Positions 1 through 64,000 of a DNA stretch of 64,000 nt are shown here, piece after piece. Within the stretch, counting starts at the first letter, position 1. Each line of letters starts with the position of its first letter. The notes beneath the pieces are model-generated. The model searched no databases. It worked only from the letters and a program-made list of their open reading frames with translations, and was not told the origin of the DNA. The DNA comes from a virus. The DNA lies in the IMG/VR virus record IMGVR_UViG_3300042894_002899, positions 1-64,000 of that record; one strand, given 5' to 3'. The translations under genes were made by a program, and so were the position numbers.

Positions 1-12
1 AGAAAAAACTAT

Positions 13-1395
13 ATGGCGACAGGTAAAAATTTTGAGTATTTAGGTAATACTTTTCAATTACAATTATTAAATCAAATCATCGTAGACAAAGACTTTTCAC
101 ATTCAATTATTGATGTGATTGAGAACAATTATTTTGAAAACAAATACTTTAAAATAATCATTCAGATGATTAGAGAGTATTACGTAAAATACGACCACAC
201 CCCGTCGTTTGAAACTCTTGAACAAATTACAAAATCAGAACTCCAACAGGAGATCGCATCTAAGATTGTTATGGATACAATTAAGAAAATTAAGGATGCA
301 CCTATTGATGGCGTAGGTTTTGTACAAGAAAAAGCTTTAAAATTCTGTAAACAACAAGAACTACAAAAAGTAATGGGTAAGGCTCAAAAGATCATCGATG
401 GTGGTGAGTTTGAGAACTACGACACACTTGAAGAAATGGTTAAAACCGCTCTTCAGGTTGGAGCAAAAGACACTTCTATGTTAGACGTATTCTCCAACCT
501 TGAACAAGTTCTTGAAGATGATTACAGACATCCAGTTCCAATGGGAATACCAGGTATTGATAGATTATTGAAGGGTGGTTTGGCAAAAGGAGAAATTGGA
601 GTTATCTTAGCACCAACAGGTGTTGGTAAGTCAACTATCTTAACCAAGATGGCAAACCACGCATTTAATCTTGGATTTAACGTACTACAGATATTTTTTG
701 AAGACAACCCAAAGGTTATCCAAAGAAAACACTTCACTTTATGGACTAAGATTCATCCTGACGATTTGTCAGAAAAAAGAGATGAGGTAATGTCTAAAGT
801 TAGAGAAATTGAGGAGTCAATGCCAAATAAGTTGATTATGAAAAAGTTACCATCGGATACTATGACGATGTTACAAATCAAAAATCAAATTAGAAAAATG
901 GTTTCTGATGGGATTAAAGTTGATATGATCATTTTAGATTACATCGATTGTGTGGTACCTGATAAGAACTTAGGTGATGAATGGAAGAGTGAAGGGTCTG
1001 TAATGAGAGCATTTGAAGCAATGTGTCACGAGATGAATATTGTAGGATGGACCGCGACACAAGGTAACAGATCATCAATTTCATCAGAAGTGGTAACAAC
1101 AGATCAAATGGGTGGATCAATTAAAAAAGCTCAGGTGGGGCACGTAATTATATCGGTGGCTAAGACATTACAACAAAAAGAAATGAAGTTAGCAACCATT
1201 GCAATTACTAAATCAAGAATCGGTGATGATGGGGTCGTATTTGAAAATTGTAAATTCGATAACGCGATGATTGAAATTGATACTGAAAGTACAACAACGT
1301 TCTTAGGTCTTGAAGAACAGAAAGAAGAAAGACAAAGACAACGAGTTAAAGAACTCTTAGATAAGAGAAAACAACGAGAAACACAGTCAAATTAA
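13..1395 (+). CDS. DnaB-type replicative DNA helicase (T4 gp41-like)
   Basis: This 460-residue protein is predicted to be the hexameric helicase that unwinds DNA ahead of the phage fork. The N-terminal third (about 1-160) is helical, as in the DnaB primase-interacting domain. A RecA-type core follows, with Walker A APTGVGKST at about residues 200-208 and Walker B VDMIILDY at about 303-310. An arginine- and lysine-rich tail closes the protein. The length fits the DnaB/gp41 family. The ATG at 13 gives a complete N-terminus. The ribonucleotide reductase genes follow after 21 nt, so replication and nucleotide supply are probably co-transcribed. The primase partner lies at 34253. The assignment to the helicase family is secure; equivalence to gp41 is inferred from context. 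Confidence 0.9.
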   Translation: MATGKNFEYLGNTFQLQLLNQIIVDKDFSHSIIDVIENNYFENKYFKIIIQMIREYYVKYDHTPSFETLEQITKSELQQEIASKIVMDTIKKIKDAPIDGVGFVQEKALKFCKQQELQKVMGKAQKIIDGGEFENYDTLEEMVKTALQVGAKDTSMLDVFSNLEQVLEDDYRHPVPMGIPGIDRLLKGGLAKGEIGVILAPTGVGKSTILTKMANHAFNLGFNVLQIFFEDNPKVIQRKHFTLWTKIHPDDLSEKRDEVMSKVREIEESMPNKLIMKKLPSDTMTMLQIKNQIRKMVSDGIKVDMIILDYIDCVVPDKNLGDEWKSEGSVMRAFEAMCHEMNIVGWTATQGNRSSISSEVVTTDQMGGSIKKAQVGHVIISVAKTLQQKEMKLATIAITKSRIGDDGVVFENCKFDNAMIEIDTESTTTFLGLEEQKEERQRQRVKELLDKRKQRETQSN

Positions 1396-1416
1396 CAAAT
1401 AAGTAAATTATAATAA

Positions 1417-2364
1417 ATGGAAAAAATACTAGTAGAAAATCCTGGTCGATTCGTCATCTTCCCTATTGAACACAACGATATATGGGAATATTACAAACAA
1501 CACCAAGCTGCTTTTTGGACAGCTGAAGAGGTGGATTTAACAAACGACATCAGAGATTGGGAAACATTAACTGATAATGAGAAATACTTCATCAAAAATG
1601 TATTATCATTTTTTGCGGCATCAGACGGGATTGTGAATGAAAACTTGGCAGAAAACTTCTACCGAGAAGTACAATACCCTGAGGCGAAATTCTTTTATGG
1701 AATCCAATTGGCGATGGAAAACATCCACTCACTTATGTACTCACTTTTGATTGACACATACATTAACAACCCGAAAGAGAAAGATGAATGTTTCAATGCA
1801 ATCGATAGATTACCTGCAGTTCAGAAAAAAGCTAAATGGGCATTGGATTGGATTGAAAACGCATCGTTCGCAGAAAGATTAGTTGCGTTCGCAGCGGTCG
1901 AAGGTATCTTTTTTTCAGGATCGTTCTGTTCCATATTTTGGATGAAATCAAGAGGAATAATGCAAGGTTTGTGTAATGCTAACACACTTATCTTTAAAGA
2001 TGAGAACTTACACTGTGATTTTGCAATCCACTTATTGAATAACCACTTGGAAAATAAACCTTCAGAGAAAAGAATCAAAGAGATTGTATTATCTGCTCTT
2101 GAGATTGAAAAGGAATTTATCACAGAATCACTTCCAGTTTCACTAATAGGGATGAACTCAAACCTTATGAAACAATACCTTGAATTTGTGGTTGACGGAT
2201 TACTCGTTAAGATGGGTTGTGGTAAACAATTCAATGTTGAACAACCGTTCAAATTCATGGAGCAAATTGCTGTTGAAACAAAAGGTAATTTCTTTGAGTC
2301 CAGAACTATGGAATATCAGAAGGCGAAATTGAACGAAACAATAACATTTACAGACGACTTTTAA
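1417..2364 (+). CDS. nrdB: Ribonucleoside-diphosphate reductase, small (radical) subunit
   Basis: The 315-residue R2 subunit houses the di-iron centre and tyrosyl radical needed by NrdA to reduce ribonucleotides. By alignment with the eukaryotic-type R2 pattern, the metal ligands are D70, E101, H104, E162, E196 and H199, and the radical tyrosine is Y108 in ENIHSLMYS. The motif EGIFFSGSF and the C-terminal peptide ending TDDF, which docks on NrdA, are intact. The sequence is closer to the eukaryotic/Bacteroidota R2 type than to the E. coli or T4 type, suggesting capture from a Bacteroidota host. It lies 9 nt before nrdA in an operon. All catalytic residues are present, so an active enzyme is expected. 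Confidence 0.96.
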
Positions 2365-2373
2365 ATTTAGATT

Positions 2374-4803
2374 ATGTCATTAAAAATTATTAAACGAGGT
2401 GGTGAGATTGTATCATTTAACCCACAAAAAATTTACAACAGAGTTAAAAGATCTGCAAAAGGTTTAAACGTAAATTCGGATGAGATCTTCATTAAGGTTA
2501 TTACTTCAGTACCAACTGAGGGTGAAATAACAACTAAGGAACTTGATAAGTTAGTTAACGAGATTGCGGCGTCTTATACCGGTAGTCACCATGATTACTC
2601 AAGATTGGCCGCTTCAGTTGCAATATCTTCTTACCATAAGGAAACAAATGATAGTTTCTCACAAACAATGATGGAACTTTATAAGGATGGTATTATCAAC
2701 GAAAAACTTATTGAAACAATTAAAGAGTATGGTGAGGATACAATCGATGCTGTGATCAATCACGAAAACGATTATAACTTTGACTATTTTGCTTGGAGAT
2801 CTTTACAAGAAATGTATTTGTTGAAGAAACCAACTGGTAAAGTAATCGAAAGACCACAACATATGTATATGAGAGTCGCATTGTGGGTAACAACAAACAT
2901 TACTGATGCTTTTGAATACTATAAATCGTTATCAGATCAGTTAATTTCAAAGGCAACACCTATCATGATTAACGCGGGAACAAAAGTTCCACAGTTAGCG
3001 TCTTGTGTATTACACTATAACGATGCTGACTCAAGAAAAGGTTTATTGGATACCTTAACAGATATATCTACATTTTCTTCAGACGCTGCGGGTATCGGAC
3101 TTTCTATGTCTAACATCCGTAGTAAAGAAAGTAGAATCTCAAGTTCAGGTGGTTATGCCGGTGGACTATTAAAATACCTTAAGATTGTGAATGAGTCACT
3201 TAGATTCTTTAATCAACAAGGTCGTAGACCTGGTTCAGCCGCAATCTATCTTGAACCATGGCACAAAGACATCTTTGATCTTTTGGATATTAAAAAGAAT
3301 ACAGGTGCTGAAGAACTAAGAGCTCGTGATTTATTTACATCATTATGGCTTCCCGATAATTTCATGAGAGCAGTTAAAAATAACGGTGATTGGTATTTGT
3401 TCTGTCCTAATGATATTAAAAAGTCGGGTCTTAAACCATTACAAGAGTGTTATGGTGATGAATATGAGTCTGTATATAATAAGGCAGTTGAATTAGGTCT
3501 TGGTAAAAAAGTTAAAGCTCAGGATATTTGGACCAAAGTTATTGAATCGCAAGTTGAAACTGGTGTTCCATACTTATGTTCTAAGGATAATGCCAATAAA
3601 AAGACTAATCATCAAAATATTGGGGTTATTAAACAATCTAACCTTTGTAATGAAATCTACCAATACACAGATGAGGAAACAACAGCAATCTGTACGTTAT
3701 CATCTATGGTTTTGAAAAACTTTATCAAATCAGGAAAATTTGATTTTGAACTGTTATACAATGAAGTTAAAAAGGTTGTTAGATCTTTAAACAAAGTTGT
3801 GGACATCAACAACTACTCAACAGAAAAAGGTAGAAAAGGTGGGTTAGAACAAAGAGCAATTGCAATTGGAACTCAAGGTTTAGCGGACGTATTCTATTTA
3901 ATGGATTACATCTTCACATCAGAAGAAGCGAAACAATTAAATAGAGACATTTTTGAAACAATCTATTACGCGGCAATCTACGAAAGTAACCAATTGTGTA
4001 AAGATGGAAAATACGAACCCTACAAATTCTTCAAAGGGTCACCAATGTCACAAGGGACATTCCAGTTCGATATGTGGAATGTGGATGAGTCAAACTTATC
4101 AGGAATGTGGGATTGGAGTAAATTAAAGAAAAGTGTTATGGAGTATGGTGTATGTAATTCACTATTCACGGCACAAATGCCAGTGGCGTCTTCAGCTAAA
4201 ATCACAGGTTCTTATGAAATGACTGAACCAGCTCACTCGGCAATCTTTAACAGACGAGTAGTTGGTGGTGAGATCATGATTGTAAACAAATACTTAATTG
4301 CTGACTTTGAAAAGATAGGTATATGGTCTGAGGATTTGAAAAATGAAATCATTATGAATGAAGGATCAATTCAAAATATTAACTTTAATAATTACTTAGA
4401 CCCTGAGGATAAGATTTACAATAAGAAAGTGAAACGAATTGAACACTTAATACCTAAGTATAAAACAATTTGGGAGATTTCACAAAAACAACTTATCGAT
4501 ATGGCTGCAGATAGAGCACCATTTATAGATCAATCACAATCTATGAATATCTACATGTCTAACCCAACATTATCAAAGATTACATCATCACATTTTCACT
4601 CTTGGGAAAGTGGTTTGAAAACACTTTGTTATTATGTTAGAACTAAGGCAATATCAACAGGGGCAAAACATTTAGCAATGGATATCTCTAAAAAAAATAA
4701 ACCAAGAGTAACACCTGAACCACCAAAGGTTGATTATACAAATATGAATTTACCACCAAAACCTGAGAATTCTGATTTTGAATGTTTTGGATGTTCATCT
4801 TAA
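2374..4803 (+). CDS. nrdA: Ribonucleoside-diphosphate reductase, large (catalytic) subunit
   Basis: The 809-residue R1 subunit makes deoxyribonucleotides from ribonucleotides for phage DNA synthesis. Residues 1 to about 95 form an ATP cone (starting LKIIKRGGEIVSFNP), so allosteric activity control by ATP/dATP is likely. The active-site disulfide pair is C211 (QLASCVL) and C440 (AICTLSS). The NLCNE motif supplies N423, C425 and E427. The C-terminus ends ECFGCSS, giving the CxxC pair (804 and 807) that passes electrons from thioredoxin or glutaredoxin, both of which are encoded at 60.2-60.8 kb. The gene ends directly at a strong terminator, closing the helicase-nrdBA unit. Confidence 0.97.
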   Translation: MSLKIIKRGGEIVSFNPQKIYNRVKRSAKGLNVNSDEIFIKVITSVPTEGEITTKELDKLVNEIAASYTGSHHDYSRLAASVAISSYHKETNDSFSQTMMELYKDGIINEKLIETIKEYGEDTIDAVINHENDYNFDYFAWRSLQEMYLLKKPTGKVIERPQHMYMRVALWVTTNITDAFEYYKSLSDQLISKATPIMINAGTKVPQLASCVLHYNDADSRKGLLDTLTDISTFSSDAAGIGLSMSNIRSKESRISSSGGYAGGLLKYLKIVNESLRFFNQQGRRPGSAAIYLEPWHKDIFDLLDIKKNTGAEELRARDLFTSLWLPDNFMRAVKNNGDWYLFCPNDIKKSGLKPLQECYGDEYESVYNKAVELGLGKKVKAQDIWTKVIESQVETGVPYLCSKDNANKKTNHQNIGVIKQSNLCNEIYQYTDEETTAICTLSSMVLKNFIKSGKFDFELLYNEVKKVVRSLNKVVDINNYSTEKGRKGGLEQRAIAIGTQGLADVFYLMDYIFTSEEAKQLNRDIFETIYYAAIYESNQLCKDGKYEPYKFFKGSPMSQGTFQFDMWNVDESNLSGMWDWSKLKKSVMEYGVCNSLFTAQMPVASSAKITGSYEMTEPAHSAIFNRRVVGGEIMIVNKYLIADFEKIGIWSEDLKNEIIMNEGSIQNINFNNYLDPEDKIYNKKVKRIEHLIPKYKTIWEISQKQLIDMAADRAPFIDQSQSMNIYMSNPTLSKITSSHFHSWESGLKTLCYYVRTKAISTGAKHLAMDISKKNKPRVTPEPPKVDYTNMNLPPKPENSDFECFGCSS

Positions 4804-4841
4804 AAAAAAAGAAATCACGATTTATTCGTGATTTTTTTTTT
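4802..4841. terminator. Rho-independent terminator after nrdA
   Basis: An 8-bp stem (AATCACGA at 4813-4820 and TCGTGATT at 4826-4833) with a 5-nt loop is followed by a run of T. It is also preceded by a run of A, so it could work in both directions. Confidence 0.9.
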
Positions 4842-4849
4842 GTTGTTGA

Positions 4850-4856
4850 TATTTAT
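4850..4856 (+). promoter_or_regulatory. TATTTAT motif, candidate phage (late) promoter element
   Basis: TATTTAT sits 14 nt before the ATG at 4871, between two terminators, so the gene downstream must have its own promoter. This makes it one of the strongest single cases for the motif being a promoter. Confidence 0.5.
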
Positions 4857-4870
4857 AAATAAAAATTATC

Positions 4871-5359
4871 ATGAAAAAAGTAATTAAACTAACTGAAAGA
4901 GATCTTACTAATATTGTCGCTAAAGTGATAAGAGAAGAACAAAAAAGTAAAAAGAGCCTTAATGAAGGTGTATTATTAACTTTAGGTGGACTTGCACTTG
5001 GTGGGGCTGTAATTAAAAAAGCATACGATTATATAAAAAACAGACAACTTAAAAATAATATGTCTGAGACAGGTAACGTTAAAAAATCGAAAGATGGTAA
5101 ATTTACCATGAAAGAATATGAAGACAATGAGTCTGGTGAAACGTTTTGGGGTGTTGATGTAACTGACCACACTAGAGGTGAAGGATATGAGGAGAGACGA
5201 GTTTTATTATTTAAAAACGATCCTGAAAGAATTGAAAAAATCTTAAATTCCGAAGTTAAACATGATTATTCTGATGAGGCGTATATGACAGATGGATACG
5301 AAGACATGTTCGGACAATTCAAATCCGACAAACGAATTGATTTAGATATCGAAGATTAA
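4871..5359 (+). CDS. Hypothetical protein with leader-like N-terminus
   Basis: This 162-residue protein matches no family I can name. It begins MKKVIKLTERDLTNIVAKV and then IREE, a leader resembling those of the small proteins at 54.4-56.4 kb, with an I-R-E site at residues 20-22. A short hydrophobic stretch follows at about 35-48 (LLTLGGLALGGAVIKKA). The rest is acidic and charged, with many Asp, Glu and Lys. The gene is a one-gene unit with a TATTTAT motif upstream and terminators on both sides. A protein packaged in the head or a membrane-active effector are both possible; neither is shown. Confidence 0.75.
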   Translation: MKKVIKLTERDLTNIVAKVIREEQKSKKSLNEGVLLTLGGLALGGAVIKKAYDYIKNRQLKNNMSETGNVKKSKDGKFTMKEYEDNESGETFWGVDVTDHTRGEGYEERRVLLFKNDPERIEKILNSEVKHDYSDEAYMTDGYEDMFGQFKSDKRIDLDIED

Positions 5360-5364
5360 TCCAA

Positions 5365-5393
5365 AACCCTCCCCAAAAAGGAGGGTTTTTTAT
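5365..5393 (+). terminator. Rho-independent terminator
   Basis: AACCCTCC (5365-5372) pairs with GGAGGGTT (5380-5387) across a 7-nt loop and is followed by a T-rich run. It isolates the gene at 4871 from the baseplate operon. Confidence 0.9.
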
Positions 5394-5429
5394 TTCCATA
5401 AATTTTTTACTTAAAAAAAACTGAACTTA

Positions 5430-5436
5430 TATTTAT
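5430..5436 (+). promoter_or_regulatory. TATTTAT motif before the baseplate operon
   Basis: TATTTAT lies 7 nt before the ATG at 5444, just after a terminator. If it is a -10 element, the transcript would begin at or next to the start codon. Confidence 0.5.
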
Positions 5437-5443
5437 ATGTGAT

Positions 5444-5902
5444 ATGGCAAATGGTATTACATATGGTATTTCTTTCCCCTTCGTTGACTCATTCACAGGT
5501 AGATACTTGGATGTTACAAATTCAACAGAAGGCGAAGTAAGATCAAGTTTGGTTCACTTAATTCTAACAAGAAAAGGGTCAAGATATTTCTTACCTGATT
5601 TCGGAACTCGTTTATATGAGTTTATTTTTGAACCTCTTGATGGTCCTACATTTTCAGATATAGAATCTGAAATACGAGATACTATTGGTAACTACATGCC
5701 GAACTTACAAGTAACCAATATAACAGTAGAACCAGCATCTGCAGGTTTAGAAGATAAGGGTGAAACAATTAATCAATACGGTGAAAGAGAATTTAGGGTT
5801 ACTAATATTGCTCAATTAGAACACACAGCAAGAATCAAAATAGATTATAGAATAACAGATTCCGCTTTTGAATCTAGTGATTTTATCATTATCAATATTT
5901 AA
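5444..5902 (+). CDS. Baseplate wedge protein, gp25/GPW family
   Basis: This 152-residue protein is a predicted wedge subunit that bridges the inner baseplate and the first tail-tube or sheath ring. It shows the family pattern: a conserved region with RKGSRYFLPDFGTRLYEF (about 44-61), where the PDFG core is diagnostic, then an alternating beta/alpha segment ending in a hydrophobic strand. The length matches T4 gp25 (about 130 residues) and the LysM-less GPW family. It is the first gene of the long virion operon and is followed after 6 nt by the gp6-type gene, the same order as in T4. It has no signal peptide, as expected for a protein assembled in the cytoplasm. Confidence 0.9.
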   Translation: MANGITYGISFPFVDSFTGRYLDVTNSTEGEVRSSLVHLILTRKGSRYFLPDFGTRLYEFIFEPLDGPTFSDIESEIRDTIGNYMPNLQVTNITVEPASAGLEDKGETINQYGEREFRVTNIAQLEHTARIKIDYRITDSAFESSDFIIINI

Positions 5903-5908
5903 TAGTAT

Positions 5909-7750
5909 ATGGCAGAAAAGAAAATATCTTACACGGTCCGAGATTTTCAAGGAGTAAGAACGGAGTTAATTAACTTTACAAGAACCTATTACCCTGATTT
6001 AGTTCAAAACTTTAATGATGCGGGTATTTTCTCTGTTATGTTAGATTTAAATGCTGCAGTAACAGATAACTTAAACTTTCAGATTGATAGGAGTATACAA
6101 GAAACTGTACTACAGTTTGCACAACAAAAGAATTCAGTATATAATATTGCAAGAACTTACGGATTAAAAATACCAGGTCAAAGACCATCAGTTGCTTTGG
6201 TTGATTTCTCAATCACGGTTCCGGCTTTTGGTGATAGAGAAGACTTAAGATATTGTGGTGTTTTAAGAAGAGGATCTCAGGTTAATGGAGCTGGACAACC
6301 ATTTGAAACGGTATATGATATTGATTTTGCGTCACCAATAAATGCTGAAGGATCACCAAATAGAGTAAAGATACCTAACTTTGATTCAAGTGGTAAACTA
6401 ATTAACTACACAATTGTTAAAAGAGAAGTTGTTGTTAATGGTATTACTAAAGTGTATAAGAGAGTTATTACTGCTAACGATGCTAGACCTTATTTAGAAT
6501 TATTCTTACCTGAGAAAAATGTTTTGGGTATAACAAGTGTTTTATTAAAACAAGGAACACAATACTCAACAATACCTCAACCACAAGAGTTTATTACAGT
6601 AGGACCTGATAGATGGTTCGAAGTTGATGCTTTAGTACAAGACAGAGTCTTTATTGAGGACCCAACTAAAGTTTCAGATCAACCTGGTATTAAGGTTGGT
6701 AGATATATAACAACATCTAACAAATTCATATCCGAATATACACCTGAAGGTTTCTGTAAAATGACTTTTGGTGGTGGAAATATATCAGCAGAAGAACAAT
6801 TAAGAGAATTCGCTCGTGATGGTAAAGGTTTTGATTTAAGTAGATATACAAACAATTATGCGATGGGTGCGGCTTTGACACCTAATACAACACTATTTGT
6901 TCAGTATAGAATTGGTGGTGGGTTATCAAGTAATTTAGGTATTAACACTATCAATCAGATCGGTACCGTGTCATTTGCGGTAAACGGTCCTTCAGATTCA
7001 GTTAATAGAAGTGTTATTAATAGTTTGCAGTGTAATAACGTAACCGCAGCAATTGGGGGTGCGAACATACCAACAACTGAAGATGTTAGAAACATGGTCG
7101 CATTTAACTTTGCAGCACAAAACAGAGCTGTTACGGTAAATGACTACAACTCAATCATAAGAACAATGCCTTCTCAGTTTGGTGCACCTGCTAAAGTTGC
7201 AATCACAGAAGAAAATAATAAGATAAAAATTAAAATGTTATCTTACGACACAAGTGGTAGTTTGACAAATGTTATATCAAACACACTTAAACAAAATGTT
7301 GCCAATTACCTATCCAACTTTAGGATGATAAATGACTATATCTCAATTGAGGCTGCGGAAACAATTGACCTATCGGTAACTGTTGACGTTGTATTAGATA
7401 ATAGTCAGAATCAAGGTGCGGTGATTGCCAAAGTGATTCAGCAGGTGAGTGAATTCTTTAACCCGTTGGTTCGAGAATTAGGTCAGAACGTTAATATATC
7501 TGAATTAAGGAGAATACTACAATCGGAAAATGGTATTGTAAGTGTGTCTGATGTTCTATTCTTTAACCAAGTTGGAGGTCAGTATTCATCAGCACAAACA
7601 TCGATGCCGTATTCAGATCCATTAACAAGACAGATCCAACCAACGGCTGATACTATATTCGCAACACCAACCCAAACTTACCAAATTAGATACCCAAACA
7701 AGGATATTAATGTAAGGGTATTGAACTTAAAATCGGTAAACTTCTCTTAG
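5909..7750 (+). CDS. Baseplate wedge protein, gp6 / baseplate J-like
   Basis: This 613-residue protein is predicted to form the inner ring of the baseplate that triggers sheath contraction. The N-terminal 120 residues (starting AEKKISYTVRDFQGVRTELI, with FNDAGIFSVMLDLNAAVTDN and a GLKIPGQRPS segment) match the T4 gp6/baseplate J pattern. The length is close to that of T4 gp6 (about 660). A late region (about 390-480) with ENGI and SVSDVLFF motifs is typical of the C-terminal half of the family. The position directly after the gp25 gene supports the call. A short AT-rich gap and a TATTTAT motif separate it from the next gene. Confidence 0.88.
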   Translation: MAEKKISYTVRDFQGVRTELINFTRTYYPDLVQNFNDAGIFSVMLDLNAAVTDNLNFQIDRSIQETVLQFAQQKNSVYNIARTYGLKIPGQRPSVALVDFSITVPAFGDREDLRYCGVLRRGSQVNGAGQPFETVYDIDFASPINAEGSPNRVKIPNFDSSGKLINYTIVKREVVVNGITKVYKRVITANDARPYLELFLPEKNVLGITSVLLKQGTQYSTIPQPQEFITVGPDRWFEVDALVQDRVFIEDPTKVSDQPGIKVGRYITTSNKFISEYTPEGFCKMTFGGGNISAEEQLREFARDGKGFDLSRYTNNYAMGAALTPNTTLFVQYRIGGGLSSNLGINTINQIGTVSFAVNGPSDSVNRSVINSLQCNNVTAAIGGANIPTTEDVRNMVAFNFAAQNRAVTVNDYNSIIRTMPSQFGAPAKVAITEENNKIKIKMLSYDTSGSLTNVISNTLKQNVANYLSNFRMINDYISIEAAETIDLSVTVDVVLDNSQNQGAVIAKVIQQVSEFFNPLVRELGQNVNISELRRILQSENGIVSVSDVLFFNQVGGQYSSAQTSMPYSDPLTRQIQPTADTIFATPTQTYQIRYPNKDINVRVLNLKSVNFS

Positions 7751-7801
7751 TAATTTATTTTTCTCAAAATAAGATTATTTTTTCTAAAATAGGAAATAAA
7801 C

Positions 7802-7808
7802 TATTTAT
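7802..7808 (+). promoter_or_regulatory. TATTTAT motif
   Basis: TATTTAT lies 18 nt before the ATG at 7827, in a 76-nt AT-rich gap inside the virion block. It could provide extra transcription of the giant gene that follows. Confidence 0.4.
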
Positions 7809-7826
7809 GAAAAAACGAAATCTTTA

Positions 7827-10800
7827 ATGCCCAAATCATATAGAATAAGAACCGAAGTTGGTGTTGACAAATACATTAACGTCAATTTAGAACAAGATTG
7901 GGAATCTTTGGAAGTATTATCCTTAAAGATTCTTGCTAATGATTTATACACAAGGATGTGTGCTGATTACGGTGTTGTAGTTGGTCGTGTTTTTGTTAAT
8001 AACGGGTTTGGTTTACCAAACGCAAAAGTTTCCGTGTTTATCCCTTTGGATGATGCGGATGAAGTTGATCCCGTTATATCAGAGTTATACCCTTACAGAA
8101 CGATTACGGATACTAATGAAGAAGGTTACAGGTATAACTTACTTCCTAAATTACCATCATATCGAGGACACCAATCTACAGGTACATTCCCAAATGTGGG
8201 TGATGTATTAATGGATGAGTCATATATTGAGGTTTATGACAAATACTACAGATTTACCGTAACAACAAATGAAAGTGGTGACTTTATGATCTTTGGTGTA
8301 CCAACTGGTACCCAAACTATTGTAATGGATGTCGACCTTTCAGATATAGGTTGTTTCTCATTAGCGCCACAAGACTTAATCCAACAAGGACTTGCAACTG
8401 AAACTCAAGTTAACGGATCCACATTTAAAACCTCAACTAACTTAAGAGAATTACCACAAATTAAAAACTTGGTATTTGATGTGGATGTTGCACCATTTTG
8501 GGGTGACCAAGATTTATGTCAAGTTGGAATTACAAGAGTAGATTTCGATTTAACAAAACAAGCAAACATTAATATCCAACCTACGTCAATCTTTATGGGA
8601 TCAATTATCTCAACAACAAATGACGATGCGTTAAAGGTGGGTTGTAAACCTAAAAATAATACAGGTAACTTATGTGAATTAGTTTCAGGACCTGGCGAAA
8701 TACAGGCGATTAGACATACGATCAATTCTGATGAAAATGGTTTACCGATATTAGAAGTTTATCAAGTAGAACAAGAAGGGAAAGTTATTGATCCTGACGG
8801 TACATATGTACTCAACGTTCCGATGAACCTGGATTACGTATTCACTAATGAATTCGGAGAACAAGTATTGTCAGACGACCCAAGTAAAGGGATACCAACG
8901 AAGGGTAAATATAGATTTAAGTTCAAGTGGCAAAACGAAGAAGGACTACAAAATAGCTTCCAAAGGGCAAATTTCTTGGTACCTAATATTAAAGAATATG
9001 GATGGTCAAATTCTGCGAATGATCCATTTGATCAAGCAACACAATCATATACCTATCAAATATCTGCGGGTGCGATATCAGGTGTGACTCAAATACAATC
9101 ATTTGGTTTTGATGCTGGTATTTCATTAGATAATGCAATAAACAGCTCGTCATATGAGGTATATTTAAATGGGGTTGAATATACAGGATCACTTAATTCA
9201 ATACCGTTTAACATTGGTGATACAATACAAATTGTTGGTACGCCAATTAATCCTAACGTAACTCAAGACTTTTCGTTTACGGTTTATCCTGAAACATTAT
9301 TTAATTTATTAAAATCTTACGCATTTAGTTTAGATTGGGATGATTATGTCAATCCCCAAGAAGCGATTGATTGTGAGGATACATTCTACGAATTCAAGTA
9401 CAATAAGGTATATACGACTGCCATGTTCTTAGATAGATACAAGAACGGTATTGGTAGAGCAAAACATTTAGGTATAAAAGAAATTGATAACAGATCGTGT
9501 AAGTCTACCGTAAATACATTCCCTGTGAATGATATTATACGAAACTTTGATCCGATATTCTTCGTATTCAATATACTAATTAATATTCTAACATTTCCAA
9601 TATTAGTTTTATTATTTGTTGCTCACTTTATTTCGTTTATTTGGCCAATACTAAAATATGTGTTGATAGTGTTGAGTATTTACTTAACTTATGACGCCGC
9701 GGTTGCATTATTTAATGCAATTCAAAGTGGTATACAATTAATAAGTGCGGGAGCAGGGGTTTTCCAAGTGGGTCTTGGTGTTACTGTTAACGTTGGTTTT
9801 ATTTTGGAGGGTATACGTTTAATTTTCGCAGGTATATTCCTAATTGCCGCGGCAACATTTAAACTTATACTAGCCGCAGCATTTTTAGCTTTTGCGGTTG
9901 TGGCGGCAATTAAAGTTAAAGGGTTCCCAAGAATTGCATTACCTATGATTGCATATCCTGATTGTACAAGTTGTGATTGTGATTGTGGAAATGCGGAACA
10001 AGATGATAATTTTGACATTAATAGTGTTAATGATGAACTTGAGGCTGCGGCTCAAACAGGTGGAAGTAGTTTTTATGATACAACATTAGTACCATCTCTT
10101 AGTATTATCGCACCTGTAAACTCAGCAGGATCTTACGAAATAGAGCATCCTAATTTAGTCGGACCCAATGATGACCCAACTCAAGATGAATACCAGTGTG
10201 GTGGAATAGGGCCATATAAAAACTTAGCTAATTTAATAGGTGATGAAGATATTAGTCAAAATTTAGCGGTTCAAGCGTCTTTAGATTTGGCTAGAGTCAT
10301 TTCAGGATACGATGTACTATCATCAACTAATCCTAACCGTCTATATGTTAATGAACAATATCTACTACACGCACCACAACCTTTTTTATGGTCTGCGGAT
10401 AAACAATTATTCCCAACCTATGACCTTGTTGCAGACGCTAGATATTTTGCATACCCACTATCTAAAACTTTCCCACAACAGCTAAACGACTTCAATACAA
10501 GAGATAAATATTTTAATTTTGGAGGGGCTGTTAATCAAATTAAAACTACTGTTAACCCAAGTCTAGGGTCCGAATTTTTCTTGGATCAAGTTGTGGTAAT
10601 TTTGATGAGTGCCGGTGCGACAAGTCAAATAGGTGTAGGTAATGTTTGCTCATTCCAAAATCCTAACTATTTGGATACTCAGTCATCCAATCGTCTGTTA
10701 AACTTAACAGGTGCGACACTTAACCAATTCGGTACAAATTCAATTACAGGTACAACGTTAATTGGTAATTCAGTTCCAAGTCAAATAAGTTATGCGAACC

Positions 10801-13406
10801 CAACGAATCCGACTCAAAATCTTCCGGCAAACATTGTCCTTAGTTTACCTGAGGTTAGCCAACTACCAGTACAAGGTAATCCTAACGTAGAACAGAGTTA
10901 TTTACAATATGCGACAGACGTGGAATACTTCCAACTCATAACAGGATTAACTGTAAATGACTTTATAGGTATTGATCAATTAAATACTGGTTTATTCCCT
11001 AACAATTATTTGAGACATAGTGTGTCCATTGCAACTCCAGACTGTCCTGTAGGGTCTAATAATTTTAGTTCGTGGACAATTAATAATGTTATAACCTTAA
11101 TGGGTGGATGGGAAGGTTATGAAGTTTGTATCTTCGTAAGAGGTGTCGACCCATTCACACCAAAACAAACTATAAAATATGATTTATCTAAGGTATTTGG
11201 TTTCACATCGTTAAATGGTTCGGTACAGATAGAAGGTTCTTATTATTTGAATAGACCAATACAAGGATATTCATCGTTTGCTTCAGGAAATAAACCTGTT
11301 AGTCACGTCAGTTCGACTAACAACACGTCAAACTTATATTTCCCTTCATTTGCATTTACACCTGATGTTACTAAATTTACTGCGTTCACATCTAACTTAC
11401 CTTATTTCTATTTGTGTACCGACGATACTAACGTTTCGGGTATTGGGTCATATACTCCTGTTAATACAGGTTGGCAGACTACATCAAGTTTGACTACAGG
11501 AGGTAATTTATATCAATTACTGGCAAGTTCTAACTTCACAATACCGAGACAACAATCTGCACCGACACAATATGTTGGTGGTGGATCATTCTTGGCGTGG
11601 AATCTAAATATACCATTTAACTATACTTTATACACAAACTCAGGTGGTGGTTGTGATCAAGATTGTCAAAAAGATCAATATTACTCAACTCAAAATGGTT
11701 GGTTTAATAACACAAATGTTGGTGGTAACATTTCAGTTCTTTATTCACCTGCTTATTATCGATATGGTTTAACACCTGTGACCTTCCAATCTACTAATAT
11801 AGTAATGAGGAGTGATAGGTTACCTACATCAACTAAAGTGGAAAACGGACTTCAAAATAGAACGGGATATGCATTACACCAAAATAATAACTTTACGGTT
11901 TACAATGCGAGTGGTATTGCTTCTGAACCTACAATTTCTGCCGGGTTAGATTTACCAAGTGGTGAACAACAAGATGAGGATGCATTTGTATCAGGTCTTA
12001 CCGATACGTTAACTTGTGAAGGTATGGTCCCATTAGAATGTTATAGTGGTTCAGGAAGTAATGTTGGTGTTATACCGTCTAGTCAATGCTCCATTCCCGC
12101 TAACCGAATGGTTAATGGTTGTTATTGTTTGTTAAATAAAACTTATTTGGCTGAATATCCTGAAGACGCTAGATTGTTCTTAGAATGGAAAACAAGATTT
12201 ACCATGAACTTTGCTGCTTGTAGAGGTATTTTTGCTCAAGTCTTCCAAAACAATTGGATTAACGGAGTACTATATATGTTCAACTTTAACAAGAGAACAA
12301 CCTTCAGTTCGATCGGTAATCCTAATTATAATTATTGTGAACAAGTTATTGTGTTTAATGACCTAAATAATAGTTTTTATTATAGATCATCACCATGGAG
12401 TGGTACTAAATTTATAGGTAAAAATTCACCTTCATTTAACTCCTCAAACCCTTTCGCCGACTTCCCTGGTTTCGGATACAATAAAAAACAAATCCAATTT
12501 CCAACGACGGTGGTTGATTTAGGTCCGAGAGATGCGTTTATTAATGAGATTTGTTGTGGTGGAATAGATGGGTTTGGTGCGTATTTTGCTGACCAAATGA
12601 AAGCAACATCATACCAAGATAACTCAGACATTATTCAGTTAGGGTTTTTATCTAGAATTTTAAATGATGGTGTTAGACAAAGAATGATACCTCTTAAGGT
12701 TGGTGACGACTCAAGTGAAGGACAAGGAGTAATCCAATTCTTCAATAGTACAAGAGGTGGTTATAGAATTGATGGTGATTGGGCTCAAATGTTATCAATA
12801 AATTCTGAGTGGAAGGTATTACCATTTATTACTGAAAACGTACCAAGTAACAACTATATATTCTTTGGTGATAATGGTGCTACAGGTAATCAAATTAAAC
12901 CTGTAATGGGATTATTTTTCCAAACACCAACACCTAATCTAAATTATAGAAAAATCGAATCTCCGGGAATCCAAACGTATAGTACATCACCACTTATTGA
13001 GGAAAAATTTGGTTATTCTAAGTCACAAGTTGTACCTCACTACAAATGGTCTTTAAAGACAAGTAACCCTACCTCTAATATATTTGGAACTGAAGATAAC
13101 AACTGGGTTACTGATAATGTTTATAACGGAGGGTTTTTTAGTGACAAGTATCAAGAATTAGATTTTACTAATTTAAATGAGAAATATATAACTCAAAGTA
13201 CAAGATTAGGTTATATCTCTAATTACGTTAACGGAATACCAACACCACAACCCTCAATTAATACAATTATACAAGGACAACCAGTTGGTACTAATCAACA
13301 AGCAATCGTTGTCGGTGCTCCTTACCACTTCTATTTTGGATTGAATAATGGTAAGACCGCAGTAGATAGATTCTATAAACTTTATGTATCAACCGCTGAA
13401 TTGTAA
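7827..13406 (+). CDS. Giant baseplate/tail protein with internal hydrophobic segments (gp7 position)
   Basis: This 1859-residue protein occupies the position of the T4 wedge gene 7 but is nearly twice as long, and I cannot show homology. Near the N-terminus it has two beta-rich, transthyretin-like stretches (GRVFVNNGFGLPNAKVSVFI at about 52-71, and SGDFMIFGVPTGTQTIVMDV at about 150-170), as in carboxypeptidase regulatory-like domains. Residues about 571-711 hold several long hydrophobic helices, followed at once by a Cys cluster (CTSCDCDCG). The remainder is Asn-, Thr- and Tyr-rich beta-structure typical of virion proteins. It ends in a TAATG overlap with the next gene. A baseplate protein that inserts into membrane during injection is one reading; a membrane-anchored assembly form is another. 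Confidence 0.8.
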   Translation: MPKSYRIRTEVGVDKYINVNLEQDWESLEVLSLKILANDLYTRMCADYGVVVGRVFVNNGFGLPNAKVSVFIPLDDADEVDPVISELYPYRTITDTNEEGYRYNLLPKLPSYRGHQSTGTFPNVGDVLMDESYIEVYDKYYRFTVTTNESGDFMIFGVPTGTQTIVMDVDLSDIGCFSLAPQDLIQQGLATETQVNGSTFKTSTNLRELPQIKNLVFDVDVAPFWGDQDLCQVGITRVDFDLTKQANINIQPTSIFMGSIISTTNDDALKVGCKPKNNTGNLCELVSGPGEIQAIRHTINSDENGLPILEVYQVEQEGKVIDPDGTYVLNVPMNLDYVFTNEFGEQVLSDDPSKGIPTKGKYRFKFKWQNEEGLQNSFQRANFLVPNIKEYGWSNSANDPFDQATQSYTYQISAGAISGVTQIQSFGFDAGISLDNAINSSSYEVYLNGVEYTGSLNSIPFNIGDTIQIVGTPINPNVTQDFSFTVYPETLFNLLKSYAFSLDWDDYVNPQEAIDCEDTFYEFKYNKVYTTAMFLDRYKNGIGRAKHLGIKEIDNRSCKSTVNTFPVNDIIRNFDPIFFVFNILINILTFPILVLLFVAHFISFIWPILKYVLIVLSIYLTYDAAVALFNAIQSGIQLISAGAGVFQVGLGVTVNVGFILEGIRLIFAGIFLIAAATFKLILAAAFLAFAVVAAIKVKGFPRIALPMIAYPDCTSCDCDCGNAEQDDNFDINSVNDELEAAAQTGGSSFYDTTLVPSLSIIAPVNSAGSYEIEHPNLVGPNDDPTQDEYQCGGIGPYKNLANLIGDEDISQNLAVQASLDLARVISGYDVLSSTNPNRLYVNEQYLLHAPQPFLWSADKQLFPTYDLVADARYFAYPLSKTFPQQLNDFNTRDKYFNFGGAVNQIKTTVNPSLGSEFFLDQVVVILMSAGATSQIGVGNVCSFQNPNYLDTQSSNRLLNLTGATLNQFGTNSITGTTLIGNSVPSQISYANPTNPTQNLPANIVLSLPEVSQLPVQGNPNVEQSYLQYATDVEYFQLITGLTVNDFIGIDQLNTGLFPNNYLRHSVSIATPDCPVGSNNFSSWTINNVITLMGGWEGYEVCIFVRGVDPFTPKQTIKYDLSKVFGFTSLNGSVQIEGSYYLNRPIQGYSSFASGNKPVSHVSSTNNTSNLYFPSFAFTPDVTKFTAFTSNLPYFYLCTDDTNVSGIGSYTPVNTGWQTTSSLTTGGNLYQLLASSNFTIPRQQSAPTQYVGGGSFLAWNLNIPFNYTLYTNSGGGCDQDCQKDQYYSTQNGWFNNTNVGGNISVLYSPAYYRYGLTPVTFQSTNIVMRSDRLPTSTKVENGLQNRTGYALHQNNNFTVYNASGIASEPTISAGLDLPSGEQQDEDAFVSGLTDTLTCEGMVPLECYSGSGSNVGVIPSSQCSIPANRMVNGCYCLLNKTYLAEYPEDARLFLEWKTRFTMNFAACRGIFAQVFQNNWINGVLYMFNFNKRTTFSSIGNPNYNYCEQVIVFNDLNNSFYYRSSPWSGTKFIGKNSPSFNSSNPFADFPGFGYNKKQIQFPTTVVDLGPRDAFINEICCGGIDGFGAYFADQMKATSYQDNSDIIQLGFLSRILNDGVRQRMIPLKVGDDSSEGQGVIQFFNSTRGGYRIDGDWAQMLSINSEWKVLPFITENVPSNNYIFFGDNGATGNQIKPVMGLFFQTPTPNLNYRKIESPGIQTYSTSPLIEEKFGYSKSQVVPHYKWSLKTSNPTSNIFGTEDNNWVTDNVYNGGFFSDKYQELDFTNLNEKYITQSTRLGYISNYVNGIPTPQPSINTIIQGQPVGTNQQAIVVGAPYHFYFGLNNGKTAVDRFYKLYVSTAEL

Positions 13407-15205
13407 TGACCGTAGACCCAACAGAAAGAATAATATTATCTACACAGAGGTATAAGTCAGCACCAAGAACTGATCAATTTATAAATGTACCTTTAGCTCA
13501 AACTTCTAAAGATTTAGTTGAATACGATAGAAGTGTTGATTTGAATTTGGTAAATGTTTTTGAGGAAGAAAGACAATTATCTAGTATTTTCAGACCAGTT
13601 ACTAAGTTTACAATTTTATTTGAAAATGGAATTTCTGGATCAACAACTTATGTCCCATACAGAGACAATCTGTACTACACAAATGCTGTCGGGAACGCTC
13701 AAGACTATTATTATCAAGGTAATCAACCATCAGTTCCACCATTACCCACTAATCAAAATGTGCCGTGGGACGGTTTACCACAATACCCTGAGTTTGATTT
13801 TATAAGAACTGATAATAGTGTCATTGGTTACACACAACCACCCAATAATCACCTTACATTTAAGAATGTTAGTGCAACAACATACAATTGGTCTCATCAT
13901 ATAAGTTATCCATATGCTAATGACTTTACAAAAACATTATTCACGGTTGAACCCGATTCACCTATAACATGGTCTTGGGTTGTGTCGAATGGAATACCTT
14001 ATTATGTGGTTGCAGGGGCTAACCTACAAAGAAACAACATTGTTTTTAAATCCCCGATGAAACACGGATTATCGGTTGGTGAATATGTTTATTTATCTGT
14101 AAATTATAATGGTAATAGCATGTTCCAAGTAACGTCTTTAGGTGACGGAGCTTCAGGATCTGACGAATATATTTTTAATATTAGAAATGTCGGATATACA
14201 GGAACCACTTTCCAAACCAACACCCAAGGAACGTTTAGAAGAGTGGTAAACGCTGCAAATTCAGCAGATACTATAAGTCAGTACTATATCCGTAAACACA
14301 GAATAATAACTAACCCTGATTGTGCAGTTTTGGTAAACGCGGGTTTTGAAAGAAATATTTATGGTGATAAAAAGAAATGTGAAATTAAAGTTTTAACACC
14401 AAATCAAAAACAAAGAACGTCAATTAAAGAAGGTAGTAGATCTTATACTTTATCGTTTAATTGTGATATCGATATAAATGGTTTAAGAGACAATCAAAAT
14501 AGACCACTTACACAACTTTTCTTCACGACAATTTGGAGAGGTTATTTTGGTTGGACAAGAAACATGAAACAAGGATGGGAATTCAACACATTTTTACAAG
14601 ATAATAAACCTCAAACTTGGTGGGATCAAAATAACCCCAATTCAAATACAAATATCCCACAGGGGCAATATACTTCTTTAGTAGGTTCAGGACCTTTCTT
14701 TTATAACCAACTTTTACAATCAGGTGATACTATTGACGGAGATTTTTGTGAGTGGAATAGCTTTAATCAACTTGAGAGAGTTATATCAACATACCAACAC
14801 AAGATTAAATTCAATCAAAATTGGTTCGGGATTTTTAATAATGGTTTAAATAGTACTAATCAAATTGGATACTTCTACCAACCACATAACCCAGTACAGA
14901 TTGGTGCGTTTTCTGACTACATAGAAGAGGGTAGCTCAACTACTGTTGTGGGTATACCGCCATATGCATATTACTCAACAACTAACGCTTTGTTTAGATG
15001 GAGAGATCTATATCCGTATGGGTTTGTGGATACTGATGGTATTGGGGTCGATTTTCCATTTATGAATGGTGCTCACTATCCATATATTAATACGATTTTT
15101 AGAATTACACCTGAAAATTATAACATACCAAGTGATTACGCTCAAGGTAAAGTTCCACAGAACATAAACACAATTGAGGATCCATTAGTAGATGAATGCG
15201 AATAA
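13406..15205 (+). CDS. Putative baseplate/tail structural protein
   Basis: This 599-residue protein is not recognised by family. It starts on the ATG that overlaps the stop of the giant gene (TAATG), which implies translational coupling. It has no membrane segment or signal peptide. The composition is rich in Asn, Tyr, Thr and aromatic residues. The middle part (about 290-400: DCAVLVNAGFERNIYGDKKK and a following TIWRGYFGWTRNMKQGWEF) looks like a compact conserved core. By gene order it stands where gp8 stands in T4, but the length differs and no homology is claimed. It overlaps the next gene by 14 nt, so a structural role in the same subassembly is likely. Confidence 0.7.
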   Translation: MTVDPTERIILSTQRYKSAPRTDQFINVPLAQTSKDLVEYDRSVDLNLVNVFEEERQLSSIFRPVTKFTILFENGISGSTTYVPYRDNLYYTNAVGNAQDYYYQGNQPSVPPLPTNQNVPWDGLPQYPEFDFIRTDNSVIGYTQPPNNHLTFKNVSATTYNWSHHISYPYANDFTKTLFTVEPDSPITWSWVVSNGIPYYVVAGANLQRNNIVFKSPMKHGLSVGEYVYLSVNYNGNSMFQVTSLGDGASGSDEYIFNIRNVGYTGTTFQTNTQGTFRRVVNAANSADTISQYYIRKHRIITNPDCAVLVNAGFERNIYGDKKKCEIKVLTPNQKQRTSIKEGSRSYTLSFNCDIDINGLRDNQNRPLTQLFFTTIWRGYFGWTRNMKQGWEFNTFLQDNKPQTWWDQNNPNSNTNIPQGQYTSLVGSGPFFYNQLLQSGDTIDGDFCEWNSFNQLERVISTYQHKIKFNQNWFGIFNNGLNSTNQIGYFYQPHNPVQIGAFSDYIEEGSSTTVVGIPPYAYYSTTNALFRWRDLYPYGFVDTDGIGVDFPFMNGAHYPYINTIFRITPENYNIPSDYAQGKVPQNINTIEDPLVDECE

Positions 15206-15995
15206 AGTTAAAATATTAAAAACCGATTTAGATCAGTCTATTAATATCCCAATTAATATGCAATGGGATTTTACTGGTAGAGATGAGGCGATAAGTGAAT
15301 ACGAAACAAGTATATTACAACAAGTAATTGGTGTCGCGACAGATTTTGAAATTGCGAGGTTTGCTCACAACGTATTCCCCAATTTTGATTCTGCGATTGA
15401 TTATGAGTTTTATTTTTATGATTATACCCAACCTATCACAGCAACTACTATCGGGTCATGGGATGTTTCATATTTAGATCTTGGGTTCAGTGCGGAACAA
15501 GTATATTACTATAGTAAACCATTCACAAAGTCATTCTTTAAGTTAGACCTTTTCGATAGTGATAATGAAAAGACACAACAATTGTACCTATCACTTATTT
15601 TACCGGTACAACAAGGTAGAACTGAAACGGTGATATTATCACCTTTAATTGGTCCGATCGAAATTAAAAAACCTAAGATGGTTTTGGATTATATTGGGGA
15701 TAAAGAAGGATTCTTCATTTATTGGTTAAGAAGTAGAGAGATTATAAATGTTGATACTTTCTATATGACTGCAAGTTTCTTTGATGCCAGAACAGGAGTC
15801 TTCAAAAGAATGACTAATACCAAACAAGATTTGATTATACCTGACAAATTTACTTTTGATAACTCTACATATTTCTATTATAGAGTAGATTTGGATTATA
15901 ACCAAAAAACATACGAAGTGTTTTCAACCCAAACCAACCTAAGAGTTGGTGATTCAACAACACCGATAAAATGGTATGAATATGTTAACCCATAA
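15192..15995 (+). CDS. Putative tail/baseplate protein
   Basis: This 267-residue protein has no family I can name. Residues about 1-110 (VKILKTDLDQSINIPINMQW and following) and 150-267 look like beta-sandwich modules, the second with alternating hydrophobic strands similar to fibronectin-like or adaptor domains. It overlaps the previous gene by 14 nt and the next by 1 nt, so it belongs to the same tightly coupled virion cluster. A small connector between baseplate and fibres is the simplest inference. Confidence 0.65.
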   Translation: MNANKVKILKTDLDQSINIPINMQWDFTGRDEAISEYETSILQQVIGVATDFEIARFAHNVFPNFDSAIDYEFYFYDYTQPITATTIGSWDVSYLDLGFSAEQVYYYSKPFTKSFFKLDLFDSDNEKTQQLYLSLILPVQQGRTETVILSPLIGPIEIKKPKMVLDYIGDKEGFFIYWLRSREIINVDTFYMTASFFDARTGVFKRMTNTKQDLIIPDKFTFDNSTYFYYRVDLDYNQKTYEVFSTQTNLRVGDSTTPIKWYEYVNP

Positions 15996-17170
15996 TGGAA
16001 TTGCAAGAATATAAGTTTATTATTTCACCCGAGAACATCAAAAGTGATCTTGTATTTGTTTCATATACGGGGGATACAGATATTACAACAATTATCGATC
16101 CTTGTTGTTTAACCGCGACAACGATTAGTGCGACAACCACAGGTACCACGGGTGTTTATTTACCTATGGATTATCTTTTATCTGGTAATACAGGTGGAAC
16201 ATCATTTTTAACGGGACTTTCCGTTAACATCATGTTTACTGAATCTGCGGTTGATTTTGGGTATTATACACCAACAGATGGTTTGATAATTCAGGCGGAC
16301 GTATTGAATAATTTTATTGTAACGGCTAACACTCTAAACCCATATACGTTTACATTTTATAATACCTCCGATTTGGAGTTTATAAAGTTCTTACAATTAT
16401 CAAAATATAGTTTAGATTGGGGTGATGGATCGCCAATACAGCCTATTTTGGGTATAACACCTTTATCACACACTTACCCAACCGCACCGAATACATATAC
16501 AATTACTTTAACCGCAAGTTCACCTTGGGGTATCTCTAAGGTTGAGAAAACGGTGATCACACCATATACAAACGTTGTTATAACCAACCCTCAAGGTAGT
16601 ATTACTTTCTATCCTGCAGGTGGTACTTGGACTGGCACACCGATCAGTTATGATTATATTTTTACGGGAGATTCAAACACAGATATCAACGATTATTATT
16701 CATACAATTACACTTCAGTACCATTCGTAGTCACAGGTTTCACTGAATCAACATTAAATGATTTGGCACAATATGGACCAAAAATAAATTTAGCGGGTGG
16801 TAAATATAAATTGGGTGTTCAGGTTACAGGTACAACAGGAGAGATCGGAACATATTGGGGTGTTGATCCTACAGGTCTTTATTCGGCGTACACTATTAAT
16901 GGTGTAAACTATTTTGATTACGAAGATTATACAATTTATATAACCGAATCTTATGGTTTAGTACCAGGTGATTTAGTTTTAAGTGCGTTAACCAAAAACG
17001 AAGCCCTGTTAAATGTTATTGATGAACCTGAAATAATCACAAATGTATTTGTTGAACGAGGTAAATATACTGCGTTAGAAAATGTGATGAGGTTAGGGGA
17101 AGTTGATAATGTGGGTGATTTAGAAAAATACGGATACAAATATTTTAATGTTGAAAAAGTATCCACTTAA
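15995..17170 (+). CDS. Virion protein with PKD-like domain
   Basis: This 391-residue protein carries one PKD-type immunoglobulin-like domain at about residues 135-195: LDWGDGSPIQPI, then LSHTYPTAPNTYTITLTAS, where WGDG and the HTY/YTITL strand pair are the hallmark. PKD domains occur in surface adhesins and bind or space other domains. The N-terminal segment is Thr-rich with a CC pair (about 37-38). No signal peptide is seen. The gene overlaps the previous one by 1 nt, and its stop is followed at once by a TATTTAT motif. A fibre or fibre-attachment role is likely from domain type and position. Confidence 0.75.
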   Translation: MELQEYKFIISPENIKSDLVFVSYTGDTDITTIIDPCCLTATTISATTTGTTGVYLPMDYLLSGNTGGTSFLTGLSVNIMFTESAVDFGYYTPTDGLIIQADVLNNFIVTANTLNPYTFTFYNTSDLEFIKFLQLSKYSLDWGDGSPIQPILGITPLSHTYPTAPNTYTITLTASSPWGISKVEKTVITPYTNVVITNPQGSITFYPAGGTWTGTPISYDYIFTGDSNTDINDYYSYNYTSVPFVVTGFTESTLNDLAQYGPKINLAGGKYKLGVQVTGTTGEIGTYWGVDPTGLYSAYTINGVNYFDYEDYTIYITESYGLVPGDLVLSALTKNEALLNVIDEPEIITNVFVERGKYTALENVMRLGEVDNVGDLEKYGYKYFNVEKVST

Positions 17171-17171
17171 C

Positions 17172-17178
17172 TATTTAT
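17172..17178 (+). promoter_or_regulatory. TATTTAT motif
   Basis: TATTTAT lies 22 nt before the ATG at 17201. The spacer holds AAAAAAGGAAAAAAG, one of the few purine-rich stretches that might serve as a ribosome binding site. Confidence 0.4.
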
Positions 17179-17200
17179 AAAAAAGGAAAAAAGATTAAAA

Positions 17201-18106
17201 ATGGCAACAGGTAATTACGGAACTATAAGACCATCAGATGTTAGTCCTGAAGACGTTGAAATCGTTATGGTTTATACTGAATCAAGAGACGATACTCAAA
17301 ACTTCACATTAACAACCCTGAATGCTCAAGATGTGTTGAGACCATACTTCAATAATGCAGAGACAGGAGGAAGTAATGTCGAGATATTAGGTGGTTTATA
17401 CAACCTAAAACTTCCTGCGGACCAATTCAATAGATTAGGTATATATACGTTAATGATTAGACCAGCACAAATCAGAACAACAATTACTGATTGTGGTGTG
17501 TTATCAGCATTACCCAATGTGAAAGGTCTTGTGATAGACCTTAATAATGTACCTGTTGAATATCGAAACAAATTCGTTAATCAAGGTTTAGTTGGTTTTA
17601 GAGTTGAGTATTTAAATCCTGATGGGACAAAAATACCTAATTTCTTTAGAATCATTACCTCATCGTTCTATTGTGAACCTGTGGTGCAAAACCTTACAAA
17701 CACAATCCAAAAATCTATTAGATATGCTTATGTTGAAGGTGCGACTAATTTATTATTCTGTACTTTATCACCTTCGTCATCACCAACAAACAAACCAAGT
17801 GCAACACCATTTATAGGTCAACCAAATCAAAGTATTATTATCTCAAATACGTACTTTAATCCTATAAGTACTGAAATTGAGATCGTAGATCAAGACATCT
17901 CAACACTTGCGATTGCTCTTTACGGTAATCAAACTAAATCTATCGAAGACGGTATTTACACTATTTACGATTCTGACAATAATATCTACAAACAATACAA
18001 CTTGTATGAAATTAAAGACCAGTTCAATACACTTCTTTATGAAGTTAGACAAGATCGTGGTGATAACATCGACTTTTCTAAAGCATTTAACAATATTACA
18101 GCTTAA
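17201..18106 (+). CDS. Virion structural protein, unknown
   Basis: This 301-residue protein is of unknown family. The first 150 residues look like a folded beta-rich domain (VEIVMVYTESRDDTQNFTLT, then LPADQFNRLGIYTLMIRPAQ). A Ser/Pro/Thr-rich linker follows at about 190-205. A C-terminal part (about 225-300: STLAIALYGNQTKSIEDGIY) then includes a short helix-rich end (DQFNTLLYEVRQDR). It overlaps the next gene by 1 nt (TAATG). It is likely a baseplate or fibre adaptor since it sits directly before the tail protein I-like gene. Confidence 0.65.
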   Translation: MATGNYGTIRPSDVSPEDVEIVMVYTESRDDTQNFTLTTLNAQDVLRPYFNNAETGGSNVEILGGLYNLKLPADQFNRLGIYTLMIRPAQIRTTITDCGVLSALPNVKGLVIDLNNVPVEYRNKFVNQGLVGFRVEYLNPDGTKIPNFFRIITSSFYCEPVVQNLTNTIQKSIRYAYVEGATNLLFCTLSPSSSPTNKPSATPFIGQPNQSIIISNTYFNPISTEIEIVDQDISTLAIALYGNQTKSIEDGIYTIYDSDNNIYKQYNLYEIKDQFNTLLYEVRQDRGDNIDFSKAFNNITA

Positions 18107-21093
18107 TGGCAACACAGAAATTTACTTGTCCGCCTCAAAGTAGTGCAGCAAATCAATTCTCTAACAATTTAGTTGGGGTACAACTTGTTGCGGGCGGAGG
18201 TTTGACACAAGCAAATTTCAACTTCACTACAAACATAACGGAAAAACAAAATAGAACTTTTACGATAGGTGCATTTTCAGACCCTATCAATTTGGAGTCT
18301 ATTAATATTGAAACAAATGTTGAAGCTGCTGAAATTTTAGCGGCGAACTACCGAGTTTATCCTAACTACGACTTAAGTCAGGTTACTAACTTTACTCAAT
18401 ACGGATCCTTAGTAAAAAGGTTCTCAACCTCTATTACGAAGATCATTAATTTTTTCCCTGCCGGTTTAGAGGTACCACCTCAGACTGACAAATTTATTAA
18501 TCAAGAAACCGCATTTAATATTATATACGATTCGGTGGAAGATGACACAACGTTGGAAATACACCTTTCCTCAATAAGAAACCCATTTGAAATTGATTTT
18601 TCACAAAACGCAGAAATCAATATGATGTATAATGAGAATCAGGTTTCGTCTTTGAGAAATATGAAGTTAGAGTATAAGAAATATGTTCTTTTTATTAATG
18701 GGCAACAATACCCACTTAACTATCTATACCCAACCAATAGTGATTCGACAAGTCTTAAAATAATTGTAGATGGAAACCCATTCAGTGGTAATCAAATATC
18801 ATATGATTACTTAGTAATTAGACCAAACGATTTCGAAGTGAATAAAGTATTCAATTTGAACTTCGACCCCGTTGAAAATTTCCTACTTAATAGACGAATT
18901 ACACCTGTATACACCGCAAAATTTGTTGTACCAAAAGAATTAGAGGATGGTACGTTTGCGATCTCAAGTGAATACGCAACATTCCCTCAAGCGGGTATTT
19001 GGAATTTAGATATCGTTACGGTTCGTTTTGATAACTACTTAGTACAAATTAATGACTTCGCTATAAACCTAGATCAGTACAATACGAACTTAATCTCAAG
19101 GTTTATGACAACAGGTGCGTTAAAAGAGTTCGACACACCAGATCAGAGATTTGAAAAATTATTACAGATATATGGTAGAAGTTTCGATGAAACAAAATCA
19201 TTTATTTCAGCGTTAGGTAATATGAATAGTGTTCATTATACCATACAAAATGACATACCATCACAATTATTAAAAAACTTAGCTCAAACATTAGGTTGGG
19301 TTACTAATTTCTCACCAATCTCAAATGAGGAATTATTACAGGCAGTATTCTCAACACAACCAAATACATTTCCAGGTTTACAAATAGGACAGACACCTGA
19401 GGAGATTAACTATCAATTCTATAGAAACTTAATATTAAATTCTGCTTACCTATTTAAATCAAAGGGTACAAGAAAGTCTATTGAATGTCTTTTGAGAATG
19501 GTTGGTGCACCTGAAGCATTAATTGACTTTCATGAATATGTCTATGTTGCTGACCAACGAATTAATATGAGAGAATTTGACCAACAATACTTTCAGATTA
19601 CAGGTGGTACCTTGAACCTACAAATTCCGGTATTACAAGGAGATAATACATTCTCAATACAAGGAGTTCAATATACAGGATTTACAACGGTTTCAGTTAA
19701 CTCAAATGTATTAACGGTAAGAGAAGATTACCCTGTAGATGCTTTTGGATGCCCTCAAATGCCAATAGCGACCGAGACTTATTACTTCCAAATAGGGGGC
19801 GGTTGGTTCGAGTCAACTCCACAACATAGAATGCCTGAGTTTGCAGTACCAACTAACTTGGTATTCACAGGTAATAACCCTAACTATCAAACTCAACTAT
19901 TACCATTTAATTATGGTGAAGAATATCTACAAAGATATAGACAATTCCCATACATGAATTTAGGATTTAAGTTGAGAAGAGTTGCCGACAACAAAAAAAG
20001 TTGGGTAGATACCGATCCATTCTTAAGAACAAGTTTTGATGGTGGATTTAATTCGTATTATGAAGCGGGTGAAGATTGTTTGGTATTGAATGTGAAAAAC
20101 GTTGACATTATGATGAATCCAGCACAAGGATTAGTTTATGATGTTTGGACGATGTCAAGACAATTTAATTTCCCAATTCCTGAACAAGGTTTGTTCTACA
20201 CACCACCTTCACCTTGTAATATACCAAACCCATACCCTAAGTTAGGTGGTATAGATTGGACGACAATTGTACCAAAACCAAAACAAAAAACATTCTTTGA
20301 GTTTGCTCAAACATTTTGGAGAAACATGGTTAACACAAGAAACAGACAAACTATCACAGATGGTAAGACTGGAGGTTACCCAACACTCCAATCAATTTAT
20401 TGGAGATATTTAGAATCTCAAAAATTAGCGGGAATTCAAAACGATAACTTCACATATCAAACGATGATTGATTATGTGAATGGAATGGGTAATTATTGGA
20501 TTAGAATGGTGGAACAAATGGTTCCGGCAACAACAATATGGAATACAGGTGTTAGATTAGAAAACTCGGTTCTTCACAGACAAAAGTATGTGTGGAGAAG
20601 ACAAGAAGGATGTAAGTTTATTCCGGTACCTTGTAAACCTTGTACTCTATCAACACAGCTGTATGTACTTGATTGTCCTGTACAAGAAGTGATTTGTGGT
20701 TTGTATCCTTGGAATAATGACCCATTGATTACATCTTTTGGTGTTGTATTAAATCAAACATTACAAACATTCTTTAGTCAAAACGGACTGAACTCAACAG
20801 TTTGTTCTCTTAATACCGTTTCATCAACTTGGTATGTTGATATTAGACAGAACGGAGTTTTAATAGAACAATATGGTTTCTTTAATGGTGTTGGACCAAG
20901 CCAATTCCCAACCGACACTCAGTGGGTGGATGCTTTAGGAATAGCTTTAGGTAATTTACTAACATCAGGATATAGTTATAATATTGATGAGGATAGTGAA
21001 AATGTAGTCGTATTTAATAATAATTGTGTGCCTAATTTTGACGACTTCCAAATAAACGTAGGAATAGAATTCGAAATATTTTGTAACCAATAA
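18106..21093 (+). CDS. Large tail/baseplate protein with tail protein I-like region
   Basis: This 995-residue protein seems to join baseplate to fibres. Its middle (about 340-480) has the helical pattern of P2 gpI-type tail proteins: FEKLLQIYGRSFDETKSFIS, LLKNLAQTLGW, FYRNLILNSAYLFKSKGTRK and SIECLLRMVGAPEALIDFHE. These are spaced as in proteins that fold over the baseplate edge. The N-terminal part is beta-rich. The last ~115 residues (with QFPTDTQWVDALGIALGNLL and NNCVPNFDDFQINVGIEFEI) resemble the C-terminal domain of the next gene, which points to a duplicated module. It overlaps the following gene by 1 nt. The exact T4 equivalent is unknown. Confidence 0.72.
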   Translation: MATQKFTCPPQSSAANQFSNNLVGVQLVAGGGLTQANFNFTTNITEKQNRTFTIGAFSDPINLESINIETNVEAAEILAANYRVYPNYDLSQVTNFTQYGSLVKRFSTSITKIINFFPAGLEVPPQTDKFINQETAFNIIYDSVEDDTTLEIHLSSIRNPFEIDFSQNAEINMMYNENQVSSLRNMKLEYKKYVLFINGQQYPLNYLYPTNSDSTSLKIIVDGNPFSGNQISYDYLVIRPNDFEVNKVFNLNFDPVENFLLNRRITPVYTAKFVVPKELEDGTFAISSEYATFPQAGIWNLDIVTVRFDNYLVQINDFAINLDQYNTNLISRFMTTGALKEFDTPDQRFEKLLQIYGRSFDETKSFISALGNMNSVHYTIQNDIPSQLLKNLAQTLGWVTNFSPISNEELLQAVFSTQPNTFPGLQIGQTPEEINYQFYRNLILNSAYLFKSKGTRKSIECLLRMVGAPEALIDFHEYVYVADQRINMREFDQQYFQITGGTLNLQIPVLQGDNTFSIQGVQYTGFTTVSVNSNVLTVREDYPVDAFGCPQMPIATETYYFQIGGGWFESTPQHRMPEFAVPTNLVFTGNNPNYQTQLLPFNYGEEYLQRYRQFPYMNLGFKLRRVADNKKSWVDTDPFLRTSFDGGFNSYYEAGEDCLVLNVKNVDIMMNPAQGLVYDVWTMSRQFNFPIPEQGLFYTPPSPCNIPNPYPKLGGIDWTTIVPKPKQKTFFEFAQTFWRNMVNTRNRQTITDGKTGGYPTLQSIYWRYLESQKLAGIQNDNFTYQTMIDYVNGMGNYWIRMVEQMVPATTIWNTGVRLENSVLHRQKYVWRRQEGCKFIPVPCKPCTLSTQLYVLDCPVQEVICGLYPWNNDPLITSFGVVLNQTLQTFFSQNGLNSTVCSLNTVSSTWYVDIRQNGVLIEQYGFFNGVGPSQFPTDTQWVDALGIALGNLLTSGYSYNIDEDSENVVVFNNNCVPNFDDFQINVGIEFEIFCNQ

Positions 21094-23291
21094 TGATTCA
21101 AGTATTTAACTTTAATATAACAGGAGATTGTAGTAATACAGGGAGTGGTGCGGTATCGTTTGATATTACTGGAACAACCCCAACAGTCGCACCTTTTAGT
21201 ATTACAGATGCGACAGGTCAAGGGTTATTACCCTTATCTGCAGCAACATTAACATATACGGTTACAGGATTAACAGGTGGAACTTATTACGCAACGATTG
21301 CCGATTCATCTTCCGAAAAGGTAGTCCAAAACATATACATATCGACGGGTACAACCGCAACAATAGATTCTACAGCACCATCTTGTGGTTTAGATAATGG
21401 GGTTATTACAGGGTTTACAAGTGCGGTTTATGGAAACTCAACATTTGAATTATATGATGGTGATAATAACTATATTACATCGGCAATAACACCAACGACG
21501 TATTATGAATTTACAAACCTTTCTGCGGGAACTTATTATATTGTAGCAAACGATGGTGGTGGATGTACCGGTATTACATCATCTGTCATTTTAACAACAT
21601 CAACAGGATTTACATTTGGTGGATATGTTGTTGATGATGCGAGTTGTATTGGTAGTGGTAGTGGTAAAATATTTATCACAGGACTTACACCTCCGGTCTC
21701 AGCATATACAATAAATTGGAGTTCAAATGTAGGGTCACAAACTGGTACCACAGTAACAGGATTGACGGGAGGTACTTATATCGTCTCAATAGAGAATCCA
21801 TCGGGATGTACAGGATCTCAGTCATTTTTTGTAAATACGGTAGCACCTTTAGAGTCTGCGGGTTTTATAACAATATCACAACCAAGTTGTTTTGCGAATG
21901 ACGGTGAAGTTGAGTTCCTAATTGCAAATGGTACCGCTCCTTATTTCTTTAGTGGGTCATCTGGTCAGGTTGAAATAACATTTGATACCTCGGTAACATT
22001 TACAGGATTATCATCGGGTGCTTATTCATTCTTAGTAACTGATGCTGGTTTATGTACCATTTATGATTCTGTGAGTTTAATAACACCTAATTCATTTAGT
22101 ACGGTTGCAATTAATACGACAAATTCGTTCTGTTCATCAAACGATGGATCTATTCAGGTTTTAGTGGATAATGGGTTGAGTAATGTTAATAACCTCCTAA
22201 CAACAATTTCAGGATCAACGGGAATACAACAAAGCGGAACAATAGGAAACCCAAACCAAACATTCAACGGACTACCTAATGGTAATTATTTGGTTACCGT
22301 GACTTCAGCGGGTTGTACATATACCGCAACAACAACCATAAGCTCTACAAATTTATATAGTGCAACAACGGCAGTTACAGGAACTACTTGCGGTAGTAAT
22401 AACGGCAGAATAGAGGTTACAGTTTCAACAGGAGGTACGTTACCCTATCAATTTACTTTGACAGGACCAACAGGACCAAACCCGTCAACTATTAATAATC
22501 CTGTTGGTGTGTTCACCAACCTAAAAGGTGGTAATTATACCTTGACAGTTCAAGATTCGGGATTACCGACATGTGTCCAAAGTTTTACGATTTATGTTGA
22601 TGTTAGTGATCCTGTTTATTTTAATTTATTCCCATCACAACCTTTAAATGGTAATGATGGATCAATTACAAGTTTTATTTATTCAGGAGAACCACCATTT
22701 AATTTGATTTGGAGTGGTGGAAGTATAAATGGTTACACAGGAAGTACAGTCACAGGTTTAACAGCAGACACATATAGTTTAACTTGTACTGATGCTAGTG
22801 GTTGTTCACTTACAAAATCTGTAATACTAACAGGAACTAAAAAATATGTTGATTATCGATATTATACAATTTGTGAAGAACAATTCTTTGATAGTGGATT
22901 GGTGCAGAAAAAATCAATAAGATCCATGTATTTGGAAGGTTTTAATGATCTTACAAGTGGGGATACAAATTGTATAATTAATTCTGCGGACTTCACAATA
23001 TATGCCGAGGTGGGGGGACAATCGGCACAAACCGAGTTCTATACCTCAACAGGTACTACCGATTACCCAAGTGACACGGTTTGGGCTGATGCGATCGTAA
23101 ATATATTAGAAGATTTTGTTGGTATTTCTGGTGTTACCGTAGATATCATATCAAATAGAATTACAATAACGGCAGCTTGTGAAGACTTAAAGAAGAATTG
23201 TGGTAATCAACCCATAAATCCATTACAAGATAGTGAAATAAAAGTTAATTTATTAATTGATTACGACATATCTTGTGTTAGTTGTAGTTAA
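21093..23291 (+). CDS. Fibre protein with SprB-like repeats
   Basis: This 732-residue protein is built from about seven ~80-residue repeats over residues 1 to ~590. Each follows the SprB-repeat plan: Cys, (N)DG+I, a strand, PY/PF, WS.G, a Leu-rich turn with GxY (for example LTGGTYIVSI), then a GC near the end (SGCT, AGCT, ASGCS). SprB repeats are known from gliding-motility adhesins of Bacteroidota. The last ~140 residues (from CEEQFF) form a separate domain that resembles the C-terminus of the preceding protein. No signal peptide is present, so it is assembled in the cytoplasm like other fibres. A receptor-binding role is inferred. Confidence 0.78.
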   Translation: MIQVFNFNITGDCSNTGSGAVSFDITGTTPTVAPFSITDATGQGLLPLSAATLTYTVTGLTGGTYYATIADSSSEKVVQNIYISTGTTATIDSTAPSCGLDNGVITGFTSAVYGNSTFELYDGDNNYITSAITPTTYYEFTNLSAGTYYIVANDGGGCTGITSSVILTTSTGFTFGGYVVDDASCIGSGSGKIFITGLTPPVSAYTINWSSNVGSQTGTTVTGLTGGTYIVSIENPSGCTGSQSFFVNTVAPLESAGFITISQPSCFANDGEVEFLIANGTAPYFFSGSSGQVEITFDTSVTFTGLSSGAYSFLVTDAGLCTIYDSVSLITPNSFSTVAINTTNSFCSSNDGSIQVLVDNGLSNVNNLLTTISGSTGIQQSGTIGNPNQTFNGLPNGNYLVTVTSAGCTYTATTTISSTNLYSATTAVTGTTCGSNNGRIEVTVSTGGTLPYQFTLTGPTGPNPSTINNPVGVFTNLKGGNYTLTVQDSGLPTCVQSFTIYVDVSDPVYFNLFPSQPLNGNDGSITSFIYSGEPPFNLIWSGGSINGYTGSTVTGLTADTYSLTCTDASGCSLTKSVILTGTKKYVDYRYYTICEEQFFDSGLVQKKSIRSMYLEGFNDLTSGDTNCIINSADFTIYAEVGGQSAQTEFYTSTGTTDYPSDTVWADAIVNILEDFVGISGVTVDIISNRITITAACEDLKKNCGNQPINPLQDSEIKVNLLIDYDISCVSCS

Positions 23292-23294
23292 TTC

Positions 23295-23591
23295 ATGCCT
23301 AATCAAGTAACCATATTAAGTGCGGTTGGTATTACACCACCTTTTAGTGGAACTGCCTGTGATGTTTACGGAAACAACTGTGTTTATGTTGGTAGTGGGT
23401 CAACATTCCCAACCACATTTACTTTACCATCACAATTCAATACAGCACCTGCGTTACAATTAACTATTACAGATTCTGCGGGATGTACCCTAAGTGAAAC
23501 GATTTATTGTGAAGCCGAAGGTCAACCAAAACAGTTCCAAAATCTTGATTATTTCTTCTTTATGGGAGGAGACCAATATAATTTCCAATAA
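23295..23591 (+). CDS. Small fibre-associated protein
   Basis: This 98-residue protein has one immunoglobulin-like module: MPNQVTILSAVGITPPFSG, a CxxxxxNCVY pair, and a final strand set SAGCTLSETIYCE. It resembles the minus-strand gene at 33956-34177, which begins MPTQITISTLTGAQPF and has the same YxNCIYI segment. It lies 3 nt after the SprB-repeat fibre and looks like a detached single repeat plus a tail (FFFMGGDQYNF). It might cap or trimerise a fibre; this is inference. Confidence 0.65.
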   Translation: MPNQVTILSAVGITPPFSGTACDVYGNNCVYVGSGSTFPTTFTLPSQFNTAPALQLTITDSAGCTLSETIYCEAEGQPKQFQNLDYFFFMGGDQYNFQ

Positions 23592-23596
23592 TACAA

Positions 23597-23603
23597 TATT
23601 TAT
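23597..23603 (+). promoter_or_regulatory. TATTTAT motif before the collagen-like fibre gene
   Basis: TATTTAT lies 8 nt before the ATG at 23612 in a 20-nt gap. The arrangement matches those at 5430 and 29428. Confidence 0.45.
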
Positions 23604-23611
23604 AAGTTGAT

Positions 23612-26299
23612 ATGGCATTACTAACAGATCAAATATTAGCGACAGGAGTTTCACTTAATGATTTAATACATATTGTTATTACGGGTGATACCTCACAAAA
23701 TCCTGCCGGTTCATCGTATAAAGCAACTATTCAACAAGTCGCAACTGCAATTGGTGGTAAAACTGGAACTAGTGGTACTTCGGGTACAAGCGGAACTTCA
23801 GGAAATAGTGGATCTTCAGGGTCTTCAGGTACTAGCGGAATAAATGGTACAAGTGGTACGTCTGGAACAGATGGAACTTCAGGTACAGACGGAACTAGCG
23901 GAACAGATGGAACTTCAGGTACAGACGGAACTAGCGGAACAGATGGATCTTCAGGAACTAGCGGAACTTCGGGTACTAGCGGAACAGATGGAACTAGTGG
24001 AACAGACGGAACTTCAGGATCGAGCGGTTCTTCAGGGACTAGCGGAACAGATGGATCTTCAGGTACTAGCGGAACTTCAGGGACTAGCGGAATAGATGGA
24101 ACTAGCGGAACAGATGGGACTAGCGGAACAGATGGAACTTCAGGAACAAATGGGACTAGCGGAACAGACGGAACTTCAGGAACAAATGGGACTAGCGGAA
24201 CAGACGGAACTTCAGGATCGAGCGGTTCTTCAGGGACTAGCGGAACAGATGGATCTTCAGGTACTAGCGGAACTTCAGGGACTAGCGGAACAGATGGGAC
24301 TAGCGGAACAAATGGGACTTCAGGAACAAATGGGACTAGCGGAACAAATGGGACTAGCGGAACATCTGGTACGGATGGATCTTCAGGGACTAGTGGAACA
24401 TCTGGATCAAGTGGTAATCCATTAACGGTATATGACTCATCATCAGGAGTAACAGTAACAAATGTTACTGGAATGACTTTCAGTGGATCATCAGTTGTTG
24501 CAAACGGACAGAATGTAATTATTACAATGACAGGGTCAACCGGTACATCCGGATCAAGCGGTACTAGCGGAAACTCAGGTTCTTCAGGTTCTTCAGGAAC
24601 ATCTGGATTAAGCGGTACATCTGGTTCGTCAGGAACTAGCGGTAATAGCGGAAGTTCAGGAACATCAGGATCAAGCGGTTCTTCAGGAACATCAGGATCA
24701 AGCGGTTCTTCAGGAACATCAGGATCAAGCGGTTCTTCAGGAACTTCAGGTTCGAGTGGTACTAGCGGTGCAATCGGAAAAGATGGTAATGATGGATCAA
24801 ATTCTGGTAGGTGGATTTACCAATCATCAGCAACAACAACACCATCAATTGCTAACTTCTCAACTGATTCAGACTCCGTTGGTTTTGTATCTAATATTTA
24901 CATTAACGATGAGTCAATAAATACTGTTGACTATACTTCATGGTTAGCCGGTATTGATACAATACAAGCAACAGGAAGACCTGTTTATTTACAAATTACT
25001 CAACTTGGTAATAATAGTATTATTGGTATATGGACCGTAGGTACAATTGGTGTAATCGGTACTGTGTATAGTTTTGGTTCACTTAGTCCTGTTGTAACTA
25101 ACGGAACTTTTAGTGTGGGTGCAACATATACAATATCTTGGGTTTACGATGGTGTTAGTGGAAGTTCAGGTAGTTCAGGTACAAGTGGGTCATCAGGATC
25201 ATCTGGAACTAGCGGAACTTCGGTTATTGTACCAGGATCAAACAACGAAATACTCACCTCAAACGGAGCTGGTGGTATTGTTGCGGAAAACTTAGCGACT
25301 TTTGATGGTACGACTTTAGCTTTAAATAAAAACAGCACGTCACCTAACATTACCTTAACTGATTCTGGATCAACATCTAATGATGTTTATATTAGGTTTT
25401 CACCAACAGCAACAACCGCAACATATGCGGTAGGTATCGATAAGAGTGACGGCAACACATATAAAATTACATATGGGTCGAATGTAACACCAAGTACCGG
25501 TAGTGCAAGATTAGAAATAACTTCAGGTGGTACAGTAAACATACCAACAAACAGTAACAACACTATATTCAATATAGGAACTGCGGAACAAGTTGGTGTC
25601 TATGCGACTACAACATCATCAGGGTTTAGATTTTATAATGGTTCCAGTAATATGGATCAATATAGTTCGATCATACAATACGATAATTTTTCCGAATACA
25701 CGACAAACGTAGGTAATACAAATAGTGCGGCTATTTCATACTTTACAAATATGGCATTGTCCGGTGAAACAAACTTTGGTTGTAATGCGGGGATTCCTGA
25801 TATGACTCTTTTTAACTCGGGATCAACGAGTAACTTCATAATAGGTGGTGCTGGTTTATACGTTAGATATAATTTAAGTGTTGATGGGAAAGTGAGGGTT
25901 GGAACTCAAGGTTCTGGAACTGGAACTGCAAATGTTTATAGAGACCCAACAACAGGTATTTTAGGTCCAATTTCTTCTGACGTTAGATTAAAAACAAATA
26001 TAACACAAATATCGGGAGCAACAGATATTATTTCTAATTTGAGAGGAGTTTACTTTAATTGGGTGAGTAATGAAGATTTTATAATAAGCGATGAATCCAA
26101 ACAAGTTGGTTTGATTGCTCAAGAAGTTGATCAGTATTTTCCTGAGGCGGTTACACCTAATGGTGTTAAAGATTATAAATCTGTTAAATATGGTGAAATG
26201 GTTTCATTACTTATTGAGGGTTTTAAAGAACAGAATGAAGTAATAAAATCTTTACAATCTGAAGTTGAGTTATTGAAACAAAGATTGGATAATCTTTAA
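23612..26299 (+). CDS. Collagen-like tail fibre with S74 intramolecular chaperone
   Basis: This 895-residue protein is a predicted trimeric fibre. Residues 1-50 form an attachment head. About 51-268 and 310-390 are long Gly-X-Y arrays made of GTS, GTD, GSS and GTN triplets, with a shorter array at about 515-535; none uses proline. Between them are beta-rich domains. The C-terminus (about 785-895) is a peptidase S74 domain: SSDVRLKTNI with the Ser and Lys expected for self-cleavage, GLIAQEVDQYFPEAV, and a final coiled coil (EQNEVIKSLQSEVELLKQRL). S74 domains fold the trimer and then cut themselves off. The repeats are Ser/Thr-rich and a putative glycosyltransferase follows, so sugar addition is possible. 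Confidence 0.92.
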   Translation: MALLTDQILATGVSLNDLIHIVITGDTSQNPAGSSYKATIQQVATAIGGKTGTSGTSGTSGTSGNSGSSGSSGTSGINGTSGTSGTDGTSGTDGTSGTDGTSGTDGTSGTDGSSGTSGTSGTSGTDGTSGTDGTSGSSGSSGTSGTDGSSGTSGTSGTSGIDGTSGTDGTSGTDGTSGTNGTSGTDGTSGTNGTSGTDGTSGSSGSSGTSGTDGSSGTSGTSGTSGTDGTSGTNGTSGTNGTSGTNGTSGTSGTDGSSGTSGTSGSSGNPLTVYDSSSGVTVTNVTGMTFSGSSVVANGQNVIITMTGSTGTSGSSGTSGNSGSSGSSGTSGLSGTSGSSGTSGNSGSSGTSGSSGSSGTSGSSGSSGTSGSSGSSGTSGSSGTSGAIGKDGNDGSNSGRWIYQSSATTTPSIANFSTDSDSVGFVSNIYINDESINTVDYTSWLAGIDTIQATGRPVYLQITQLGNNSIIGIWTVGTIGVIGTVYSFGSLSPVVTNGTFSVGATYTISWVYDGVSGSSGSSGTSGSSGSSGTSGTSVIVPGSNNEILTSNGAGGIVAENLATFDGTTLALNKNSTSPNITLTDSGSTSNDVYIRFSPTATTATYAVGIDKSDGNTYKITYGSNVTPSTGSARLEITSGGTVNIPTNSNNTIFNIGTAEQVGVYATTTSSGFRFYNGSSNMDQYSSIIQYDNFSEYTTNVGNTNSAAISYFTNMALSGETNFGCNAGIPDMTLFNSGSTSNFIIGGAGLYVRYNLSVDGKVRVGTQGSGTGTANVYRDPTTGILGPISSDVRLKTNITQISGATDIISNLRGVYFNWVSNEDFIISDESKQVGLIAQEVDQYFPEAVTPNGVKDYKSVKYGEMVSLLIEGFKEQNEVIKSLQSEVELLKQRLDNL
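23763..24415 (+). repeat. Low-complexity 9-bp-period coding repeat
   Basis: The DNA is a tandem array of 9-bp units of the form GGAACTAGC, GGAACAGAT or GGATCTTCA, encoding Gly-X-Y triplets. There is a higher order: about 90 bases from 24003 recur almost unchanged 198 bases later (from 24201). Such arrays are prone to in-frame expansion and contraction. Similar shorter arrays lie at about 24541-24768 and 25156-25220. Confidence 0.9.
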
Positions 26300-26337
26300 G
26301 ATTTACAACCTCTTTATTTTTAATATTTTTTTTAAAT

Positions 26338-27318
26338 ATGGAGAGCATACTATTCGTCTCAGCACAACCTGACGTACCATACTTTATTTGGCAAATAAAA
26401 TTATACGTACATAATTTTATCGAAAAAGGGATTAACCCCAACCAAATACACGTTGTTTTAGGACTGGTTCAAGGAAATACAAAACCATCTAAAGGAAGTG
26501 AACAACTTAAAGAGTTAGGTATTAACTTACATTACTTTGTGGATGAAAGATATAAGAAACAATATATCCCATCTATTAAACCATACCTCATTTCCAAGTG
26601 GATACAATCAAATCCTGACCACGGTAAGTTATTCTTTCTACATGATGCTGACATCATATTCAAAGACCTTCCAAACTTTAATGAGTTATTAAAAGATGAC
26701 GTGTGTTATCTTTCAGATACCGTAGGATATATAGGACACGATTATATTATGGATTGTTGTAGAAGATACGAAACAAAACACCCTACCTCAGAGAAAGGTC
26801 AACTTATAAGTGAAATGACGAATGTCATTGGTCTTGATGTTGAGACTGTTAAAGTTAATCAAGACAACTCAGGTGGAGGACAATACCTCATCAAAAATTC
26901 AAATTGCGAATTGTGGGATAAGATTTATAAAGACTCAATCAAACTTTACGATCAAATGTTAGATTACCAAAGAAGGTTCCCAATTAATCCAGGTCAAATA
27001 CAATTTTGGACTGCCGAAATGTGGTCACTACTTTGGAACCTTTGGATGTATGGTTTTGAAACAAAAATAAGTGATGAGTTAAGTTTTTCATGGGCAACAG
27101 ACGATACTCAAAAGTACGAAAAACACCCCATTTTACATATGGCAGGAGTTACCGACAATCTCAAATCTACAAAATTTTATAAAGGAGACTATATTAATAT
27201 GGACCCCATATTGAAAATGAGAGAAAACCCCAACCACTTCGATTATATCGACAAAGAGAGTTCCACAATAAAATATATTGAGAATATGAAATCTTATATT
27301 CAAAAATACAATATTTGA
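26338..27318 (+). CDS. Putative glycosyltransferase (GT-A type)
   Basis: This 326-residue protein has features of a nucleotide-sugar-dependent glycosyltransferase. The start (ILFVSAQPDVPYFIWQIKLY) has the YFxWQ pattern seen in eukaryotic hydroxyproline/serine glycosyltransferases. A DxD-type metal motif follows (LFFLHDADIIF, about residues 98-108). A later GGGQYLIKN and aromatic segments (FWTAEMWSLLWNLWMYGFET) are typical of the acceptor side. It has no membrane segment. It lies between the Ser/Thr-rich collagen-like fibre and Cys-rich fibre proteins. Modification of fibre Ser/Thr is therefore the simplest proposal, but LPS or DNA-base glycosylation cannot be excluded. It lacks a clear TATTTAT motif and may depend on readthrough. 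Confidence 0.65.
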   Translation: MESILFVSAQPDVPYFIWQIKLYVHNFIEKGINPNQIHVVLGLVQGNTKPSKGSEQLKELGINLHYFVDERYKKQYIPSIKPYLISKWIQSNPDHGKLFFLHDADIIFKDLPNFNELLKDDVCYLSDTVGYIGHDYIMDCCRRYETKHPTSEKGQLISEMTNVIGLDVETVKVNQDNSGGGQYLIKNSNCELWDKIYKDSIKLYDQMLDYQRRFPINPGQIQFWTAEMWSLLWNLWMYGFETKISDELSFSWATDDTQKYEKHPILHMAGVTDNLKSTKFYKGDYINMDPILKMRENPNHFDYIDKESSTIKYIENMKSYIQKYNI

Positions 27319-27319
27319 T

Positions 27320-27326
27320 TATTTAT
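27320..27326 (+). promoter_or_regulatory. TATTTAT motif
   Basis: TATTTAT lies 5 nt before the ATG at 27332, within the 13-nt space after the glycosyltransferase gene. Confidence 0.42.
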
Positions 27327-27331
27327 TGTAA

Positions 27332-29413
27332 ATGGTAGAAAATTGTTATATACTTTATTCCTGTGATGGAAGTTATGATCCTATAGTATCTAATTATAGT
27401 GGTTTAAGTGCTTATTCATCTTCTTTTGTGACGATTGAAACTGATAGTCCATCAGTATCTGGTGATACATGTTATTATGTGTTAGATATTGGAGTTGTTG
27501 ATTGTGACCCAACTTATAATGTTACGGGAGCAACGAGTGGATGTAGTTGTCAGTGTTTTTGTTATCTAATCAAATCTGTAAGTACAACAACAGATGTTAC
27601 CTATGTTAATTGTGACAATGAAATAGTTGTTGATACAATAGTTGACGGAGTTACTTACAATATATGTAGTAAGGTATACCCACAATTCGACGTTCAAACA
27701 CAAATCCCAATTAAACTTACCGATATTTGTGTAGACAATCAGTGTCCCTCATCAATACCAACAGTAAAACCTACTAATGAATGTGATGTAATCACAATTT
27801 TCCCTATGGGTGTTACTTGTTCTGTTTTACAACCAACGAGTGATCTTACTTTTGATGGTGCCGCAACTTTAATTATTACAGGTGGAACTCCACCTTATAC
27901 GGTAGCTTGGGATTCAGGTAGTTATGCACCAGCACTTATTAACTTAGGTATTGGAGAATATAAAGCAACCGTGACCGATTATTATAATGATTTTACAGCA
28001 TTTACTAAATGTGTATTGACCGCAGAAACAACAACATTCTCAGGTATGTGTTTTGTTGTTTCAGGTTTGGTCGAAGATAACCTAACTTATATATCAACCA
28101 ATAGTTTAGGTTTAAAAAATGGTAAACCTTATTATAAACTACAGAACGGAACTACGGTATTGGGTTATGTATTTTGGAGCCAAGCTCAAGGACTTTGGAT
28201 TTTCTGTGAAAGTTTGGATTGTCAGGGATCATTCTACCAATCATTAAATAATAGTGGTTATTTATATCCTTCAGGTGATACGTGGAATGTTAGTGGTAGT
28301 ACTTCATATTATATTGAAGAGTCTTACCCTGGTAATTGTAATATACCATTCATACCAAAATCAGGTAGTTCTTTATGTGTAACCTTTGTTAATAGAAGTG
28401 AAGATGCTGACCTACCTGACACCGTAACAAATGTGGACATGGACCCAAGTGCCGATATCAACGGACAAATGAGTTGGACATCATCAACAGGTCAATATGT
28501 GATTTATTGGAATACAGGGTCAACACCTTCTCAGTGGACTTTCACAGGATATTCTAACCCATCTGTCTTAATTACAAGTAATGATCCATCTGATCCACCA
28601 ATTAGTAACTGGCAAGTTTTTGGTGCACCTGAAATATCAAGCTTTAGTGTTGTGGAAGGAAGTTGTTCTTCGTCTTATACAATATCCGTAAATGCTGTTG
28701 CGAATAGATCGAGTTGTAATGTAAATAACGGTAGTATTACCGTAGTTGCAAATGGAGGACAAGCACCTTACCAATATTCAATCAACGCAGGATTCACTTA
28801 TCAATCATCACCAATATTTAATGGGTTGGGTCCAGGTAACTACACAGTTTTTGTTCAAGATTCCAATTCAGTTGTAGGTGTTTTTAATGGTAATACAATA
28901 GTATATGCAAACTTACCAACAACATATAATCTTACACTTAGTGTGAATTATGTAACAAATTTATTCACCATAACCGCACCAACATTACCACCGGGGGTTA
29001 CGATCACATTTGATTTAGTACAATCCTCTAATTTCAGTTATTATCCATCAACACTATCACCGATACCAACATATAACAACATAACTACAATTACAGGTGT
29101 AGGAACAATGCCCCTAACGAACACAAACTCAAACACATATCCACTTGGTGGACCATGTTCTGCTGGAGGTGCGATAACAGTTACACAACAAACCAAAACC
29201 TATCAGAGTACAATTACCATGACAAGTAATCAAGTGATAACAGGATCAGTTAGTAATACTATTTCAAATAACCCAACTGGACCATGTCAAGATACCGCCG
29301 GTTACTATCAATTGTTAATTACAAATAATGGTATAAACAATTTCGCTAACCAATGTGATTGTTGTGTATTAAACGTAATAAACCCACCATTACCTGAAAT
29401 CCAAGTTTTATAA
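27332..29413 (+). CDS. Cys-rich fibre/adhesin-like protein with SprB-type repeats
   Basis: This 693-residue protein is rich in Cys, Ser, Thr and Tyr. The N-terminal ~150 residues hold many cysteines, including CSCQCFCY. Two stretches fit the SprB-repeat pattern: about 165-230 (GGTPPYTVAWDSGSY, then LGIGEYKATVTD) and about 450-520 (CNVNNGSITVVANGGQAPYQ, then LGPGNYTVFVQD). Between them is a domain with W-rich strands (GYVFWSQAQGLWIF) that resembles part of the minus-strand protein at 32659. No signal peptide is seen. It is likely a receptor-binding or decorative fibre protein. Such cysteine content is unusual for a protein assembled in the reducing cytoplasm. Confidence 0.7.
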   Translation: MVENCYILYSCDGSYDPIVSNYSGLSAYSSSFVTIETDSPSVSGDTCYYVLDIGVVDCDPTYNVTGATSGCSCQCFCYLIKSVSTTTDVTYVNCDNEIVVDTIVDGVTYNICSKVYPQFDVQTQIPIKLTDICVDNQCPSSIPTVKPTNECDVITIFPMGVTCSVLQPTSDLTFDGAATLIITGGTPPYTVAWDSGSYAPALINLGIGEYKATVTDYYNDFTAFTKCVLTAETTTFSGMCFVVSGLVEDNLTYISTNSLGLKNGKPYYKLQNGTTVLGYVFWSQAQGLWIFCESLDCQGSFYQSLNNSGYLYPSGDTWNVSGSTSYYIEESYPGNCNIPFIPKSGSSLCVTFVNRSEDADLPDTVTNVDMDPSADINGQMSWTSSTGQYVIYWNTGSTPSQWTFTGYSNPSVLITSNDPSDPPISNWQVFGAPEISSFSVVEGSCSSSYTISVNAVANRSSCNVNNGSITVVANGGQAPYQYSINAGFTYQSSPIFNGLGPGNYTVFVQDSNSVVGVFNGNTIVYANLPTTYNLTLSVNYVTNLFTITAPTLPPGVTITFDLVQSSNFSYYPSTLSPIPTYNNITTITGVGTMPLTNTNSNTYPLGGPCSAGGAITVTQQTKTYQSTITMTSNQVITGSVSNTISNNPTGPCQDTAGYYQLLITNNGINNFANQCDCCVLNVINPPLPEIQVL

Positions 29414-29427
29414 TTTGAATATTAGAA

Positions 29428-29434
29428 TATTTAT
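29428..29434 (+). promoter_or_regulatory. TATTTAT motif
   Basis: TATTTAT lies 7 nt before the ATG at 29442 in a 28-nt gap. Confidence 0.45.
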
Positions 29435-29441
29435 CATTTAA

Positions 29442-31940
29442 ATGGCATACATAATTAAAAATACGTCAGGATTAGTTAACACTCGTGTTACTGATACAGG
29501 TAGACAAAGACTATCTGAAGGTAATTTTAGGATTACATATTTTGCTTTGGGTGATAGTGAGGTTTCATATAACAAACTTCCTAACACTTATAATCAGGTA
29601 AATACGGTTATTTTAGAACCTGAATTTAATGCTCAGAATAGTTCTGGAGTTCCTGAATCTAACAGACAATATGTTAAGTATCCTTATTTAGTTGATGAGG
29701 GTCAAACAAATATATATGGAATTCCTTTTATGGATTCGGGTATTGAGTCTGTTTATAACAGAGCGGCAATGAGAGGATTTTTCACGGGTAATACAACAGC
29801 GTCTACGGTAAATTGGAGTGCACTTGTGAACAATAGTTATGTGGTTACACCTAACTATGTTGTAAACATGTCAACCCTAAATGGTACGAATGAAATTACA
29901 GTACAGAGAATGGATTGTAATTCGCAAAACGATAATACACCTAGTGTAGGAGATTTCATAACGATTTACTATGATGGTAGAGCAATGACAGATTGTTCTT
30001 GTTCTAATTTCCCAACACCAACACCAAGCGCTTCTGTAGGTCAAACACCAACACCAACGCCAACACCAAGCTCAACAAACGGTAATCCTTGTGCTTCGCC
30101 AACACCGACGCCAACACCTACTAAAACACCTTGTCTAACACCATCAAATACACCACAATGTCCTGTATTACCACCACCTGATTGTTTAAAGAATGTGGTG
30201 AGTTGTTTCTCAATTCTAACCTATAGAATTGTTGCGGTTTGTGGTGACGTATTAACATTGGATAGAACAACACCTGACTTTACAGACTTAGCATCTGATT
30301 GTTATGGTAGAACATTAATCTATCCACCACAAATGGTACCATTATATGATAGTTTTACACCTGAACCACATTGGGCACAAAGTGTGATTGATTTTGAATC
30401 TGTTTGTGATACCGATCAATTTGATGTTAAAATTTGGAATATGAATATTCCTTGGACCGAGAGTCCGGCAGGATTGAATTCTAACACATACCAAGATTAT
30501 ACTAAATTTGGTTCAGTTAATTATATAGGTCAAAAAGAATACTTTGGTTATACAACCTCAAATGCTCAAACATCTACAGATTCTGTATATTATTATAACT
30601 CTTTTGGTGAAAAAACTGTTGTTACACCTGAAAACCAAAAGGCAATTGCAATTATCCATTACACTAATCAAACTATTGATTTCTTCTATGGTGAAAAATT
30701 TGCGTTAGAACCTTACGACGCTCAAAATGCCGATAATACACAAGGTCAAGCGAGAAACTTCAAATTACACATACCAACGTTAATGTGGCATAAAAACCCT
30801 GAATGTTGTTACGGACAAACTTTTTGGGTTGATCCTCCAGGGTTCGATGGTAAAAACCTATTCCAAGTACAATATATTAAATCAAGTATTTCGGATAATA
30901 TGAACCAACCTGGTATGAGATATTATAATCTTTGGGACACATTTGCACAACCAAACGGATTACCAAGTAGAATTGGTAAAGTATTTCCTGACTCTAAATT
31001 GATCATTATTGATGATGAGGAAATTGTTGCGGCACTTTCATATAAAGCAAACAGAAACTGGACTTTACCAGCACCACAGGTTTCATTAATCACACCAAAC
31101 ACTTGCGGGGTTTCAAATACTACAGGGGTTTTAACGGGAGGTGCAGAAACACTATGGGTAACATATAGATTATCTAATACGACAACATTTACAAATTCTT
31201 TACATAGTAATTATTATACAAGTGTTGTTGGTACCGCTAATGTTTGTACACCAGATACTCCACAGAACGTGGCAGTAAGATTTGGTGGTGAGTTTAATTG
31301 TTTAGTGCAACCAGGATTTAGTCCTACCACTACAACAACAACTATGTCACCAACCACAACAACAACAACTTTAAATCCTATAACAACCACAACAACAACT
31401 TCTTGTCCTCTTTGTGTCGTACCTGCTGGATTCTACGCAACACAGTTCCAAGTCTTGGCTCAAAAAACGGTTGCAGGACAAAGACCCGATCCGTCATTAT
31501 GGAAACTAATTGATTTTACAGATCAAATTAGTGGTATGTTTATTAATGGTTATGTGACACAAGAGTCTTTAACGGCATCTACATTCGTAGTAACTGCAGA
31601 AAATTATAGTTCGGCACCTTATTATAACCTAAACAACTACATCCAACTACCACAAAATGGTGCAACAGGACAACAATTAAACTTCGGAGACGAATATTAT
31701 TTCTATGGTAATTTGGAAACAGATATCCAAGCAACCATTTACGAAATGAAATATAAGATCAACTTAAGTTTTAATGAGTTCTTGGTATCACAGAACCCAA
31801 CATGGACACCTGGTACACCATCTTACGTTACGGAAATTGCATTGTTAGACGATAACCAAGATATTTTGGTGATGTCTAAACTACAATCACCGGTATTAAG
31901 GCAAGGTATTCAACAATACGTTGTGAAGTTAGATTTCTAA
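29442..31940 (+). CDS. Virion protein with Pro/Thr linkers
   Basis: This 832-residue protein is of unknown family. The N-terminal ~185 residues (MAYIIKNTSGLVNTRVTDTG, then RQRLSEGNFRITYFALGDSE) look like a folded virion-attachment domain. A flexible linker of PTPTPTPS repeats follows at about 190-245. A large globular part (250-620) contains W- and Y-rich segments. A second linker of Thr runs (TTTTTTMSP and similar) lies at about 628-652. A final domain of ~175 residues ends the protein. Pro/Thr linkers of this kind space domains on long adhesins and are common O-glycosylation targets. The gene ends the plus-strand fibre cluster. It is probably a fibre or spike. Confidence 0.68.
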   Translation: MAYIIKNTSGLVNTRVTDTGRQRLSEGNFRITYFALGDSEVSYNKLPNTYNQVNTVILEPEFNAQNSSGVPESNRQYVKYPYLVDEGQTNIYGIPFMDSGIESVYNRAAMRGFFTGNTTASTVNWSALVNNSYVVTPNYVVNMSTLNGTNEITVQRMDCNSQNDNTPSVGDFITIYYDGRAMTDCSCSNFPTPTPSASVGQTPTPTPTPSSTNGNPCASPTPTPTPTKTPCLTPSNTPQCPVLPPPDCLKNVVSCFSILTYRIVAVCGDVLTLDRTTPDFTDLASDCYGRTLIYPPQMVPLYDSFTPEPHWAQSVIDFESVCDTDQFDVKIWNMNIPWTESPAGLNSNTYQDYTKFGSVNYIGQKEYFGYTTSNAQTSTDSVYYYNSFGEKTVVTPENQKAIAIIHYTNQTIDFFYGEKFALEPYDAQNADNTQGQARNFKLHIPTLMWHKNPECCYGQTFWVDPPGFDGKNLFQVQYIKSSISDNMNQPGMRYYNLWDTFAQPNGLPSRIGKVFPDSKLIIIDDEEIVAALSYKANRNWTLPAPQVSLITPNTCGVSNTTGVLTGGAETLWVTYRLSNTTTFTNSLHSNYYTSVVGTANVCTPDTPQNVAVRFGGEFNCLVQPGFSPTTTTTTMSPTTTTTTLNPITTTTTTSCPLCVVPAGFYATQFQVLAQKTVAGQRPDPSLWKLIDFTDQISGMFINGYVTQESLTASTFVVTAENYSSAPYYNLNNYIQLPQNGATGQQLNFGDEYYFYGNLETDIQATIYEMKYKINLSFNEFLVSQNPTWTPGTPSYVTEIALLDDNQDILVMSKLQSPVLRQGIQQYVVKLDF

Positions 31941-31994
31941 TAAAACTACAATTTTTATTGTTTTAGGTTATTATAAAATAAAACATTATTGTTT

Positions 31995-32603
31995 ATGGCA
32001 AAAAATTTAAAAAACTCACCTAAAGTTTTAGGTTTGGACGTATCCACAAGAACGATAGGATGGGCTTTATTTGATATTAAGACCCAAGAATTATTAGAAT
32101 TAACTCACATATCACCAAGACCTAAAATGGATAAAGGTGAGGATGATAAACTAAAGGAGTTATTATTAAAATCAGAGGTATTTGCCGAAAAACTCAAACA
32201 ATATAAAGATTTAGGTATTGTGAGAGTTGTAATCGAAGAACCATTATTAAACTCTAATAATATTTACACAATCCAAACACTATTGAGATTTAATAGTTTT
32301 ATCTTTAAAGAGATATATAATATTTTGGGTATTGTACCTGAATTCATTTCAACGTACAACTCAAGAAAGTTTGCATTTCCCGATTTAGTACAAGAAAATG
32401 ATAAGAAAAAGTTTGTCTTATTTGGAGGATTTCCAAAAGATGCGGATAAGAAAATGATTATTTGGGAAAAGGTTGCGAAGAAAGAACCTCAAATTAAATG
32501 GTTATACACTAAAAATAATACCCTTAAAAAAGAAAATTTTGATCAGACCGATGCTTATACCTGTGTGTTAGGATTTATGAGATATAAAGAAATTTGGTCT
32601 TAA
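31995..32603 (+). CDS. RuvC-like Holliday junction resolvase / RNase H-fold nuclease
   Basis: This 202-residue protein has the RNase H fold of RuvC-type resolvases. Strand 1 carries VLGLDVSTRTIGWALFD with the first catalytic Asp. VRVVIEEPLL supplies the Glu. The helix near the C-terminus, NFDQTDAYTCVLGFMRY, gives the last acidic pair. It is expected to cut branched DNA during replication, repair or packaging, the job done by endonuclease VII in T4. The ATG at 31995 is preferred over an upstream TTG because it is preceded by the usual AT-rich leader and removes only two residues. It is the last plus-strand gene before the inverted fibre pair and ends just before a terminator. Confidence 0.85.
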   Translation: MAKNLKNSPKVLGLDVSTRTIGWALFDIKTQELLELTHISPRPKMDKGEDDKLKELLLKSEVFAEKLKQYKDLGIVRVVIEEPLLNSNNIYTIQTLLRFNSFIFKEIYNILGIVPEFISTYNSRKFAFPDLVQENDKKKFVLFGGFPKDADKKMIIWEKVAKKEPQIKWLYTKNNTLKKENFDQTDAYTCVLGFMRYKEIWS

Positions 32604-32630
32604 TATCGTTTAATATACCGATAATTTGAA

Positions 32631-32660
32631 ATATCGTCTTTATAGACGATATTTTTTTTT
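32631..32660. terminator. Bidirectional terminator between convergent genes
   Basis: ATATCGTC (32631-32638) pairs with GACGATAT (32645-32652), followed by a T run and with A-rich flanking sequence on the other side. It separates the RuvC-like gene from the oppositely oriented fibre gene. Confidence 0.85.
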
Positions 32661-33954
32661 ATAAACAAGCCGAACCAACAGGTGTAATTGTGATGTTAGG
32701 TGATGTAGTTGTAGGTACAACTGATGCACAAATTATACTTGATGAAAATGCCGGTATACCCTGAGTTTGAGCTCCGTTACAGTTTGTGTAGTTAAATTTA
32801 AATAAAGTAGGGCTTTGATTATTTACGATGTATTGTAATAATATACAAGGTGTTGAACTCGGTGTTGGTGTAGGTGTGGTTGTTGGTGTTGGTGTTGGTG
32901 TTGCGGTTAAGTTAGGTATACAATTTAAACACGCTCCGTCAACAGACGCACCAATCTCAGTAGTTAATGATATGGTATCATTACCACTTATATTTTCAAA
33001 CAAACCTTCATAAACAACACAATACCCCTGACCATTAATCGTTGCATTATAAACGTAACCTTCTTTAGGTGATGTGGTTCCAGATACTAAAACAATACCT
33101 GATGTGAAGTAATCTATACCTGTAAAACAATCTTTAAATTTCTTACTATTTGCACACTCAAGAATTTCGGAGAATGCATTGAAGATAACTTCACCTGAGA
33201 AATTACAAGGTCTTGTAACTACTGGTGATGGTGAAGGTGTTGGAGTCATTGTTGGTGTTGGAGTTGGTGTATAACCACTAGCCGTTGCTAATAATGAAAC
33301 CCCACCACATGGGTTAGAAGATGTTGGTGTAGGTGTTGGTGTTGGTGTTGCAGTACTTGTAGGTGTTGGTGTTGGTGTTGAAGGGACTAAACAATCAAAA
33401 ATTGCGTCAAAATTAAAAGTGGCACAAGGATCAACAGGTGGTGCCGGAGGTGTTACACATAACCCCGGATAACCAACTGTTATATCAAAATCAGGTTCAG
33501 AACTCGTACTCCCAAACGTACCAAATTGAATACACGGTGAACCTACAGCGTTAGACAAACACCACCTACTTTCTACAGTAGAATAATAAATACAAGTACT
33601 ATTTGTTATTGAAGTATAAACAGGATAAGTGTCTTGAACACCAACCATCTGATATTGACCGTTATATCCTGGTTCATTTTGTATACAATATTGAATACCA
33701 CCTGTAGTACAACCCGACATATTACTCACATAATACTGGCTAAAAAGAAAAGAAAATTCTATAACTACATTACCGTTTGAATAAAATCCTGTCGATATTA
33801 TATCTGCCGGATTAGCACAACTTGACCCACTATAAAGAGTTTGGGGTGTTGCAAAGAAATAATTATCCCCATATAAAGTTATGTTTGGTGTTTCATTACA
33901 CAACCCAGTTGACGTACCACTATAAACCCAAAGACCTAAATTATTACAAGCCAT
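32659..33954 (-). CDS. Fibre-type protein with PTPTP linkers, inverted
   Basis: This 431-residue protein is encoded on the strand opposite to the rest of the fibre cluster. The N-terminal ~170 residues form a Cys- and aromatic-rich domain (NYFFATPQTLYSGSSC, then SRWCLSNAVGSPCIQFG) similar in style to the protein at 27332. Three linkers of Pro/Thr repeats separate it from two further modules (about 245-330 and 370-431, with CVVYEGLFENISGNDTISL in the first). No signal peptide or membrane segment is present. The linkers match those of the plus-strand gene at 29442, so both may share one attachment scheme. A variable receptor-binding spike or adhesin is a fair guess. Confidence 0.68.
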   Translation of the reverse strand: MACNNLGLWVYSGTSTGLCNETPNITLYGDNYFFATPQTLYSGSSCANPADIISTGFYSNGNVVIEFSFLFSQYYVSNMSGCTTGGIQYCIQNEPGYNGQYQMVGVQDTYPVYTSITNSTCIYYSTVESRWCLSNAVGSPCIQFGTFGSTSSEPDFDITVGYPGLCVTPPAPPVDPCATFNFDAIFDCLVPSTPTPTPTSTATPTPTPTPTSSNPCGGVSLLATASGYTPTPTPTMTPTPSPSPVVTRPCNFSGEVIFNAFSEILECANSKKFKDCFTGIDYFTSGIVLVSGTTSPKEGYVYNATINGQGYCVVYEGLFENISGNDTISLTTEIGASVDGACLNCIPNLTATPTPTPTTTPTPTPSSTPCILLQYIVNNQSPTLFKFNYTNCNGAQTQGIPAFSSSIICASVVPTTTSPNITITPVGSACL

Positions 33955-33955
33955 A

Positions 33956-34177
33956 TTATATTACAACATTTGTTTCGATAATGCAATTGTTATTATCAAT
34001 CACCTTAATTCCTACCGAAGCCATTCCTTCTTGAATAAATGGTAAATCAAAACTATAAGGTACCTGACCCGAGGTTATTGTTGAGATATAAATACAATTT
34101 GTGTATCCTGTATCACAAGAATAAACATCAAATGGTTGTGCTCCCGTTAAAGTTGAAATAGTGATTTGTGTTGGCAT
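33956..34177 (-). CDS. Small fibre-associated protein, paralogue of the 23295 gene
   Basis: This 73-residue protein starts MPTQITISTLTGAQPF and carries TNCIYISTI and a final VIDNNNCIIETNVV. These parallel MPNQVTILSAVGITPPF, NNCVYV and ITDSAGCTLSETIYC in the 98-residue protein at 23295. It lies 1 nt before the larger minus-strand gene, so the two form an operon: small module first, long Cys-rich protein second. A small chaperone or cap for the partner fibre is possible. Confidence 0.65.
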   Translation of the reverse strand: MPTQITISTLTGAQPFDVYSCDTGYTNCIYISTITSGQVPYSFDLPFIQEGMASVGIKVIDNNNCIIETNVVI

Positions 34178-34184
34178 ATCAACA

Positions 34185-34191
34185 ATAAATA
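34185..34191 (-). promoter_or_regulatory. TATTTAT motif on the minus strand
   Basis: Read on the minus strand, TATTTAT lies 7 nt before the ATG at 34177. It shows that the motif follows gene direction and not genome direction. Confidence 0.5.
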
Positions 34192-34216
34192 TAAAAGAAC
34201 CCGAAAGTTTGTGTAG

Positions 34217-34247
34217 TTGATGTATTGAAAGTTTATGTTTATATTAT
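34217..34247 (+). promoter_or_regulatory. Weak candidate host-type promoter for the primase gene
   Basis: TTG at 34217-34219, 20 nt, then TATATTAT at 34240-34247, 5 nt before the ATG. The geometry equals that of the Dam and SAP-protein promoters, but the second element deviates from TAnnTTTG in its last bases. Confidence 0.3.
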
Positions 34248-34252
34248 AGGGG

Positions 34253-35152
34253 ATGGATGAAAATGAAGCGTTAGTTGAGTTATTAGAGGAAGTTCTTGGT
34301 GATCACGGGCTCCATTACCCCAACCGTGGACAAATTTCTTTCAACTGTCCCGTATGTGATGAGGACCGGAATAAACACAACTTGGAGGTTAACTACATAG
34401 ATAATGTCTATAAGTGTTGGGCTTGCGGTGATAGTGAAGGAACTCACGGATCTTTGGGTAAGATATTCGACAAATACGGAAACAGAAAACAAAAGAAACT
34501 TTATACCGTCCTAAAACCCGAAACCGTTGTCAAACGAGAAAAAAAGAAAAAAACCCTTAAACTCCCCGACTCATTCACCCTGTTCAAAGAATCAAGTCCG
34601 GTATATCCTGTTAGAAGACAAGCTATAAATTACCTACATAATCGGGGAATTTCCGATTATATGATTGAAAAATATCAAATTGGATTTTGTGATAAAGGTG
34701 ATCACGCTGGTCGTATTGTCGTACCATCATACGATAAAAATGGTGAACTGAATTATTATATCGCAAGAAGTTGGAACCCAATGTCTCGAGCAAAATATAA
34801 AAACCCTGAAGCAGAAAAAGATAAGATCATCTTTTGGGAGAATCTTATTGATTGGGATAAAGATATTTTTTTAGTTGAGGGTGCCTTTGATGGGTTGTTT
34901 TTAGATAATGCGATACCTATGTTAGGTAAACACATGTCGGAACTTCTTTTTGAAACGATCTATAAAAAAGTGAAAGGTAACATTACTATTTGTTTGGATG
35001 CTGACGCTTGGCAAAACGCGGTTAAACTCTATCACGAATTAAATGGAGGTGAATTGTGGGGTAGAATCAAATTAGTTAAACTACCCGACGATAAGGATAT
35101 TGCCGACCTTAGAGGCGAAATAAAAGATGAATATTATCATATTATAAAATAA
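34253..35152 (+). CDS. DnaG-type DNA primase (gp61-like)
   Basis: This 299-residue primase is predicted to lay RNA primers at the phage fork with the helicase at 13-1395. A zinc-binding domain lies at the N-terminus, with C32-x2-C35 (NCPVC) and C55-x2-C58 (KCWAC). The catalytic core follows, including a TOPRIM segment IFLVEGAFDGLFL at about 204-216 with the first Glu, and ITICLDADAW at about 244-253 with the DxD. The length matches T4 gp61 (342) and is shorter than bacterial DnaG, as it lacks the C-terminal helicase-binding domain. The stop is immediately followed by, or overlaps, the start of the next gene (TAATG). Confidence 0.9.
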   Translation: MDENEALVELLEEVLGDHGLHYPNRGQISFNCPVCDEDRNKHNLEVNYIDNVYKCWACGDSEGTHGSLGKIFDKYGNRKQKKLYTVLKPETVVKREKKKKTLKLPDSFTLFKESSPVYPVRRQAINYLHNRGISDYMIEKYQIGFCDKGDHAGRIVVPSYDKNGELNYYIARSWNPMSRAKYKNPEAEKDKIIFWENLIDWDKDIFLVEGAFDGLFLDNAIPMLGKHMSELLFETIYKKVKGNITICLDADAWQNAVKLYHELNGGELWGRIKLVKLPDDKDIADLRGEIKDEYYHIIK

Positions 35153-36015
35153 TGGATTTAGTAAAAATATCACAAGAGATAAGAGACATTATCTCACAGA
35201 AACAAAAAGAATTCCAACTAACCTTTGAGGAGGAAAGTCATAAATATACGATGTTAGATGTTAATGGTAATCTAAAAAGTGATTTTCCATCAGTATCTAA
35301 AGTAATGAAAATATTTTACGAGGAGTTCCCAACCGAACAAGTCGCTTATAACAAAGCAGGTGGTGATCCTGATGAGGCAGAAAGACTAATGGAAGAATGG
35401 GCTGAATCGGGTAGAAAATCGACAAACTTAGGATCAAGGTGTCACTACTTTTTAGAGGAACATACCCTCAAAGAGTTTGGTATTGAAAAAGTTGTTCGTC
35501 AACCAATATTTGATTGTGATGCCGAACAGATCATCAAGAGTGACACGATGATCATCGCTGGAAAACGATACATCGAACTATTAAAATCAAGAGGATGTGT
35601 ATTGATCGATACGGAGATGGTGTTAGGTCATCCTGAATTGGAATATACGGGACAACCCGATAAGGTATGGTTAGTTGTTGGAACTAATGGTAATCTTGGT
35701 ATTCTAATAACAGATTGGAAATCAAATAAACCAAAGAACTTTGCGGTTACTCGATACACCAAAAAAATGAAACAACCATTTGAGGATTTACCTGACAATG
35801 CTCTTGGTCACTACAACACTCAATTACCTTTTTATGGTAAATTATTATTAAAAATGTTAGAAGGAACTAAGTACGAAAACATACAACTATTAGGGTGTAT
35901 TGTCGTTTTAATAACAGATGAAAGAGAATACCATGAATATCGTGTCTCTAAAAAAACAATCAATACCATTTTAGAAATGGATATGAAACAATATTTGACT
36001 AAACTTAAAAAATAA
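35152..36015 (+). CDS. PD-(D/E)XK nuclease (RecB/Cas4-like exonuclease)
   Basis: This 287-residue protein shows the PD-(D/E)XK fold in order. A helix with an early His (GSRCHYFLEEH, about 96-106) is followed by an acidic strand (PELEYTGQPDKVWLV, about 161-175) and then ILITDWKSNK (about 183-192) with the D-x-K catalytic pair. A late helix with a conserved Gln/Tyr (GHYNTQLPFYGKLL, about 219-232) completes it. Proteins of this type trim or cut DNA ends in recombination. It overlaps the primase gene by 1 nt and precedes gp47-like and gp46-like genes. A part in the phage recombination-dependent replication apparatus is therefore likely. Confidence 0.82.
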   Translation: MDLVKISQEIRDIISQKQKEFQLTFEEESHKYTMLDVNGNLKSDFPSVSKVMKIFYEEFPTEQVAYNKAGGDPDEAERLMEEWAESGRKSTNLGSRCHYFLEEHTLKEFGIEKVVRQPIFDCDAEQIIKSDTMIIAGKRYIELLKSRGCVLIDTEMVLGHPELEYTGQPDKVWLVVGTNGNLGILITDWKSNKPKNFAVTRYTKKMKQPFEDLPDNALGHYNTQLPFYGKLLLKMLEGTKYENIQLLGCIVVLITDEREYHEYRVSKKTINTILEMDMKQYLTKLKK

Positions 36016-36028
36016 ACTATAATTCAGT

Positions 36029-36121
36029 ATGGAAGTTACAATTACGCCCATTTGGGTCACAACAACAAGTTGGGATCACCAAATACCTTTTGAAATAAAC
36101 GTAAATTATATTATAAAATGA
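36029..36121 (+). CDS. Very small protein (30 residues)
   Basis: This short frame encodes MEVTITPIWVTTTSWDHQIP and ten more residues. It is supported by position: it follows the nuclease by 13 nt and its stop overlaps the next start as ATGA, the same coupling used by its neighbours. No family is recognised. It may be a translated leader rather than a functional protein. Confidence 0.4.
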   Translation: MEVTITPIWVTTTSWDHQIPFEINVNYIIK

Positions 36122-36336
36122 GTGATGATATCATAAGACCAAAGATTGACCTACGTCAACAAGCAACAATTAAATGCGAAAAGTGTGAGTCAAAGTTCTT
36201 CAAGGAAGTGACCATGTTGAAGAAAGTCCCTAAATTATTAACAGGAAGTGCTGAAGACACAATCGTTCCATTCCCTACATATATGTGTAATGACTGTGGA
36301 CATGTGAATGAAGACTTCGAATTATTCTTAGACTAA
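36118..36336 (+). CDS. Small zinc-ribbon protein
   Basis: This 72-residue protein has two CxxC knuckles, CEKC at about 19-22 and CNDC at about 56-59, separated by 33 residues, the spacing of a zinc ribbon. A basic loop (LKKVPKLL) lies between them. Such small ribbons bind nucleic acid or act as subunits of transcription or replication complexes. It is coupled to the upstream 30-residue frame (ATGA) and to the downstream frame (TAATG). The function is not known. Confidence 0.75.
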   Translation: MSDDIIRPKIDLRQQATIKCEKCESKFFKEVTMLKKVPKLLTGSAEDTIVPFPTYMCNDCGHVNEDFELFLD

Positions 36337-36482
36337 TGGAAATTGGTAAAATGAAAATAAGTGAAGCGGAGCCATATTTGGAAAGTATTGCTCTACTTTA
36401 CGGATTAAAACTAAACAAAGTTAAACACTTTAAGTTCGCAAGAATGATCCTTGCAACTTTATATTGTAGAGAAACAGCATGA
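36336..36482 (+). CDS. Small hypothetical protein (48 residues)
   Basis: This frame encodes a 48-residue protein starting MEIGKMKISEAEPYLESIAL. It begins on the ATG overlapping the zinc-ribbon stop (TAATG) and ends overlapping the next start (ATGA). Without it, 140 nt of an otherwise packed operon would be empty. It is predicted to be mostly helical, with a basic middle (KLNKVKHFKFAR). No family is recognised. Confidence 0.6.
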   Translation: MEIGKMKISEAEPYLESIALLYGLKLNKVKHFKFARMILATLYCRETA

Positions 36483-36721
36483 CACACAAAGAATTTTACA
36501 TTTGGTTAGAAGGGTACCTTCATGGTAAACTTGAAAACAAACACATAGATATCGCACCTATTGTGGAAAAAATGGGTCAGGTAAAAGAGGAAAGAACTAA
36601 AAGTAATTTATTACCTTTCCAACACATACCAATACCGGTTAACCCATTTCCTATTAAAGATGATCCTTATAAACCACCATACGAAGTATATTGTGGAGAT
36701 AAAACACAATTAAATGATTAA
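36479..36721 (+). CDS. Small hypothetical protein (80 residues)
   Basis: This 80-residue protein has a helical first half (THKEFYIWLEGYLHGKLENK) and a Pro-rich second half (HIPIPVNPFPIKDDPYKPPY). It resembles short conserved phage proteins whose role is unknown. It overlaps both neighbours (ATGA upstream, 8 nt with the gp47-like gene downstream) and is clearly part of the recombination operon. Confidence 0.65.
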   Translation: MTHKEFYIWLEGYLHGKLENKHIDIAPIVEKMGQVKEERTKSNLLPFQHIPIPVNPFPIKDDPYKPPYEVYCGDKTQLND

Positions 36722-37493
36722 GAAACTTACACATTTTTCGGATTTACATATTCGTTTATTTAAGGATCACGACTTGTATCGCGACATTATTCGCGACATG
36801 TTGTCGCGATTCGAACAAATTAAGCCGGATAGAATAGTATTCACAGGTGATTTAGTTCATTCCAAAAATCAAATGACACCTGAACTTATTGAGATTGTTG
36901 CTTGGGTTTTAACTGAATGTTCTAAAATTGCAAAGACAATCTTGATTCCTGGTAATCACGACTTCTTGGTGAATAATACTGAACGATTGGATGCTTTATC
37001 ACCAATTATCAATTCACTAAATAGTGAAAATATTGTCTATTATAAGGATAGAGGTATCTATGAGGATGAAAATATTAGTTGGTGTGTTTATTCACAATAT
37101 CAAGGAAATATCCCACCTGATATTGTTGACGCAAAAGGAACCAAGATTGGATTGTTTCACGGACCAATTCAAGGAATGAAGACCGATCTTGGTTTTGACT
37201 TTGGTGAGGAGGCTTATGATGTTGAAAAGTTTAATGGACTTGAAACTGTTTTGTGTGGAGATATTCACAAAAGACAAGAGTTTAATTTTAAGACAGGTAA
37301 AGGATATATGATTGGAAGCCCAATTCAACAGAATATTGGTGAAAGTATCGGACGACACGGTTATGGAATTTACGATGTTGAAACAAAAGAATATTCTTAT
37401 GTTGATTTACCAAACCCAAAACCTTTTATGAAGTTCTCCATAAAATCATTTGAGGATATTGAGAATGGAACCGAAAAACTCCAAAATCTTTAA
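36714..37493 (+). CDS. Recombination nuclease subunit, gp47/SbcD/Mre11-like
   Basis: This 259-residue protein is a calcineurin-type metallophosphoesterase. Its motifs are in order: D10-L-H12 (HFSDLHIR), GDLVH at about 45-49, GNHD at 80-83, a later LFHGP, and GDIHKRQ near 180. These bind two metal ions and cut DNA ends and hairpins. The partner ATPase is the gp46-like gene at 38902. The length is a little shorter than T4 gp47 (339), with a reduced C-terminal capping part. It overlaps the coiled-coil gene that follows by 29 nt. Confidence 0.9.
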   Translation: MIKKLTHFSDLHIRLFKDHDLYRDIIRDMLSRFEQIKPDRIVFTGDLVHSKNQMTPELIEIVAWVLTECSKIAKTILIPGNHDFLVNNTERLDALSPIINSLNSENIVYYKDRGIYEDENISWCVYSQYQGNIPPDIVDAKGTKIGLFHGPIQGMKTDLGFDFGEEAYDVEKFNGLETVLCGDIHKRQEFNFKTGKGYMIGSPIQQNIGESIGRHGYGIYDVETKEYSYVDLPNPKPFMKFSIKSFEDIENGTEKLQNL

Positions 37494-38220
37494 TAAGGAA
37501 ATGATGCAGGCAGTGTCTGCATTTTGTGAATCCCAAGGAATTAAGGATATTGACCAATTTATGTATCTATGTTTTAAACAAGGATTTGACATTAAAAAGT
37601 ACGGATTGTTGGGAAAAACACTTAATGAAGGTGAAAAAGACTTAAAAACGGGTGGGATTGAAGAAAAACAGGTGGAAATTGAGGTAATTCGAGAAATACG
37701 GGTGGAAGTACCGGTTGAGGTTATCAAAGAGGTTGAAAAAGTTGTTATCCAAGAAGTCATTAAGGAAATACCTGTTGACCGAGTTGTTGAAAAGGAAGTC
37801 TATATTACGGACAATACTCAAGTAAATGAACTGTTGTTAAAAATACAACAGTTGGAAAATGAAATGTCTAAGAACAATGAAGAGCTAGATGAACTTAGAC
37901 AAGAAATTTCCACTAAAACTACCGAAATCGGTACAATTAGAGAAGAATTTTCCACTAAAGACACTGAAAACGAAAGTTTTTTCCAAAATGAAATGTCTAA
38001 AAAGAATGAAGAACTAGATGAACTTAGACAAACTTTAGACGAACTTAAGAACAACGACAAGTCAAAACTACTTCAGGACACACTCCAAAATATAAGAGGA
38101 GAACTCCAACAAAAAAACGAACAAATAAAAGAATTAGAAAAAATAAACCGAGAACTTCTTAATGGTAATACAAACCAAGCTTACCTTATGAAGGGATCAA
38201 ATTTAAATAGAAGAATATGA
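37465..38220 (+). CDS. Coiled-coil protein with Val/Glu-rich repeat
   Basis: The 251-residue frame is read from the ATG at 37465; a TTG further upstream is possible but less likely. After a helical N-terminal domain (EMMQAVSAFCESQGIKDIDQ) comes a segment of alternating Val and Glu (residues about 65-110: EIEVIREIRVEVPVEVIKEV, then EIPVDRVVEKEV). The rest is a long coiled coil (about 115-235: KIQQLENEMSKNNEELDELR). The EVPVDRIVE-type repeat also occurs in the membrane protein at 42768. It lies between the gp47- and gp46-like genes. A scaffold or tether in the recombination complex is conceivable. Confidence 0.7.
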   Translation: MEPKNSKIFNKEMMQAVSAFCESQGIKDIDQFMYLCFKQGFDIKKYGLLGKTLNEGEKDLKTGGIEEKQVEIEVIREIRVEVPVEVIKEVEKVVIQEVIKEIPVDRVVEKEVYITDNTQVNELLLKIQQLENEMSKNNEELDELRQEISTKTTEIGTIREEFSTKDTENESFFQNEMSKKNEELDELRQTLDELKNNDKSKLLQDTLQNIRGELQQKNEQIKELEKINRELLNGNTNQAYLMKGSNLNRRI

Positions 38221-38570
38221 CAACACAAATTTTAGTATGGTTCATTATGAGTTATGGATTAATGAATATCATGGTCTACGGATCGATATTTCAGGGGTTA
38301 AGAGATTTTTTGGGAAGATGGAGAGATGGTCAAAACCTACCCTTCAAACCTATCGGTAATTTTTTATCAGGATTGATTAACTGCCCATTATGTTTCTCAA
38401 CGTGGGGTGGATTTGTATTATCCGTATTGATATACTCACCAACAAATACTATATTTAATACACCTTTAATATGCTCTTGGTTCTTTGACGGAATAATGTC
38501 AGCAGGAGCAGTATGGGCAATCAATAGTGTAATCGAATGGTTTGAAGAAAATAGACCAAATAATAACTAA
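38217..38570 (+). CDS. Small membrane protein, DUF1360-like
   Basis: This 117-residue protein has about three membrane segments (near 5-25, 58-75 and 85-105). Between the first two is LINCPLCFSTWGGF, a CxxC-x3-W pattern like that of the DUF1360 family of phage and sporulation-related proteins. It overlaps the coiled-coil gene by 4 nt (ATGA). Its place inside a recombination operon suggests that replication or recombination might be tied to the membrane, but there is no direct evidence. Confidence 0.65.
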   Translation: MTTQILVWFIMSYGLMNIMVYGSIFQGLRDFLGRWRDGQNLPFKPIGNFLSGLINCPLCFSTWGGFVLSVLIYSPTNTIFNTPLICSWFFDGIMSAGAVWAINSVIEWFEENRPNNN

Positions 38571-38584
38571 TAACGTAAAGTAAA

Positions 38585-38899
38585 ATGGGTAAAAAAGCAA
38601 AAGAACACAGAGCAAAAGTTGCAAAACGAAATGCGAAATTAGCACAACAAAAATCAGGAATGCAGAAGGCATTTGATATGTTAATACAACAACAACTTGA
38701 AAAATTAAAAGAAGAGGAAATTAAGGCTCAAGTTGGTGATCAAGAATTGGATATGTCAATCATTGAAGAAAAAATTGTTGATCATGCGTTTAAATTTACA
38801 CCAAACCCTGAAGAATCTGCGAAGATCAACAAAGAATTTGAAGAAGTAGAGGTTAATGAACAACAAGTTGAGGACCAAGTTTCTGAGTTAGAAAAATAA
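38585..38899 (+). CDS. Small charged coiled-coil protein
   Basis: This 104-residue protein starts with a strongly basic segment (MGKKAKEHRAKVAKRNAKLA). It continues as a helix rich in Gln, Lys and Glu, and ends very acidic (EEVEVNEQQVEDQVSELEK). It has no known family. It sits 2 nt before the gp46-like gene, so co-translation is likely. The basic end could touch nucleic acid and the acidic end a partner. Confidence 0.6.
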   Translation: MGKKAKEHRAKVAKRNAKLAQQKSGMQKAFDMLIQQQLEKLKEEEIKAQVGDQELDMSIIEEKIVDHAFKFTPNPEESAKINKEFEEVEVNEQQVEDQVSELEK

Positions 38900-38901
38900 A
38901 A

Positions 38902-41274
38902 ATGGATTTATTCAATCCACCAAAAACATTTAATTACAACATTATGATAGAGGATTTGGACTTTTCTTTATATGAAAACCCAATTATACAAGTTGTATGG
39001 GAAGATTTACCGGAAAACTTTACACAAGATAAGATTAAAAGTGTAAAACATTACTTCTCCAAGAAGTATAATACGACCAACGTAAACGTTCTCACAAAGG
39101 CTAAAAACGTCGAGACTGATACAATGCAGAGTATTGATGTTTCGGTAAATATTGCTGACGAGAACTACCAATTAGACTTGTTAAAAAGTTTCCTTGAATC
39201 AAAAGGATATAAAGATAAAGTCGATGATGTCTTATCAATCAATAAAATGGTTGATAATAAAATGTCTGGTGATGAAGAAAATCAAGCTCAGTTTAAGAAA
39301 TGGTATATCCGTAATATCGAGTTCTCAAACTTCTTATCTTATGGTGAAAATCAAAAGTTAGATTTTGATAAATTAAATGGTATTGTAGTAGTTGAATCAG
39401 ATCCACCTAACTTCGGAGGTAAAACCGTACTTACGGTGGATCTTTTAATGTTCTTGTTCTTTAACGAAACAACTAAGACATCTAAGGCTGAGGAAATATT
39501 TAATAGATTCTCAAACAAAGATGTTGTTTCTGTTAAGGGTGAAATTACAATCGACGGAGAGGACTATATCATTGTTAGAAAGATCGAAAGAAAGTTATCC
39601 AAGAAAAGTGAATGGAATGTTAAGACCGAATTAGACTTCTTTAAAAAATTATCAGATGGTAGTTTGTTGAACTTTACTGGAGAACAAAGAAGAGAAACTG
39701 AAGCATTTATTAAAACCTCAATCGGAACAAAAGAAGACTTCTTAATGACGATCCTTACAACAGGATCAAACCTTGAAGAGTTATTAGAGTCAAAACCAAC
39801 AGCCAGAGGTCAAGTACTATCTCGTTTTATGGGTCTTGAGTTTTTGAAGAAAAAAGAAGAGGTTGCAAAAGAGATCTACGGTGAGTTCTCAAAACAAAAG
39901 TTGTCTAATGTGTATTCATCTGAACAACTAAAAGATGATATTACAACACACGAGACATCTATCCAATCACTCAACACTCAAATCGAGGAAAGTAAAAAAG
40001 ACTTGACGAATGTTGAAGAAGCCATCATTAAAGGTAAATCCTATCGTGATGATATGTTGAAGAAAAAACATTCGAACATCGATCAAGAAATTAGTAGATT
40101 AAACCCAACCCAAGTTCAGGAGGAGATCAATACGATTGATTTCGAAAAGAAAGGATATATCTCTAAAATCAACGAACTTAAAGTTGTTGAACCATCTGAG
40201 TTTTACCATGAGGATAAACACGATGAGGTTAAAGAACAATATAATGAGGTCTATAAGGAGATTGTTCAGATTGATACTGAGATTGCTTCGATTAATAAAT
40301 TGAAGTCTGAAGTTGAGGGTGGAATTAAATGTGGTCACTGTGGAATTGAGTTGATGAACGCATCAATCACAAACGCCAAAATTGCCGAACTTGATGGATA
40401 TATCCGTCATAAAGAGGAGAAAACCAAGTTAATGCAGGACTTATCCGTCAAAGAACAAAGTTTTGTTCAGTTGAAAAAAGAATTTGATGAGTATGAGAAA
40501 AACAAACTTGTTAGAGAGAAATATGAGGTGTCGGTTGAAAGTTGTGATTTGAAGATAAGTGCTTTGAATGACAAACTTAAAAGATGGGGAGAGATTCAGG
40601 ATAAGATCCAAGAGAACCAAAAGATTGATGGTCAGTTGATTAAAGCGGATTTAAGACTTGAGGAACTTGAAAGAGAGAAAACCAGAGTAAACTCAGTAAT
40701 TACAAATAATGAGTTCTCAATTAAAGGGTTAGAGGAGAAAATCGAAAACAATAAGAAAACTATTGTTAAGATCAAAGAAGAGGAAGAAAAGGAAAAAATC
40801 TATAAGATATACCTCGAAGCTTACGGTAAAAATGGAGTTTCTAAAATCATAATGAAAACTATGATGCCCCTCATTAATTCTGAATTACAAAGGTTAATGG
40901 AAGACTCATGTTACTTCAAACTTGAAATTAGAATATCTGAAAAAAATGAAGTTGAATTCATTCAAATTGATAATGGTACGGGAATTGAAAAGTTAATGAC
41001 AAGTGGGTCTGGTTTTGAGAAGACGATATCATCTTTAGCTTTGAGATCTGTAATGACTAAGATTTGTACTCTCCCAACTCCAAATTTGGTAATTATGGAT
41101 GAGGTATTCGGAAAAGTATCTCCTGACAACTACGACATGTTGTATGAGTTCTTTGTTAAAGTGAAAAATTACTTTGAGAAAGTGTTCATTATATCTCACT
41201 CTAATCTAATTAACCAATGGGGTGAGCATGTTGTAAAAATCAGTAAAGAAAACAATATTTCAAAAGTTTTATAA
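38902..41274 (+). CDS. Recombination ATPase subunit, gp46/SbcC/Rad50-like
   Basis: This 790-residue protein is an SMC-type ATPase that drives the gp47-type nuclease. An extra ~130-residue N-terminal domain precedes the head. The head starts at IRNIEFSNFLSYGENQKLDF and has a Walker A-like loop SDPPNFGGKT (about 166-175), which lacks the usual first Gly. Two coiled-coil arms flank a zinc hook, KCGHC (about 476-480). The signature helix is SGSGFEKTISSLALR (about 698-712) and Walker B is LVIMDEVFG, followed by FIISHSN. Length and plan fit the family apart from the N-terminal extension. It ends the recombination block before a new promoter. Confidence 0.9.
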   Translation: MDLFNPPKTFNYNIMIEDLDFSLYENPIIQVVWEDLPENFTQDKIKSVKHYFSKKYNTTNVNVLTKAKNVETDTMQSIDVSVNIADENYQLDLLKSFLESKGYKDKVDDVLSINKMVDNKMSGDEENQAQFKKWYIRNIEFSNFLSYGENQKLDFDKLNGIVVVESDPPNFGGKTVLTVDLLMFLFFNETTKTSKAEEIFNRFSNKDVVSVKGEITIDGEDYIIVRKIERKLSKKSEWNVKTELDFFKKLSDGSLLNFTGEQRRETEAFIKTSIGTKEDFLMTILTTGSNLEELLESKPTARGQVLSRFMGLEFLKKKEEVAKEIYGEFSKQKLSNVYSSEQLKDDITTHETSIQSLNTQIEESKKDLTNVEEAIIKGKSYRDDMLKKKHSNIDQEISRLNPTQVQEEINTIDFEKKGYISKINELKVVEPSEFYHEDKHDEVKEQYNEVYKEIVQIDTEIASINKLKSEVEGGIKCGHCGIELMNASITNAKIAELDGYIRHKEEKTKLMQDLSVKEQSFVQLKKEFDEYEKNKLVREKYEVSVESCDLKISALNDKLKRWGEIQDKIQENQKIDGQLIKADLRLEELEREKTRVNSVITNNEFSIKGLEEKIENNKKTIVKIKEEEEKEKIYKIYLEAYGKNGVSKIIMKTMMPLINSELQRLMEDSCYFKLEIRISEKNEVEFIQIDNGTGIEKLMTSGSGFEKTISSLALRSVMTKICTLPTPNLVIMDEVFGKVSPDNYDMLYEFFVKVKNYFEKVFIISHSNLINQWGEHVVKISKENNISKVL

Positions 41275-41303
41275 AAAAATAGAACGAATCCCAATTTTAT
41301 ACG

Positions 41304-41311
41304 TATATTTG
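41304..41311 (+). promoter_or_regulatory. TATATTTG, candidate host-type -7 element
   Basis: TATATTTG matches the Bacteroidota TAnnTTTG element and lies 22 nt before the ATG at 41334, in a 59-nt gap. A clear TTG partner about 20 nt upstream is missing, so this is weaker than the Dam-type promoters. Confidence 0.45.
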
Positions 41312-41333
41312 TAGAACATTCTAAACGCAACAT

Positions 41334-41861
41334 ATGAATTACTTACTTTTTGTTTATTACGATGATACCGTAAAAGAATCAGAAGAAAAAACAAATCAAA
41401 TCGCAGGGCAAATCGCCGATGTCATGACCTCTAAAGAGATCAAGTTCATGTTTGGAGATAAACACGCAATCTATCACTTCGCATCAGATCTATCTTTGAG
41501 TGAGATGGGAGAACTATTAAATATCATCTCATTTGAGGTGACAGGATTTGAGTTTTTCCTAACACAAAAAACAAAACACAATTTCTCAAATTTCCCTGAG
41601 GAAAATGTAGAACATTTACTATCTTTGAGAAAGACCACACCAAAGAAAAAAACCGCACCAGTAAAACCAGGTCTAAGAACTAATGACATTCGTGGTGGTG
41701 AGAGCTTTTTTGATATTGCAGATCTTATTTTAAACATAAAAAGACCTGAGGTGTGTAATCTTACACTTGATGAATTACTTGATAAAATGGTAGATCAAGG
41801 AGTTGACTCACTCACAGAATTAGAAAAGAAGAAGTTAGAGGAATATTCAAAATCAATTTAA
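41334..41861 (+). CDS. Hypothetical protein upstream of the sigma factor
   Basis: This 175-residue protein has no named family. The first ~95 residues form an alpha/beta domain (MNYLLFVYYDDTVKESEEKT, then IKFMFGDKHAIYHFASDLSL). A basic linker follows (TTPKKKTAPVKPG). The last 35 residues (LTLDELLDKMVDQGVDSLTE, then LEKKKLEEYS) follow a short helix-pair motif often found at the C-terminus of Bacteroidota proteins (LLDKI..G..SLT..E...L). It is 9 nt before the sigma factor, so it may act with it, for example as a partner or regulator; that is only a positional argument. Confidence 0.65.
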   Translation: MNYLLFVYYDDTVKESEEKTNQIAGQIADVMTSKEIKFMFGDKHAIYHFASDLSLSEMGELLNIISFEVTGFEFFLTQKTKHNFSNFPEENVEHLLSLRKTTPKKKTAPVKPGLRTNDIRGGESFFDIADLILNIKRPEVCNLTLDELLDKMVDQGVDSLTELEKKKLEEYSKSI

Positions 41862-41870
41862 TAGACATAT

Positions 41871-42671
41871 ATGAAAGACAAAAGTACAGGAGCACCTATC
41901 AATCAGGATGAGATTTACCACTACCTTAAAGACATTAGAAAGATTAAGGTAATGACCGCAGAACGTGAGCGTTATTTGGCGACACGTATGAAGTCTAACG
42001 ATCTCACCTTGACCGAGAAGCAACAGATTGAAGAGGAGTTATTGACGGGTAACCTTCGTTTTGTTATCACCGTTGCAAAACAATATCAAAATCAAGGTTT
42101 GGATCTTTCGGACCTTATTGCTGAAGGTAATCTTGGTTTGATGAAAGCAATCAAAAACTTTGATTGGCACAAAGACCTACGTTTTATATCATATGCGGTA
42201 TGGTGGGTAAAACAATCGATTATTCAGTCACTTAACGACAATTCAAGAACAATCCGTCTCCCAGTCAACGTTGTCCAAGATTTACACAAAGCCAAGAAGG
42301 AGGTTGAACAAACAGGTAAGAAGTTGGACGACAAATTCACAACATTACCTTCAATCATAGATCTTGATATGAACATCAACGAAGAAGGTGATACTTTGGT
42401 GGATATGATTGAGAATAAGGACGCTTTGGCACCTGACGCAGCTTTCCATACCAAAGACATACTTAAAGACAAACTAATGGGTCTATTGAATGTCTTAGAT
42501 GAAAGAGAGAAGATCATAATCGGTGATTACTTTGGTTTGACAGGTACACCAAGAACTTTAGAGGACATTGGTTCTGATTTTGGTTTGACTAAAGAACGTG
42601 TCCGTCAAATTAAAGAAAAGGCACTTCGTAGATTACGAAATGATTCTTCAGAATTATTTGATTATCTATAA
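41871..42671 (+). CDS. Sigma-70 family RNA polymerase sigma factor
   Basis: This 266-residue sigma factor resembles the Bacteroidota primary sigma, not T4 gp55. Region 1.2 lies at about 10-50. Region 2 is nearly complete: NLRFVITVAKQYQNQGLDLS, then DLIAEGNLGLMKAIKNFDW and LRFISYAVWWVKQSIIQSL (about 61-128), with the aromatic residues that melt the -10 element. Region 3 is present, and region 4 (TLEDIGSDFGLTKERVRQIK, about 226-245) has the helix-turn-helix that reads the upstream element. It should redirect host RNA polymerase to phage promoters, perhaps the TATTTAT sites seen here. A terminator follows. Confidence 0.95.
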   Translation: MKDKSTGAPINQDEIYHYLKDIRKIKVMTAERERYLATRMKSNDLTLTEKQQIEEELLTGNLRFVITVAKQYQNQGLDLSDLIAEGNLGLMKAIKNFDWHKDLRFISYAVWWVKQSIIQSLNDNSRTIRLPVNVVQDLHKAKKEVEQTGKKLDDKFTTLPSIIDLDMNINEEGDTLVDMIENKDALAPDAAFHTKDILKDKLMGLLNVLDEREKIIIGDYFGLTGTPRTLEDIGSDFGLTKERVRQIKEKALRRLRNDSSELFDYL

Positions 42672-42676
42672 AATTA

Positions 42677-42709
42677 ACCCCACCTACAAGTGGGGTTTTT
42701 TATTTTATC
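42677..42709 (+). terminator. Rho-independent terminator after the sigma gene
   Basis: AACCCCAC (42677-42684) pairs with GTGGGGTT (42691-42698), 6-nt loop, then a T-rich run. Confidence 0.92.
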
Positions 42710-42743
42710 CCATTTCTATTTCCTTATCTTATTGTTTTTTGGA

Positions 42744-42750
42744 TATTTAT
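42744..42750 (+). promoter_or_regulatory. TATTTAT motif
   Basis: GGATATTTAT lies after a terminator and 17 nt before the ATG at 42768, so the following operon needs a promoter here. Confidence 0.5.
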
Positions 42751-42767
42751 GAAATAAAACAATTTAA

Positions 42768-43913
42768 ATGAATAAGAAATTTTTGCCTTGGTTTTTACTT
42801 TTTTGTGCTATCGGTCTATCGGGAACTGCAGCATATTATAGTGTAATTGGACTCTCAATCATATTTTCGGCGGTTGCCATTCCTGTTATCATAATGGGAT
42901 CATTCTTGGAAATCTCCAAGATTGCAATTGCAACATACTTACATGATAAGTGGAAAGAAACTTATGGACTTCTAAAGATCTATTTAACCACCGCTTTAGT
43001 TACCCTATCCATACTCACTTCAATCGGTATATACGGGTTATTATCCACAGGATTCCAACAAAATATTGCAGGTCTCGAGATTAATAACAAAAAGATTGAA
43101 AACATCGAAGTTAAAAAAGAGAGATTTAATGTTATTAAATTAGACTACCAAAAAGATAAGGAATCTTTAGATAAAGACATTACAAATTTACGAAATGCTT
43201 TATCGAACAACACCACAACTCAAAGTGTTGATAGAACTACAGGACAAGTAATTACACGAGCAAATGGTGGTAATAGAAAGGCATTTGAAACACAATTAAA
43301 GATTGCTCAAGAGAGTAGAGATGTGGTATCGAAGAAAATTGAGTCTTTAAATGATAGTATCACAAGTTTAGATCTTGAAGTATTGGACCTAACCTCAGCC
43401 GAAATTGAGTCAGGTGAGTTGGGGGCAATCAAATACTTGAGTGAGATTACAGGTTGGGACATTAAAAAAACAGCTAACTTTTTTATACTTATGTTAGTTT
43501 TTGTTTTTGATCCTTTGGCAATTGCTTTGGTAATATCAACAAACCAAGCATTTAAGAAATTTAGACAAAAAGATGGTGAGGATGTTCAGGTTAAAACTGA
43601 AATTGTTGAAGTTGAGGTTATTAAAGAAGTACCGGTGGATCGAATTGTTGAGGTTGAAGTACCTGTAGATAGAATTGTTGAAGTTGAAGTACCTGTAGAC
43701 AGAATTGTTGAAGTTGAAGTACCTGTAGATCGAATTGTTGAGATCGTTAGAGAAGTACCAGTTGAAGTAGAAGTACCTGTAGAGGTACCATTCAAGTACT
43801 ATGTTAATGATAACGGTCAAGTGTTTGATGAAGAAGGAAATGAAGTTGACATAAGACTATTCAACAAAAAACTAGAAGAGGTTGAAAGACGAGTATTATC
43901 TTATAAAAAATAA
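42768..43913 (+). CDS. Membrane protein with periplasmic coiled coil and Val/Glu repeat tail
   Basis: This 381-residue protein has two hydrophobic segments at about 4-50 and another at 70-93. A long coiled-coil domain follows (about 100-220), then a fourth membrane segment (ANFFILMLVFVFDPLAIALV, about 237-256). After it comes a tail with four near-identical 10-residue units (EVEVPVDRIV) and related EVPVEV steps, ending in a short folded part. The plan resembles DUF4407-type membrane proteins (FVFDPLAIAL). It heads the operon with the amidase and spanin-like genes. A role in lysis control or in anchoring a complex to the inner membrane is possible. Confidence 0.72.
   Translation: MNKKFLPWFLLFCAIGLSGTAAYYSVIGLSIIFSAVAIPVIIMGSFLEISKIAIATYLHDKWKETYGLLKIYLTTALVTLSILTSIGIYGLLSTGFQQNIAGLEINNKKIENIEVKKERFNVIKLDYQKDKESLDKDITNLRNALSNNTTTQSVDRTTGQVITRANGGNRKAFETQLKIAQESRDVVSKKIESLNDSITSLDLEVLDLTSAEIESGELGAIKYLSEITGWDIKKTANFFILMLVFVFDPLAIALVISTNQAFKKFRQKDGEDVQVKTEIVEVEVIKEVPVDRIVEVEVPVDRIVEVEVPVDRIVEVEVPVDRIVEIVREVPVEVEVPVEVPFKYYVNDNGQVFDEEGNEVDIRLFNKKLEEVERRVLSYKK
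43616..43794 (+). repeat. 30-bp tandem coding repeat (EVEVPVDRIV)
   Basis: Four copies of a ~30-bp unit, roughly GTAGATAGAATTGTTGAAGT and ten more bases, encode EVEVPVDRIV. Copies differ mainly at third codon positions, so the peptide is conserved while the DNA drifts, which points to selection on the protein. Confidence 0.85.
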
Positions 43914-43915
43914 GT

Positions 43916-44509
43916 ATGGAGATTATTGATAATGTTGTTGAGACCAAATTTGAAAATGGGATCAAAAAAATACAAATTGTATTAACACACACCTCAAGAA
44001 CTTTATTTGATTATATGGTTTCGATCAAATATAGATTTGGTGGTAAACCGGTAAGATTACCTCATTATGTTATTGGTAGGGATGGTAAGGTGATTAACTT
44101 ATTGAACGACGATACTAACTGTAGATTTACCAATAACGATAGGATTAATGAAAAGGCAATCATTATTTCTTTGGAAAATTTGGGTTGGTTAGAAAAAGAA
44201 CCGCTAAAACAACATCACATAAACTGGATTGGTAATATTTATAAAGAGAAAGTTGTAGATCGTAAGTGGAGAGACTACTTTTTTTGGCATCCATATACAG
44301 ATATTCAGTTGGAAAAAACTGCAGAACTCTGTAAAGAATTGTCAGAAAAACATGGTATTAAACTTAAATGTGTGGGACACAATACCAAGGTAAAAGGTGT
44401 TGAATCTTTTTTGGGTATATTAACAAGATCAAACTTTGATGAATTTGCCACAGACTTAAGTCCGGCATTTGATTTTGAGAAATTTAATAAGTTATTAGAA
44501 GATGAATAA
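43916..44509 (+). CDS. N-acetylmuramoyl-L-alanine amidase (endolysin)
   Basis: This 197-residue protein fits the amidase_2 / T7 lysozyme family, which cuts the amide bond between MurNAc and the peptide. H25 in IVLTHTS is the first zinc ligand. LPHYVIGRDGKVINLL is the conserved core strand. AIIISLENLGWL is the next. VGHNTKVKGVE supplies the second His, and DLSPAFDFEKF matches the DPGxxF end that gives the third ligand region. No signal peptide is present, so a holin or other route is needed to reach the wall. It overlaps the next gene by 8 nt in a lysis-like operon. Confidence 0.88.
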   Translation: MEIIDNVVETKFENGIKKIQIVLTHTSRTLFDYMVSIKYRFGGKPVRLPHYVIGRDGKVINLLNDDTNCRFTNNDRINEKAIIISLENLGWLEKEPLKQHHINWIGNIYKEKVVDRKWRDYFFWHPYTDIQLEKTAELCKELSEKHGIKLKCVGHNTKVKGVESFLGILTRSNFDEFATDLSPAFDFEKFNKLLEDE

Positions 44510-45095
44510 TTACGATGAAATAAAAATGTTGGTTGAAGCGTCAAGAAGAGCTTTAAAGGGTAAAGTGAATGAAAGTAATAGTACCGACATTCGCAAACAA
44601 TATGGTTTAATCATAGAACAAATATCTGATGAAACTGATAATGTTGAAATTGATGACATCAATATTGAAGAAAAACCAAAAAAAGACTCTGATGAAGTTG
44701 GAGTTAAAAAAGAAAAACAAAAAGCTTATAGGGTATTGAATAATATCATTATCCTCCATGGTAAAACTAAGGCCGATTTACAATTAACCACAGACGAGAA
44801 AAACGCTCTAACATCAAGTGTTGATGAATTTAGAAATGATGTTGCAGAACTTGTTGATTTTGGTGATTTGAATGTTTACCACGATAACGTTGAGTGGAAA
44901 GGTAAAATTTTAGAAAATGATTTAGAATTTTTCTTTTCAATAAACGAACCAAATGGTTTATATATTAAGGGAGACATGATCAAAATTGATCAAGACTATA
45001 TGGAAACTATTACAAAATTGCAAGGGTACTATGAGAAATTTAAAACTAAATGGAGTAAGATAGTTGCTTCAAGACAAGAAGACGTAGAAAAATGA
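44502..45095 (+). CDS. Hypothetical protein with (L/V)-V-E leader
   Basis: This 197-residue protein starts MNNYDEIKMLVEASRRALKG, with an L-V-E site at residues 10-12, like the leader-bearing proteins elsewhere in the window. An acidic linker (DNVEIDDINIEEKPKKDSDE) follows. A folded domain of ~115 residues ends the protein (NNIIILHGKTKADLQLTTDE and a later EWKGKILENDLEFFFSINEP). No family is recognised. It overlaps the amidase by 8 nt and the first spanin-like gene by 4 nt, yet the leader hints at a head-packaged protein. Confidence 0.62.
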   Translation: MNNYDEIKMLVEASRRALKGKVNESNSTDIRKQYGLIIEQISDETDNVEIDDINIEEKPKKDSDEVGVKKEKQKAYRVLNNIIILHGKTKADLQLTTDEKNALTSSVDEFRNDVAELVDFGDLNVYHDNVEWKGKILENDLEFFFSINEPNGLYIKGDMIKIDQDYMETITKLQGYYEKFKTKWSKIVASRQEDVEK

Positions 45096-45445
45096 GAGAA
45101 TTTTTAATAAAAAATTGGAAGAACATCACTCTTGGTATACTAGGGGTGATTTTCGTTTATTTATTGGTTAGGGTTTTTACACCAGCTCCTGATATGTCAG
45201 AACTTAATAAGTATAAGTTGGAACAAATAGATAAGCACATTGAGGAAATGAAAAACATGCAGAAAAGTTTGAGTGACTCCATACAATCTTACCAAAGTAA
45301 AATAACTGAGATTGATGAAAAGATCTCAAAAATCAAAGTGGAGAAGAAAGAGGTGAACAATTATTACACTCAGAAAAAAGAAGAAATAAAAAATGCGGAC
45401 AAAAAACAAATAGATAGTCTGTTGAGAAGTAGATACAATTTTTAA
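45092..45445 (+). CDS. Inner-membrane coiled-coil protein, spanin-like
   Basis: This 117-residue protein has one N-terminal membrane segment (ITLGILGVIFVYLLVRVF, about 12-29) and then a long coiled coil (about 40-100). That is the plan of an i-spanin (Rz-type), which spans the periplasm and fuses membranes after the wall is cut. It begins in an ATGA overlap with the gene upstream and lies just after the amidase. The next gene may be its partner. The family assignment is by architecture only. Confidence 0.6.
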   Translation: MREFLIKNWKNITLGILGVIFVYLLVRVFTPAPDMSELNKYKLEQIDKHIEEMKNMQKSLSDSIQSYQSKITEIDEKISKIKVEKKEVNNYYTQKKEEIKNADKKQIDSLLRSRYNF

Positions 45446-45446
45446 T

Positions 45447-45860
45447 ATGAAAAAAATATTTTTAATTTTTGTTTTTGGTCTTTTTTCACTAACGGTTAGT
45501 GGTCAAAAAGGTATTAAGGATACATCAGAAATGTCCATCCCTTATAGTGTTGCTCAGAAAATGTTATTAGATCTTAATGATTATGATAGACTTAAGGAGT
45601 TATCTAAACTTGATAAAAAAGAAATTGTTGAATTAAATAACAAAGTTGAATTGTTAAATAAAGTAAACCAAACTTGGGTTGAAAAAGATTCTTTGAGTAG
45701 AGAAATAATTTCTGAAACGGAAGAAAAGGTTAAAATTTACAAAGAAGAAAATGAACAACTTAGAGATGATAATAAGAGATTAAAAACTAAGAACACGATA
45801 TTCAATATAATATCAGGAGCAATTGTTGCACCATTAACATACATGATATTATTTAAATAA
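45447..45860 (+). CDS. Secreted coiled-coil protein with C-terminal membrane segment, spanin-like
   Basis: This 137-residue protein starts with a signal peptide (MKKIFLIFVFGLFSLTVSGQ), followed by a long coiled coil (about 45-115) and a C-terminal hydrophobic segment (NIISGAIVAPLTYMILF). There is no lipobox cysteine, so it is not a classical o-spanin. Export followed by a membrane anchor gives a periplasm-spanning rod, as in unimolecular spanins. It lies 1 nt after the previous spanin-like gene and overlaps the next by 1 nt. Confidence 0.58.
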   Translation: MKKIFLIFVFGLFSLTVSGQKGIKDTSEMSIPYSVAQKMLLDLNDYDRLKELSKLDKKEIVELNNKVELLNKVNQTWVEKDSLSREIISETEEKVKIYKEENEQLRDDNKRLKTKNTIFNIISGAIVAPLTYMILFK

Positions 45861-46105
45861 TGGCACTTACGACATCAGATAAAAAAGAGATCGAAACTTT
45901 AATAAAAAAAGAAATTAAAGACTTTTTAGGGTCAAATACCGCAAAACAATTTGAAACTAAATTACTTGACAACATCTCAAAAGAGATGCAACGAGGAGGT
46001 CTTAAAAAAGATGTTAAAGAGATAGTCATAAAATCATTCCAAGAGTACTTTACAGTGATGTATCAACAAAGAGGGTTCTGGGAACAAAAATTCAGAAATG
46101 TATAA
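45860..46105 (+). CDS. Small helical hypothetical protein
   Basis: This 81-residue protein is basic and helical throughout (DKKEIETLIKKEIKDFLGSN, then LKKDVKEIVIKSFQEYFTVM). It ends with aromatic residues (YQQRGFWEQKF). It has 1-nt overlaps with the genes on both sides. Similar short helical proteins appear in the virion regions of related phages, but no function is known. Confidence 0.6.
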   Translation: MALTTSDKKEIETLIKKEIKDFLGSNTAKQFETKLLDNISKEMQRGGLKKDVKEIVIKSFQEYFTVMYQQRGFWEQKFRNV

Positions 46106-46896
46106 TGGGAGATGTAATTACAAAACTTAAAGACTCTATCGCGAGTGGTTTAGCCTCAGATCCAGACGCAAGAAGAGATGTTCTTAAAGCGATTGATAAG
46201 GCTAATGTTAATGAAGAATCAAGACATTATTTAGAGTTTTTAAATGATAAAAACGACATGTCTGAGATTTATAAATTAATTAAAAATAAAAAACTTTCTA
46301 ACAATCAAATTAGAAAAAAAATAAAAGAATTTCTCAAAGAACCTAACGATTTGAGGGATTTCCTAAATGCTATTTTGGATACAAAATCGAGTATTGAAAA
46401 GTTAATACCTAAGTCGGGTAAAAAAGAAGAAAATACTGAAGCAACAGGTGCTGGAGGTGCGGGAGCATACTCAATGCCGTTATTCTCAACCACAAAGGGA
46501 GATGTTGTTAAAGGTGTGAAAACCGTTAGAGAACAAATAGAGAGTGATGGTGAGGTTGGGTTAACGGATGGCGAATCAGTTAAAGCAGAAACAAAAGAAG
46601 CGACTAGTTCTTCATCATCAGGTCAATATAGTCAACCGGCTATATGGGCAAAATCTATGAAAAAGAAAGATTGGAAAGGAGCGTCAACAAAATGGATGCC
46701 AGGCTCCAAAAGAGTTCAAGTTAAGAAAAAATGTACAAGATTCCCATACTGTAATCAAGGCGATATAAATGCTCTCAAGATCTTTGAAAATGAGACAGTC
46801 CAAAGTGCGATTGACAGTGTCTCGAGTAGGTATGGCGTTAATAAAGAGTATATTTCAGAGATTGTCTTTCAAGAAATTAGAAAAAGACAAAAATAA
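46105..46896 (+). CDS. Hypothetical protein with Gly/Ala-rich linker
   Basis: This 263-residue protein has a helical N-terminal domain (about 1-105) with many Lys and Asp. A flexible stretch follows with ATGAGGAGAYSMPLFST (about 113-129), a phrase I associate with virion or head-associated proteins of large phages. A Ser-rich linker and a basic C-terminal domain end the protein (VQVKKKCTRFPYCNQGDINA, then VNKEYISEIVFQEIRKRQK). It is the last gene before the acidic protein at 46921. A head-related role is a guess from composition. Confidence 0.6.
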   Translation: MGDVITKLKDSIASGLASDPDARRDVLKAIDKANVNEESRHYLEFLNDKNDMSEIYKLIKNKKLSNNQIRKKIKEFLKEPNDLRDFLNAILDTKSSIEKLIPKSGKKEENTEATGAGGAGAYSMPLFSTTKGDVVKGVKTVREQIESDGEVGLTDGESVKAETKEATSSSSSGQYSQPAIWAKSMKKKDWKGASTKWMPGSKRVQVKKKCTRFPYCNQGDINALKIFENETVQSAIDSVSSRYGVNKEYISEIVFQEIRKRQK

Positions 46897-46899
46897 AGA

Positions 46900-46906
46900 T
46901 ATTTAT
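46900..46906 (+). promoter_or_regulatory. TATTTAT motif
   Basis: GATATTTATAA lies 14 nt before the ATG at 46921 in a 24-nt gap. Confidence 0.45.
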
Positions 46907-46920
46907 AAGAAAAATTAAAA

Positions 46921-48519
46921 ATGAATAGAACAGAATATATCCGCTCAAGATTTGAAAAAATCTTATCAGAAAATATTAACGAGAAAGCTAACGAAATTCT
47001 TACCAAACTTAATTTGGATAAAGAAGTCCCATTTGATGCTCCTGGAGGACCTTCTGACTATGTACAAGAAGGTGAAACTTGTGAACAGTGTGGTGGTGAA
47101 ATGAAGGAAGGTGAAACTTGCGAACAGTGTGGTGGAAAAGGTGAAGTTATGGAGTTAGGTGGTATGGATACAGATCACCCAAAATTCGGTAAGTTAAACC
47201 TTAAACAGTTGTCTAGAAAAGAATTGGAAAAACTACTTAGTAGTGATGATGAAGAAGAAGATGACGATGAGTGGGAAGAGGTTGATTTAGATGCGGAGAC
47301 TGACTGGTCTAAATTAGAGGAAGAGATTGAGGAAGAACTTCACGGAAAACAACGCAAGTTAGATAAAAATAAAAATGGTAGACTCGATAAAGAAGATTTC
47401 AAGATGTTAAGAAAAAAACACATGGAAGAAAATGACGAAGATACTGAACCTTTATATGAAGTAGAATTTGAATTAGATTTGAATGAATACTCAATGGGTG
47501 ACGACGATCTTGAGGTAGTGAAACCATACGGTGATTTCTCAACAGATAGTCCTAATATTAAACCAGGTAGAAACCAAGTTAAAAATGTTGGAGATAAATA
47601 TCAAAGAAAGATCTCTAAAAAATTTGACGATTATGAGTTAGAAGAGGGTGAGACTGAAGAAGGAAATGCGTTTACAGGAGCTTTAGCTCAAGCTAAAAAA
47701 GAAGGTAAAAATTCTTTTGAAGTTGATGGTAAAAAATATGGTGTTAAAGAGTCATATCGCAATAACAAATCTAAAGTGACCAAAAATATTATTTTTACAG
47801 AGAACGAACTTATCTCCCTTATCGAAAAAATGATTAACGAAGAGAAAAACTCTTTCAATATGAAAGAACCTAAAGGGTATGTTGAATATGAGAAAGCACA
47901 CAAAAAAGATAAGAAAGAAAACGAAGATTATTTAAAGAGTGTTGCTAAAAAAATGACTGACTACCTTAAAGGTGCATCTGATGGAGGGTCTAAATATGAA
48001 ATGAAAGAAACTCAAAAATTCCCAACTGAAAATGGTGGAATGAAAAAAGGTAACAGAAAGAAATATACACCATCTGATGCTGTTGATGAATATATCGATG
48101 CATTCTCATATCCTGGTCAAACTAATTTAGTGTATGATGAGATTAAACCTAATGATGAGTGGATTGAAGCTAATTTAGTTGGTTCTTCTAAAACAGGTAA
48201 TGCTCAAGTTGATAAAGACGGAAATGCGTTAGGTAATGTTGTACCAAGTGAGGTAGGTGAAAAATTCCTTAAAAACTTCAGAGACAACCTTTACGGTCAA
48301 GAACAAATGGATGCGTCATATCAAAGACAACCACAACCTGTTGATCAAGCTGGTGAGACTACTGAAAGAGGTACTCTTAAATCTAAAAGAGGTAAAAAAA
48401 CGGCTCAAAGTGTACTTAACAAGTTAGACGAATCTGTTAATGAAAAAGAAACTCTAAAGTTAAATGAGGAATTTAACAGAATACAACAGTTAATGGGGTA
48501 CCAACAAAAAACACAATAA
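46921..48519 (+). CDS. Acidic multidomain protein with CxxC pairs and EF-hand-like loop
   Basis: This 532-residue protein starts MNRTEYIRSRFEKILSEN, with an L-S-E site at residues 15-17. It then has two copies of GETCEQCGG (about 50-75). A strongly acidic stretch follows (DDEEEDDDEWEEVDLDAETD). Next is an EF-hand-like calcium loop, LDKNKNGRLDKEDF (about 147-160). At about 284-304 a second leader-like segment occurs (NIIFTENELISLIEKMINEE). The C-terminus ends LNEEFNRIQQLMGYQ. The acidic, low-complexity nature fits a scaffold-like or core protein of the prohead, possibly processed at several (L/I)xE sites. The evidence is compositional. Confidence 0.68.
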   Translation: MNRTEYIRSRFEKILSENINEKANEILTKLNLDKEVPFDAPGGPSDYVQEGETCEQCGGEMKEGETCEQCGGKGEVMELGGMDTDHPKFGKLNLKQLSRKELEKLLSSDDEEEDDDEWEEVDLDAETDWSKLEEEIEEELHGKQRKLDKNKNGRLDKEDFKMLRKKHMEENDEDTEPLYEVEFELDLNEYSMGDDDLEVVKPYGDFSTDSPNIKPGRNQVKNVGDKYQRKISKKFDDYELEEGETEEGNAFTGALAQAKKEGKNSFEVDGKKYGVKESYRNNKSKVTKNIIFTENELISLIEKMINEEKNSFNMKEPKGYVEYEKAHKKDKKENEDYLKSVAKKMTDYLKGASDGGSKYEMKETQKFPTENGGMKKGNRKKYTPSDAVDEYIDAFSYPGQTNLVYDEIKPNDEWIEANLVGSSKTGNAQVDKDGNALGNVVPSEVGEKFLKNFRDNLYGQEQMDASYQRQPQPVDQAGETTERGTLKSKRGKKTAQSVLNKLDESVNEKETLKLNEEFNRIQQLMGYQQKTQ

Positions 48520-48566
48520 TTTACATTATTGAGTAATCCCTTATAATTTTTTCATAGTTGATAACT

Positions 48567-49034
48567 ATGGATAATTTTCTTAACTACATAACTAAAAATC
48601 TTGACCCTGAACAAGTTGATATCTGGTTCAGGGTCAATAATATTATACCGGAGAAGATGGAATTGTATTACGATCTCTCCTATAGTCTGTACCTACTAAT
48701 TAGAACAACTTATTTAGGTTATGACGATGACTTTAGTGAAACTAAAGTTAAAATGACACCTGAGGATAATCAAAACCACTTTGATTGGTGTTGGAATAAG
48801 ACAATCGAAAACTTCAAGAAAGAGAACATTAATTTTGAATTAAAGGGGGAACATTATGATTACTTCCTTAATTTATTTGTTGAGATTTATTACACACAAG
48901 GTAAAGATGTTGTCAGAAACTCAATAGATCTATTCTTTAACGATTTGTTTAATCGAGACAAACCATTTACTCAAGTGGATTTAGATTTAGTATTCAATAT
49001 ATATAAAAGTTTGGATAAAAATCTAATTATATAA
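48567..49034 (+). CDS. Hypothetical protein
   Basis: This 155-residue protein is read from the ATG at 48567; a TTG nine nt upstream is the alternative. It is mostly helical with many aromatic residues (MELYYDLSYSLYLLIRTTYL, then YDYFLNLFVEIYYTQGKDVV). It has no membrane segment and no recognised family. It stands alone between the acidic protein and the Hc1-like gene, without a clear promoter motif directly before it. Confidence 0.65.
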   Translation: MDNFLNYITKNLDPEQVDIWFRVNNIIPEKMELYYDLSYSLYLLIRTTYLGYDDDFSETKVKMTPEDNQNHFDWCWNKTIENFKKENINFELKGEHYDYFLNLFVEIYYTQGKDVVRNSIDLFFNDLFNRDKPFTQVDLDLVFNIYKSLDKNLII

Positions 49035-49097
49035 CCTTTACAAAGTCAATAGGGGTTATTACTATAGACTTAATAAACATTAATTTTTTACGTTAAA

Positions 49098-49268
49098 ATG
49101 GAAACTTTAGAAAAAATTAAAGACCTTACCGAACAATTGAGTATCGACGTTACTAAGTTTTATGATGGTAATAAAAGTGCCGGAACTAGAGCAAGAAAAA
49201 CATCACAAGATTTAAAAAATCTTATTCAACAATTGAGAGGAGAGATTCTTGAGGAAAGAAAAAAATAA
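49098..49268 (+). CDS. Histone H1 / Hc1-like small DNA-binding protein
   Basis: This 56-residue protein starts METLEKIKDLTEQLSIDVTK and contains GNKSAGTRARKTSQDLKNLI (about 25-44), followed by a short RGEILEERKK end. The GNKxAGTRARKxSxxLxxLxxxxR pattern is that of the Hc1/histone H1-like family, small basic proteins that bind DNA in Bacteroidota and Chlamydiae. The length matches short Bacteroidota members. It overlaps no other reading frame, lies 6 nt before a small membrane protein, and follows an AT-rich 63-nt gap. Possible roles are compaction of the phage genome or interference with the host nucleoid. Confidence 0.8.
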   Translation: METLEKIKDLTEQLSIDVTKFYDGNKSAGTRARKTSQDLKNLIQQLRGEILEERKK

Positions 49269-49273
49269 TTAAA

Positions 49274-49468
49274 ATGAAGGAATTGGATATTTTACTATTA
49301 TTTGTGTTCGTATTATCATGTGTATTTACTGCTAATACGATAATCAAAATAATTGGACTTATTTTAAGTGACGAACCAAAACAAATAACCTACAACCGAA
49401 TTGAAAAAATATCCAATTACTTCTTCTTTTCCTATTTAATAACTTATTTTATAACCAACATAATATAA
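49274..49468 (+). CDS. Small two-segment membrane protein
   Basis: This 64-residue protein has two hydrophobic helices (ELDILLLFVFVLSCVFTANT and YFFFSYLITYFITNII) joined by a polar loop with a basic segment (DEPKQITYNRIEKI). The size and layout could fit a holin or a small host-membrane effector. It lies 6 nt after the Hc1-like gene and 2 nt before the next gene. It is not next to the amidase, so holin identity is uncertain. Confidence 0.6.
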   Translation: MKELDILLLFVFVLSCVFTANTIIKIIGLILSDEPKQITYNRIEKISNYFFFSYLITYFITNII

Positions 49469-49469
49469 T

Positions 49470-49904
49470 ATGTATAACGAACTTAAAGACATATTCCAAT
49501 ACCTAATCTCGGTTAGAAAATTAAAACAATATCTAACTATTGATATTGAATTCCCAAATCACTGGAAAATCCCGAAAAAATTTGTTCAGGAGGACAAAAT
49601 TGTTGAAAATGATAAGGTGAATGATGGGTATAGATTTTTCTCCTTCGTTAGTGAACTTGATGAAAGACAACTTAATAAAACGGTTGAAAACATTAGAAAT
49701 ATTATTGATTACAATAAGGAAATTGAAATGAAGGAAAAATTATTAAAACAGAAGATTGACGAATTAAAAAGAGTTTTTGAAAGTGAAAACCTTGATAAAT
49801 TACAATCTTTAAAATTTGACATACTTGAAGAAAAATTAGATGATGGAGAAGAAGTTATCAACACGAGAGGAACAGGCAGTGGACTGGTTGAGGAACGAGA
49901 TTGA
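49470..49904 (+). CDS. Hypothetical protein
   Basis: This 144-residue protein has an N-terminal domain (about 1-70: FQYLISVRKLKQYLTIDIEF, then NHWKIPKKF) and a coiled-coil C-terminal part (about 80-130). No enzyme motif is seen. Its last 65 bases overlap the start of the next gene in another frame. That is a long overlap for this genome and suggests the downstream gene was extended or arose within it. Confidence 0.65.
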   Translation: MYNELKDIFQYLISVRKLKQYLTIDIEFPNHWKIPKKFVQEDKIVENDKVNDGYRFFSFVSELDERQLNKTVENIRNIIDYNKEIEMKEKLLKQKIDELKRVFESENLDKLQSLKFDILEEKLDDGEEVINTRGTGSGLVEERD

Positions 49905-50043
49905 AAAAGATAAGACCGAACTAGACAAACAAAAACAAAGAATAATTGAGTCTTTAAAAGACTTTAAAAAAGAAGACATTGCGAAACCTAAAGAAAAACT
50001 AACATTATGGAAGAAGATAAAAAGAGTGTTGACGGGGTCTTAG
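49840..50043 (+). CDS. Small coiled-coil protein, overlapping gene
   Basis: This 67-residue protein is very charged and helical (WLRNEIEKDKTELDKQKQRI), with an amphipathic basic end (LTLWKKIKRVLTGS). Two ATG codons (49840 and 49843) can start it. It overlaps the upstream gene by 65 nt and the downstream gene by 37 nt. Start and stop positions fit a coupled series, so I take it as real, but with less certainty than its neighbours. Confidence 0.5.
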   Translation: MMEKKLSTREEQAVDWLRNEIEKDKTELDKQKQRIIESLKDFKKEDIAKPKEKLTLWKKIKRVLTGS

Positions 50044-50336
50044 AAAATTTGGCTTTGATTACCGATGCAATGCAAACATTATTTCCTGAAGGTAAGATGA
50101 TCTGTGTTTTCGAATTAAATGACGAGGATTTCAAAAAAGTCCAAACGAATTTTAGAAAAATTGACAGAGGACATAAGAAATTCTCTATAGATATGTCTGG
50201 TGTTGAACATGTGTTCATTCATGAAGACAGTGTTGATTACTCATTTGAGGAACCTAAAAAAGAAGAACCCAAAAAAATTAAAAACCCCCTTAAAAGATTT
50301 TTATCTAGGTTTGTAGGTGGTGGATCGTCTGTATAG
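50007..50336 (+). CDS. Hypothetical protein
   Basis: This 109-residue protein has an alpha/beta N-terminal part (VLENLALITDAMQTLFPEGK, then MICVFELNDEDFKKVQTNFR). It ends with a Lys/Glu-Pro linker and a basic amphipathic tail (KNPLKRFLSRFVGG) much like that of the preceding small protein, which suggests that both tails bind the same partner or membrane surface. Its last 36 bases overlap the converging minus-strand gene. Confidence 0.62.
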   Translation: MEEDKKSVDGVLENLALITDAMQTLFPEGKMICVFELNDEDFKKVQTNFRKIDRGHKKFSIDMSGVEHVFIHEDSVDYSFEEPKKEEPKKIKNPLKRFLSRFVGGGSSV

Positions 50337-50939
50337 TGATTGTTTACTAATACCCATCTCAGACAAAATATCGTATAGATACTTCTTTTGTGGTTTAGAA
50401 GTCTCAATAACAATAATAGAATCACCCCTACCCTTATCGATCAAATAGTCATTCAGACTTTCCAAAAACCTACGAGACTCATCCTCATCTTTTAGTGAAA
50501 ACAATTTAACATCGTCATCATTCTGAACAACAACCTTGTTGTTTAACCTTGAGATTAACTTTAGAGAACTTTTAGGTAGATACTTTCTAACAAACTCCTC
50601 AGTGGTTATCTTCTTATTCAAGTTAACATCAAATATTTTCTCCGGTACTTTGTATTTGGAAACCTTTATAATTTTATAATCAGGATCATCAAGGTTAACC
50701 AATATGTTTCTACCAAATTCATCCTTAACAAATAACTTATCGAAGTTATCGTCATTCTTTTTTAATAGACAAAGCTCATAATCACAAGATCTTGCATTTT
50801 CTACTTTAGTCTCAAAAATAACAGACTTATTATCCTCCATCATTTTATTATAATAGGACTCGGCCCTCTCAAAGGTCTTAAATCGGTTGATTATTTTCTT
50901 TCTTTCCTTATTTTTAAACAATACCACAAGGTAATTCAT
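50301..50939 (-). CDS. Hypothetical protein on the minus strand
   Basis: This 212-residue protein is read from the ATG at 50937-50939 (MNYLVVLFKNKERKKIINRF). A longer frame upstream exists but would run into the DnaJ start region, so the shorter form is preferred. The N-terminal ~65 residues look like an alpha/beta module. The rest is charged, ending with a helical segment (YDILSEMGISKQSLYRRS). No family is recognised. It is transcribed divergently from dnaJ and converges with the 50007 gene. Confidence 0.62.
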   Translation of the reverse strand: MNYLVVLFKNKERKKIINRFKTFERAESYYNKMMEDNKSVIFETKVENARSCDYELCLLKKNDDNFDKLFVKDEFGRNILVNLDDPDYKIIKVSKYKVPEKIFDVNLNKKITTEEFVRKYLPKSSLKLISRLNNKVVVQNDDDVKLFSLKDEDESRRFLESLNDYLIDKGRGDSIIVIETSKPQKKYLYDILSEMGISKQSLYRRSTTYKPR

Positions 50940-50968
50940 AAAACAATTATAATAGTTTGTCTCGATAA

Positions 50969-51895
50969 ATGAATAATGAAAATTTTTACAACGTATTAGG
51001 GGTCTCAGAAACCGCAACTCAAGATGAGATTAAAAAGGCTTATCGTAAGTTGGCAAAAGAAAATCACCCTGATGCTGGTGGAAATGAAGACATATTCAAA
51101 AAAATCTCAGTTGCTTATGATACCGTAGGTGATGAACAGAAGAGACAACAATACGATGCTCAGAGAAATAACCCATTTGGCGGGTTCGGTAATATGGATG
51201 ATGTATTCTCACAAATGTTTGGTGGAAGACGACCAAATAACCAACAAAGACCGGTACATACCTCAAATATCACGGTTAATATTGGTGTGTTAGATTCTTA
51301 TAGGGCAAAGAAACATTCATTATCTTATCGTAGACAAGCGATGTGTGAACCATGTAATGGTGGTGGTGGTGATAAGACCACTTGTAATGGTTGTGGGGGT
51401 TCTGGTGTGATTGTAAGACAAGTAGGGTCAGGAGCATTTGTACAATTAATGCAAATGGCGTGTGATGTGTGTGGTGGTACAGGATCAAAAATCATTAACC
51501 CTTGTTTTTTATGTAGTGGTATCGGATCAAAACCTGAAATGAAAAGTGTTGATATCTCATTACCACATGGAATTGATAACGGGCAATTCCTAAGACTTCA
51601 AGGAATGGGAGATTTTAGGAATGGTACATATGGTGATTTAGTCGTTAGAATTGACCTTAGACCTCAAGATGGTTTTGACAAAATTGGTAATCATTTGGTC
51701 TACAACTCGTTCTTAACACTTGATGATTTAAAAAACGGAAATATGATCGTACCTCATCCTGATGGTGAGTTAAACGTTAAAATGCCGAAAAAAGTTGATA
51801 CCTCAATACCATTAAGAGTTAAATCTAAAGGGTTTAGAACAGATACCGTTGGGGATCTGATGATTAATCAATACGTTAAGTTTGAGAGGGATTAA
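50969..51895 (+). CDS. dnaJ: DnaJ-like co-chaperone (type I)
   Basis: This 308-residue protein is a complete type I J-protein. The J domain is at 1-70 with HPD at 33-35. A Gly/Phe-rich region follows (FGGFGNMDDVFSQMFGG). Four zinc knuckles come next: CEPCNGGG, CNGCGGSG, CDVCGGTG and CFLCSGIG. The C-terminal substrate-binding domain ends the protein, a little shorter than in bacterial DnaJ (about 375). It would stimulate host DnaK in folding or replication-complex turnover. No DnaK or GrpE is in the window, so it must use the host chaperone. Host origin is probable. Confidence 0.95.
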   Translation: MNNENFYNVLGVSETATQDEIKKAYRKLAKENHPDAGGNEDIFKKISVAYDTVGDEQKRQQYDAQRNNPFGGFGNMDDVFSQMFGGRRPNNQQRPVHTSNITVNIGVLDSYRAKKHSLSYRRQAMCEPCNGGGGDKTTCNGCGGSGVIVRQVGSGAFVQLMQMACDVCGGTGSKIINPCFLCSGIGSKPEMKSVDISLPHGIDNGQFLRLQGMGDFRNGTYGDLVVRIDLRPQDGFDKIGNHLVYNSFLTLDDLKNGNMIVPHPDGELNVKMPKKVDTSIPLRVKSKGFRTDTVGDLMINQYVKFERD

Positions 51896-52053
51896 AGGAA
51901 CGAAATGAGGTCTTTAATAAATGATATGATTCCGTAAATACCGAATGCAAAAAATATACCACCACCGATTAGAACAAATCTTTGTGTGTTTTGAACTTGT
52001 TGACTTTCTTCACAAGTCCTACATTTAACTTCTGTTGCTTTTTGTTCTTTCAT
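51892..52053 (-). CDS. Small membrane protein with CxxC (53 residues)
   Basis: This minus-strand frame encodes a 53-residue protein: MKEQKATEVKCRTCEESQQV, then one membrane segment (FVLIGGGIFFAFGIYGIISF) and a short end. Its stop overlaps the dnaJ stop tail to tail by 4 nt. A TATTTAT motif lies 30 nt before its start, inside the divergent region shared with the Dam promoter. It fills a 217-nt gap that would otherwise be empty. No family is recognised; the CRTC pair might bind metal. Confidence 0.62.
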   Translation of the reverse strand: MKEQKATEVKCRTCEESQQVQNTQRFVLIGGGIFFAFGIYGIISFIKDLISFL

Positions 52054-52077
52054 ACCTATAATTTAAATAGTTGATAG

Positions 52078-52108
52078 TTGAAAATAAATATTAAAAAACG
52101 TATATTTG
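52078..52108 (+). promoter_or_regulatory. Host-type promoter for the Dam gene
   Basis: TTG (52078-52080), 20 nt, then TATATTTG (52101-52108); the ATG follows after 4 nt. This fits the Bacteroidota consensus (TTG, TAnnTTTG) and predicts a message beginning at or within a base or two of the start codon. Confidence 0.75.
52084..52090 (-). promoter_or_regulatory. TATTTAT motif on the minus strand
   Basis: Read on the minus strand, AATATTTATTT lies 30 nt before the ATG at 52053. It falls inside the spacer of the divergent Dam promoter, so the two could exclude each other. Confidence 0.35.
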
Positions 52109-52112
52109 TACC

Positions 52113-52952
52113 ATGATTTCATATATAGGAGGTAAGAGTAAGATTGGAAAGTGGATTGTCCCTTTCTACGATAAAAATATGGAGGTTTATTTAGAGACCT
52201 TTGGGGGAATGTATTGGTGTTTCTATAATATGGACCTCAAGCAATACCCCAACTTAAAGAAAGTTGTTTATAACGACTTTAATCCCCTCAATTACAATTT
52301 GTTTCAGTGTGTGCAAAACCCAACTGAATTATTGAGATCAATCAATGCGATTGATTGTCAAAAACAAGGTGTGGATCTAACACCTGAATTGTATCGTGAA
52401 CAATTTTTCAGCTTTCAGGCTGATATTTTTAACAAAGATTTCAGGGTACAGGCTTATGATTATGAAACTGCTGCTAAGTATGTCTATATTTTAACACAAG
52501 TCTTTAGTGGGTCAAAACCCGAAACATCAAAATTTATTGACTTAAAAGGAAAATATAAGTCGAAATATCTTACCTTTAGAGACAAGTTAATGAAACCTGA
52601 TTGGGTAGATCACTTCTTAAAGATTACGGATGTTGAGAATATGGATTTCGCTGATGTGATCAATAAGTATGACTCACCATCTACTTACATTTACTTGGAC
52701 CCACCTTATTGGAAAACCGAGAATTACTACTCCAATCATGATTTCGATAGACAAGATCATGAGAGGTTGGCAAATGTTCTACATGGGGTTCAGGGTAAGT
52801 TTTCTTTGTCGTATTATGACTTTGATTTACTACACGAATGGTTCCCTGAAGATCGATATACTTGGGTTAGAAAAGAGTTTGCTAAGGCGGCAGCGGCTAA
52901 GAAAGGGGAGAAACAAAACATGGGTGAGGAATTACTCATCATGAATTATTAA
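52113..52952 (+). CDS. DNA adenine N6-methyltransferase (Dam/D12 class)
   Basis: This 279-residue protein methylates adenine in DNA, probably to protect phage DNA from restriction. MISYIGGKSKIGKWIVPFY is the AdoMet-binding FxGxK-type motif. EVYLETFGGMYWCFYNMDLK follows, and TYIYLDPPYWKTENYY (about 192-207) contains the catalytic DPPY. The target domain lies between them. The length is close to that of T4 Dam (259). It has its own host-type promoter and would be expressed early. The GATC specificity cannot be read from sequence. Confidence 0.92.
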   Translation: MISYIGGKSKIGKWIVPFYDKNMEVYLETFGGMYWCFYNMDLKQYPNLKKVVYNDFNPLNYNLFQCVQNPTELLRSINAIDCQKQGVDLTPELYREQFFSFQADIFNKDFRVQAYDYETAAKYVYILTQVFSGSKPETSKFIDLKGKYKSKYLTFRDKLMKPDWVDHFLKITDVENMDFADVINKYDSPSTYIYLDPPYWKTENYYSNHDFDRQDHERLANVLHGVQGKFSLSYYDFDLLHEWFPEDRYTWVRKEFAKAAAAKKGEKQNMGEELLIMNY

Positions 52953-52970
52953 TTTTTTTAGGAAATCAAA

Positions 52971-52977
52971 TATTTAT
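52971..52977 (+). promoter_or_regulatory. TATTTAT motif
   Basis: AATATTTATTAA lies 18 nt before the ATG at 52996, in a 43-nt gap after the Dam gene. Confidence 0.45.
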
Positions 52978-52995
52978 TAATAAAATATACAAAAA

Positions 52996-54372
52996 ATGTC
53001 ATTACTTTTTAAAAACCTACTGAAAGATCTTATTGTGGAAAATTCTCGTTTCCAAGTTCTTTATAACAAATTCGTGAAACCAAAAGATAAGGGTCAAAAA
53101 GGTATATTACCTTTTGAAACACTATTCGCATTAATTGCTGCTGACCCTACGTCTAGTTTCCCTGATGGTATGGATATAGACAACGTAACACCAAAAGATA
53201 TGGATCGAGTTAAGATCGGTAAATACACTCAGTGGTTATTGAAAAACTTTATCACCCCAAAATTGGAATCAAATCACCCATTAAATATTTTGGACCCTCA
53301 ATCTGGCCAATATAAATCTGCTTTAAAAGAGTTCCAACACTTATTTATGGAAGACTTATATAAGGTGACTGGTGACCTTAAAAAATTTGAAAGATTCAAA
53401 AATCGTTTACCGCAAGAACTTCGTGACATTAATAAGTTGACAGTAGATACGTTGTATGATCAAGTTAAAGACTTCAGTTTAGAAAAAACTAAGGCAACTA
53501 AAGATGAGAAAAAAGCGGCTTCTAAAACTTATGAACACCCAGGTGCTGATGTTGTTTATCGTGGTCAAGATTGGACGGTTGCTAAAATTTCTGATACAGG
53601 TCAAATCGGTAAAGACGCGGCTTGTTTCTATGGTGGTTCATACCAAGAGCCAGGTAAAGGTGAAACAAGATGGTGTACGTCATCACCAGGATTAACTTGG
53701 TTTGATAGGTACATTAAAGATGGACCATTATATGTGGTAATTCCAAATAAAGGAACCACATTCCAAGGACAAAAAGAATTAGGTGATGTATCTGGTCTTC
53801 CAGCACTTCGTTATCAATTCCACTTCCCATCTAATCAGTTTATGGATCCTGCCGACAGACAGATCAATTTGATTGATTTCTTGAATACAAATGAGGAAGG
53901 TTTGAAACAATTCTTTAAGCCTGAGTTTATGAAATCATTATCAGGTGATAAAGGAAGTAAAGTACAAGTGGAATATCCTAATGACTCGGCATCGAAGTTC
54001 ATAGCCCTTTATGGATTTGATGAGTTCTTTGAATCATTACCTGATAACCTTGAAAGATTCACATTCAAGAATTCAAGTAGAGATAGTAAGTTTGCACTTA
54101 ACATTCCTGAGGACATCGGTAGATTTAAAAATCTTACAGCACTTAATTTAGTAGGGTGTGTTGCTTCGATTCCTGAATCTATCTGTAACTTACCTAACCT
54201 ACAATATTTGTCTTTACCTGACAACCCACAACTTCAAAAATTACCGGAATGTATTGGTAACATGGAAAACTTGATGGTATTGAATATACCTGGAGGCGGA
54301 GGTAAAGGAGTAATTCCAAAATCTGTTTATGACAGAGCAGAAAGAGATGAAGACTTCCACATCTTTGAATAA
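52996..54372 (+). CDS. Leucine-rich repeat protein with WCT-type domain and leader
   Basis: This 458-residue protein begins MSLLFKNLLKDLIVENS, an I-V-E site at 13-15, similar to the start of the gene at 63019. The middle (about 185-300) has the phrase GETRWCTSSPG followed by GPLYVVIPNKG and QFHFPSNQFMDPADRQINLI. This conserved domain of unknown role recurs in large phages. The C-terminal ~100 residues are leucine-rich repeats (NIPEDIGRFKNLTALNLVGC, then SIPESICNLPNLQYLSL). LRRs bind proteins, so a host target is plausible for a packaged protein. It ends at a terminator. Confidence 0.78.
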   Translation: MSLLFKNLLKDLIVENSRFQVLYNKFVKPKDKGQKGILPFETLFALIAADPTSSFPDGMDIDNVTPKDMDRVKIGKYTQWLLKNFITPKLESNHPLNILDPQSGQYKSALKEFQHLFMEDLYKVTGDLKKFERFKNRLPQELRDINKLTVDTLYDQVKDFSLEKTKATKDEKKAASKTYEHPGADVVYRGQDWTVAKISDTGQIGKDAACFYGGSYQEPGKGETRWCTSSPGLTWFDRYIKDGPLYVVIPNKGTTFQGQKELGDVSGLPALRYQFHFPSNQFMDPADRQINLIDFLNTNEEGLKQFFKPEFMKSLSGDKGSKVQVEYPNDSASKFIALYGFDEFFESLPDNLERFTFKNSSRDSKFALNIPEDIGRFKNLTALNLVGCVASIPESICNLPNLQYLSLPDNPQLQKLPECIGNMENLMVLNIPGGGGKGVIPKSVYDRAERDEDFHIFE

Positions 54373-54390
54373 GATTGAACTCAAATATAT

Positions 54391-54420
54391 AACCCACCTT
54401 CATGGTGGGTTTTTTATTTT
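54391..54420 (+). terminator. Rho-independent terminator
   Basis: AACCCACC (54391-54398) pairs with GGTGGGTT (54404-54411), 5-nt loop, followed by T-rich sequence. Confidence 0.92.
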
Positions 54421-54426
54421 ATAGGG

Positions 54427-54433
54427 TATTTAT
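54427..54433 (+). promoter_or_regulatory. TATTTAT motif
   Basis: It lies directly after a terminator and 5 nt before the ATG at 54439, so the leader-protein cluster must start its transcription here. Confidence 0.55.
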
Positions 54434-54438
54434 CATAT

Positions 54439-54840
54439 ATGAAAATAATCATTACAGAATCACAACTTAGTCTCCTTAAAGAAAGTTCAATTGTTGATAT
54501 GGATCTTCAGGAACTATATGATAGGGCTTTGAAATTAAAGAAGGTGGTTACCAGAATGATTAAAAAAGAATTGGAGGATTATTATTGGTTTGATGATTTA
54601 CAGGTTGATATTGATAGAGATTGGGGAGGTCTTCCTGTTTACAATTTTATACTCAAAATAAATTTATCAATACCTAACGATGAATTTTATAGTAAAAAAT
54701 TAGGTAAAGAACTCCATGATAAAATAGGTGATGTCTTTAGTGAATATTTCCCACATGTCAATAAACATACTCAATATAATTTGACAGGTACTTGGGCGGG
54801 GTTTATCCAAGACAATGAACTCTTTACAATTATTATTTAA
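54439..54840 (+). CDS. Leader-bearing small protein 1
   Basis: This 133-residue protein starts MKIIITESQLSLLKESS, with an L-K-E site at 13-15. The body (about 22-133) is an alpha/beta domain (LYDRALKLKKVVTRMIKKEL, then VYNFILKINLSIPNDEF) of no known family. It is the first of four adjacent genes that share the leader but differ in their bodies. The pattern of one fixed N-terminus on different bodies suggests a sorting signal. Confidence 0.75.
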   Translation: MKIIITESQLSLLKESSIVDMDLQELYDRALKLKKVVTRMIKKELEDYYWFDDLQVDIDRDWGGLPVYNFILKINLSIPNDEFYSKKLGKELHDKIGDVFSEYFPHVNKHTQYNLTGTWAGFIQDNELFTIII

Positions 54841-54843
54841 GAC

Positions 54844-54850
54844 TATTTAT
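54844..54850 (+). promoter_or_regulatory. TATTTAT motif
   Basis: It lies 5 nt before the ATG at 54856, in a 15-nt gap, with the same spacing as at 54427. Confidence 0.5.
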
Positions 54851-54855
54851 TCAAT

Positions 54856-55230
54856 ATGAAATTCCTAATCACTCAAGAACAATTTGATTTATTGAACGAA
54901 GTTTATAGAAGAGATCGTTTTGATGCTGAGTATAGTGACGAATACCCAAAGTATAAAAGTATGTTTATAAAGACCTTGAAAAAGGACGTTACATCTTGGG
55001 GTGAAGCTCATGGATCGATATATCTAATGGGTTCGGAGGGTCAAGCTCTATTTGCGTACAGAAAAGGATCTAAAACTTTATATTATGATTATTCCATTGA
55101 TCGTGAAATGGAAGACGTGATTCCTAATCATATAGTATCAAGACATTTAAAGAACGCAGTATACGACTACTTCAAAGGACTATTTCCTGATGTAGAAATA
55201 AAAGAAGTAAGTGGTGCAAATATTGGTTAG
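54856..55230 (+). CDS. Leader-bearing small protein 2
   Basis: This 124-residue protein starts MKFLITQEQFDLLNEVYRRD, with L-N-E at 13-15. The body is alpha/beta (GSIYLMGSEGQALFAYRKGS, then HIVSRHLKNAVYDYFKGLFP). No family is recognised. The second half shares a loose pattern with protein 1 (a final helix plus DYFKGLFPDVEI and EYFPHV), so the two may be distant paralogues. Confidence 0.73.
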   Translation: MKFLITQEQFDLLNEVYRRDRFDAEYSDEYPKYKSMFIKTLKKDVTSWGEAHGSIYLMGSEGQALFAYRKGSKTLYYDYSIDREMEDVIPNHIVSRHLKNAVYDYFKGLFPDVEIKEVSGANIG

Positions 55231-55232
55231 TT

Positions 55233-55787
55233 ATGAAAATAATAATATCTGATAACCAATATAGTCTTTTAAAAGAATCAATTAATCTTAAAAATATTGA
55301 GGGAATTAAAAAGTATTGGAGAAACCAACAAAAAAAAGGTGAACAAATTAGATTTAGTAAAGAAGAATTGGAATTTTGGGGTATCACTAAAAGACAAGAA
55401 AAATTTTATGCTCAAGCCGCATTTCGAGAATTAGTTGGGGATGAAGTATTTACTAAAAAATTTATTAAACAATTAATTGGTAAAACATTTTCAACAAAAG
55501 ACTTTAATGAAAAAATTGTTGGTGGATATGATTTTGAGTGGGTAATCACTGATATGGAATATAGAGATTATGATTTTTATTTATATGGAAAAACATTACC
55601 GGGAGGAACTGTTACTCTTATGGATGGTAGACACTTATCGTTAAATGAAGCGATAAAAGATGAAGATATAGGTTGGGAAATCAAAGAGGAAATAAAAGAC
55701 GCTGTTTTAGAGTGTATGGATGACATAATTTTACCGGTAACAGGAAATGAAATAATATCAATAGATTTAAAAATATCTAAAGAATGA
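55233..55787 (+). CDS. Leader-bearing protein 3 (paralogue of protein 4)
   Basis: This 184-residue protein starts MKIIISDNQYSLLKESI, with L-K-E at 13-15. The body contains KKYWRNQQKKGEQIRFSKEE, then IGKTFSTKDF and VGGYDFEWVITDMEYRD. These align with WDKQKKKGEEPHMDD and EGKTFQIVDGF in protein 4, so the two are tandem paralogues. The final helix and strand (IKEEIKDAVLECMDDIILPV) end both. The stop overlaps the next start (ATGA). Confidence 0.75.
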   Translation: MKIIISDNQYSLLKESINLKNIEGIKKYWRNQQKKGEQIRFSKEELEFWGITKRQEKFYAQAAFRELVGDEVFTKKFIKQLIGKTFSTKDFNEKIVGGYDFEWVITDMEYRDYDFYLYGKTLPGGTVTLMDGRHLSLNEAIKDEDIGWEIKEEIKDAVLECMDDIILPVTGNEIISIDLKISKE

Positions 55788-56371
55788 AAATAATAATTAC
55801 AGAATCACAATATAGTATGTTATCTGAGGAAAACCTTAGAAAATTTTGTTATGCGGTTTGGGATAAACAAAAAAAGAAAGGTGAAGAACCCCATATGGAT
55901 GATGTAATTTATGACGTGACTGGTATTAGAAAAAATAGTACGGATGACTTTGAAATTATTAGACCAATTTGGTATGAATATAATGGAGGTTTTATGAACA
56001 TCTTTAAAAGAATGAAAAATGAAATCGAAGGAAAAACTTTCCAAATAGTAGATGGTTTTGGAAACCTAAACACAAAAATCAAAATTTATGATCTTGAACC
56101 GTATGGTACGGAGGATAGTGGTAGAGGTGTTGAGATTTTAACACACGTCGACGAACAAGGGACTATGGATTTTTTTATGTATGAAGAAGGTACTGATAAT
56201 GAAATAGAGGTGAATGATACCATAGAAGCGGCATATGTTGAAGCGCTAGCCAATTATGAAAGTAGTGATCTTTTTGGTTATTTAAGAGGTGAGGTTTTTA
56301 CTTTCCTTCTTGACAAATTAGAAAAATATGGTATTCCAATTGATGTGGATGTTGATCTAAAAGAATTTTAA
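55784..56371 (+). CDS. Leader-bearing protein 4 (paralogue of protein 3)
   Basis: This 195-residue protein starts MKIIITESQYSMLSEEN, with L-S-E at 13-15. The body has CYAVWDKQKKKGEEPHMDDV, then IEGKTFQIVDGFGNLNTKIK, and an acidic C-terminal part. It starts on the ATGA overlapping protein 3, so the pair is translated together. The body is of unknown function. No TATTTAT motif separates the two, in line with co-transcription. Confidence 0.75.
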   Translation: MKIIITESQYSMLSEENLRKFCYAVWDKQKKKGEEPHMDDVIYDVTGIRKNSTDDFEIIRPIWYEYNGGFMNIFKRMKNEIEGKTFQIVDGFGNLNTKIKIYDLEPYGTEDSGRGVEILTHVDEQGTMDFFMYEEGTDNEIEVNDTIEAAYVEALANYESSDLFGYLRGEVFTFLLDKLEKYGIPIDVDVDLKEF

Positions 56372-56376
56372 TTTTA

Positions 56377-56383
56377 TATTTAT
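56377..56383 (+). promoter_or_regulatory. TATTTAT motif
   Basis: TATATTTATTA lies 7 nt before the ATG at 56391 in a 19-nt gap. Confidence 0.45.
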
Positions 56384-56390
56384 TATCACT

Positions 56391-56627
56391 ATGGGACCGA
56401 TCGAAAAAAAAATCTTTGAATTATTAAAAACTGAAGGACTTTCTGAAGAAACTGTGACTACTCTAACTATGATTAAAAATCAAGTTAGAGAAGATGAAAA
56501 ACTAATTGTTAATGAAGCCTATCAGAAAGGTTACCATGATAAAGAAATGAGTCGTAGACCCACTTGGAATTACTTTGATAGTAAGTACAAATCTTTTTTT
56601 ACAAATTTCAGAGTTGGCCAATTGTAA
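56391..56627 (+). CDS. Small helical hypothetical protein
   Basis: This 78-residue protein is helical (MGPIEKKIFELLKTEGLSEE, then LIVNEAYQKGYHDKEMSRRP) with an aromatic end (WNYFDSKYKSFFTNF). No leader site of the (L/I)xE form is obvious near the start except LKTE. It overlaps no neighbour. The last bases carry the upstream element of the next promoter. Confidence 0.62.
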   Translation: MGPIEKKIFELLKTEGLSEETVTTLTMIKNQVREDEKLIVNEAYQKGYHDKEMSRRPTWNYFDSKYKSFFTNFRVGQL

Positions 56628-56644
56628 AATTTTTCGTATCTTTG
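56614..56644 (+). promoter_or_regulatory. Host-type promoter for the SAP-domain gene
   Basis: TTG (56614-56616), 20 nt, then TATCTTTG (56637-56644); the ATG follows after 4 nt. The geometry is identical to the Dam promoter and predicts a leaderless message. Confidence 0.75.
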
Positions 56645-56648
56645 CAAT

Positions 56649-56933
56649 ATGGAAGACTTAAACAAACTTGAATTACCTGAAATAAAATCACTTTGTAAAG
56701 AATACGGAATTGGCACCGTAGGTGATAAAAAAACTTTAATTAAAAAACTTAAATATTTCTTGGACCCTGTTGAAGATGTATTGAACGCACATCCTGGTCG
56801 TAAATTACAAAAAGACCAAAAAATCTTAGGTATTAAAGTATCTGATCAAGAGAAAATTAACGCAACCTTAAAACGTAAAGGACAGTTTTTGTATTATTCT
56901 TTAGGTCATCACTATTATTTGGTAACAGAATAA
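56649..56933 (+). CDS. SAP-like DNA-binding domain protein
   Basis: This 94-residue protein has an N-terminal SAP/HeH-like helix-extended loop-helix (residues about 3-38: LNKLELPEIKSLCKEYGIGT, then VGDKKTLIKKLKYFL). Domains of this kind bind AT-rich DNA. The second part (about 45-94: HPGRKLQKDQKILGIKVSDQ) is basic and ends in YYSLGHHYYLVTE. It is expressed from its own host-type promoter, so it is likely early. It may act on transcription or on the host chromosome. Confidence 0.72.
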   Translation: MEDLNKLELPEIKSLCKEYGIGTVGDKKTLIKKLKYFLDPVEDVLNAHPGRKLQKDQKILGIKVSDQEKINATLKRKGQFLYYSLGHHYYLVTE

Positions 56934-56943
56934 TAAAACAGGA

Positions 56944-56950
56944 TATTTAT
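56944..56950 (+). promoter_or_regulatory. TATTTAT motif
   Basis: GGATATTTATT lies 15 nt before the ATG at 56966 in a 32-nt gap. Confidence 0.48.
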
Positions 56951-56965
56951 TAAATAAAAAAAACT

Positions 56966-57268
56966 ATGAAGAAAACTATTAATGAGGAACTTCAGGAAAT
57001 CAAGTTTATGTTTAAATACAAACCTGGTATTGTATTATCTGAACAAGTTGAAGATGAAGATGTTGATTTTGATATGATGGACGTTGAAATGGACGAACAA
57101 AGGGAGGTTCAAATACCTGTTAGACCGGATGTTGATACGCCAACGAAACCAAAGAAACCAGGAACACCATACCGTCCTAAACCAGGACCTAAGAAAGCAC
57201 CTAAAGCTGAGAAGGGAGAAATGCCGTCTTGGTTAACGTTTGATGAACTTGGAATTGAATTTGAATAA
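56966..57268 (+). CDS. Acidic and Pro/Lys-rich protein with leader
   Basis: This 100-residue protein begins MKKTINEELQEIKFMFKYKP and reaches an L-S-E site at 24-26 (VLSEQ). An acidic segment follows (EDEDVDFDMMDVEMDEQ), then a Pro/Lys-rich, probably unfolded segment (KPKKPGTPYRPKPGPKKAPK). The end is a short folded piece (MPSWLTFDELGIEFE). It lies 1 nt before the next gene, so both probably belong to the same head-related unit. Confidence 0.65.
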   Translation: MKKTINEELQEIKFMFKYKPGIVLSEQVEDEDVDFDMMDVEMDEQREVQIPVRPDVDTPTKPKKPGTPYRPKPGPKKAPKAEKGEMPSWLTFDELGIEFE

Positions 57269-57269
57269 T

Positions 57270-58505
57270 ATGAAAAATATGCACAAGAAACTCTATACTG
57301 AAGGAATTTCAAAAAAAGACTTTTTGAAGTTAACCGAAGCACCTATTGATTACGAAGGACCTGAAAGAATGGAACCGGGTATTGAAAGAAAAATCACAGG
57401 TAAAGAAACACCTTATCATAATTTCCCCGCAATCCCTGAAATGGACCGAGATTTTATTGAGTTGATCTCTTCAAAAAGATTTAAAGACTCGGTTGATAAA
57501 GTTAGAATGGCTATGGGTAACACAAGAGCAATTCAAGGAGATAACCCACTTATGAGTTTGATGATGACCGTAATGGGATCCATGAGAGAACTTATTATGA
57601 TCCAAATGCAAAATAAGAAAGCTCTTGAAGATTTAGCGGTTGAATTAGTTAGAAATGAAATGGGTATTCCTGAAGACGCAATGCAATTCAAGGCAGAACT
57701 TGTAATGCAACCTATGGGTCCTGCACCAGGAATGCAAGAAGAGCCTGAAATGCCGAGTGAAGAAGAAATCGAAGAATTCATGGGAGATGTGGAACAGTTC
57801 AATCTTGAAAGAGCGAAAAGACGTTTCATTAATTCATTAATACAAGGTGCGGCATTTAAAGGTGGTCACATGTTTAATTTGGTTAGAAACGAAATTAACA
57901 ACATTAATCCACGTTTAATGGATCTCTATACGACTTCACAAGCTCTTATGGAACACGCTTATTGGTTATATCCTGATATGGAACAAATGGCTGGTGGTGG
58001 CGGTGGTCAAATGGGACAATCTGAAGTTGATGAAGAAACAGATCCACCAACAGTAAAAGGTAAAGCTGTGACGTTCCCATTACTTGTTCATGAGTTAGTT
58101 AAAGGTGTTTACGAGGTGTTTGGAACACACGGACTACCTGACGACCCAAGACAACAGGAAATGATCTTAAAAGCTGAAGATACATTACCCTCTGAGGTTT
58201 GGGATTCTCGTTTAGGACCAATTTTTTGGGAAAAATTTGTTGCAACTTATCCTATGGAATTATTCGATGAGGATATGAAGCAAATCCAACACTACCTGTT
58301 TATGAGATTTTCATCACTAAGTGCTGAAGAGTTCATGAGAGTGGCAAAAATGATATTGAGTGGTGATCCAAAAGGTAATAAGTTTATTCAAGATATGGTA
58401 AACGACATAGTTCGTGAATTAAAAGATCAAGAATATAAAGATGCGATGGGTTACGAAGACGATGATGATTTAGGTGGAGTAGATTTTAGTGATTTAGGAC
58501 TTTAA
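57270..58505 (+). CDS. Putative head-associated protein with (L)TE leader
   Basis: This 411-residue protein is read from the ATG at 57270, 1 nt after the preceding stop; an in-frame ATG 30 nt upstream would overlap that gene. It starts MKNMHKKLYTEGISKKDFLK with LTE at 21-23. The body is helical and Met-rich (about 95-130: LMSLMMTVMGSMRELIMIQM), then acidic and Pro-rich. It continues with a long helical domain (about 170-240), a Gly run, and a C-terminal domain (WDSRLGPIFWEKFVATYPME). It ends with an acidic tail. No family is recognised. It could be a structural protein matured by the prohead protease. Confidence 0.65.
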   Translation: MKNMHKKLYTEGISKKDFLKLTEAPIDYEGPERMEPGIERKITGKETPYHNFPAIPEMDRDFIELISSKRFKDSVDKVRMAMGNTRAIQGDNPLMSLMMTVMGSMRELIMIQMQNKKALEDLAVELVRNEMGIPEDAMQFKAELVMQPMGPAPGMQEEPEMPSEEEIEEFMGDVEQFNLERAKRRFINSLIQGAAFKGGHMFNLVRNEINNINPRLMDLYTTSQALMEHAYWLYPDMEQMAGGGGGQMGQSEVDEETDPPTVKGKAVTFPLLVHELVKGVYEVFGTHGLPDDPRQQEMILKAEDTLPSEVWDSRLGPIFWEKFVATYPMELFDEDMKQIQHYLFMRFSSLSAEEFMRVAKMILSGDPKGNKFIQDMVNDIVRELKDQEYKDAMGYEDDDDLGGVDFSDLGL

Positions 58506-58507
58506 TT

Positions 58508-58538
58508 TTGACACAGAATCATAAAACCATTATACTTG
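58508..58538 (+). promoter_or_regulatory. Promoter for the 58543 gene
   Basis: TTG (58508-58510), 20 nt, then TATACTTG (58531-58538), with the ATG 4 nt further on. The geometry equals the Dam and SAP promoters. The same bases also read TTGACA-17-TATACT, the E. coli sigma-70 consensus; the Bacteroidota reading is preferred for consistency. Confidence 0.65.
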
Positions 58539-58542
58539 TTTT

Positions 58543-58839
58543 ATGAAGAATATTGATTGTGAAATATACATTAGTCAGGTAATATCTTTTTTTGAGAACA
58601 ACCCAAATGACCTAATGGACTTGATAGGAGAAGTACAAAGAAATGACTTCTATCAAAAGTTGAGAGAGAGATGTGAAAAGAATGTTGATGATGGTGAGGA
58701 CTATGTTCTTACAAGAACGCAAATGATAAACATAGTTCTTGAACTCAAAGCACCGGAACTAATTAAACCACAAAATATAGAATCCGTAGTTGAAGGATTT
58801 GTTATGAAAACAAAATGGGGTGAAATAATTTTAAATTGA
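58543..58839 (+). CDS. Conserved hypothetical phage protein
   Basis: This 98-residue protein (NIDCEIYISQVISFFENNPN, then LTRTQMINIVLELKAPELIK) is helical and resembles short proteins common in large phages, without a known role. The last residues (FVMKTKWGEIILN) form a beta hairpin. It is a single-gene unit, with a strong promoter upstream and a terminator downstream. It is therefore expected to be expressed early and on its own. Confidence 0.68.
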   Translation: MKNIDCEIYISQVISFFENNPNDLMDLIGEVQRNDFYQKLRERCEKNVDDGEDYVLTRTQMINIVLELKAPELIKPQNIESVVEGFVMKTKWGEIILN

Positions 58840-58860
58840 TCGTCAGAATACGATAAATTA

Positions 58861-58892
58861 AACCACAGTCAGAAAACTGTGGTTTTTTTTTC
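58861..58892 (+). terminator. Rho-independent terminator
   Basis: AACCACAGT (58861-58869) pairs with ACTGTGGTT (58876-58884), 6-nt loop, then a T run. Confidence 0.93.
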
Positions 58893-58901
58893 TTAGATCT
58901 T

Positions 58902-58931
58902 TTGGTATTTATGAAATATTATATATCTTTG
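58902..58931 (+). promoter_or_regulatory. Host-type promoter for the small basic protein gene
   Basis: TTTG (58901-58904), 19 nt, then TATCTTTG (58924-58931); the ATG follows after 2 nt. A TATTTAT (58906-58912) lies within the spacer, so the region may be read both early and late. Confidence 0.72.
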
Positions 58932-58933
58932 TA

Positions 58934-59071
58934 ATGTCTAAAACGGGAAACGAAATGAAAACTATTGAAATCACAATCCAAGAAATCTGGCAAGCAACTA
59001 GACCTATTGTGCAGAAAAGTAAGAAATCTTATACTCGTAAACAAAAACACAAAAACAAACAAAACCAATAA
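58934..59071 (+). CDS. Small basic protein (45 residues)
   Basis: This short frame encodes a 45-residue protein starting MSKTGNEMKTIEITIQEIWQ and ending in a strongly basic tail (KSKKSYTRKQKHKNKQNQ). A host-type promoter stands directly before it and the next gene starts 3 nt later. The basic tail suggests nucleic-acid or ribosome binding. Such very short, early, basic proteins are often host-takeover factors. An internal ATG at residue 8 could also be used. Confidence 0.65.
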   Translation: MSKTGNEMKTIEITIQEIWQATRPIVQKSKKSYTRKQKHKNKQNQ

Positions 59072-59074
59072 TAT

Positions 59075-59833
59075 ATGATCTACACACCAGAACTTATTAA
59101 ATCAATTGCACCAGCAGTATTCGCAACAGCACCATCTCCAAAGATGACAAACAAGTATGAGTTTGTCCCTACTCACGAGATAATGGATATGTTTGACCGT
59201 CAGGGTTGGCAACTATCATCAGTAAAACAAACAGGTAAAGGTGTTCACAATGTCCACGAGTTGAAATACAGAAACGGACAATTACCTAAAGTTGGTGACT
59301 CTGTTGTTGAAGCGGTGATCCGCAACTCTCACGATGGAACCGCAACATTCTCAATGGGAGCCGGTTTGTTCCGATTGGTATGTTCTAACGGACTCACAGT
59401 TCCTACGTCAGTTGCTGAGAAATTCTCAATCCGTCACAACCACTTCTCATACGACGACGTAAAAGAATTGGCCGACTCATTCTCACAGAAACTTCCAAAG
59501 ATTGAGGCATCTGTAAACCGAATGATGGAGCGTCAGTTGACTGAGAAAGAAAAACTACGTTTGGTTAGCGAAGCGGTTAAGATCCGATGGGCAGTTGGGA
59601 ACCAACCACAATCTTTGGATGTGAGTGATATCCTTACACCATTCCGACCTGAAGACGAAGGTGACGATCTATGGACAACCTTCAACGTGATCCAAGAGAA
59701 GATGGTAAAGGGTGGGTTTTCATACCAAACACCACGAGGACGAACAACCAAACTACGTGGGATTAACAGCATCCAAGCTTCAAACCGATTAAACACTAAA
59801 CTTTGGGAAGCCGCTGAACTATTATTGGTGTAA
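59075..59833 (+). CDS. DUF932-like protein
   Basis: This 252-residue protein resembles the DUF932 family of phage and plasmid proteins. The core phrases are GLFRLVCSNGLTVPTSVAEK (about 107-126), then SIRHNHFSYDDV, and a later KIRWAVGNQPQSLDVSDIL. The function of the family is not known; some members are tied to plasmid or phage replication or anti-restriction. It is 3 nt after the small basic gene. The codon choice (more CCG, CGT, CAC) seems richer in G and C than its neighbours, which may indicate transfer or stronger expression. Confidence 0.75.
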   Translation: MIYTPELIKSIAPAVFATAPSPKMTNKYEFVPTHEIMDMFDRQGWQLSSVKQTGKGVHNVHELKYRNGQLPKVGDSVVEAVIRNSHDGTATFSMGAGLFRLVCSNGLTVPTSVAEKFSIRHNHFSYDDVKELADSFSQKLPKIEASVNRMMERQLTEKEKLRLVSEAVKIRWAVGNQPQSLDVSDILTPFRPEDEGDDLWTTFNVIQEKMVKGGFSYQTPRGRTTKLRGINSIQASNRLNTKLWEAAELLLV

Positions 59834-59841
59834 ATTAACAC

Positions 59842-59865
59842 GGGGGTCACTGACCCCCATTTTTA
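59842..59865 (+). terminator. Hairpin terminator
   Basis: GGGGGT (59842-59847) pairs with ACCCCC (59853-59858), followed by ATTTTTA. The T run is short, so it may be a weak terminator or pause site. Confidence 0.65.
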
Positions 59866-59869
59866 AATT

Positions 59870-60217
59870 ATGGGAAATTTCATACACGAAGAGAAGTTTT
59901 TAAAACTTCATCAAGACACAAAATCTGAGTTATTATCGGTTAATAAACTCGAAGATAATCACGAACTAACACCTGACTTTCTTTTTACCAAACCTAAATT
60001 CACTCCATATTTATTGGACGGTAAAGAGGTTTCAGGACAAATGTCATATCTCGAATCAATTTTTGTTTATGATGATGACATTTACCTATATTTATCTAGA
60101 AGTGAGTCAATGTTCTCTTCTTTTTCTTGTAAGATTTATTATCCTATAAAAAAGAGAAAAGACGTAGAATTCTTTATATTAAACTTAAAAAAATTGAAAA
60201 AAAATGGAAATCAGTAG
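59870..60217 (+). CDS. Hypothetical protein
   Basis: This 115-residue protein is read from ATGGGAAATTTC. It is alpha/beta with alternating aromatic strands (SQ and YLESIFVYDDDIYLYLSRSE) and a basic end (KIYYPIKKRKDVEFFILNLK). No family is recognised. It overlaps the thioredoxin gene by 14 nt and is thus likely co-translated with the redox pair. Confidence 0.62.
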   Translation: MGNFIHEEKFLKLHQDTKSELLSVNKLEDNHELTPDFLFTKPKFTPYLLDGKEVSGQMSYLESIFVYDDDIYLYLSRSESMFSSFSCKIYYPIKKRKDVEFFILNLKKLKKNGNQ

Positions 60218-60518
60218 TGTAGAATTACAAGAAAAAATTAAAAATGGTGAAAAAATTGTTGTTGAGTTTTGGGCTGAATGGTGTGGACCATGTAAGATGA
60301 TGAAACCAATATTCGAAAGAGTTGCTAAGGCTAACACAACGGAAGTTCAAATGTATACCATGAATGTTGATACGAATAAAGCCGCTGCTGCAGGACTTGG
60401 TATTAGAAGCATCCCTACTATTAAAGTGTTTAACTCTGGTGAAGTTGTAGATACTAAAGTTGGCGCCCTTAACGAGAATCAAATAAACGAGATGATCGGA
60501 GAGTTAATTCATGGATAA
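60204..60518 (+). CDS. Thioredoxin
   Basis: This 104-residue protein has the thioredoxin active site WCGPC at 26-30 and the cis-Pro loop (IRSIPTIKVF, about 68-77), with typical length and strand order. It should reduce the C-terminal cysteines of NrdA or other disulfides. It overlaps the glutaredoxin-like gene by 8 nt and the gene before by 14 nt. The presence of both proteins near each other, with class I NrdAB at the other end of the window, points to a phage-supplied electron source for dNTP synthesis. Confidence 0.95.
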   Translation: MEISSVELQEKIKNGEKIVVEFWAEWCGPCKMMKPIFERVAKANTTEVQMYTMNVDTNKAAAAGLGIRSIPTIKVFNSGEVVDTKVGALNENQINEMIGELIHG

Positions 60519-60798
60519 GATTGCAGTTGTCTTCACCATGAAGAGTTGTCCCCACTGTCACGACTTCAAAAATATGTTAACTGAAGCGGGGATTGATTTT
60601 ATCGATAGAGATATTGATGAACACGAAGAAGAGTACGACATGTTTGTGGAAGCAACTGGTAATGATTTTGTACCAGCATTCATGTTAGTAGAAAATCCTG
60701 AAAGTGAAAAACCGACCACAGGTCTTTACGCACCTGATCGAGACTTTGAGGATGTTGAACAAGGATTAAATATAATCAGAGAATTTTTCGAAAGATAA
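60511..60798 (+). CDS. Glutaredoxin-like protein
   Basis: This 95-residue protein has the glutaredoxin active site CPHC at 13-16 and the family layout: FTMKSCPHCHDF, then a helix, FIDRDIDE, and FVPAFMLVE with the cis-Pro. The C-terminal GLYAPDRDF and a final helix follow. It is coupled to thioredoxin by an 8-nt overlap and ends at a terminator. The likely role is to deliver electrons to NrdA. Confidence 0.88.
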   Translation: MDKIAVVFTMKSCPHCHDFKNMLTEAGIDFIDRDIDEHEEEYDMFVEATGNDFVPAFMLVENPESEKPTTGLYAPDRDFEDVEQGLNIIREFFER

Positions 60799-60805
60799 AA
60801 AACAA

Positions 60806-60832
60806 AACCCCTCGATATCGAGGGGTTTTTTT
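60806..60832. terminator. Bidirectional terminator between convergent genes
   Basis: AACCCCTCG (60806-60814) pairs with CGAGGGGTT (60819-60827), 4-nt loop, then T run. A-rich sequence on the other side would allow termination from the minus-strand gene as well. Confidence 0.92.
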
Positions 60833-61526
60833 ATATTAAAATGATGTCTTTTAGTCTATCCTGAGCCAAGTATGGTTTTGGATCATCAGGTTTGGTAATA
60901 TCCTCAATTAAGTTGTAGTTTGTCAGACACTCACTAAATTCCTTTACATTCATATCAAACACATCCAAAACGAGATCTTTGATTGTTTTATTAGGTATTC
61001 TTGAATCTGAAACAATTTTTATTTTGTGATCTTCCTCCTCATCAATCTCACTATTATAATAGAACATTAAATTATCTACACCAAGTAAACTATACATTTG
61101 GTTGAAGATATAATGTCCGTAGTAGTAAATTCCTCTACCACATCCTAAACTATATCCATAGGGGAATTCAGATGAGATACTGATCTCAGTAAATGGTTCT
61201 TCTTCCTCGATTTGAAATGATTTATTAACTCTAACCCAAGCTTTAGATAAATCATCAATACTTTGTTCGTACTTGATTATATCGATAACGTTGATGTCCT
61301 TTATACCTAATGATGTGAAAAGGTCCTCAAACTCTTTAATAAAGTCGTATTTAAGATCACTAAGATCTAACTCTTTATCACTTGTTGTTTGACCATTAAC
61401 AACCACAAAGGTTTCACAATCTGTAATTTGGATTATTGTATTTTCTTTCTTGTCGAATTTAGATAGAATGTAGTCGGCAAATAGATTTACAAAATACCGT
61501 CTTGTGTTTTTTTCTAATTTTCTCAT
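60831..61526 (-). CDS. Hypothetical protein on the minus strand
   Basis: This 231-residue protein is read from the ATG at 61524-61526 (MRKLEKNTRRYFVNLFADYI). A frame open further upstream would overlap the neighbouring gene by 101 nt, so the internal start is chosen. It is acidic (IEEEEPFTEISISSEFPYGY, then EIDEEEDHKIKIVSDS) and ends in KPYLAQDRLKDIILI. No motif is recognised. It shares with the next minus-strand gene an acidic character and possible head-associated status. Confidence 0.62.
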   Translation of the reverse strand: MRKLEKNTRRYFVNLFADYILSKFDKKENTIIQITDCETFVVVNGQTTSDKELDLSDLKYDFIKEFEDLFTSLGIKDINVIDIIKYEQSIDDLSKAWVRVNKSFQIEEEEPFTEISISSEFPYGYSLGCGRGIYYYGHYIFNQMYSLLGVDNLMFYYNSEIDEEEDHKIKIVSDSRIPNKTIKDLVLDVFDMNVKEFSECLTNYNLIEDITKPDDPKPYLAQDRLKDIILI

Positions 61527-61567
61527 ACTTTGATTTTTTATAATGTGTATGAGAAATAACTTAAAGT

Positions 61568-61574
61568 ATAAATA
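61568..61574 (-). promoter_or_regulatory. TATTTAT motif on the minus strand
   Basis: ACTATTTATACTTT lies 41 nt before the ATG at 61526, further than in most cases, and overlaps the gap after the next minus-strand gene. The evidence is therefore weak. Confidence 0.3.
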
Positions 61575-61575
61575 G

Positions 61576-62700
61576 TTAGATGTAATCGGTAAAGTTTTCG
61601 TTAATATTCTTTCTTGTTCTATACCAGTCAGGATAGTCAGGTACTCTAAAATCAATACACTCAACCTCACTTTCATTAATCATAGCAACAAGTAAGTTGA
61701 TAAAATCACCAAAATATTCTAAATGAGAGTCAGTGTATTGATCCATTTTTCTTCCATTTAAAAATTCTTTAATAATATTTGGAAAATTCCTGATTTTCAA
61801 ATACTCATGATATACCGTTTTTTTGTTTCCGTCTCTTAAAGTGACTTCCCTTGACACATTATCAAATCCACCCTCAAAAAAATCGTCTAAACCATCATAA
61901 ACAAGGTCATAAACTTCACCTTCATACGCTTGATTTTCAGAGTTCCAATATAAACTTCTTAACTCTTGACCTATTTCTTCTAAGTCATTATTGAATAGTT
62001 CATTTATTGCATTTCCATCTTTCACTAAATCGTTTAAGTCCTGAGGTTTTACTCTAAAATAACCATCAGTTCCTTGTTCTTCAGAAAGACTCTCAAAAAA
62101 ATCAGAGTTATAATCCTCCAAAGACAATTCCTTATCCCCAACTTCTTTATATATAATATCTTTTAGTCTTGTTATGTTTGATTCGTCTAACTCCTCAACA
62201 ACTTCATATGGTTTTACGTTATTATCGTAATACCAGTCGTGACCCATACCATCCTCACTTAAAATCTTTTTCGCCACATATCTGGCTCCACCATCACGAT
62301 TTGACCCACAAAAAAGAAAAGATAAATCCTCTCTATCTTTTACATAAAAATAAAAACCATCAGGTCTAACATCAACATCAGTAATTAGATTGTTGGTTAT
62401 AAAAATCATAGTATCTTCATAGTTATGTGTTAAACCATGAAGAAGGTATAGATTTTTAAATTCTTCTGGCATTGTGTCATAATCTAAATTAGTTACAATA
62501 CCATTATCAACTAAAAATTGAAAAAGTTCCTCATCAAATTCCCTAGACGGTAATTCTCCCAAACTAAGATCATCTAATAAACCATATTTTTTGATAAAGT
62601 TTAAAAAATTGATCACAGTATTAAAGAACGGTTCAATATCCTCCTCGTAATCACCACTATTAAAAGACTTAAGTAAATTTTTTGCTCTTTCTAAACTCAT
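61576..62700 (-). CDS. Acidic hypothetical protein on the minus strand
   Basis: This 374-residue protein starts MSLERAKNLLKSFNSGDYEE. It is strongly acidic, with an alpha-helical first third and phrases such as FYFYVKDREDLSFLFCGSNR and DRR-free loops. The C-terminal part ends RTRKNINENFTDYI, where IN-E-N recalls the (L/I)xE sites. No family is recognised. A TATTTAT motif lies 5 nt before its start, so it is transcribed from its own late-type signal. Confidence 0.62.
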   Translation of the reverse strand: MSLERAKNLLKSFNSGDYEEDIEPFFNTVINFLNFIKKYGLLDDLSLGELPSREFDEELFQFLVDNGIVTNLDYDTMPEEFKNLYLLHGLTHNYEDTMIFITNNLITDVDVRPDGFYFYVKDREDLSFLFCGSNRDGGARYVAKKILSEDGMGHDWYYDNNVKPYEVVEELDESNITRLKDIIYKEVGDKELSLEDYNSDFFESLSEEQGTDGYFRVKPQDLNDLVKDGNAINELFNNDLEEIGQELRSLYWNSENQAYEGEVYDLVYDGLDDFFEGGFDNVSREVTLRDGNKKTVYHEYLKIRNFPNIIKEFLNGRKMDQYTDSHLEYFGDFINLLVAMINESEVECIDFRVPDYPDWYRTRKNINENFTDYI

Positions 62701-62705
62701 ATTGA

Positions 62706-62712
62706 ATAAATA
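62706..62712 (-). promoter_or_regulatory. TATTTAT motif on the minus strand
   Basis: Read on the minus strand, GATATTTATTCAAT lies 5 nt before the ATG at 62700. The spacing equals that at 54427, 54844 and 63007. Confidence 0.55.
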
Positions 62713-62724
62713 TCATAAATAAAA

Positions 62725-62750
62725 AAAGGTGTCCCAAAAGAAACACCTTT
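62725..62750 (-). terminator. Terminator for the MGCGC gene
   Basis: On the minus strand, AAAGGTGT and ACACCTTT form a stem with a 10-nt loop and a T run follows. It separates the small 62772 gene from the next minus-strand gene. Confidence 0.8.
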
Positions 62751-62771
62751 ATCCGATGATACACGGAAATA

Positions 62772-62915
62772 TTACCTTCTGTAATATTTGTTCACAATTT
62801 TTTTAACTGACTCTTGTACGTTGGTTTGTGCAGTATTAGTACCTTGTTGAGTCTGTGTTTGTGTTTGTGTTTGAGGTTGTTGTGCTTGTTGTTTGTTTTT
62901 ACATCCGCAGCCCAT
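62772..62915 (-). CDS. Small Cys/Gln-rich protein (MGCGCK type)
   Basis: This 47-residue protein is read from the ATG at 62913-62915. It begins MGCGCKNKQQAQQPQTQTQT, with a Gln/Thr repeat, and ends VQESVKKIVNKYYRR. Short MGCGC-type proteins are common in Bacteroidota and their phages; the function is unknown. The GCGC start could bind metal. An upstream extension in frame exists but would cross the divergent TATTTAT motifs, so it is not used. A TATTTAT motif lies 30 nt upstream. Confidence 0.68.
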   Translation of the reverse strand: MGCGCKNKQQAQQPQTQTQTQTQQGTNTAQTNVQESVKKIVNKYYRR

Positions 62916-62945
62916 GACTTTATATTTTAATTGGTTTATTTGTCT

Positions 62946-62952
62946 ATAAATA
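62946..62952 (-). promoter_or_regulatory. TATTTAT motif on the minus strand
   Basis: Read on the minus strand, AGATATTTATAGAC lies 30 nt before the ATG at 62915, back to back with the motif for the plus-strand gene at 63019. Confidence 0.42.
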
Positions 62953-63006
62953 TCTGTTAAAATAAGATTAGTTGGAAAAATCCAATAATCAATTATATTC
63001 TTAGGA

Positions 63007-63013
63007 TATTTAT
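63007..63013 (+). promoter_or_regulatory. TATTTAT motif
   Basis: GGATATTTATAA lies 5 nt before the ATG at 63019 in a divergent intergenic region. Confidence 0.52.
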
Positions 63014-63018
63014 AACAT

Positions 63019-64000
63019 ATGTCAATTAAAAATCTATTAAGTAATTTACTCATAGAACAGGATGATAGTCTTGTAACTATCACACCTGAACAATATCTTG
63101 AACAATTAGAAAATGTCGGCGGAATAGCAGAAAGAATATCTATGCTTAAACCATATAGAGGTAAAGGTATTGTGATTAATGGTGACTTAAACCTCCGAGA
63201 TGATAAAAATGTTGGACCACTTACCGGTGTCGTAAGGATAATGGGTAGATTGAATATCGCCCGCTCAAATGTACCTAACTTGAACGGTATTACGGTCGAT
63301 GGTTATGTTGATGATTACGGATCATCTATGTGGAAAACAAAAAAACAAGTTGAACTTAATAAAAAACTTGCCGAGTTAGATCAGAAAAGGAAAGAAGACG
63401 AGTGGAATAGTAATAATGACGATGATGATGCTAAAAGAACATCTGCATTGTATAGTATTTTAGGTATACAAGGTATGATCGGTATGACCGAAGATGAAGA
63501 AGGTAACGAAGTACGTGAAGATAAGTATTTTTTGTATCCTCAAGGTAGAGGAACCGGTGGTTATGGTAAACAATATGAATGGTTGGGTGGTGATAACAAA
63601 TTTGAAGGTATTCTTTACGATGTATATACGGAAGATGAGGCAGATATGGCATCAAAAATTGCGGTTAGAAATATGATCGACGACATGGGTTACGACGCTT
63701 TCTCAAGTTGGGTTTGGGATAATGCAATCGATAAAGATCATTGGAGAAGATGGTTAGATGAATTCCACACTGATGTGTACTATCAGGACCCAGAAGGACA
63801 TGAAATTCCTTTAACTTTATCTACAACACAGAAAGCACAAGTAGACAAATTTCAAAAATCAATTAACGACCTTAAAACTAAATTAACTACTGAAAACTTA
63901 CCCGAAGACCAAAAAAATATAATCCTCAAAAAAATCGAAGGATTTGAAAATATAATTGAAGATATTGAAGAAGATCCTCAAGGTGAATACGATGAAGATT
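63019..64000 (+). CDS. Leader-bearing hypothetical protein, cut by the window end
   Basis: At least 327 residues are encoded with no stop before the window ends. The start MSIKNLLSNLLIEQDDSL has L-I-E at 11-13 and resembles the start of the LRR protein at 52996 (MSLLFKNLLKDLIVE). A region at about 35-100 looks like repeated short strands (GKGIVINGDLNLRDD, then VVRIMGRLNIARSNVPNLNG), similar to beta-solenoid or LRR-like turns. A charged linker and an alpha/beta domain follow (ILYDVYTEDEADMASKIAVR, then DDMGYDAFSSWVWDNAI). The C-terminus is a coiled coil as far as visible. The role may be like that of the LRR protein. Confidence 0.72.
   Translation, partial: MSIKNLLSNLLIEQDDSLVTITPEQYLEQLENVGGIAERISMLKPYRGKGIVINGDLNLRDDKNVGPLTGVVRIMGRLNIARSNVPNLNGITVDGYVDDYGSSMWKTKKQVELNKKLAELDQKRKEDEWNSNNDDDDAKRTSALYSILGIQGMIGMTEDEEGNEVREDKYFLYPQGRGTGGYGKQYEWLGGDNKFEGILYDVYTEDEADMASKIAVRNMIDDMGYDAFSSWVWDNAIDKDHWRRWLDEFHTDVYYQDPEGHEIPLTLSTTQKAQVDKFQKSINDLKTKLTTENLPEDQKNIILKKIEGFENIIEDIEEDPQGEYDED

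Follow-up and report, generated by a model that had tools for sequence, protein, structure and literature searches.

The window analysed here, meaning the whole 64,000-nucleotide stretch (bases 1-64000 of the 77,779-base IMG/VR record IMGVR_UViG_3300042894_002899), raises the question of what short, similar start-peptides are doing on unlike viral proteins. A sequence-only reading had listed eleven proteins whose N-terminal peptides end in a hydrophobic residue-x-Glu, and had taken them for effectors packaged in the phage head. All eleven N-termini read exactly so. The virus is large and its host is probably a member of the Bacteroidota, because an RpoD-like sigma factor (recognised by eye) is encoded at 41871 in the window and the head region of a relative, G001, resembles that of the bS21-encoding phages described in extracts of PMC9723584. 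A second record, G004 (129,811 bases), appears to be this phage again, with approximately 70 kb extra upstream; the largest leader-bearing contigs in the IMG/VR scan were 304 kb. The eleven genes are listed below, a slash marking each predicted cut.

4871..5359, + strand: 162-aa protein with a class A leader; predicted cut IRE/E, after Glu22; profile 50.6 bits
44502..45095, + strand: leader-type protein, class C-like; likelier site IIE/Q at residue 39, kept in 2 of 3 homologues
46921..48519, + strand: acidic 532-aa protein; leader MNRTEYIRSRFEKILSE/N
52996..54372, + strand: LRR-containing protein; leader MSLLFKNLLKDLIVE/N
54439..54840, + strand: class B leader protein, MKIIITESQLSLLKE/S; profile 36.2 bits
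54856..55230, + strand: class B leader protein, MKFLITQEQFDLLNE/V; profile 30.8 bits
55233..55787, + strand: class B leader protein, MKIIISDNQYSLLKE/S; profile 34.2 bits
55784..56371, + strand: class B leader protein, MKIIITESQYSMLSE/E; profile 35.3 bits
56966..57268, + strand: class C leader protein, leader ending KYKPGIVLSE/Q; profile 62.0 bits
57243..58505, + strand: conserved protein, propeptide ending KLTE/APIDYEGPERM; Glu in 13 of 13 diverse homologues
63019..64000, + strand: in-window part of a 404-aa gene (to 64233); leader MSIKNLLSNLLIE/Q; [LIV]xE/Q in 11 of 11 non-redundant homologues

Four further leader genes lie in the record past the window, at 70300, 71269, 72272 and 73634. Homologues altered the assignments at 44502 and 57270. 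For 44502, the LVE at residue 12 of the site first proposed, MLVE, is not conserved in three homologues; the alternative, QYGLIIE/Q (residue 39, counted by eye), aligns with QYGLLTE/Q and QYSLLTE/D, the third homologue being without the segment. The protein first placed at 57270 keeps its site, LTE/APIDYEGPERM, and loses its start, which is probably an internal ATG; homologues favour 57243 or a TTG at 57240. A homologue of this gene adjoins the terminase gene in G002. At 46921, [LIV]xE was found in all five homologue rows with an intact N-terminus (eight rows in all; two begin further in, and the leader of G006_74691 is of class C), and at 52996 I[VI]E was found in five of the six rows having the N-terminus, G002_95648 being the exception. 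Among seven homologue rows for 55784, L008 and L015 are without Glu in register and G002_166704 is without the site. The C-terminus of 56966 is common to longer proteins having a different N-terminus.

Recurrent leader classes

The bare ending, hydrophobic-x-Glu near residues 10-26, turned out to be at chance level in the window's record. Counted as [LIV]xE ending at residues 10-27, it occurred in 30/91 genes of the window's record versus 60/195 internal windows; the corresponding values were 140/334 versus 200/744 in G001 and 130/377 versus 177/726 in G002. The evidence is therefore the shared leader sequence, which falls into four recurrent classes, roughly 15 to 34 residues long. The consensus of class A is MKKVIRLTESDLxRIVRRVIxE and that of class B is MKIIITESQYxLLxE; classes C and D are approximately NEELxxIKxLF..xE and LTEEExxRILxLH..xE, respectively.

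Extending the profile search beyond the window, a check proposed with the sequence-only reading, supported the sharing of leaders. Using a threshold of 14 bits and seeds drawn partly from the same genomes as were scanned, the profiles matched 108 of 1180 N-termini in five phage records (G000, 10/94; G001, 44/346; G002, 35/406; G003, 9/137; G006, 10/197), as compared to 0 of 887 internal segments and no shuffled N-terminus. At 10 bits, one shuffled N-terminus (G003) scored. The claim of shared leaders on unlike bodies also held: 105 class A proteins, with leaders ending in [ILV]-x-E, fell into 87 unlike body clusters. Judged by these comparisons, a few short, interchangeable start-peptides sit on dozens of otherwise unlike, predicted late proteins, and the leaders are real.

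Outside such records, the leader peptides, as short queries, were unmatched in GenBank phages at E 10. The isolate Flavobacterium phage immuto gave one weak class B match (E 0.016); class A was looked for in it by pattern, in bases 1-150000 of 160410. A literature search with the leader strings returned no match, and a title-level search returned no publication on Bacteroidota-phage leaders of this type.

Conservation of the leader end and exchange of leaders

In 20 class A proteins chosen by the LTE..D anchor alone, Glu22 was present in all 20 and P3 was I, V or L in all 20. P2 is free (0.87 bits); information falls past the Glu, and similarity stops there. The Glu was present, with I, L or V at P3, in 85/85 distinct class A proteins from IMG/VR loci, comprising 56 at the tblastn match and 29 neighbours not selected by tblastn; in the latter it was present in 29/29. 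The frequency of Glu in the bodies is 0.074. Class B is less strict: Glu was in register in 30/43 proteins and out of register or lacking in 13/43, of which three were shifted by one and two had Asp. In T4, according to extracts of PMC9026906, Asp at the Glu position of the cleavage site stops processing and still allows targeting.

Orthologues carry swapped leaders yet retain [ILVM]-x-E. In the 57243 family the Glu-terminated propeptides range from 23 to 43 residues, and P3 is L or I in 12 of the homologues and M in one. The YMFFSNLEQ (YMFF) family keeps the site in 7/7 members, five with class A-type leaders and two with 14-residue leaders, and the three members of the EATS family have three different leaders and keep the site in 3/3. 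With sites placed by hand, mean identities before and after the site were 0.34 and 0.63 for the 57243 family, 0.35 and 0.47 for the 63019 family, 0.47 and 0.59 for YMFF, and 0.31 and 0.54 for EATS. The 46921 family runs against this trend (0.41 before, 0.36 after): there the body is the less conserved part. The HExxH family (73634) was left out of these figures, a later ITE having been used as the site in one row. In that family 23/23 aligned rows have the Glu, with I or L at P3; one further homologue has only MKKEIKE ahead of the body. Its predicted model is confident in the body and poor at residues 1-6, 378-387 and 397-409; Foldseek returned nothing at E 0.001 or better, and the top VIA-align Z was 5.0, to helical parts. 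For the 57243 family, the low quality of the predicted model (mean pLDDT 56.8) precluded its use.

Head machinery, predicted timing and candidate cargo

A search outside the window for a gp21-type protease succeeded in relatives and not in the 77,779 bases of the window's record or in G004. Specifically, Peptidase_S77, the T4-gp21-type protease family, was found in 23 of 45 virus records (6/10, 13/15 and 4/20 by batch), gp23 in exactly those 23, and neither in the other 22, many of which are short fragments. This co-occurrence is not independent evidence, because all S77 records were fetched as relatives. Head genes were found neither in the window's record nor in the near relatives G003 and G009. 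The G001 protease matches T4 protease gp21 (5jbl) at 2.6e-16 and the G001 capsid protein matches T4 gp23 at 8.1e-26. Each of 17 distinct capsid N-termini, taken from 31 loci, contains LINE and then A (S in one), which corresponds to the T4 cut position by order only and, because the capsid N-terminus is conserved throughout, is no test of cutting. A scan of bacterial genomes yielded 18 pattern matches, reduced to three loci; in the one MAG tested, S77 and a class A-like leader were on the same contig.

The late-type motif reported ahead of seven of the eleven genes was exact: TATTTAT lies within 60 nt upstream of 4871, 46921, 52996, 54439, 54856, 56966 and 63019. Among genes with at least 25 nt upstream, that is, with room for a promoter, it precedes 38/39 leader genes versus 189/527 others (Fisher 2.8e-15). 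These 39 include G001 116632, a head-tail-adaptor protein with a chance class B pattern match (37/38 without it), and some class D genes labelled B. Using gene sets picked via PHROG hits and by eye, TATTTAT was found before 46/64 structural genes and 3/9 replication-type genes. The host-type motif TAnnTTTG was found before none of nine replication-type genes with a gap, and early and late promoters are therefore not separated.

Pfam scans covered 79 of the 84 class A proteins as well as 75 rows, made up of 59 leader genes (G001-G003, G006) and genes of the window and its record, with one gene present twice. Most leader-protein bodies had no family match. An L,D-transpeptidase body matched Tlde1 (4.7e-8), another match was to DHH (weak, 0.001), and a Tae4-type amidase was found in 1/79 class A proteins (1.1e-14; carrier L194, named by pattern). 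Peptidoglycan-binding domains and HExxH proteins also occur among the bodies. A ParB C-terminal family match (3.1e-39) was found in 1/75 scanned rows, its carrier not being among the 10 rescanned. The leader carrier G001 257849 is endolysin-like, with LysM. A head is an odd place for an endolysin; this one may be a wall enzyme that gets packaged, or else the leader does more than tag proteins for the head. This carrier fits the propeptide reading less well; the class B proteins without Glu in register, the ParB-family match and TATTTAT before replication-type genes also speak against that reading. The effector-set interpretation of the sequence-only reading survives in part: the bodies are unlike and partly enzyme-like, but the 57243 and YMFF families are head-like and G001 257849 is endolysin-like. 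A number of carriers probably belong to the head or its core and are not effectors.

Interpretation and known packaging systems

The leaders might be uncut N-terminal docking tags for a target other than the prohead, such as a host protein, a membrane or a phage compartment, with the Glu ending a short helix. Such tags would accommodate the 10/43 class B proteins without Glu even when a shift of one is allowed, as well as an endolysin-like carrier that is unexpected in a head. Nevertheless, we consider uncut tags improbable: the class A Glu is invariant while P2 is free, [ILVM]-x-E is the common end of otherwise differing leaders, and the motif is the published T4 gp21 rule, L/I-X-E (PMC9026906, in extract). 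That the leaders reflect no more than recent duplication, or act in the RNA as a signal where the gene begins, is already disfavoured and has very little chance of being correct. Although 54439 and 55784 share 91% identity over 33 bases and the class B genes of G002 form a tandem array, synonymous codons vary widely at fixed residues, and a pattern scan met class A in at least 600 stretches of IMG/VR, of which 230 were confirmed and 80 kept.

A more serious alternative accepts capsid targeting and takes most carriers for assembly factors or for parts of the core or scaffold, which are either removed or stay in the head and are not injected to act on the host. The 57243, YMFF and EATS families adjoin terminase, capsid and protease genes in relatives, and several bodies are acidic, as in scaffold proteins. 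The 87 class A body clusters and the scattered enzyme-like bodies nevertheless exceed the needs of a core, and the T4 internal proteins provide a precedent for ejection (extracts of PMC9026906). We regard this alternative as possible but the weaker bet.

The explanation we favour, and consider likely, is that the leaders are T4-like capsid-targeting propeptides, multiplied and diversified, which would be cut off in the head. It draws on features established in the sequences: shared leaders, the invariant class A Glu end, exchange with the site kept, the late-type motif, and the protease and gp23 of relatives. In the late phase, each leader would attach the protein that carries it to the prohead core, and a T4-type prohead protease would then cut after [I/L/V]-x-E, releasing the mature protein within the head, from which it could exit along with the DNA. 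We classify the system as a probable variant, not a proven member of the T4 type, because the protease did not turn up in the window's record and head location and cutting are predicted. More speculatively, the classes may form a multi-address packaging code in which core docking is class-specific, some proteins combine a leader at the N-terminus with a cassette at the C-terminus, and about forty proteins, including cell-wall enzymes and metalloprotease-like proteins, are delivered per head into a Bacteroidota host; we hold this extension with considerable doubt. If the favoured explanation is true, the injected toolkit would be far larger than that of phage T4 and would indicate the extent to which T4's small internal-protein set can expand. 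A computable N-terminal tag would list the candidate head cargo of an uncultured jumbo phage group, mostly proteins without a family, turning hypothetical proteins into testable injected ones and providing new packaging tags for protein delivery.

The bS21-encoding Bacteroidetes phages (Chen et al. 2022, PMC9723584, in extract) are similar in genome size and low GC, and share with G001 the terminase-portal-protease-capsid region. Their bS21 gene lies in the head region and is encoded on the reverse strand; the window's record is without that region. In G001, a small bS21-like ORF of 64 aa (156088-156282, by eye only) lies on the opposite strand of the head region. The extracted text makes no mention of leaders for these phages. 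In SPN3US and phiKZ-type phages, many head proteins bear propeptides cut by the prohead protease, and SPN3US gp53 and gp54 carry identical leaders (extracts of PMC5694885). Those propeptides are long, often >100 residues, with A/S-x-E-type motifs, whereas the leaders here are short and end in [ILV]-x-E. In T4, gp21 cleaves at L/I-X-E, and Alt is cut at its C-terminus too (PMC9026906, in extract). The T4 capsid targeting sequences (IPI, IPII, IPIII and Alt) are likewise N-terminal propeptides on unlike proteins with an L/I-x-E end, and a gp21-type protease and gp23 are present in relatives of the window's record. To our knowledge, the ten-residue T4 leader peptide is unlike classes A-D. Finally, T4 has leaders of approximately 10 residues on a handful of internal proteins, whereas here several unlike leader families are found on dozens of carriers per genome, with 44 profile matches among 346 N-termini in one 292-kb record.

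Motif spacing and start codons

At gene starts in this record and four related phage records (G000-G003 and G006), the ATG was mostly located 4-5 or ~13-21 nt downstream of the late-type motif TATTTAT, and likewise of the host-type motif TAnnTTTG. This short spacing hints at leaderless mRNAs or mRNAs with very short leaders.

Leader variants and the tail of the HExxH protein

Record 73634-74863 (locus L004:10635-11864), gene of the metalloprotease-like HExxH protein; considered together with L319-L324
Record 65225-66343 (L004:2226-3344), glutamine-synthetase-like phage gene, identified by eye
G002 160894-163628, class B leader genes in tandem

The HExxH protein carries the C-terminal tail ..E-S-I-I-N-W-E-L-H-Q-Q-L-M-E-K-K-Y-G.., which also occurs on an unlike 172-aa HExSH protein without a leader. 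The Glu-Ser-Ile preceding this tail was invariant in 23 aligned rows. In the G002 array, the final Glu of the leader is replaced by Asp in two class B genes. By eye, the protein encoded at 46921-48519 of the window contains a second, internal leader-like segment, KNIIFTENELISLIEKMINEE, and a class C-like segment close to its end, NEEFNRIQQLMGY.

A common leader in Flavobacterium phage immuto

NC_055915 117631-118931, gp077 and gp076, adjoining unlike proteins with a common leader

This leader, approximately NFxLKxFLxENKLTxNxxxLKE, is another one. The immuto genome (NC_055915) has an annotated prohead protease, and the N-terminus of its capsid protein contains IVSE|A, the bar marking the predicted cut.
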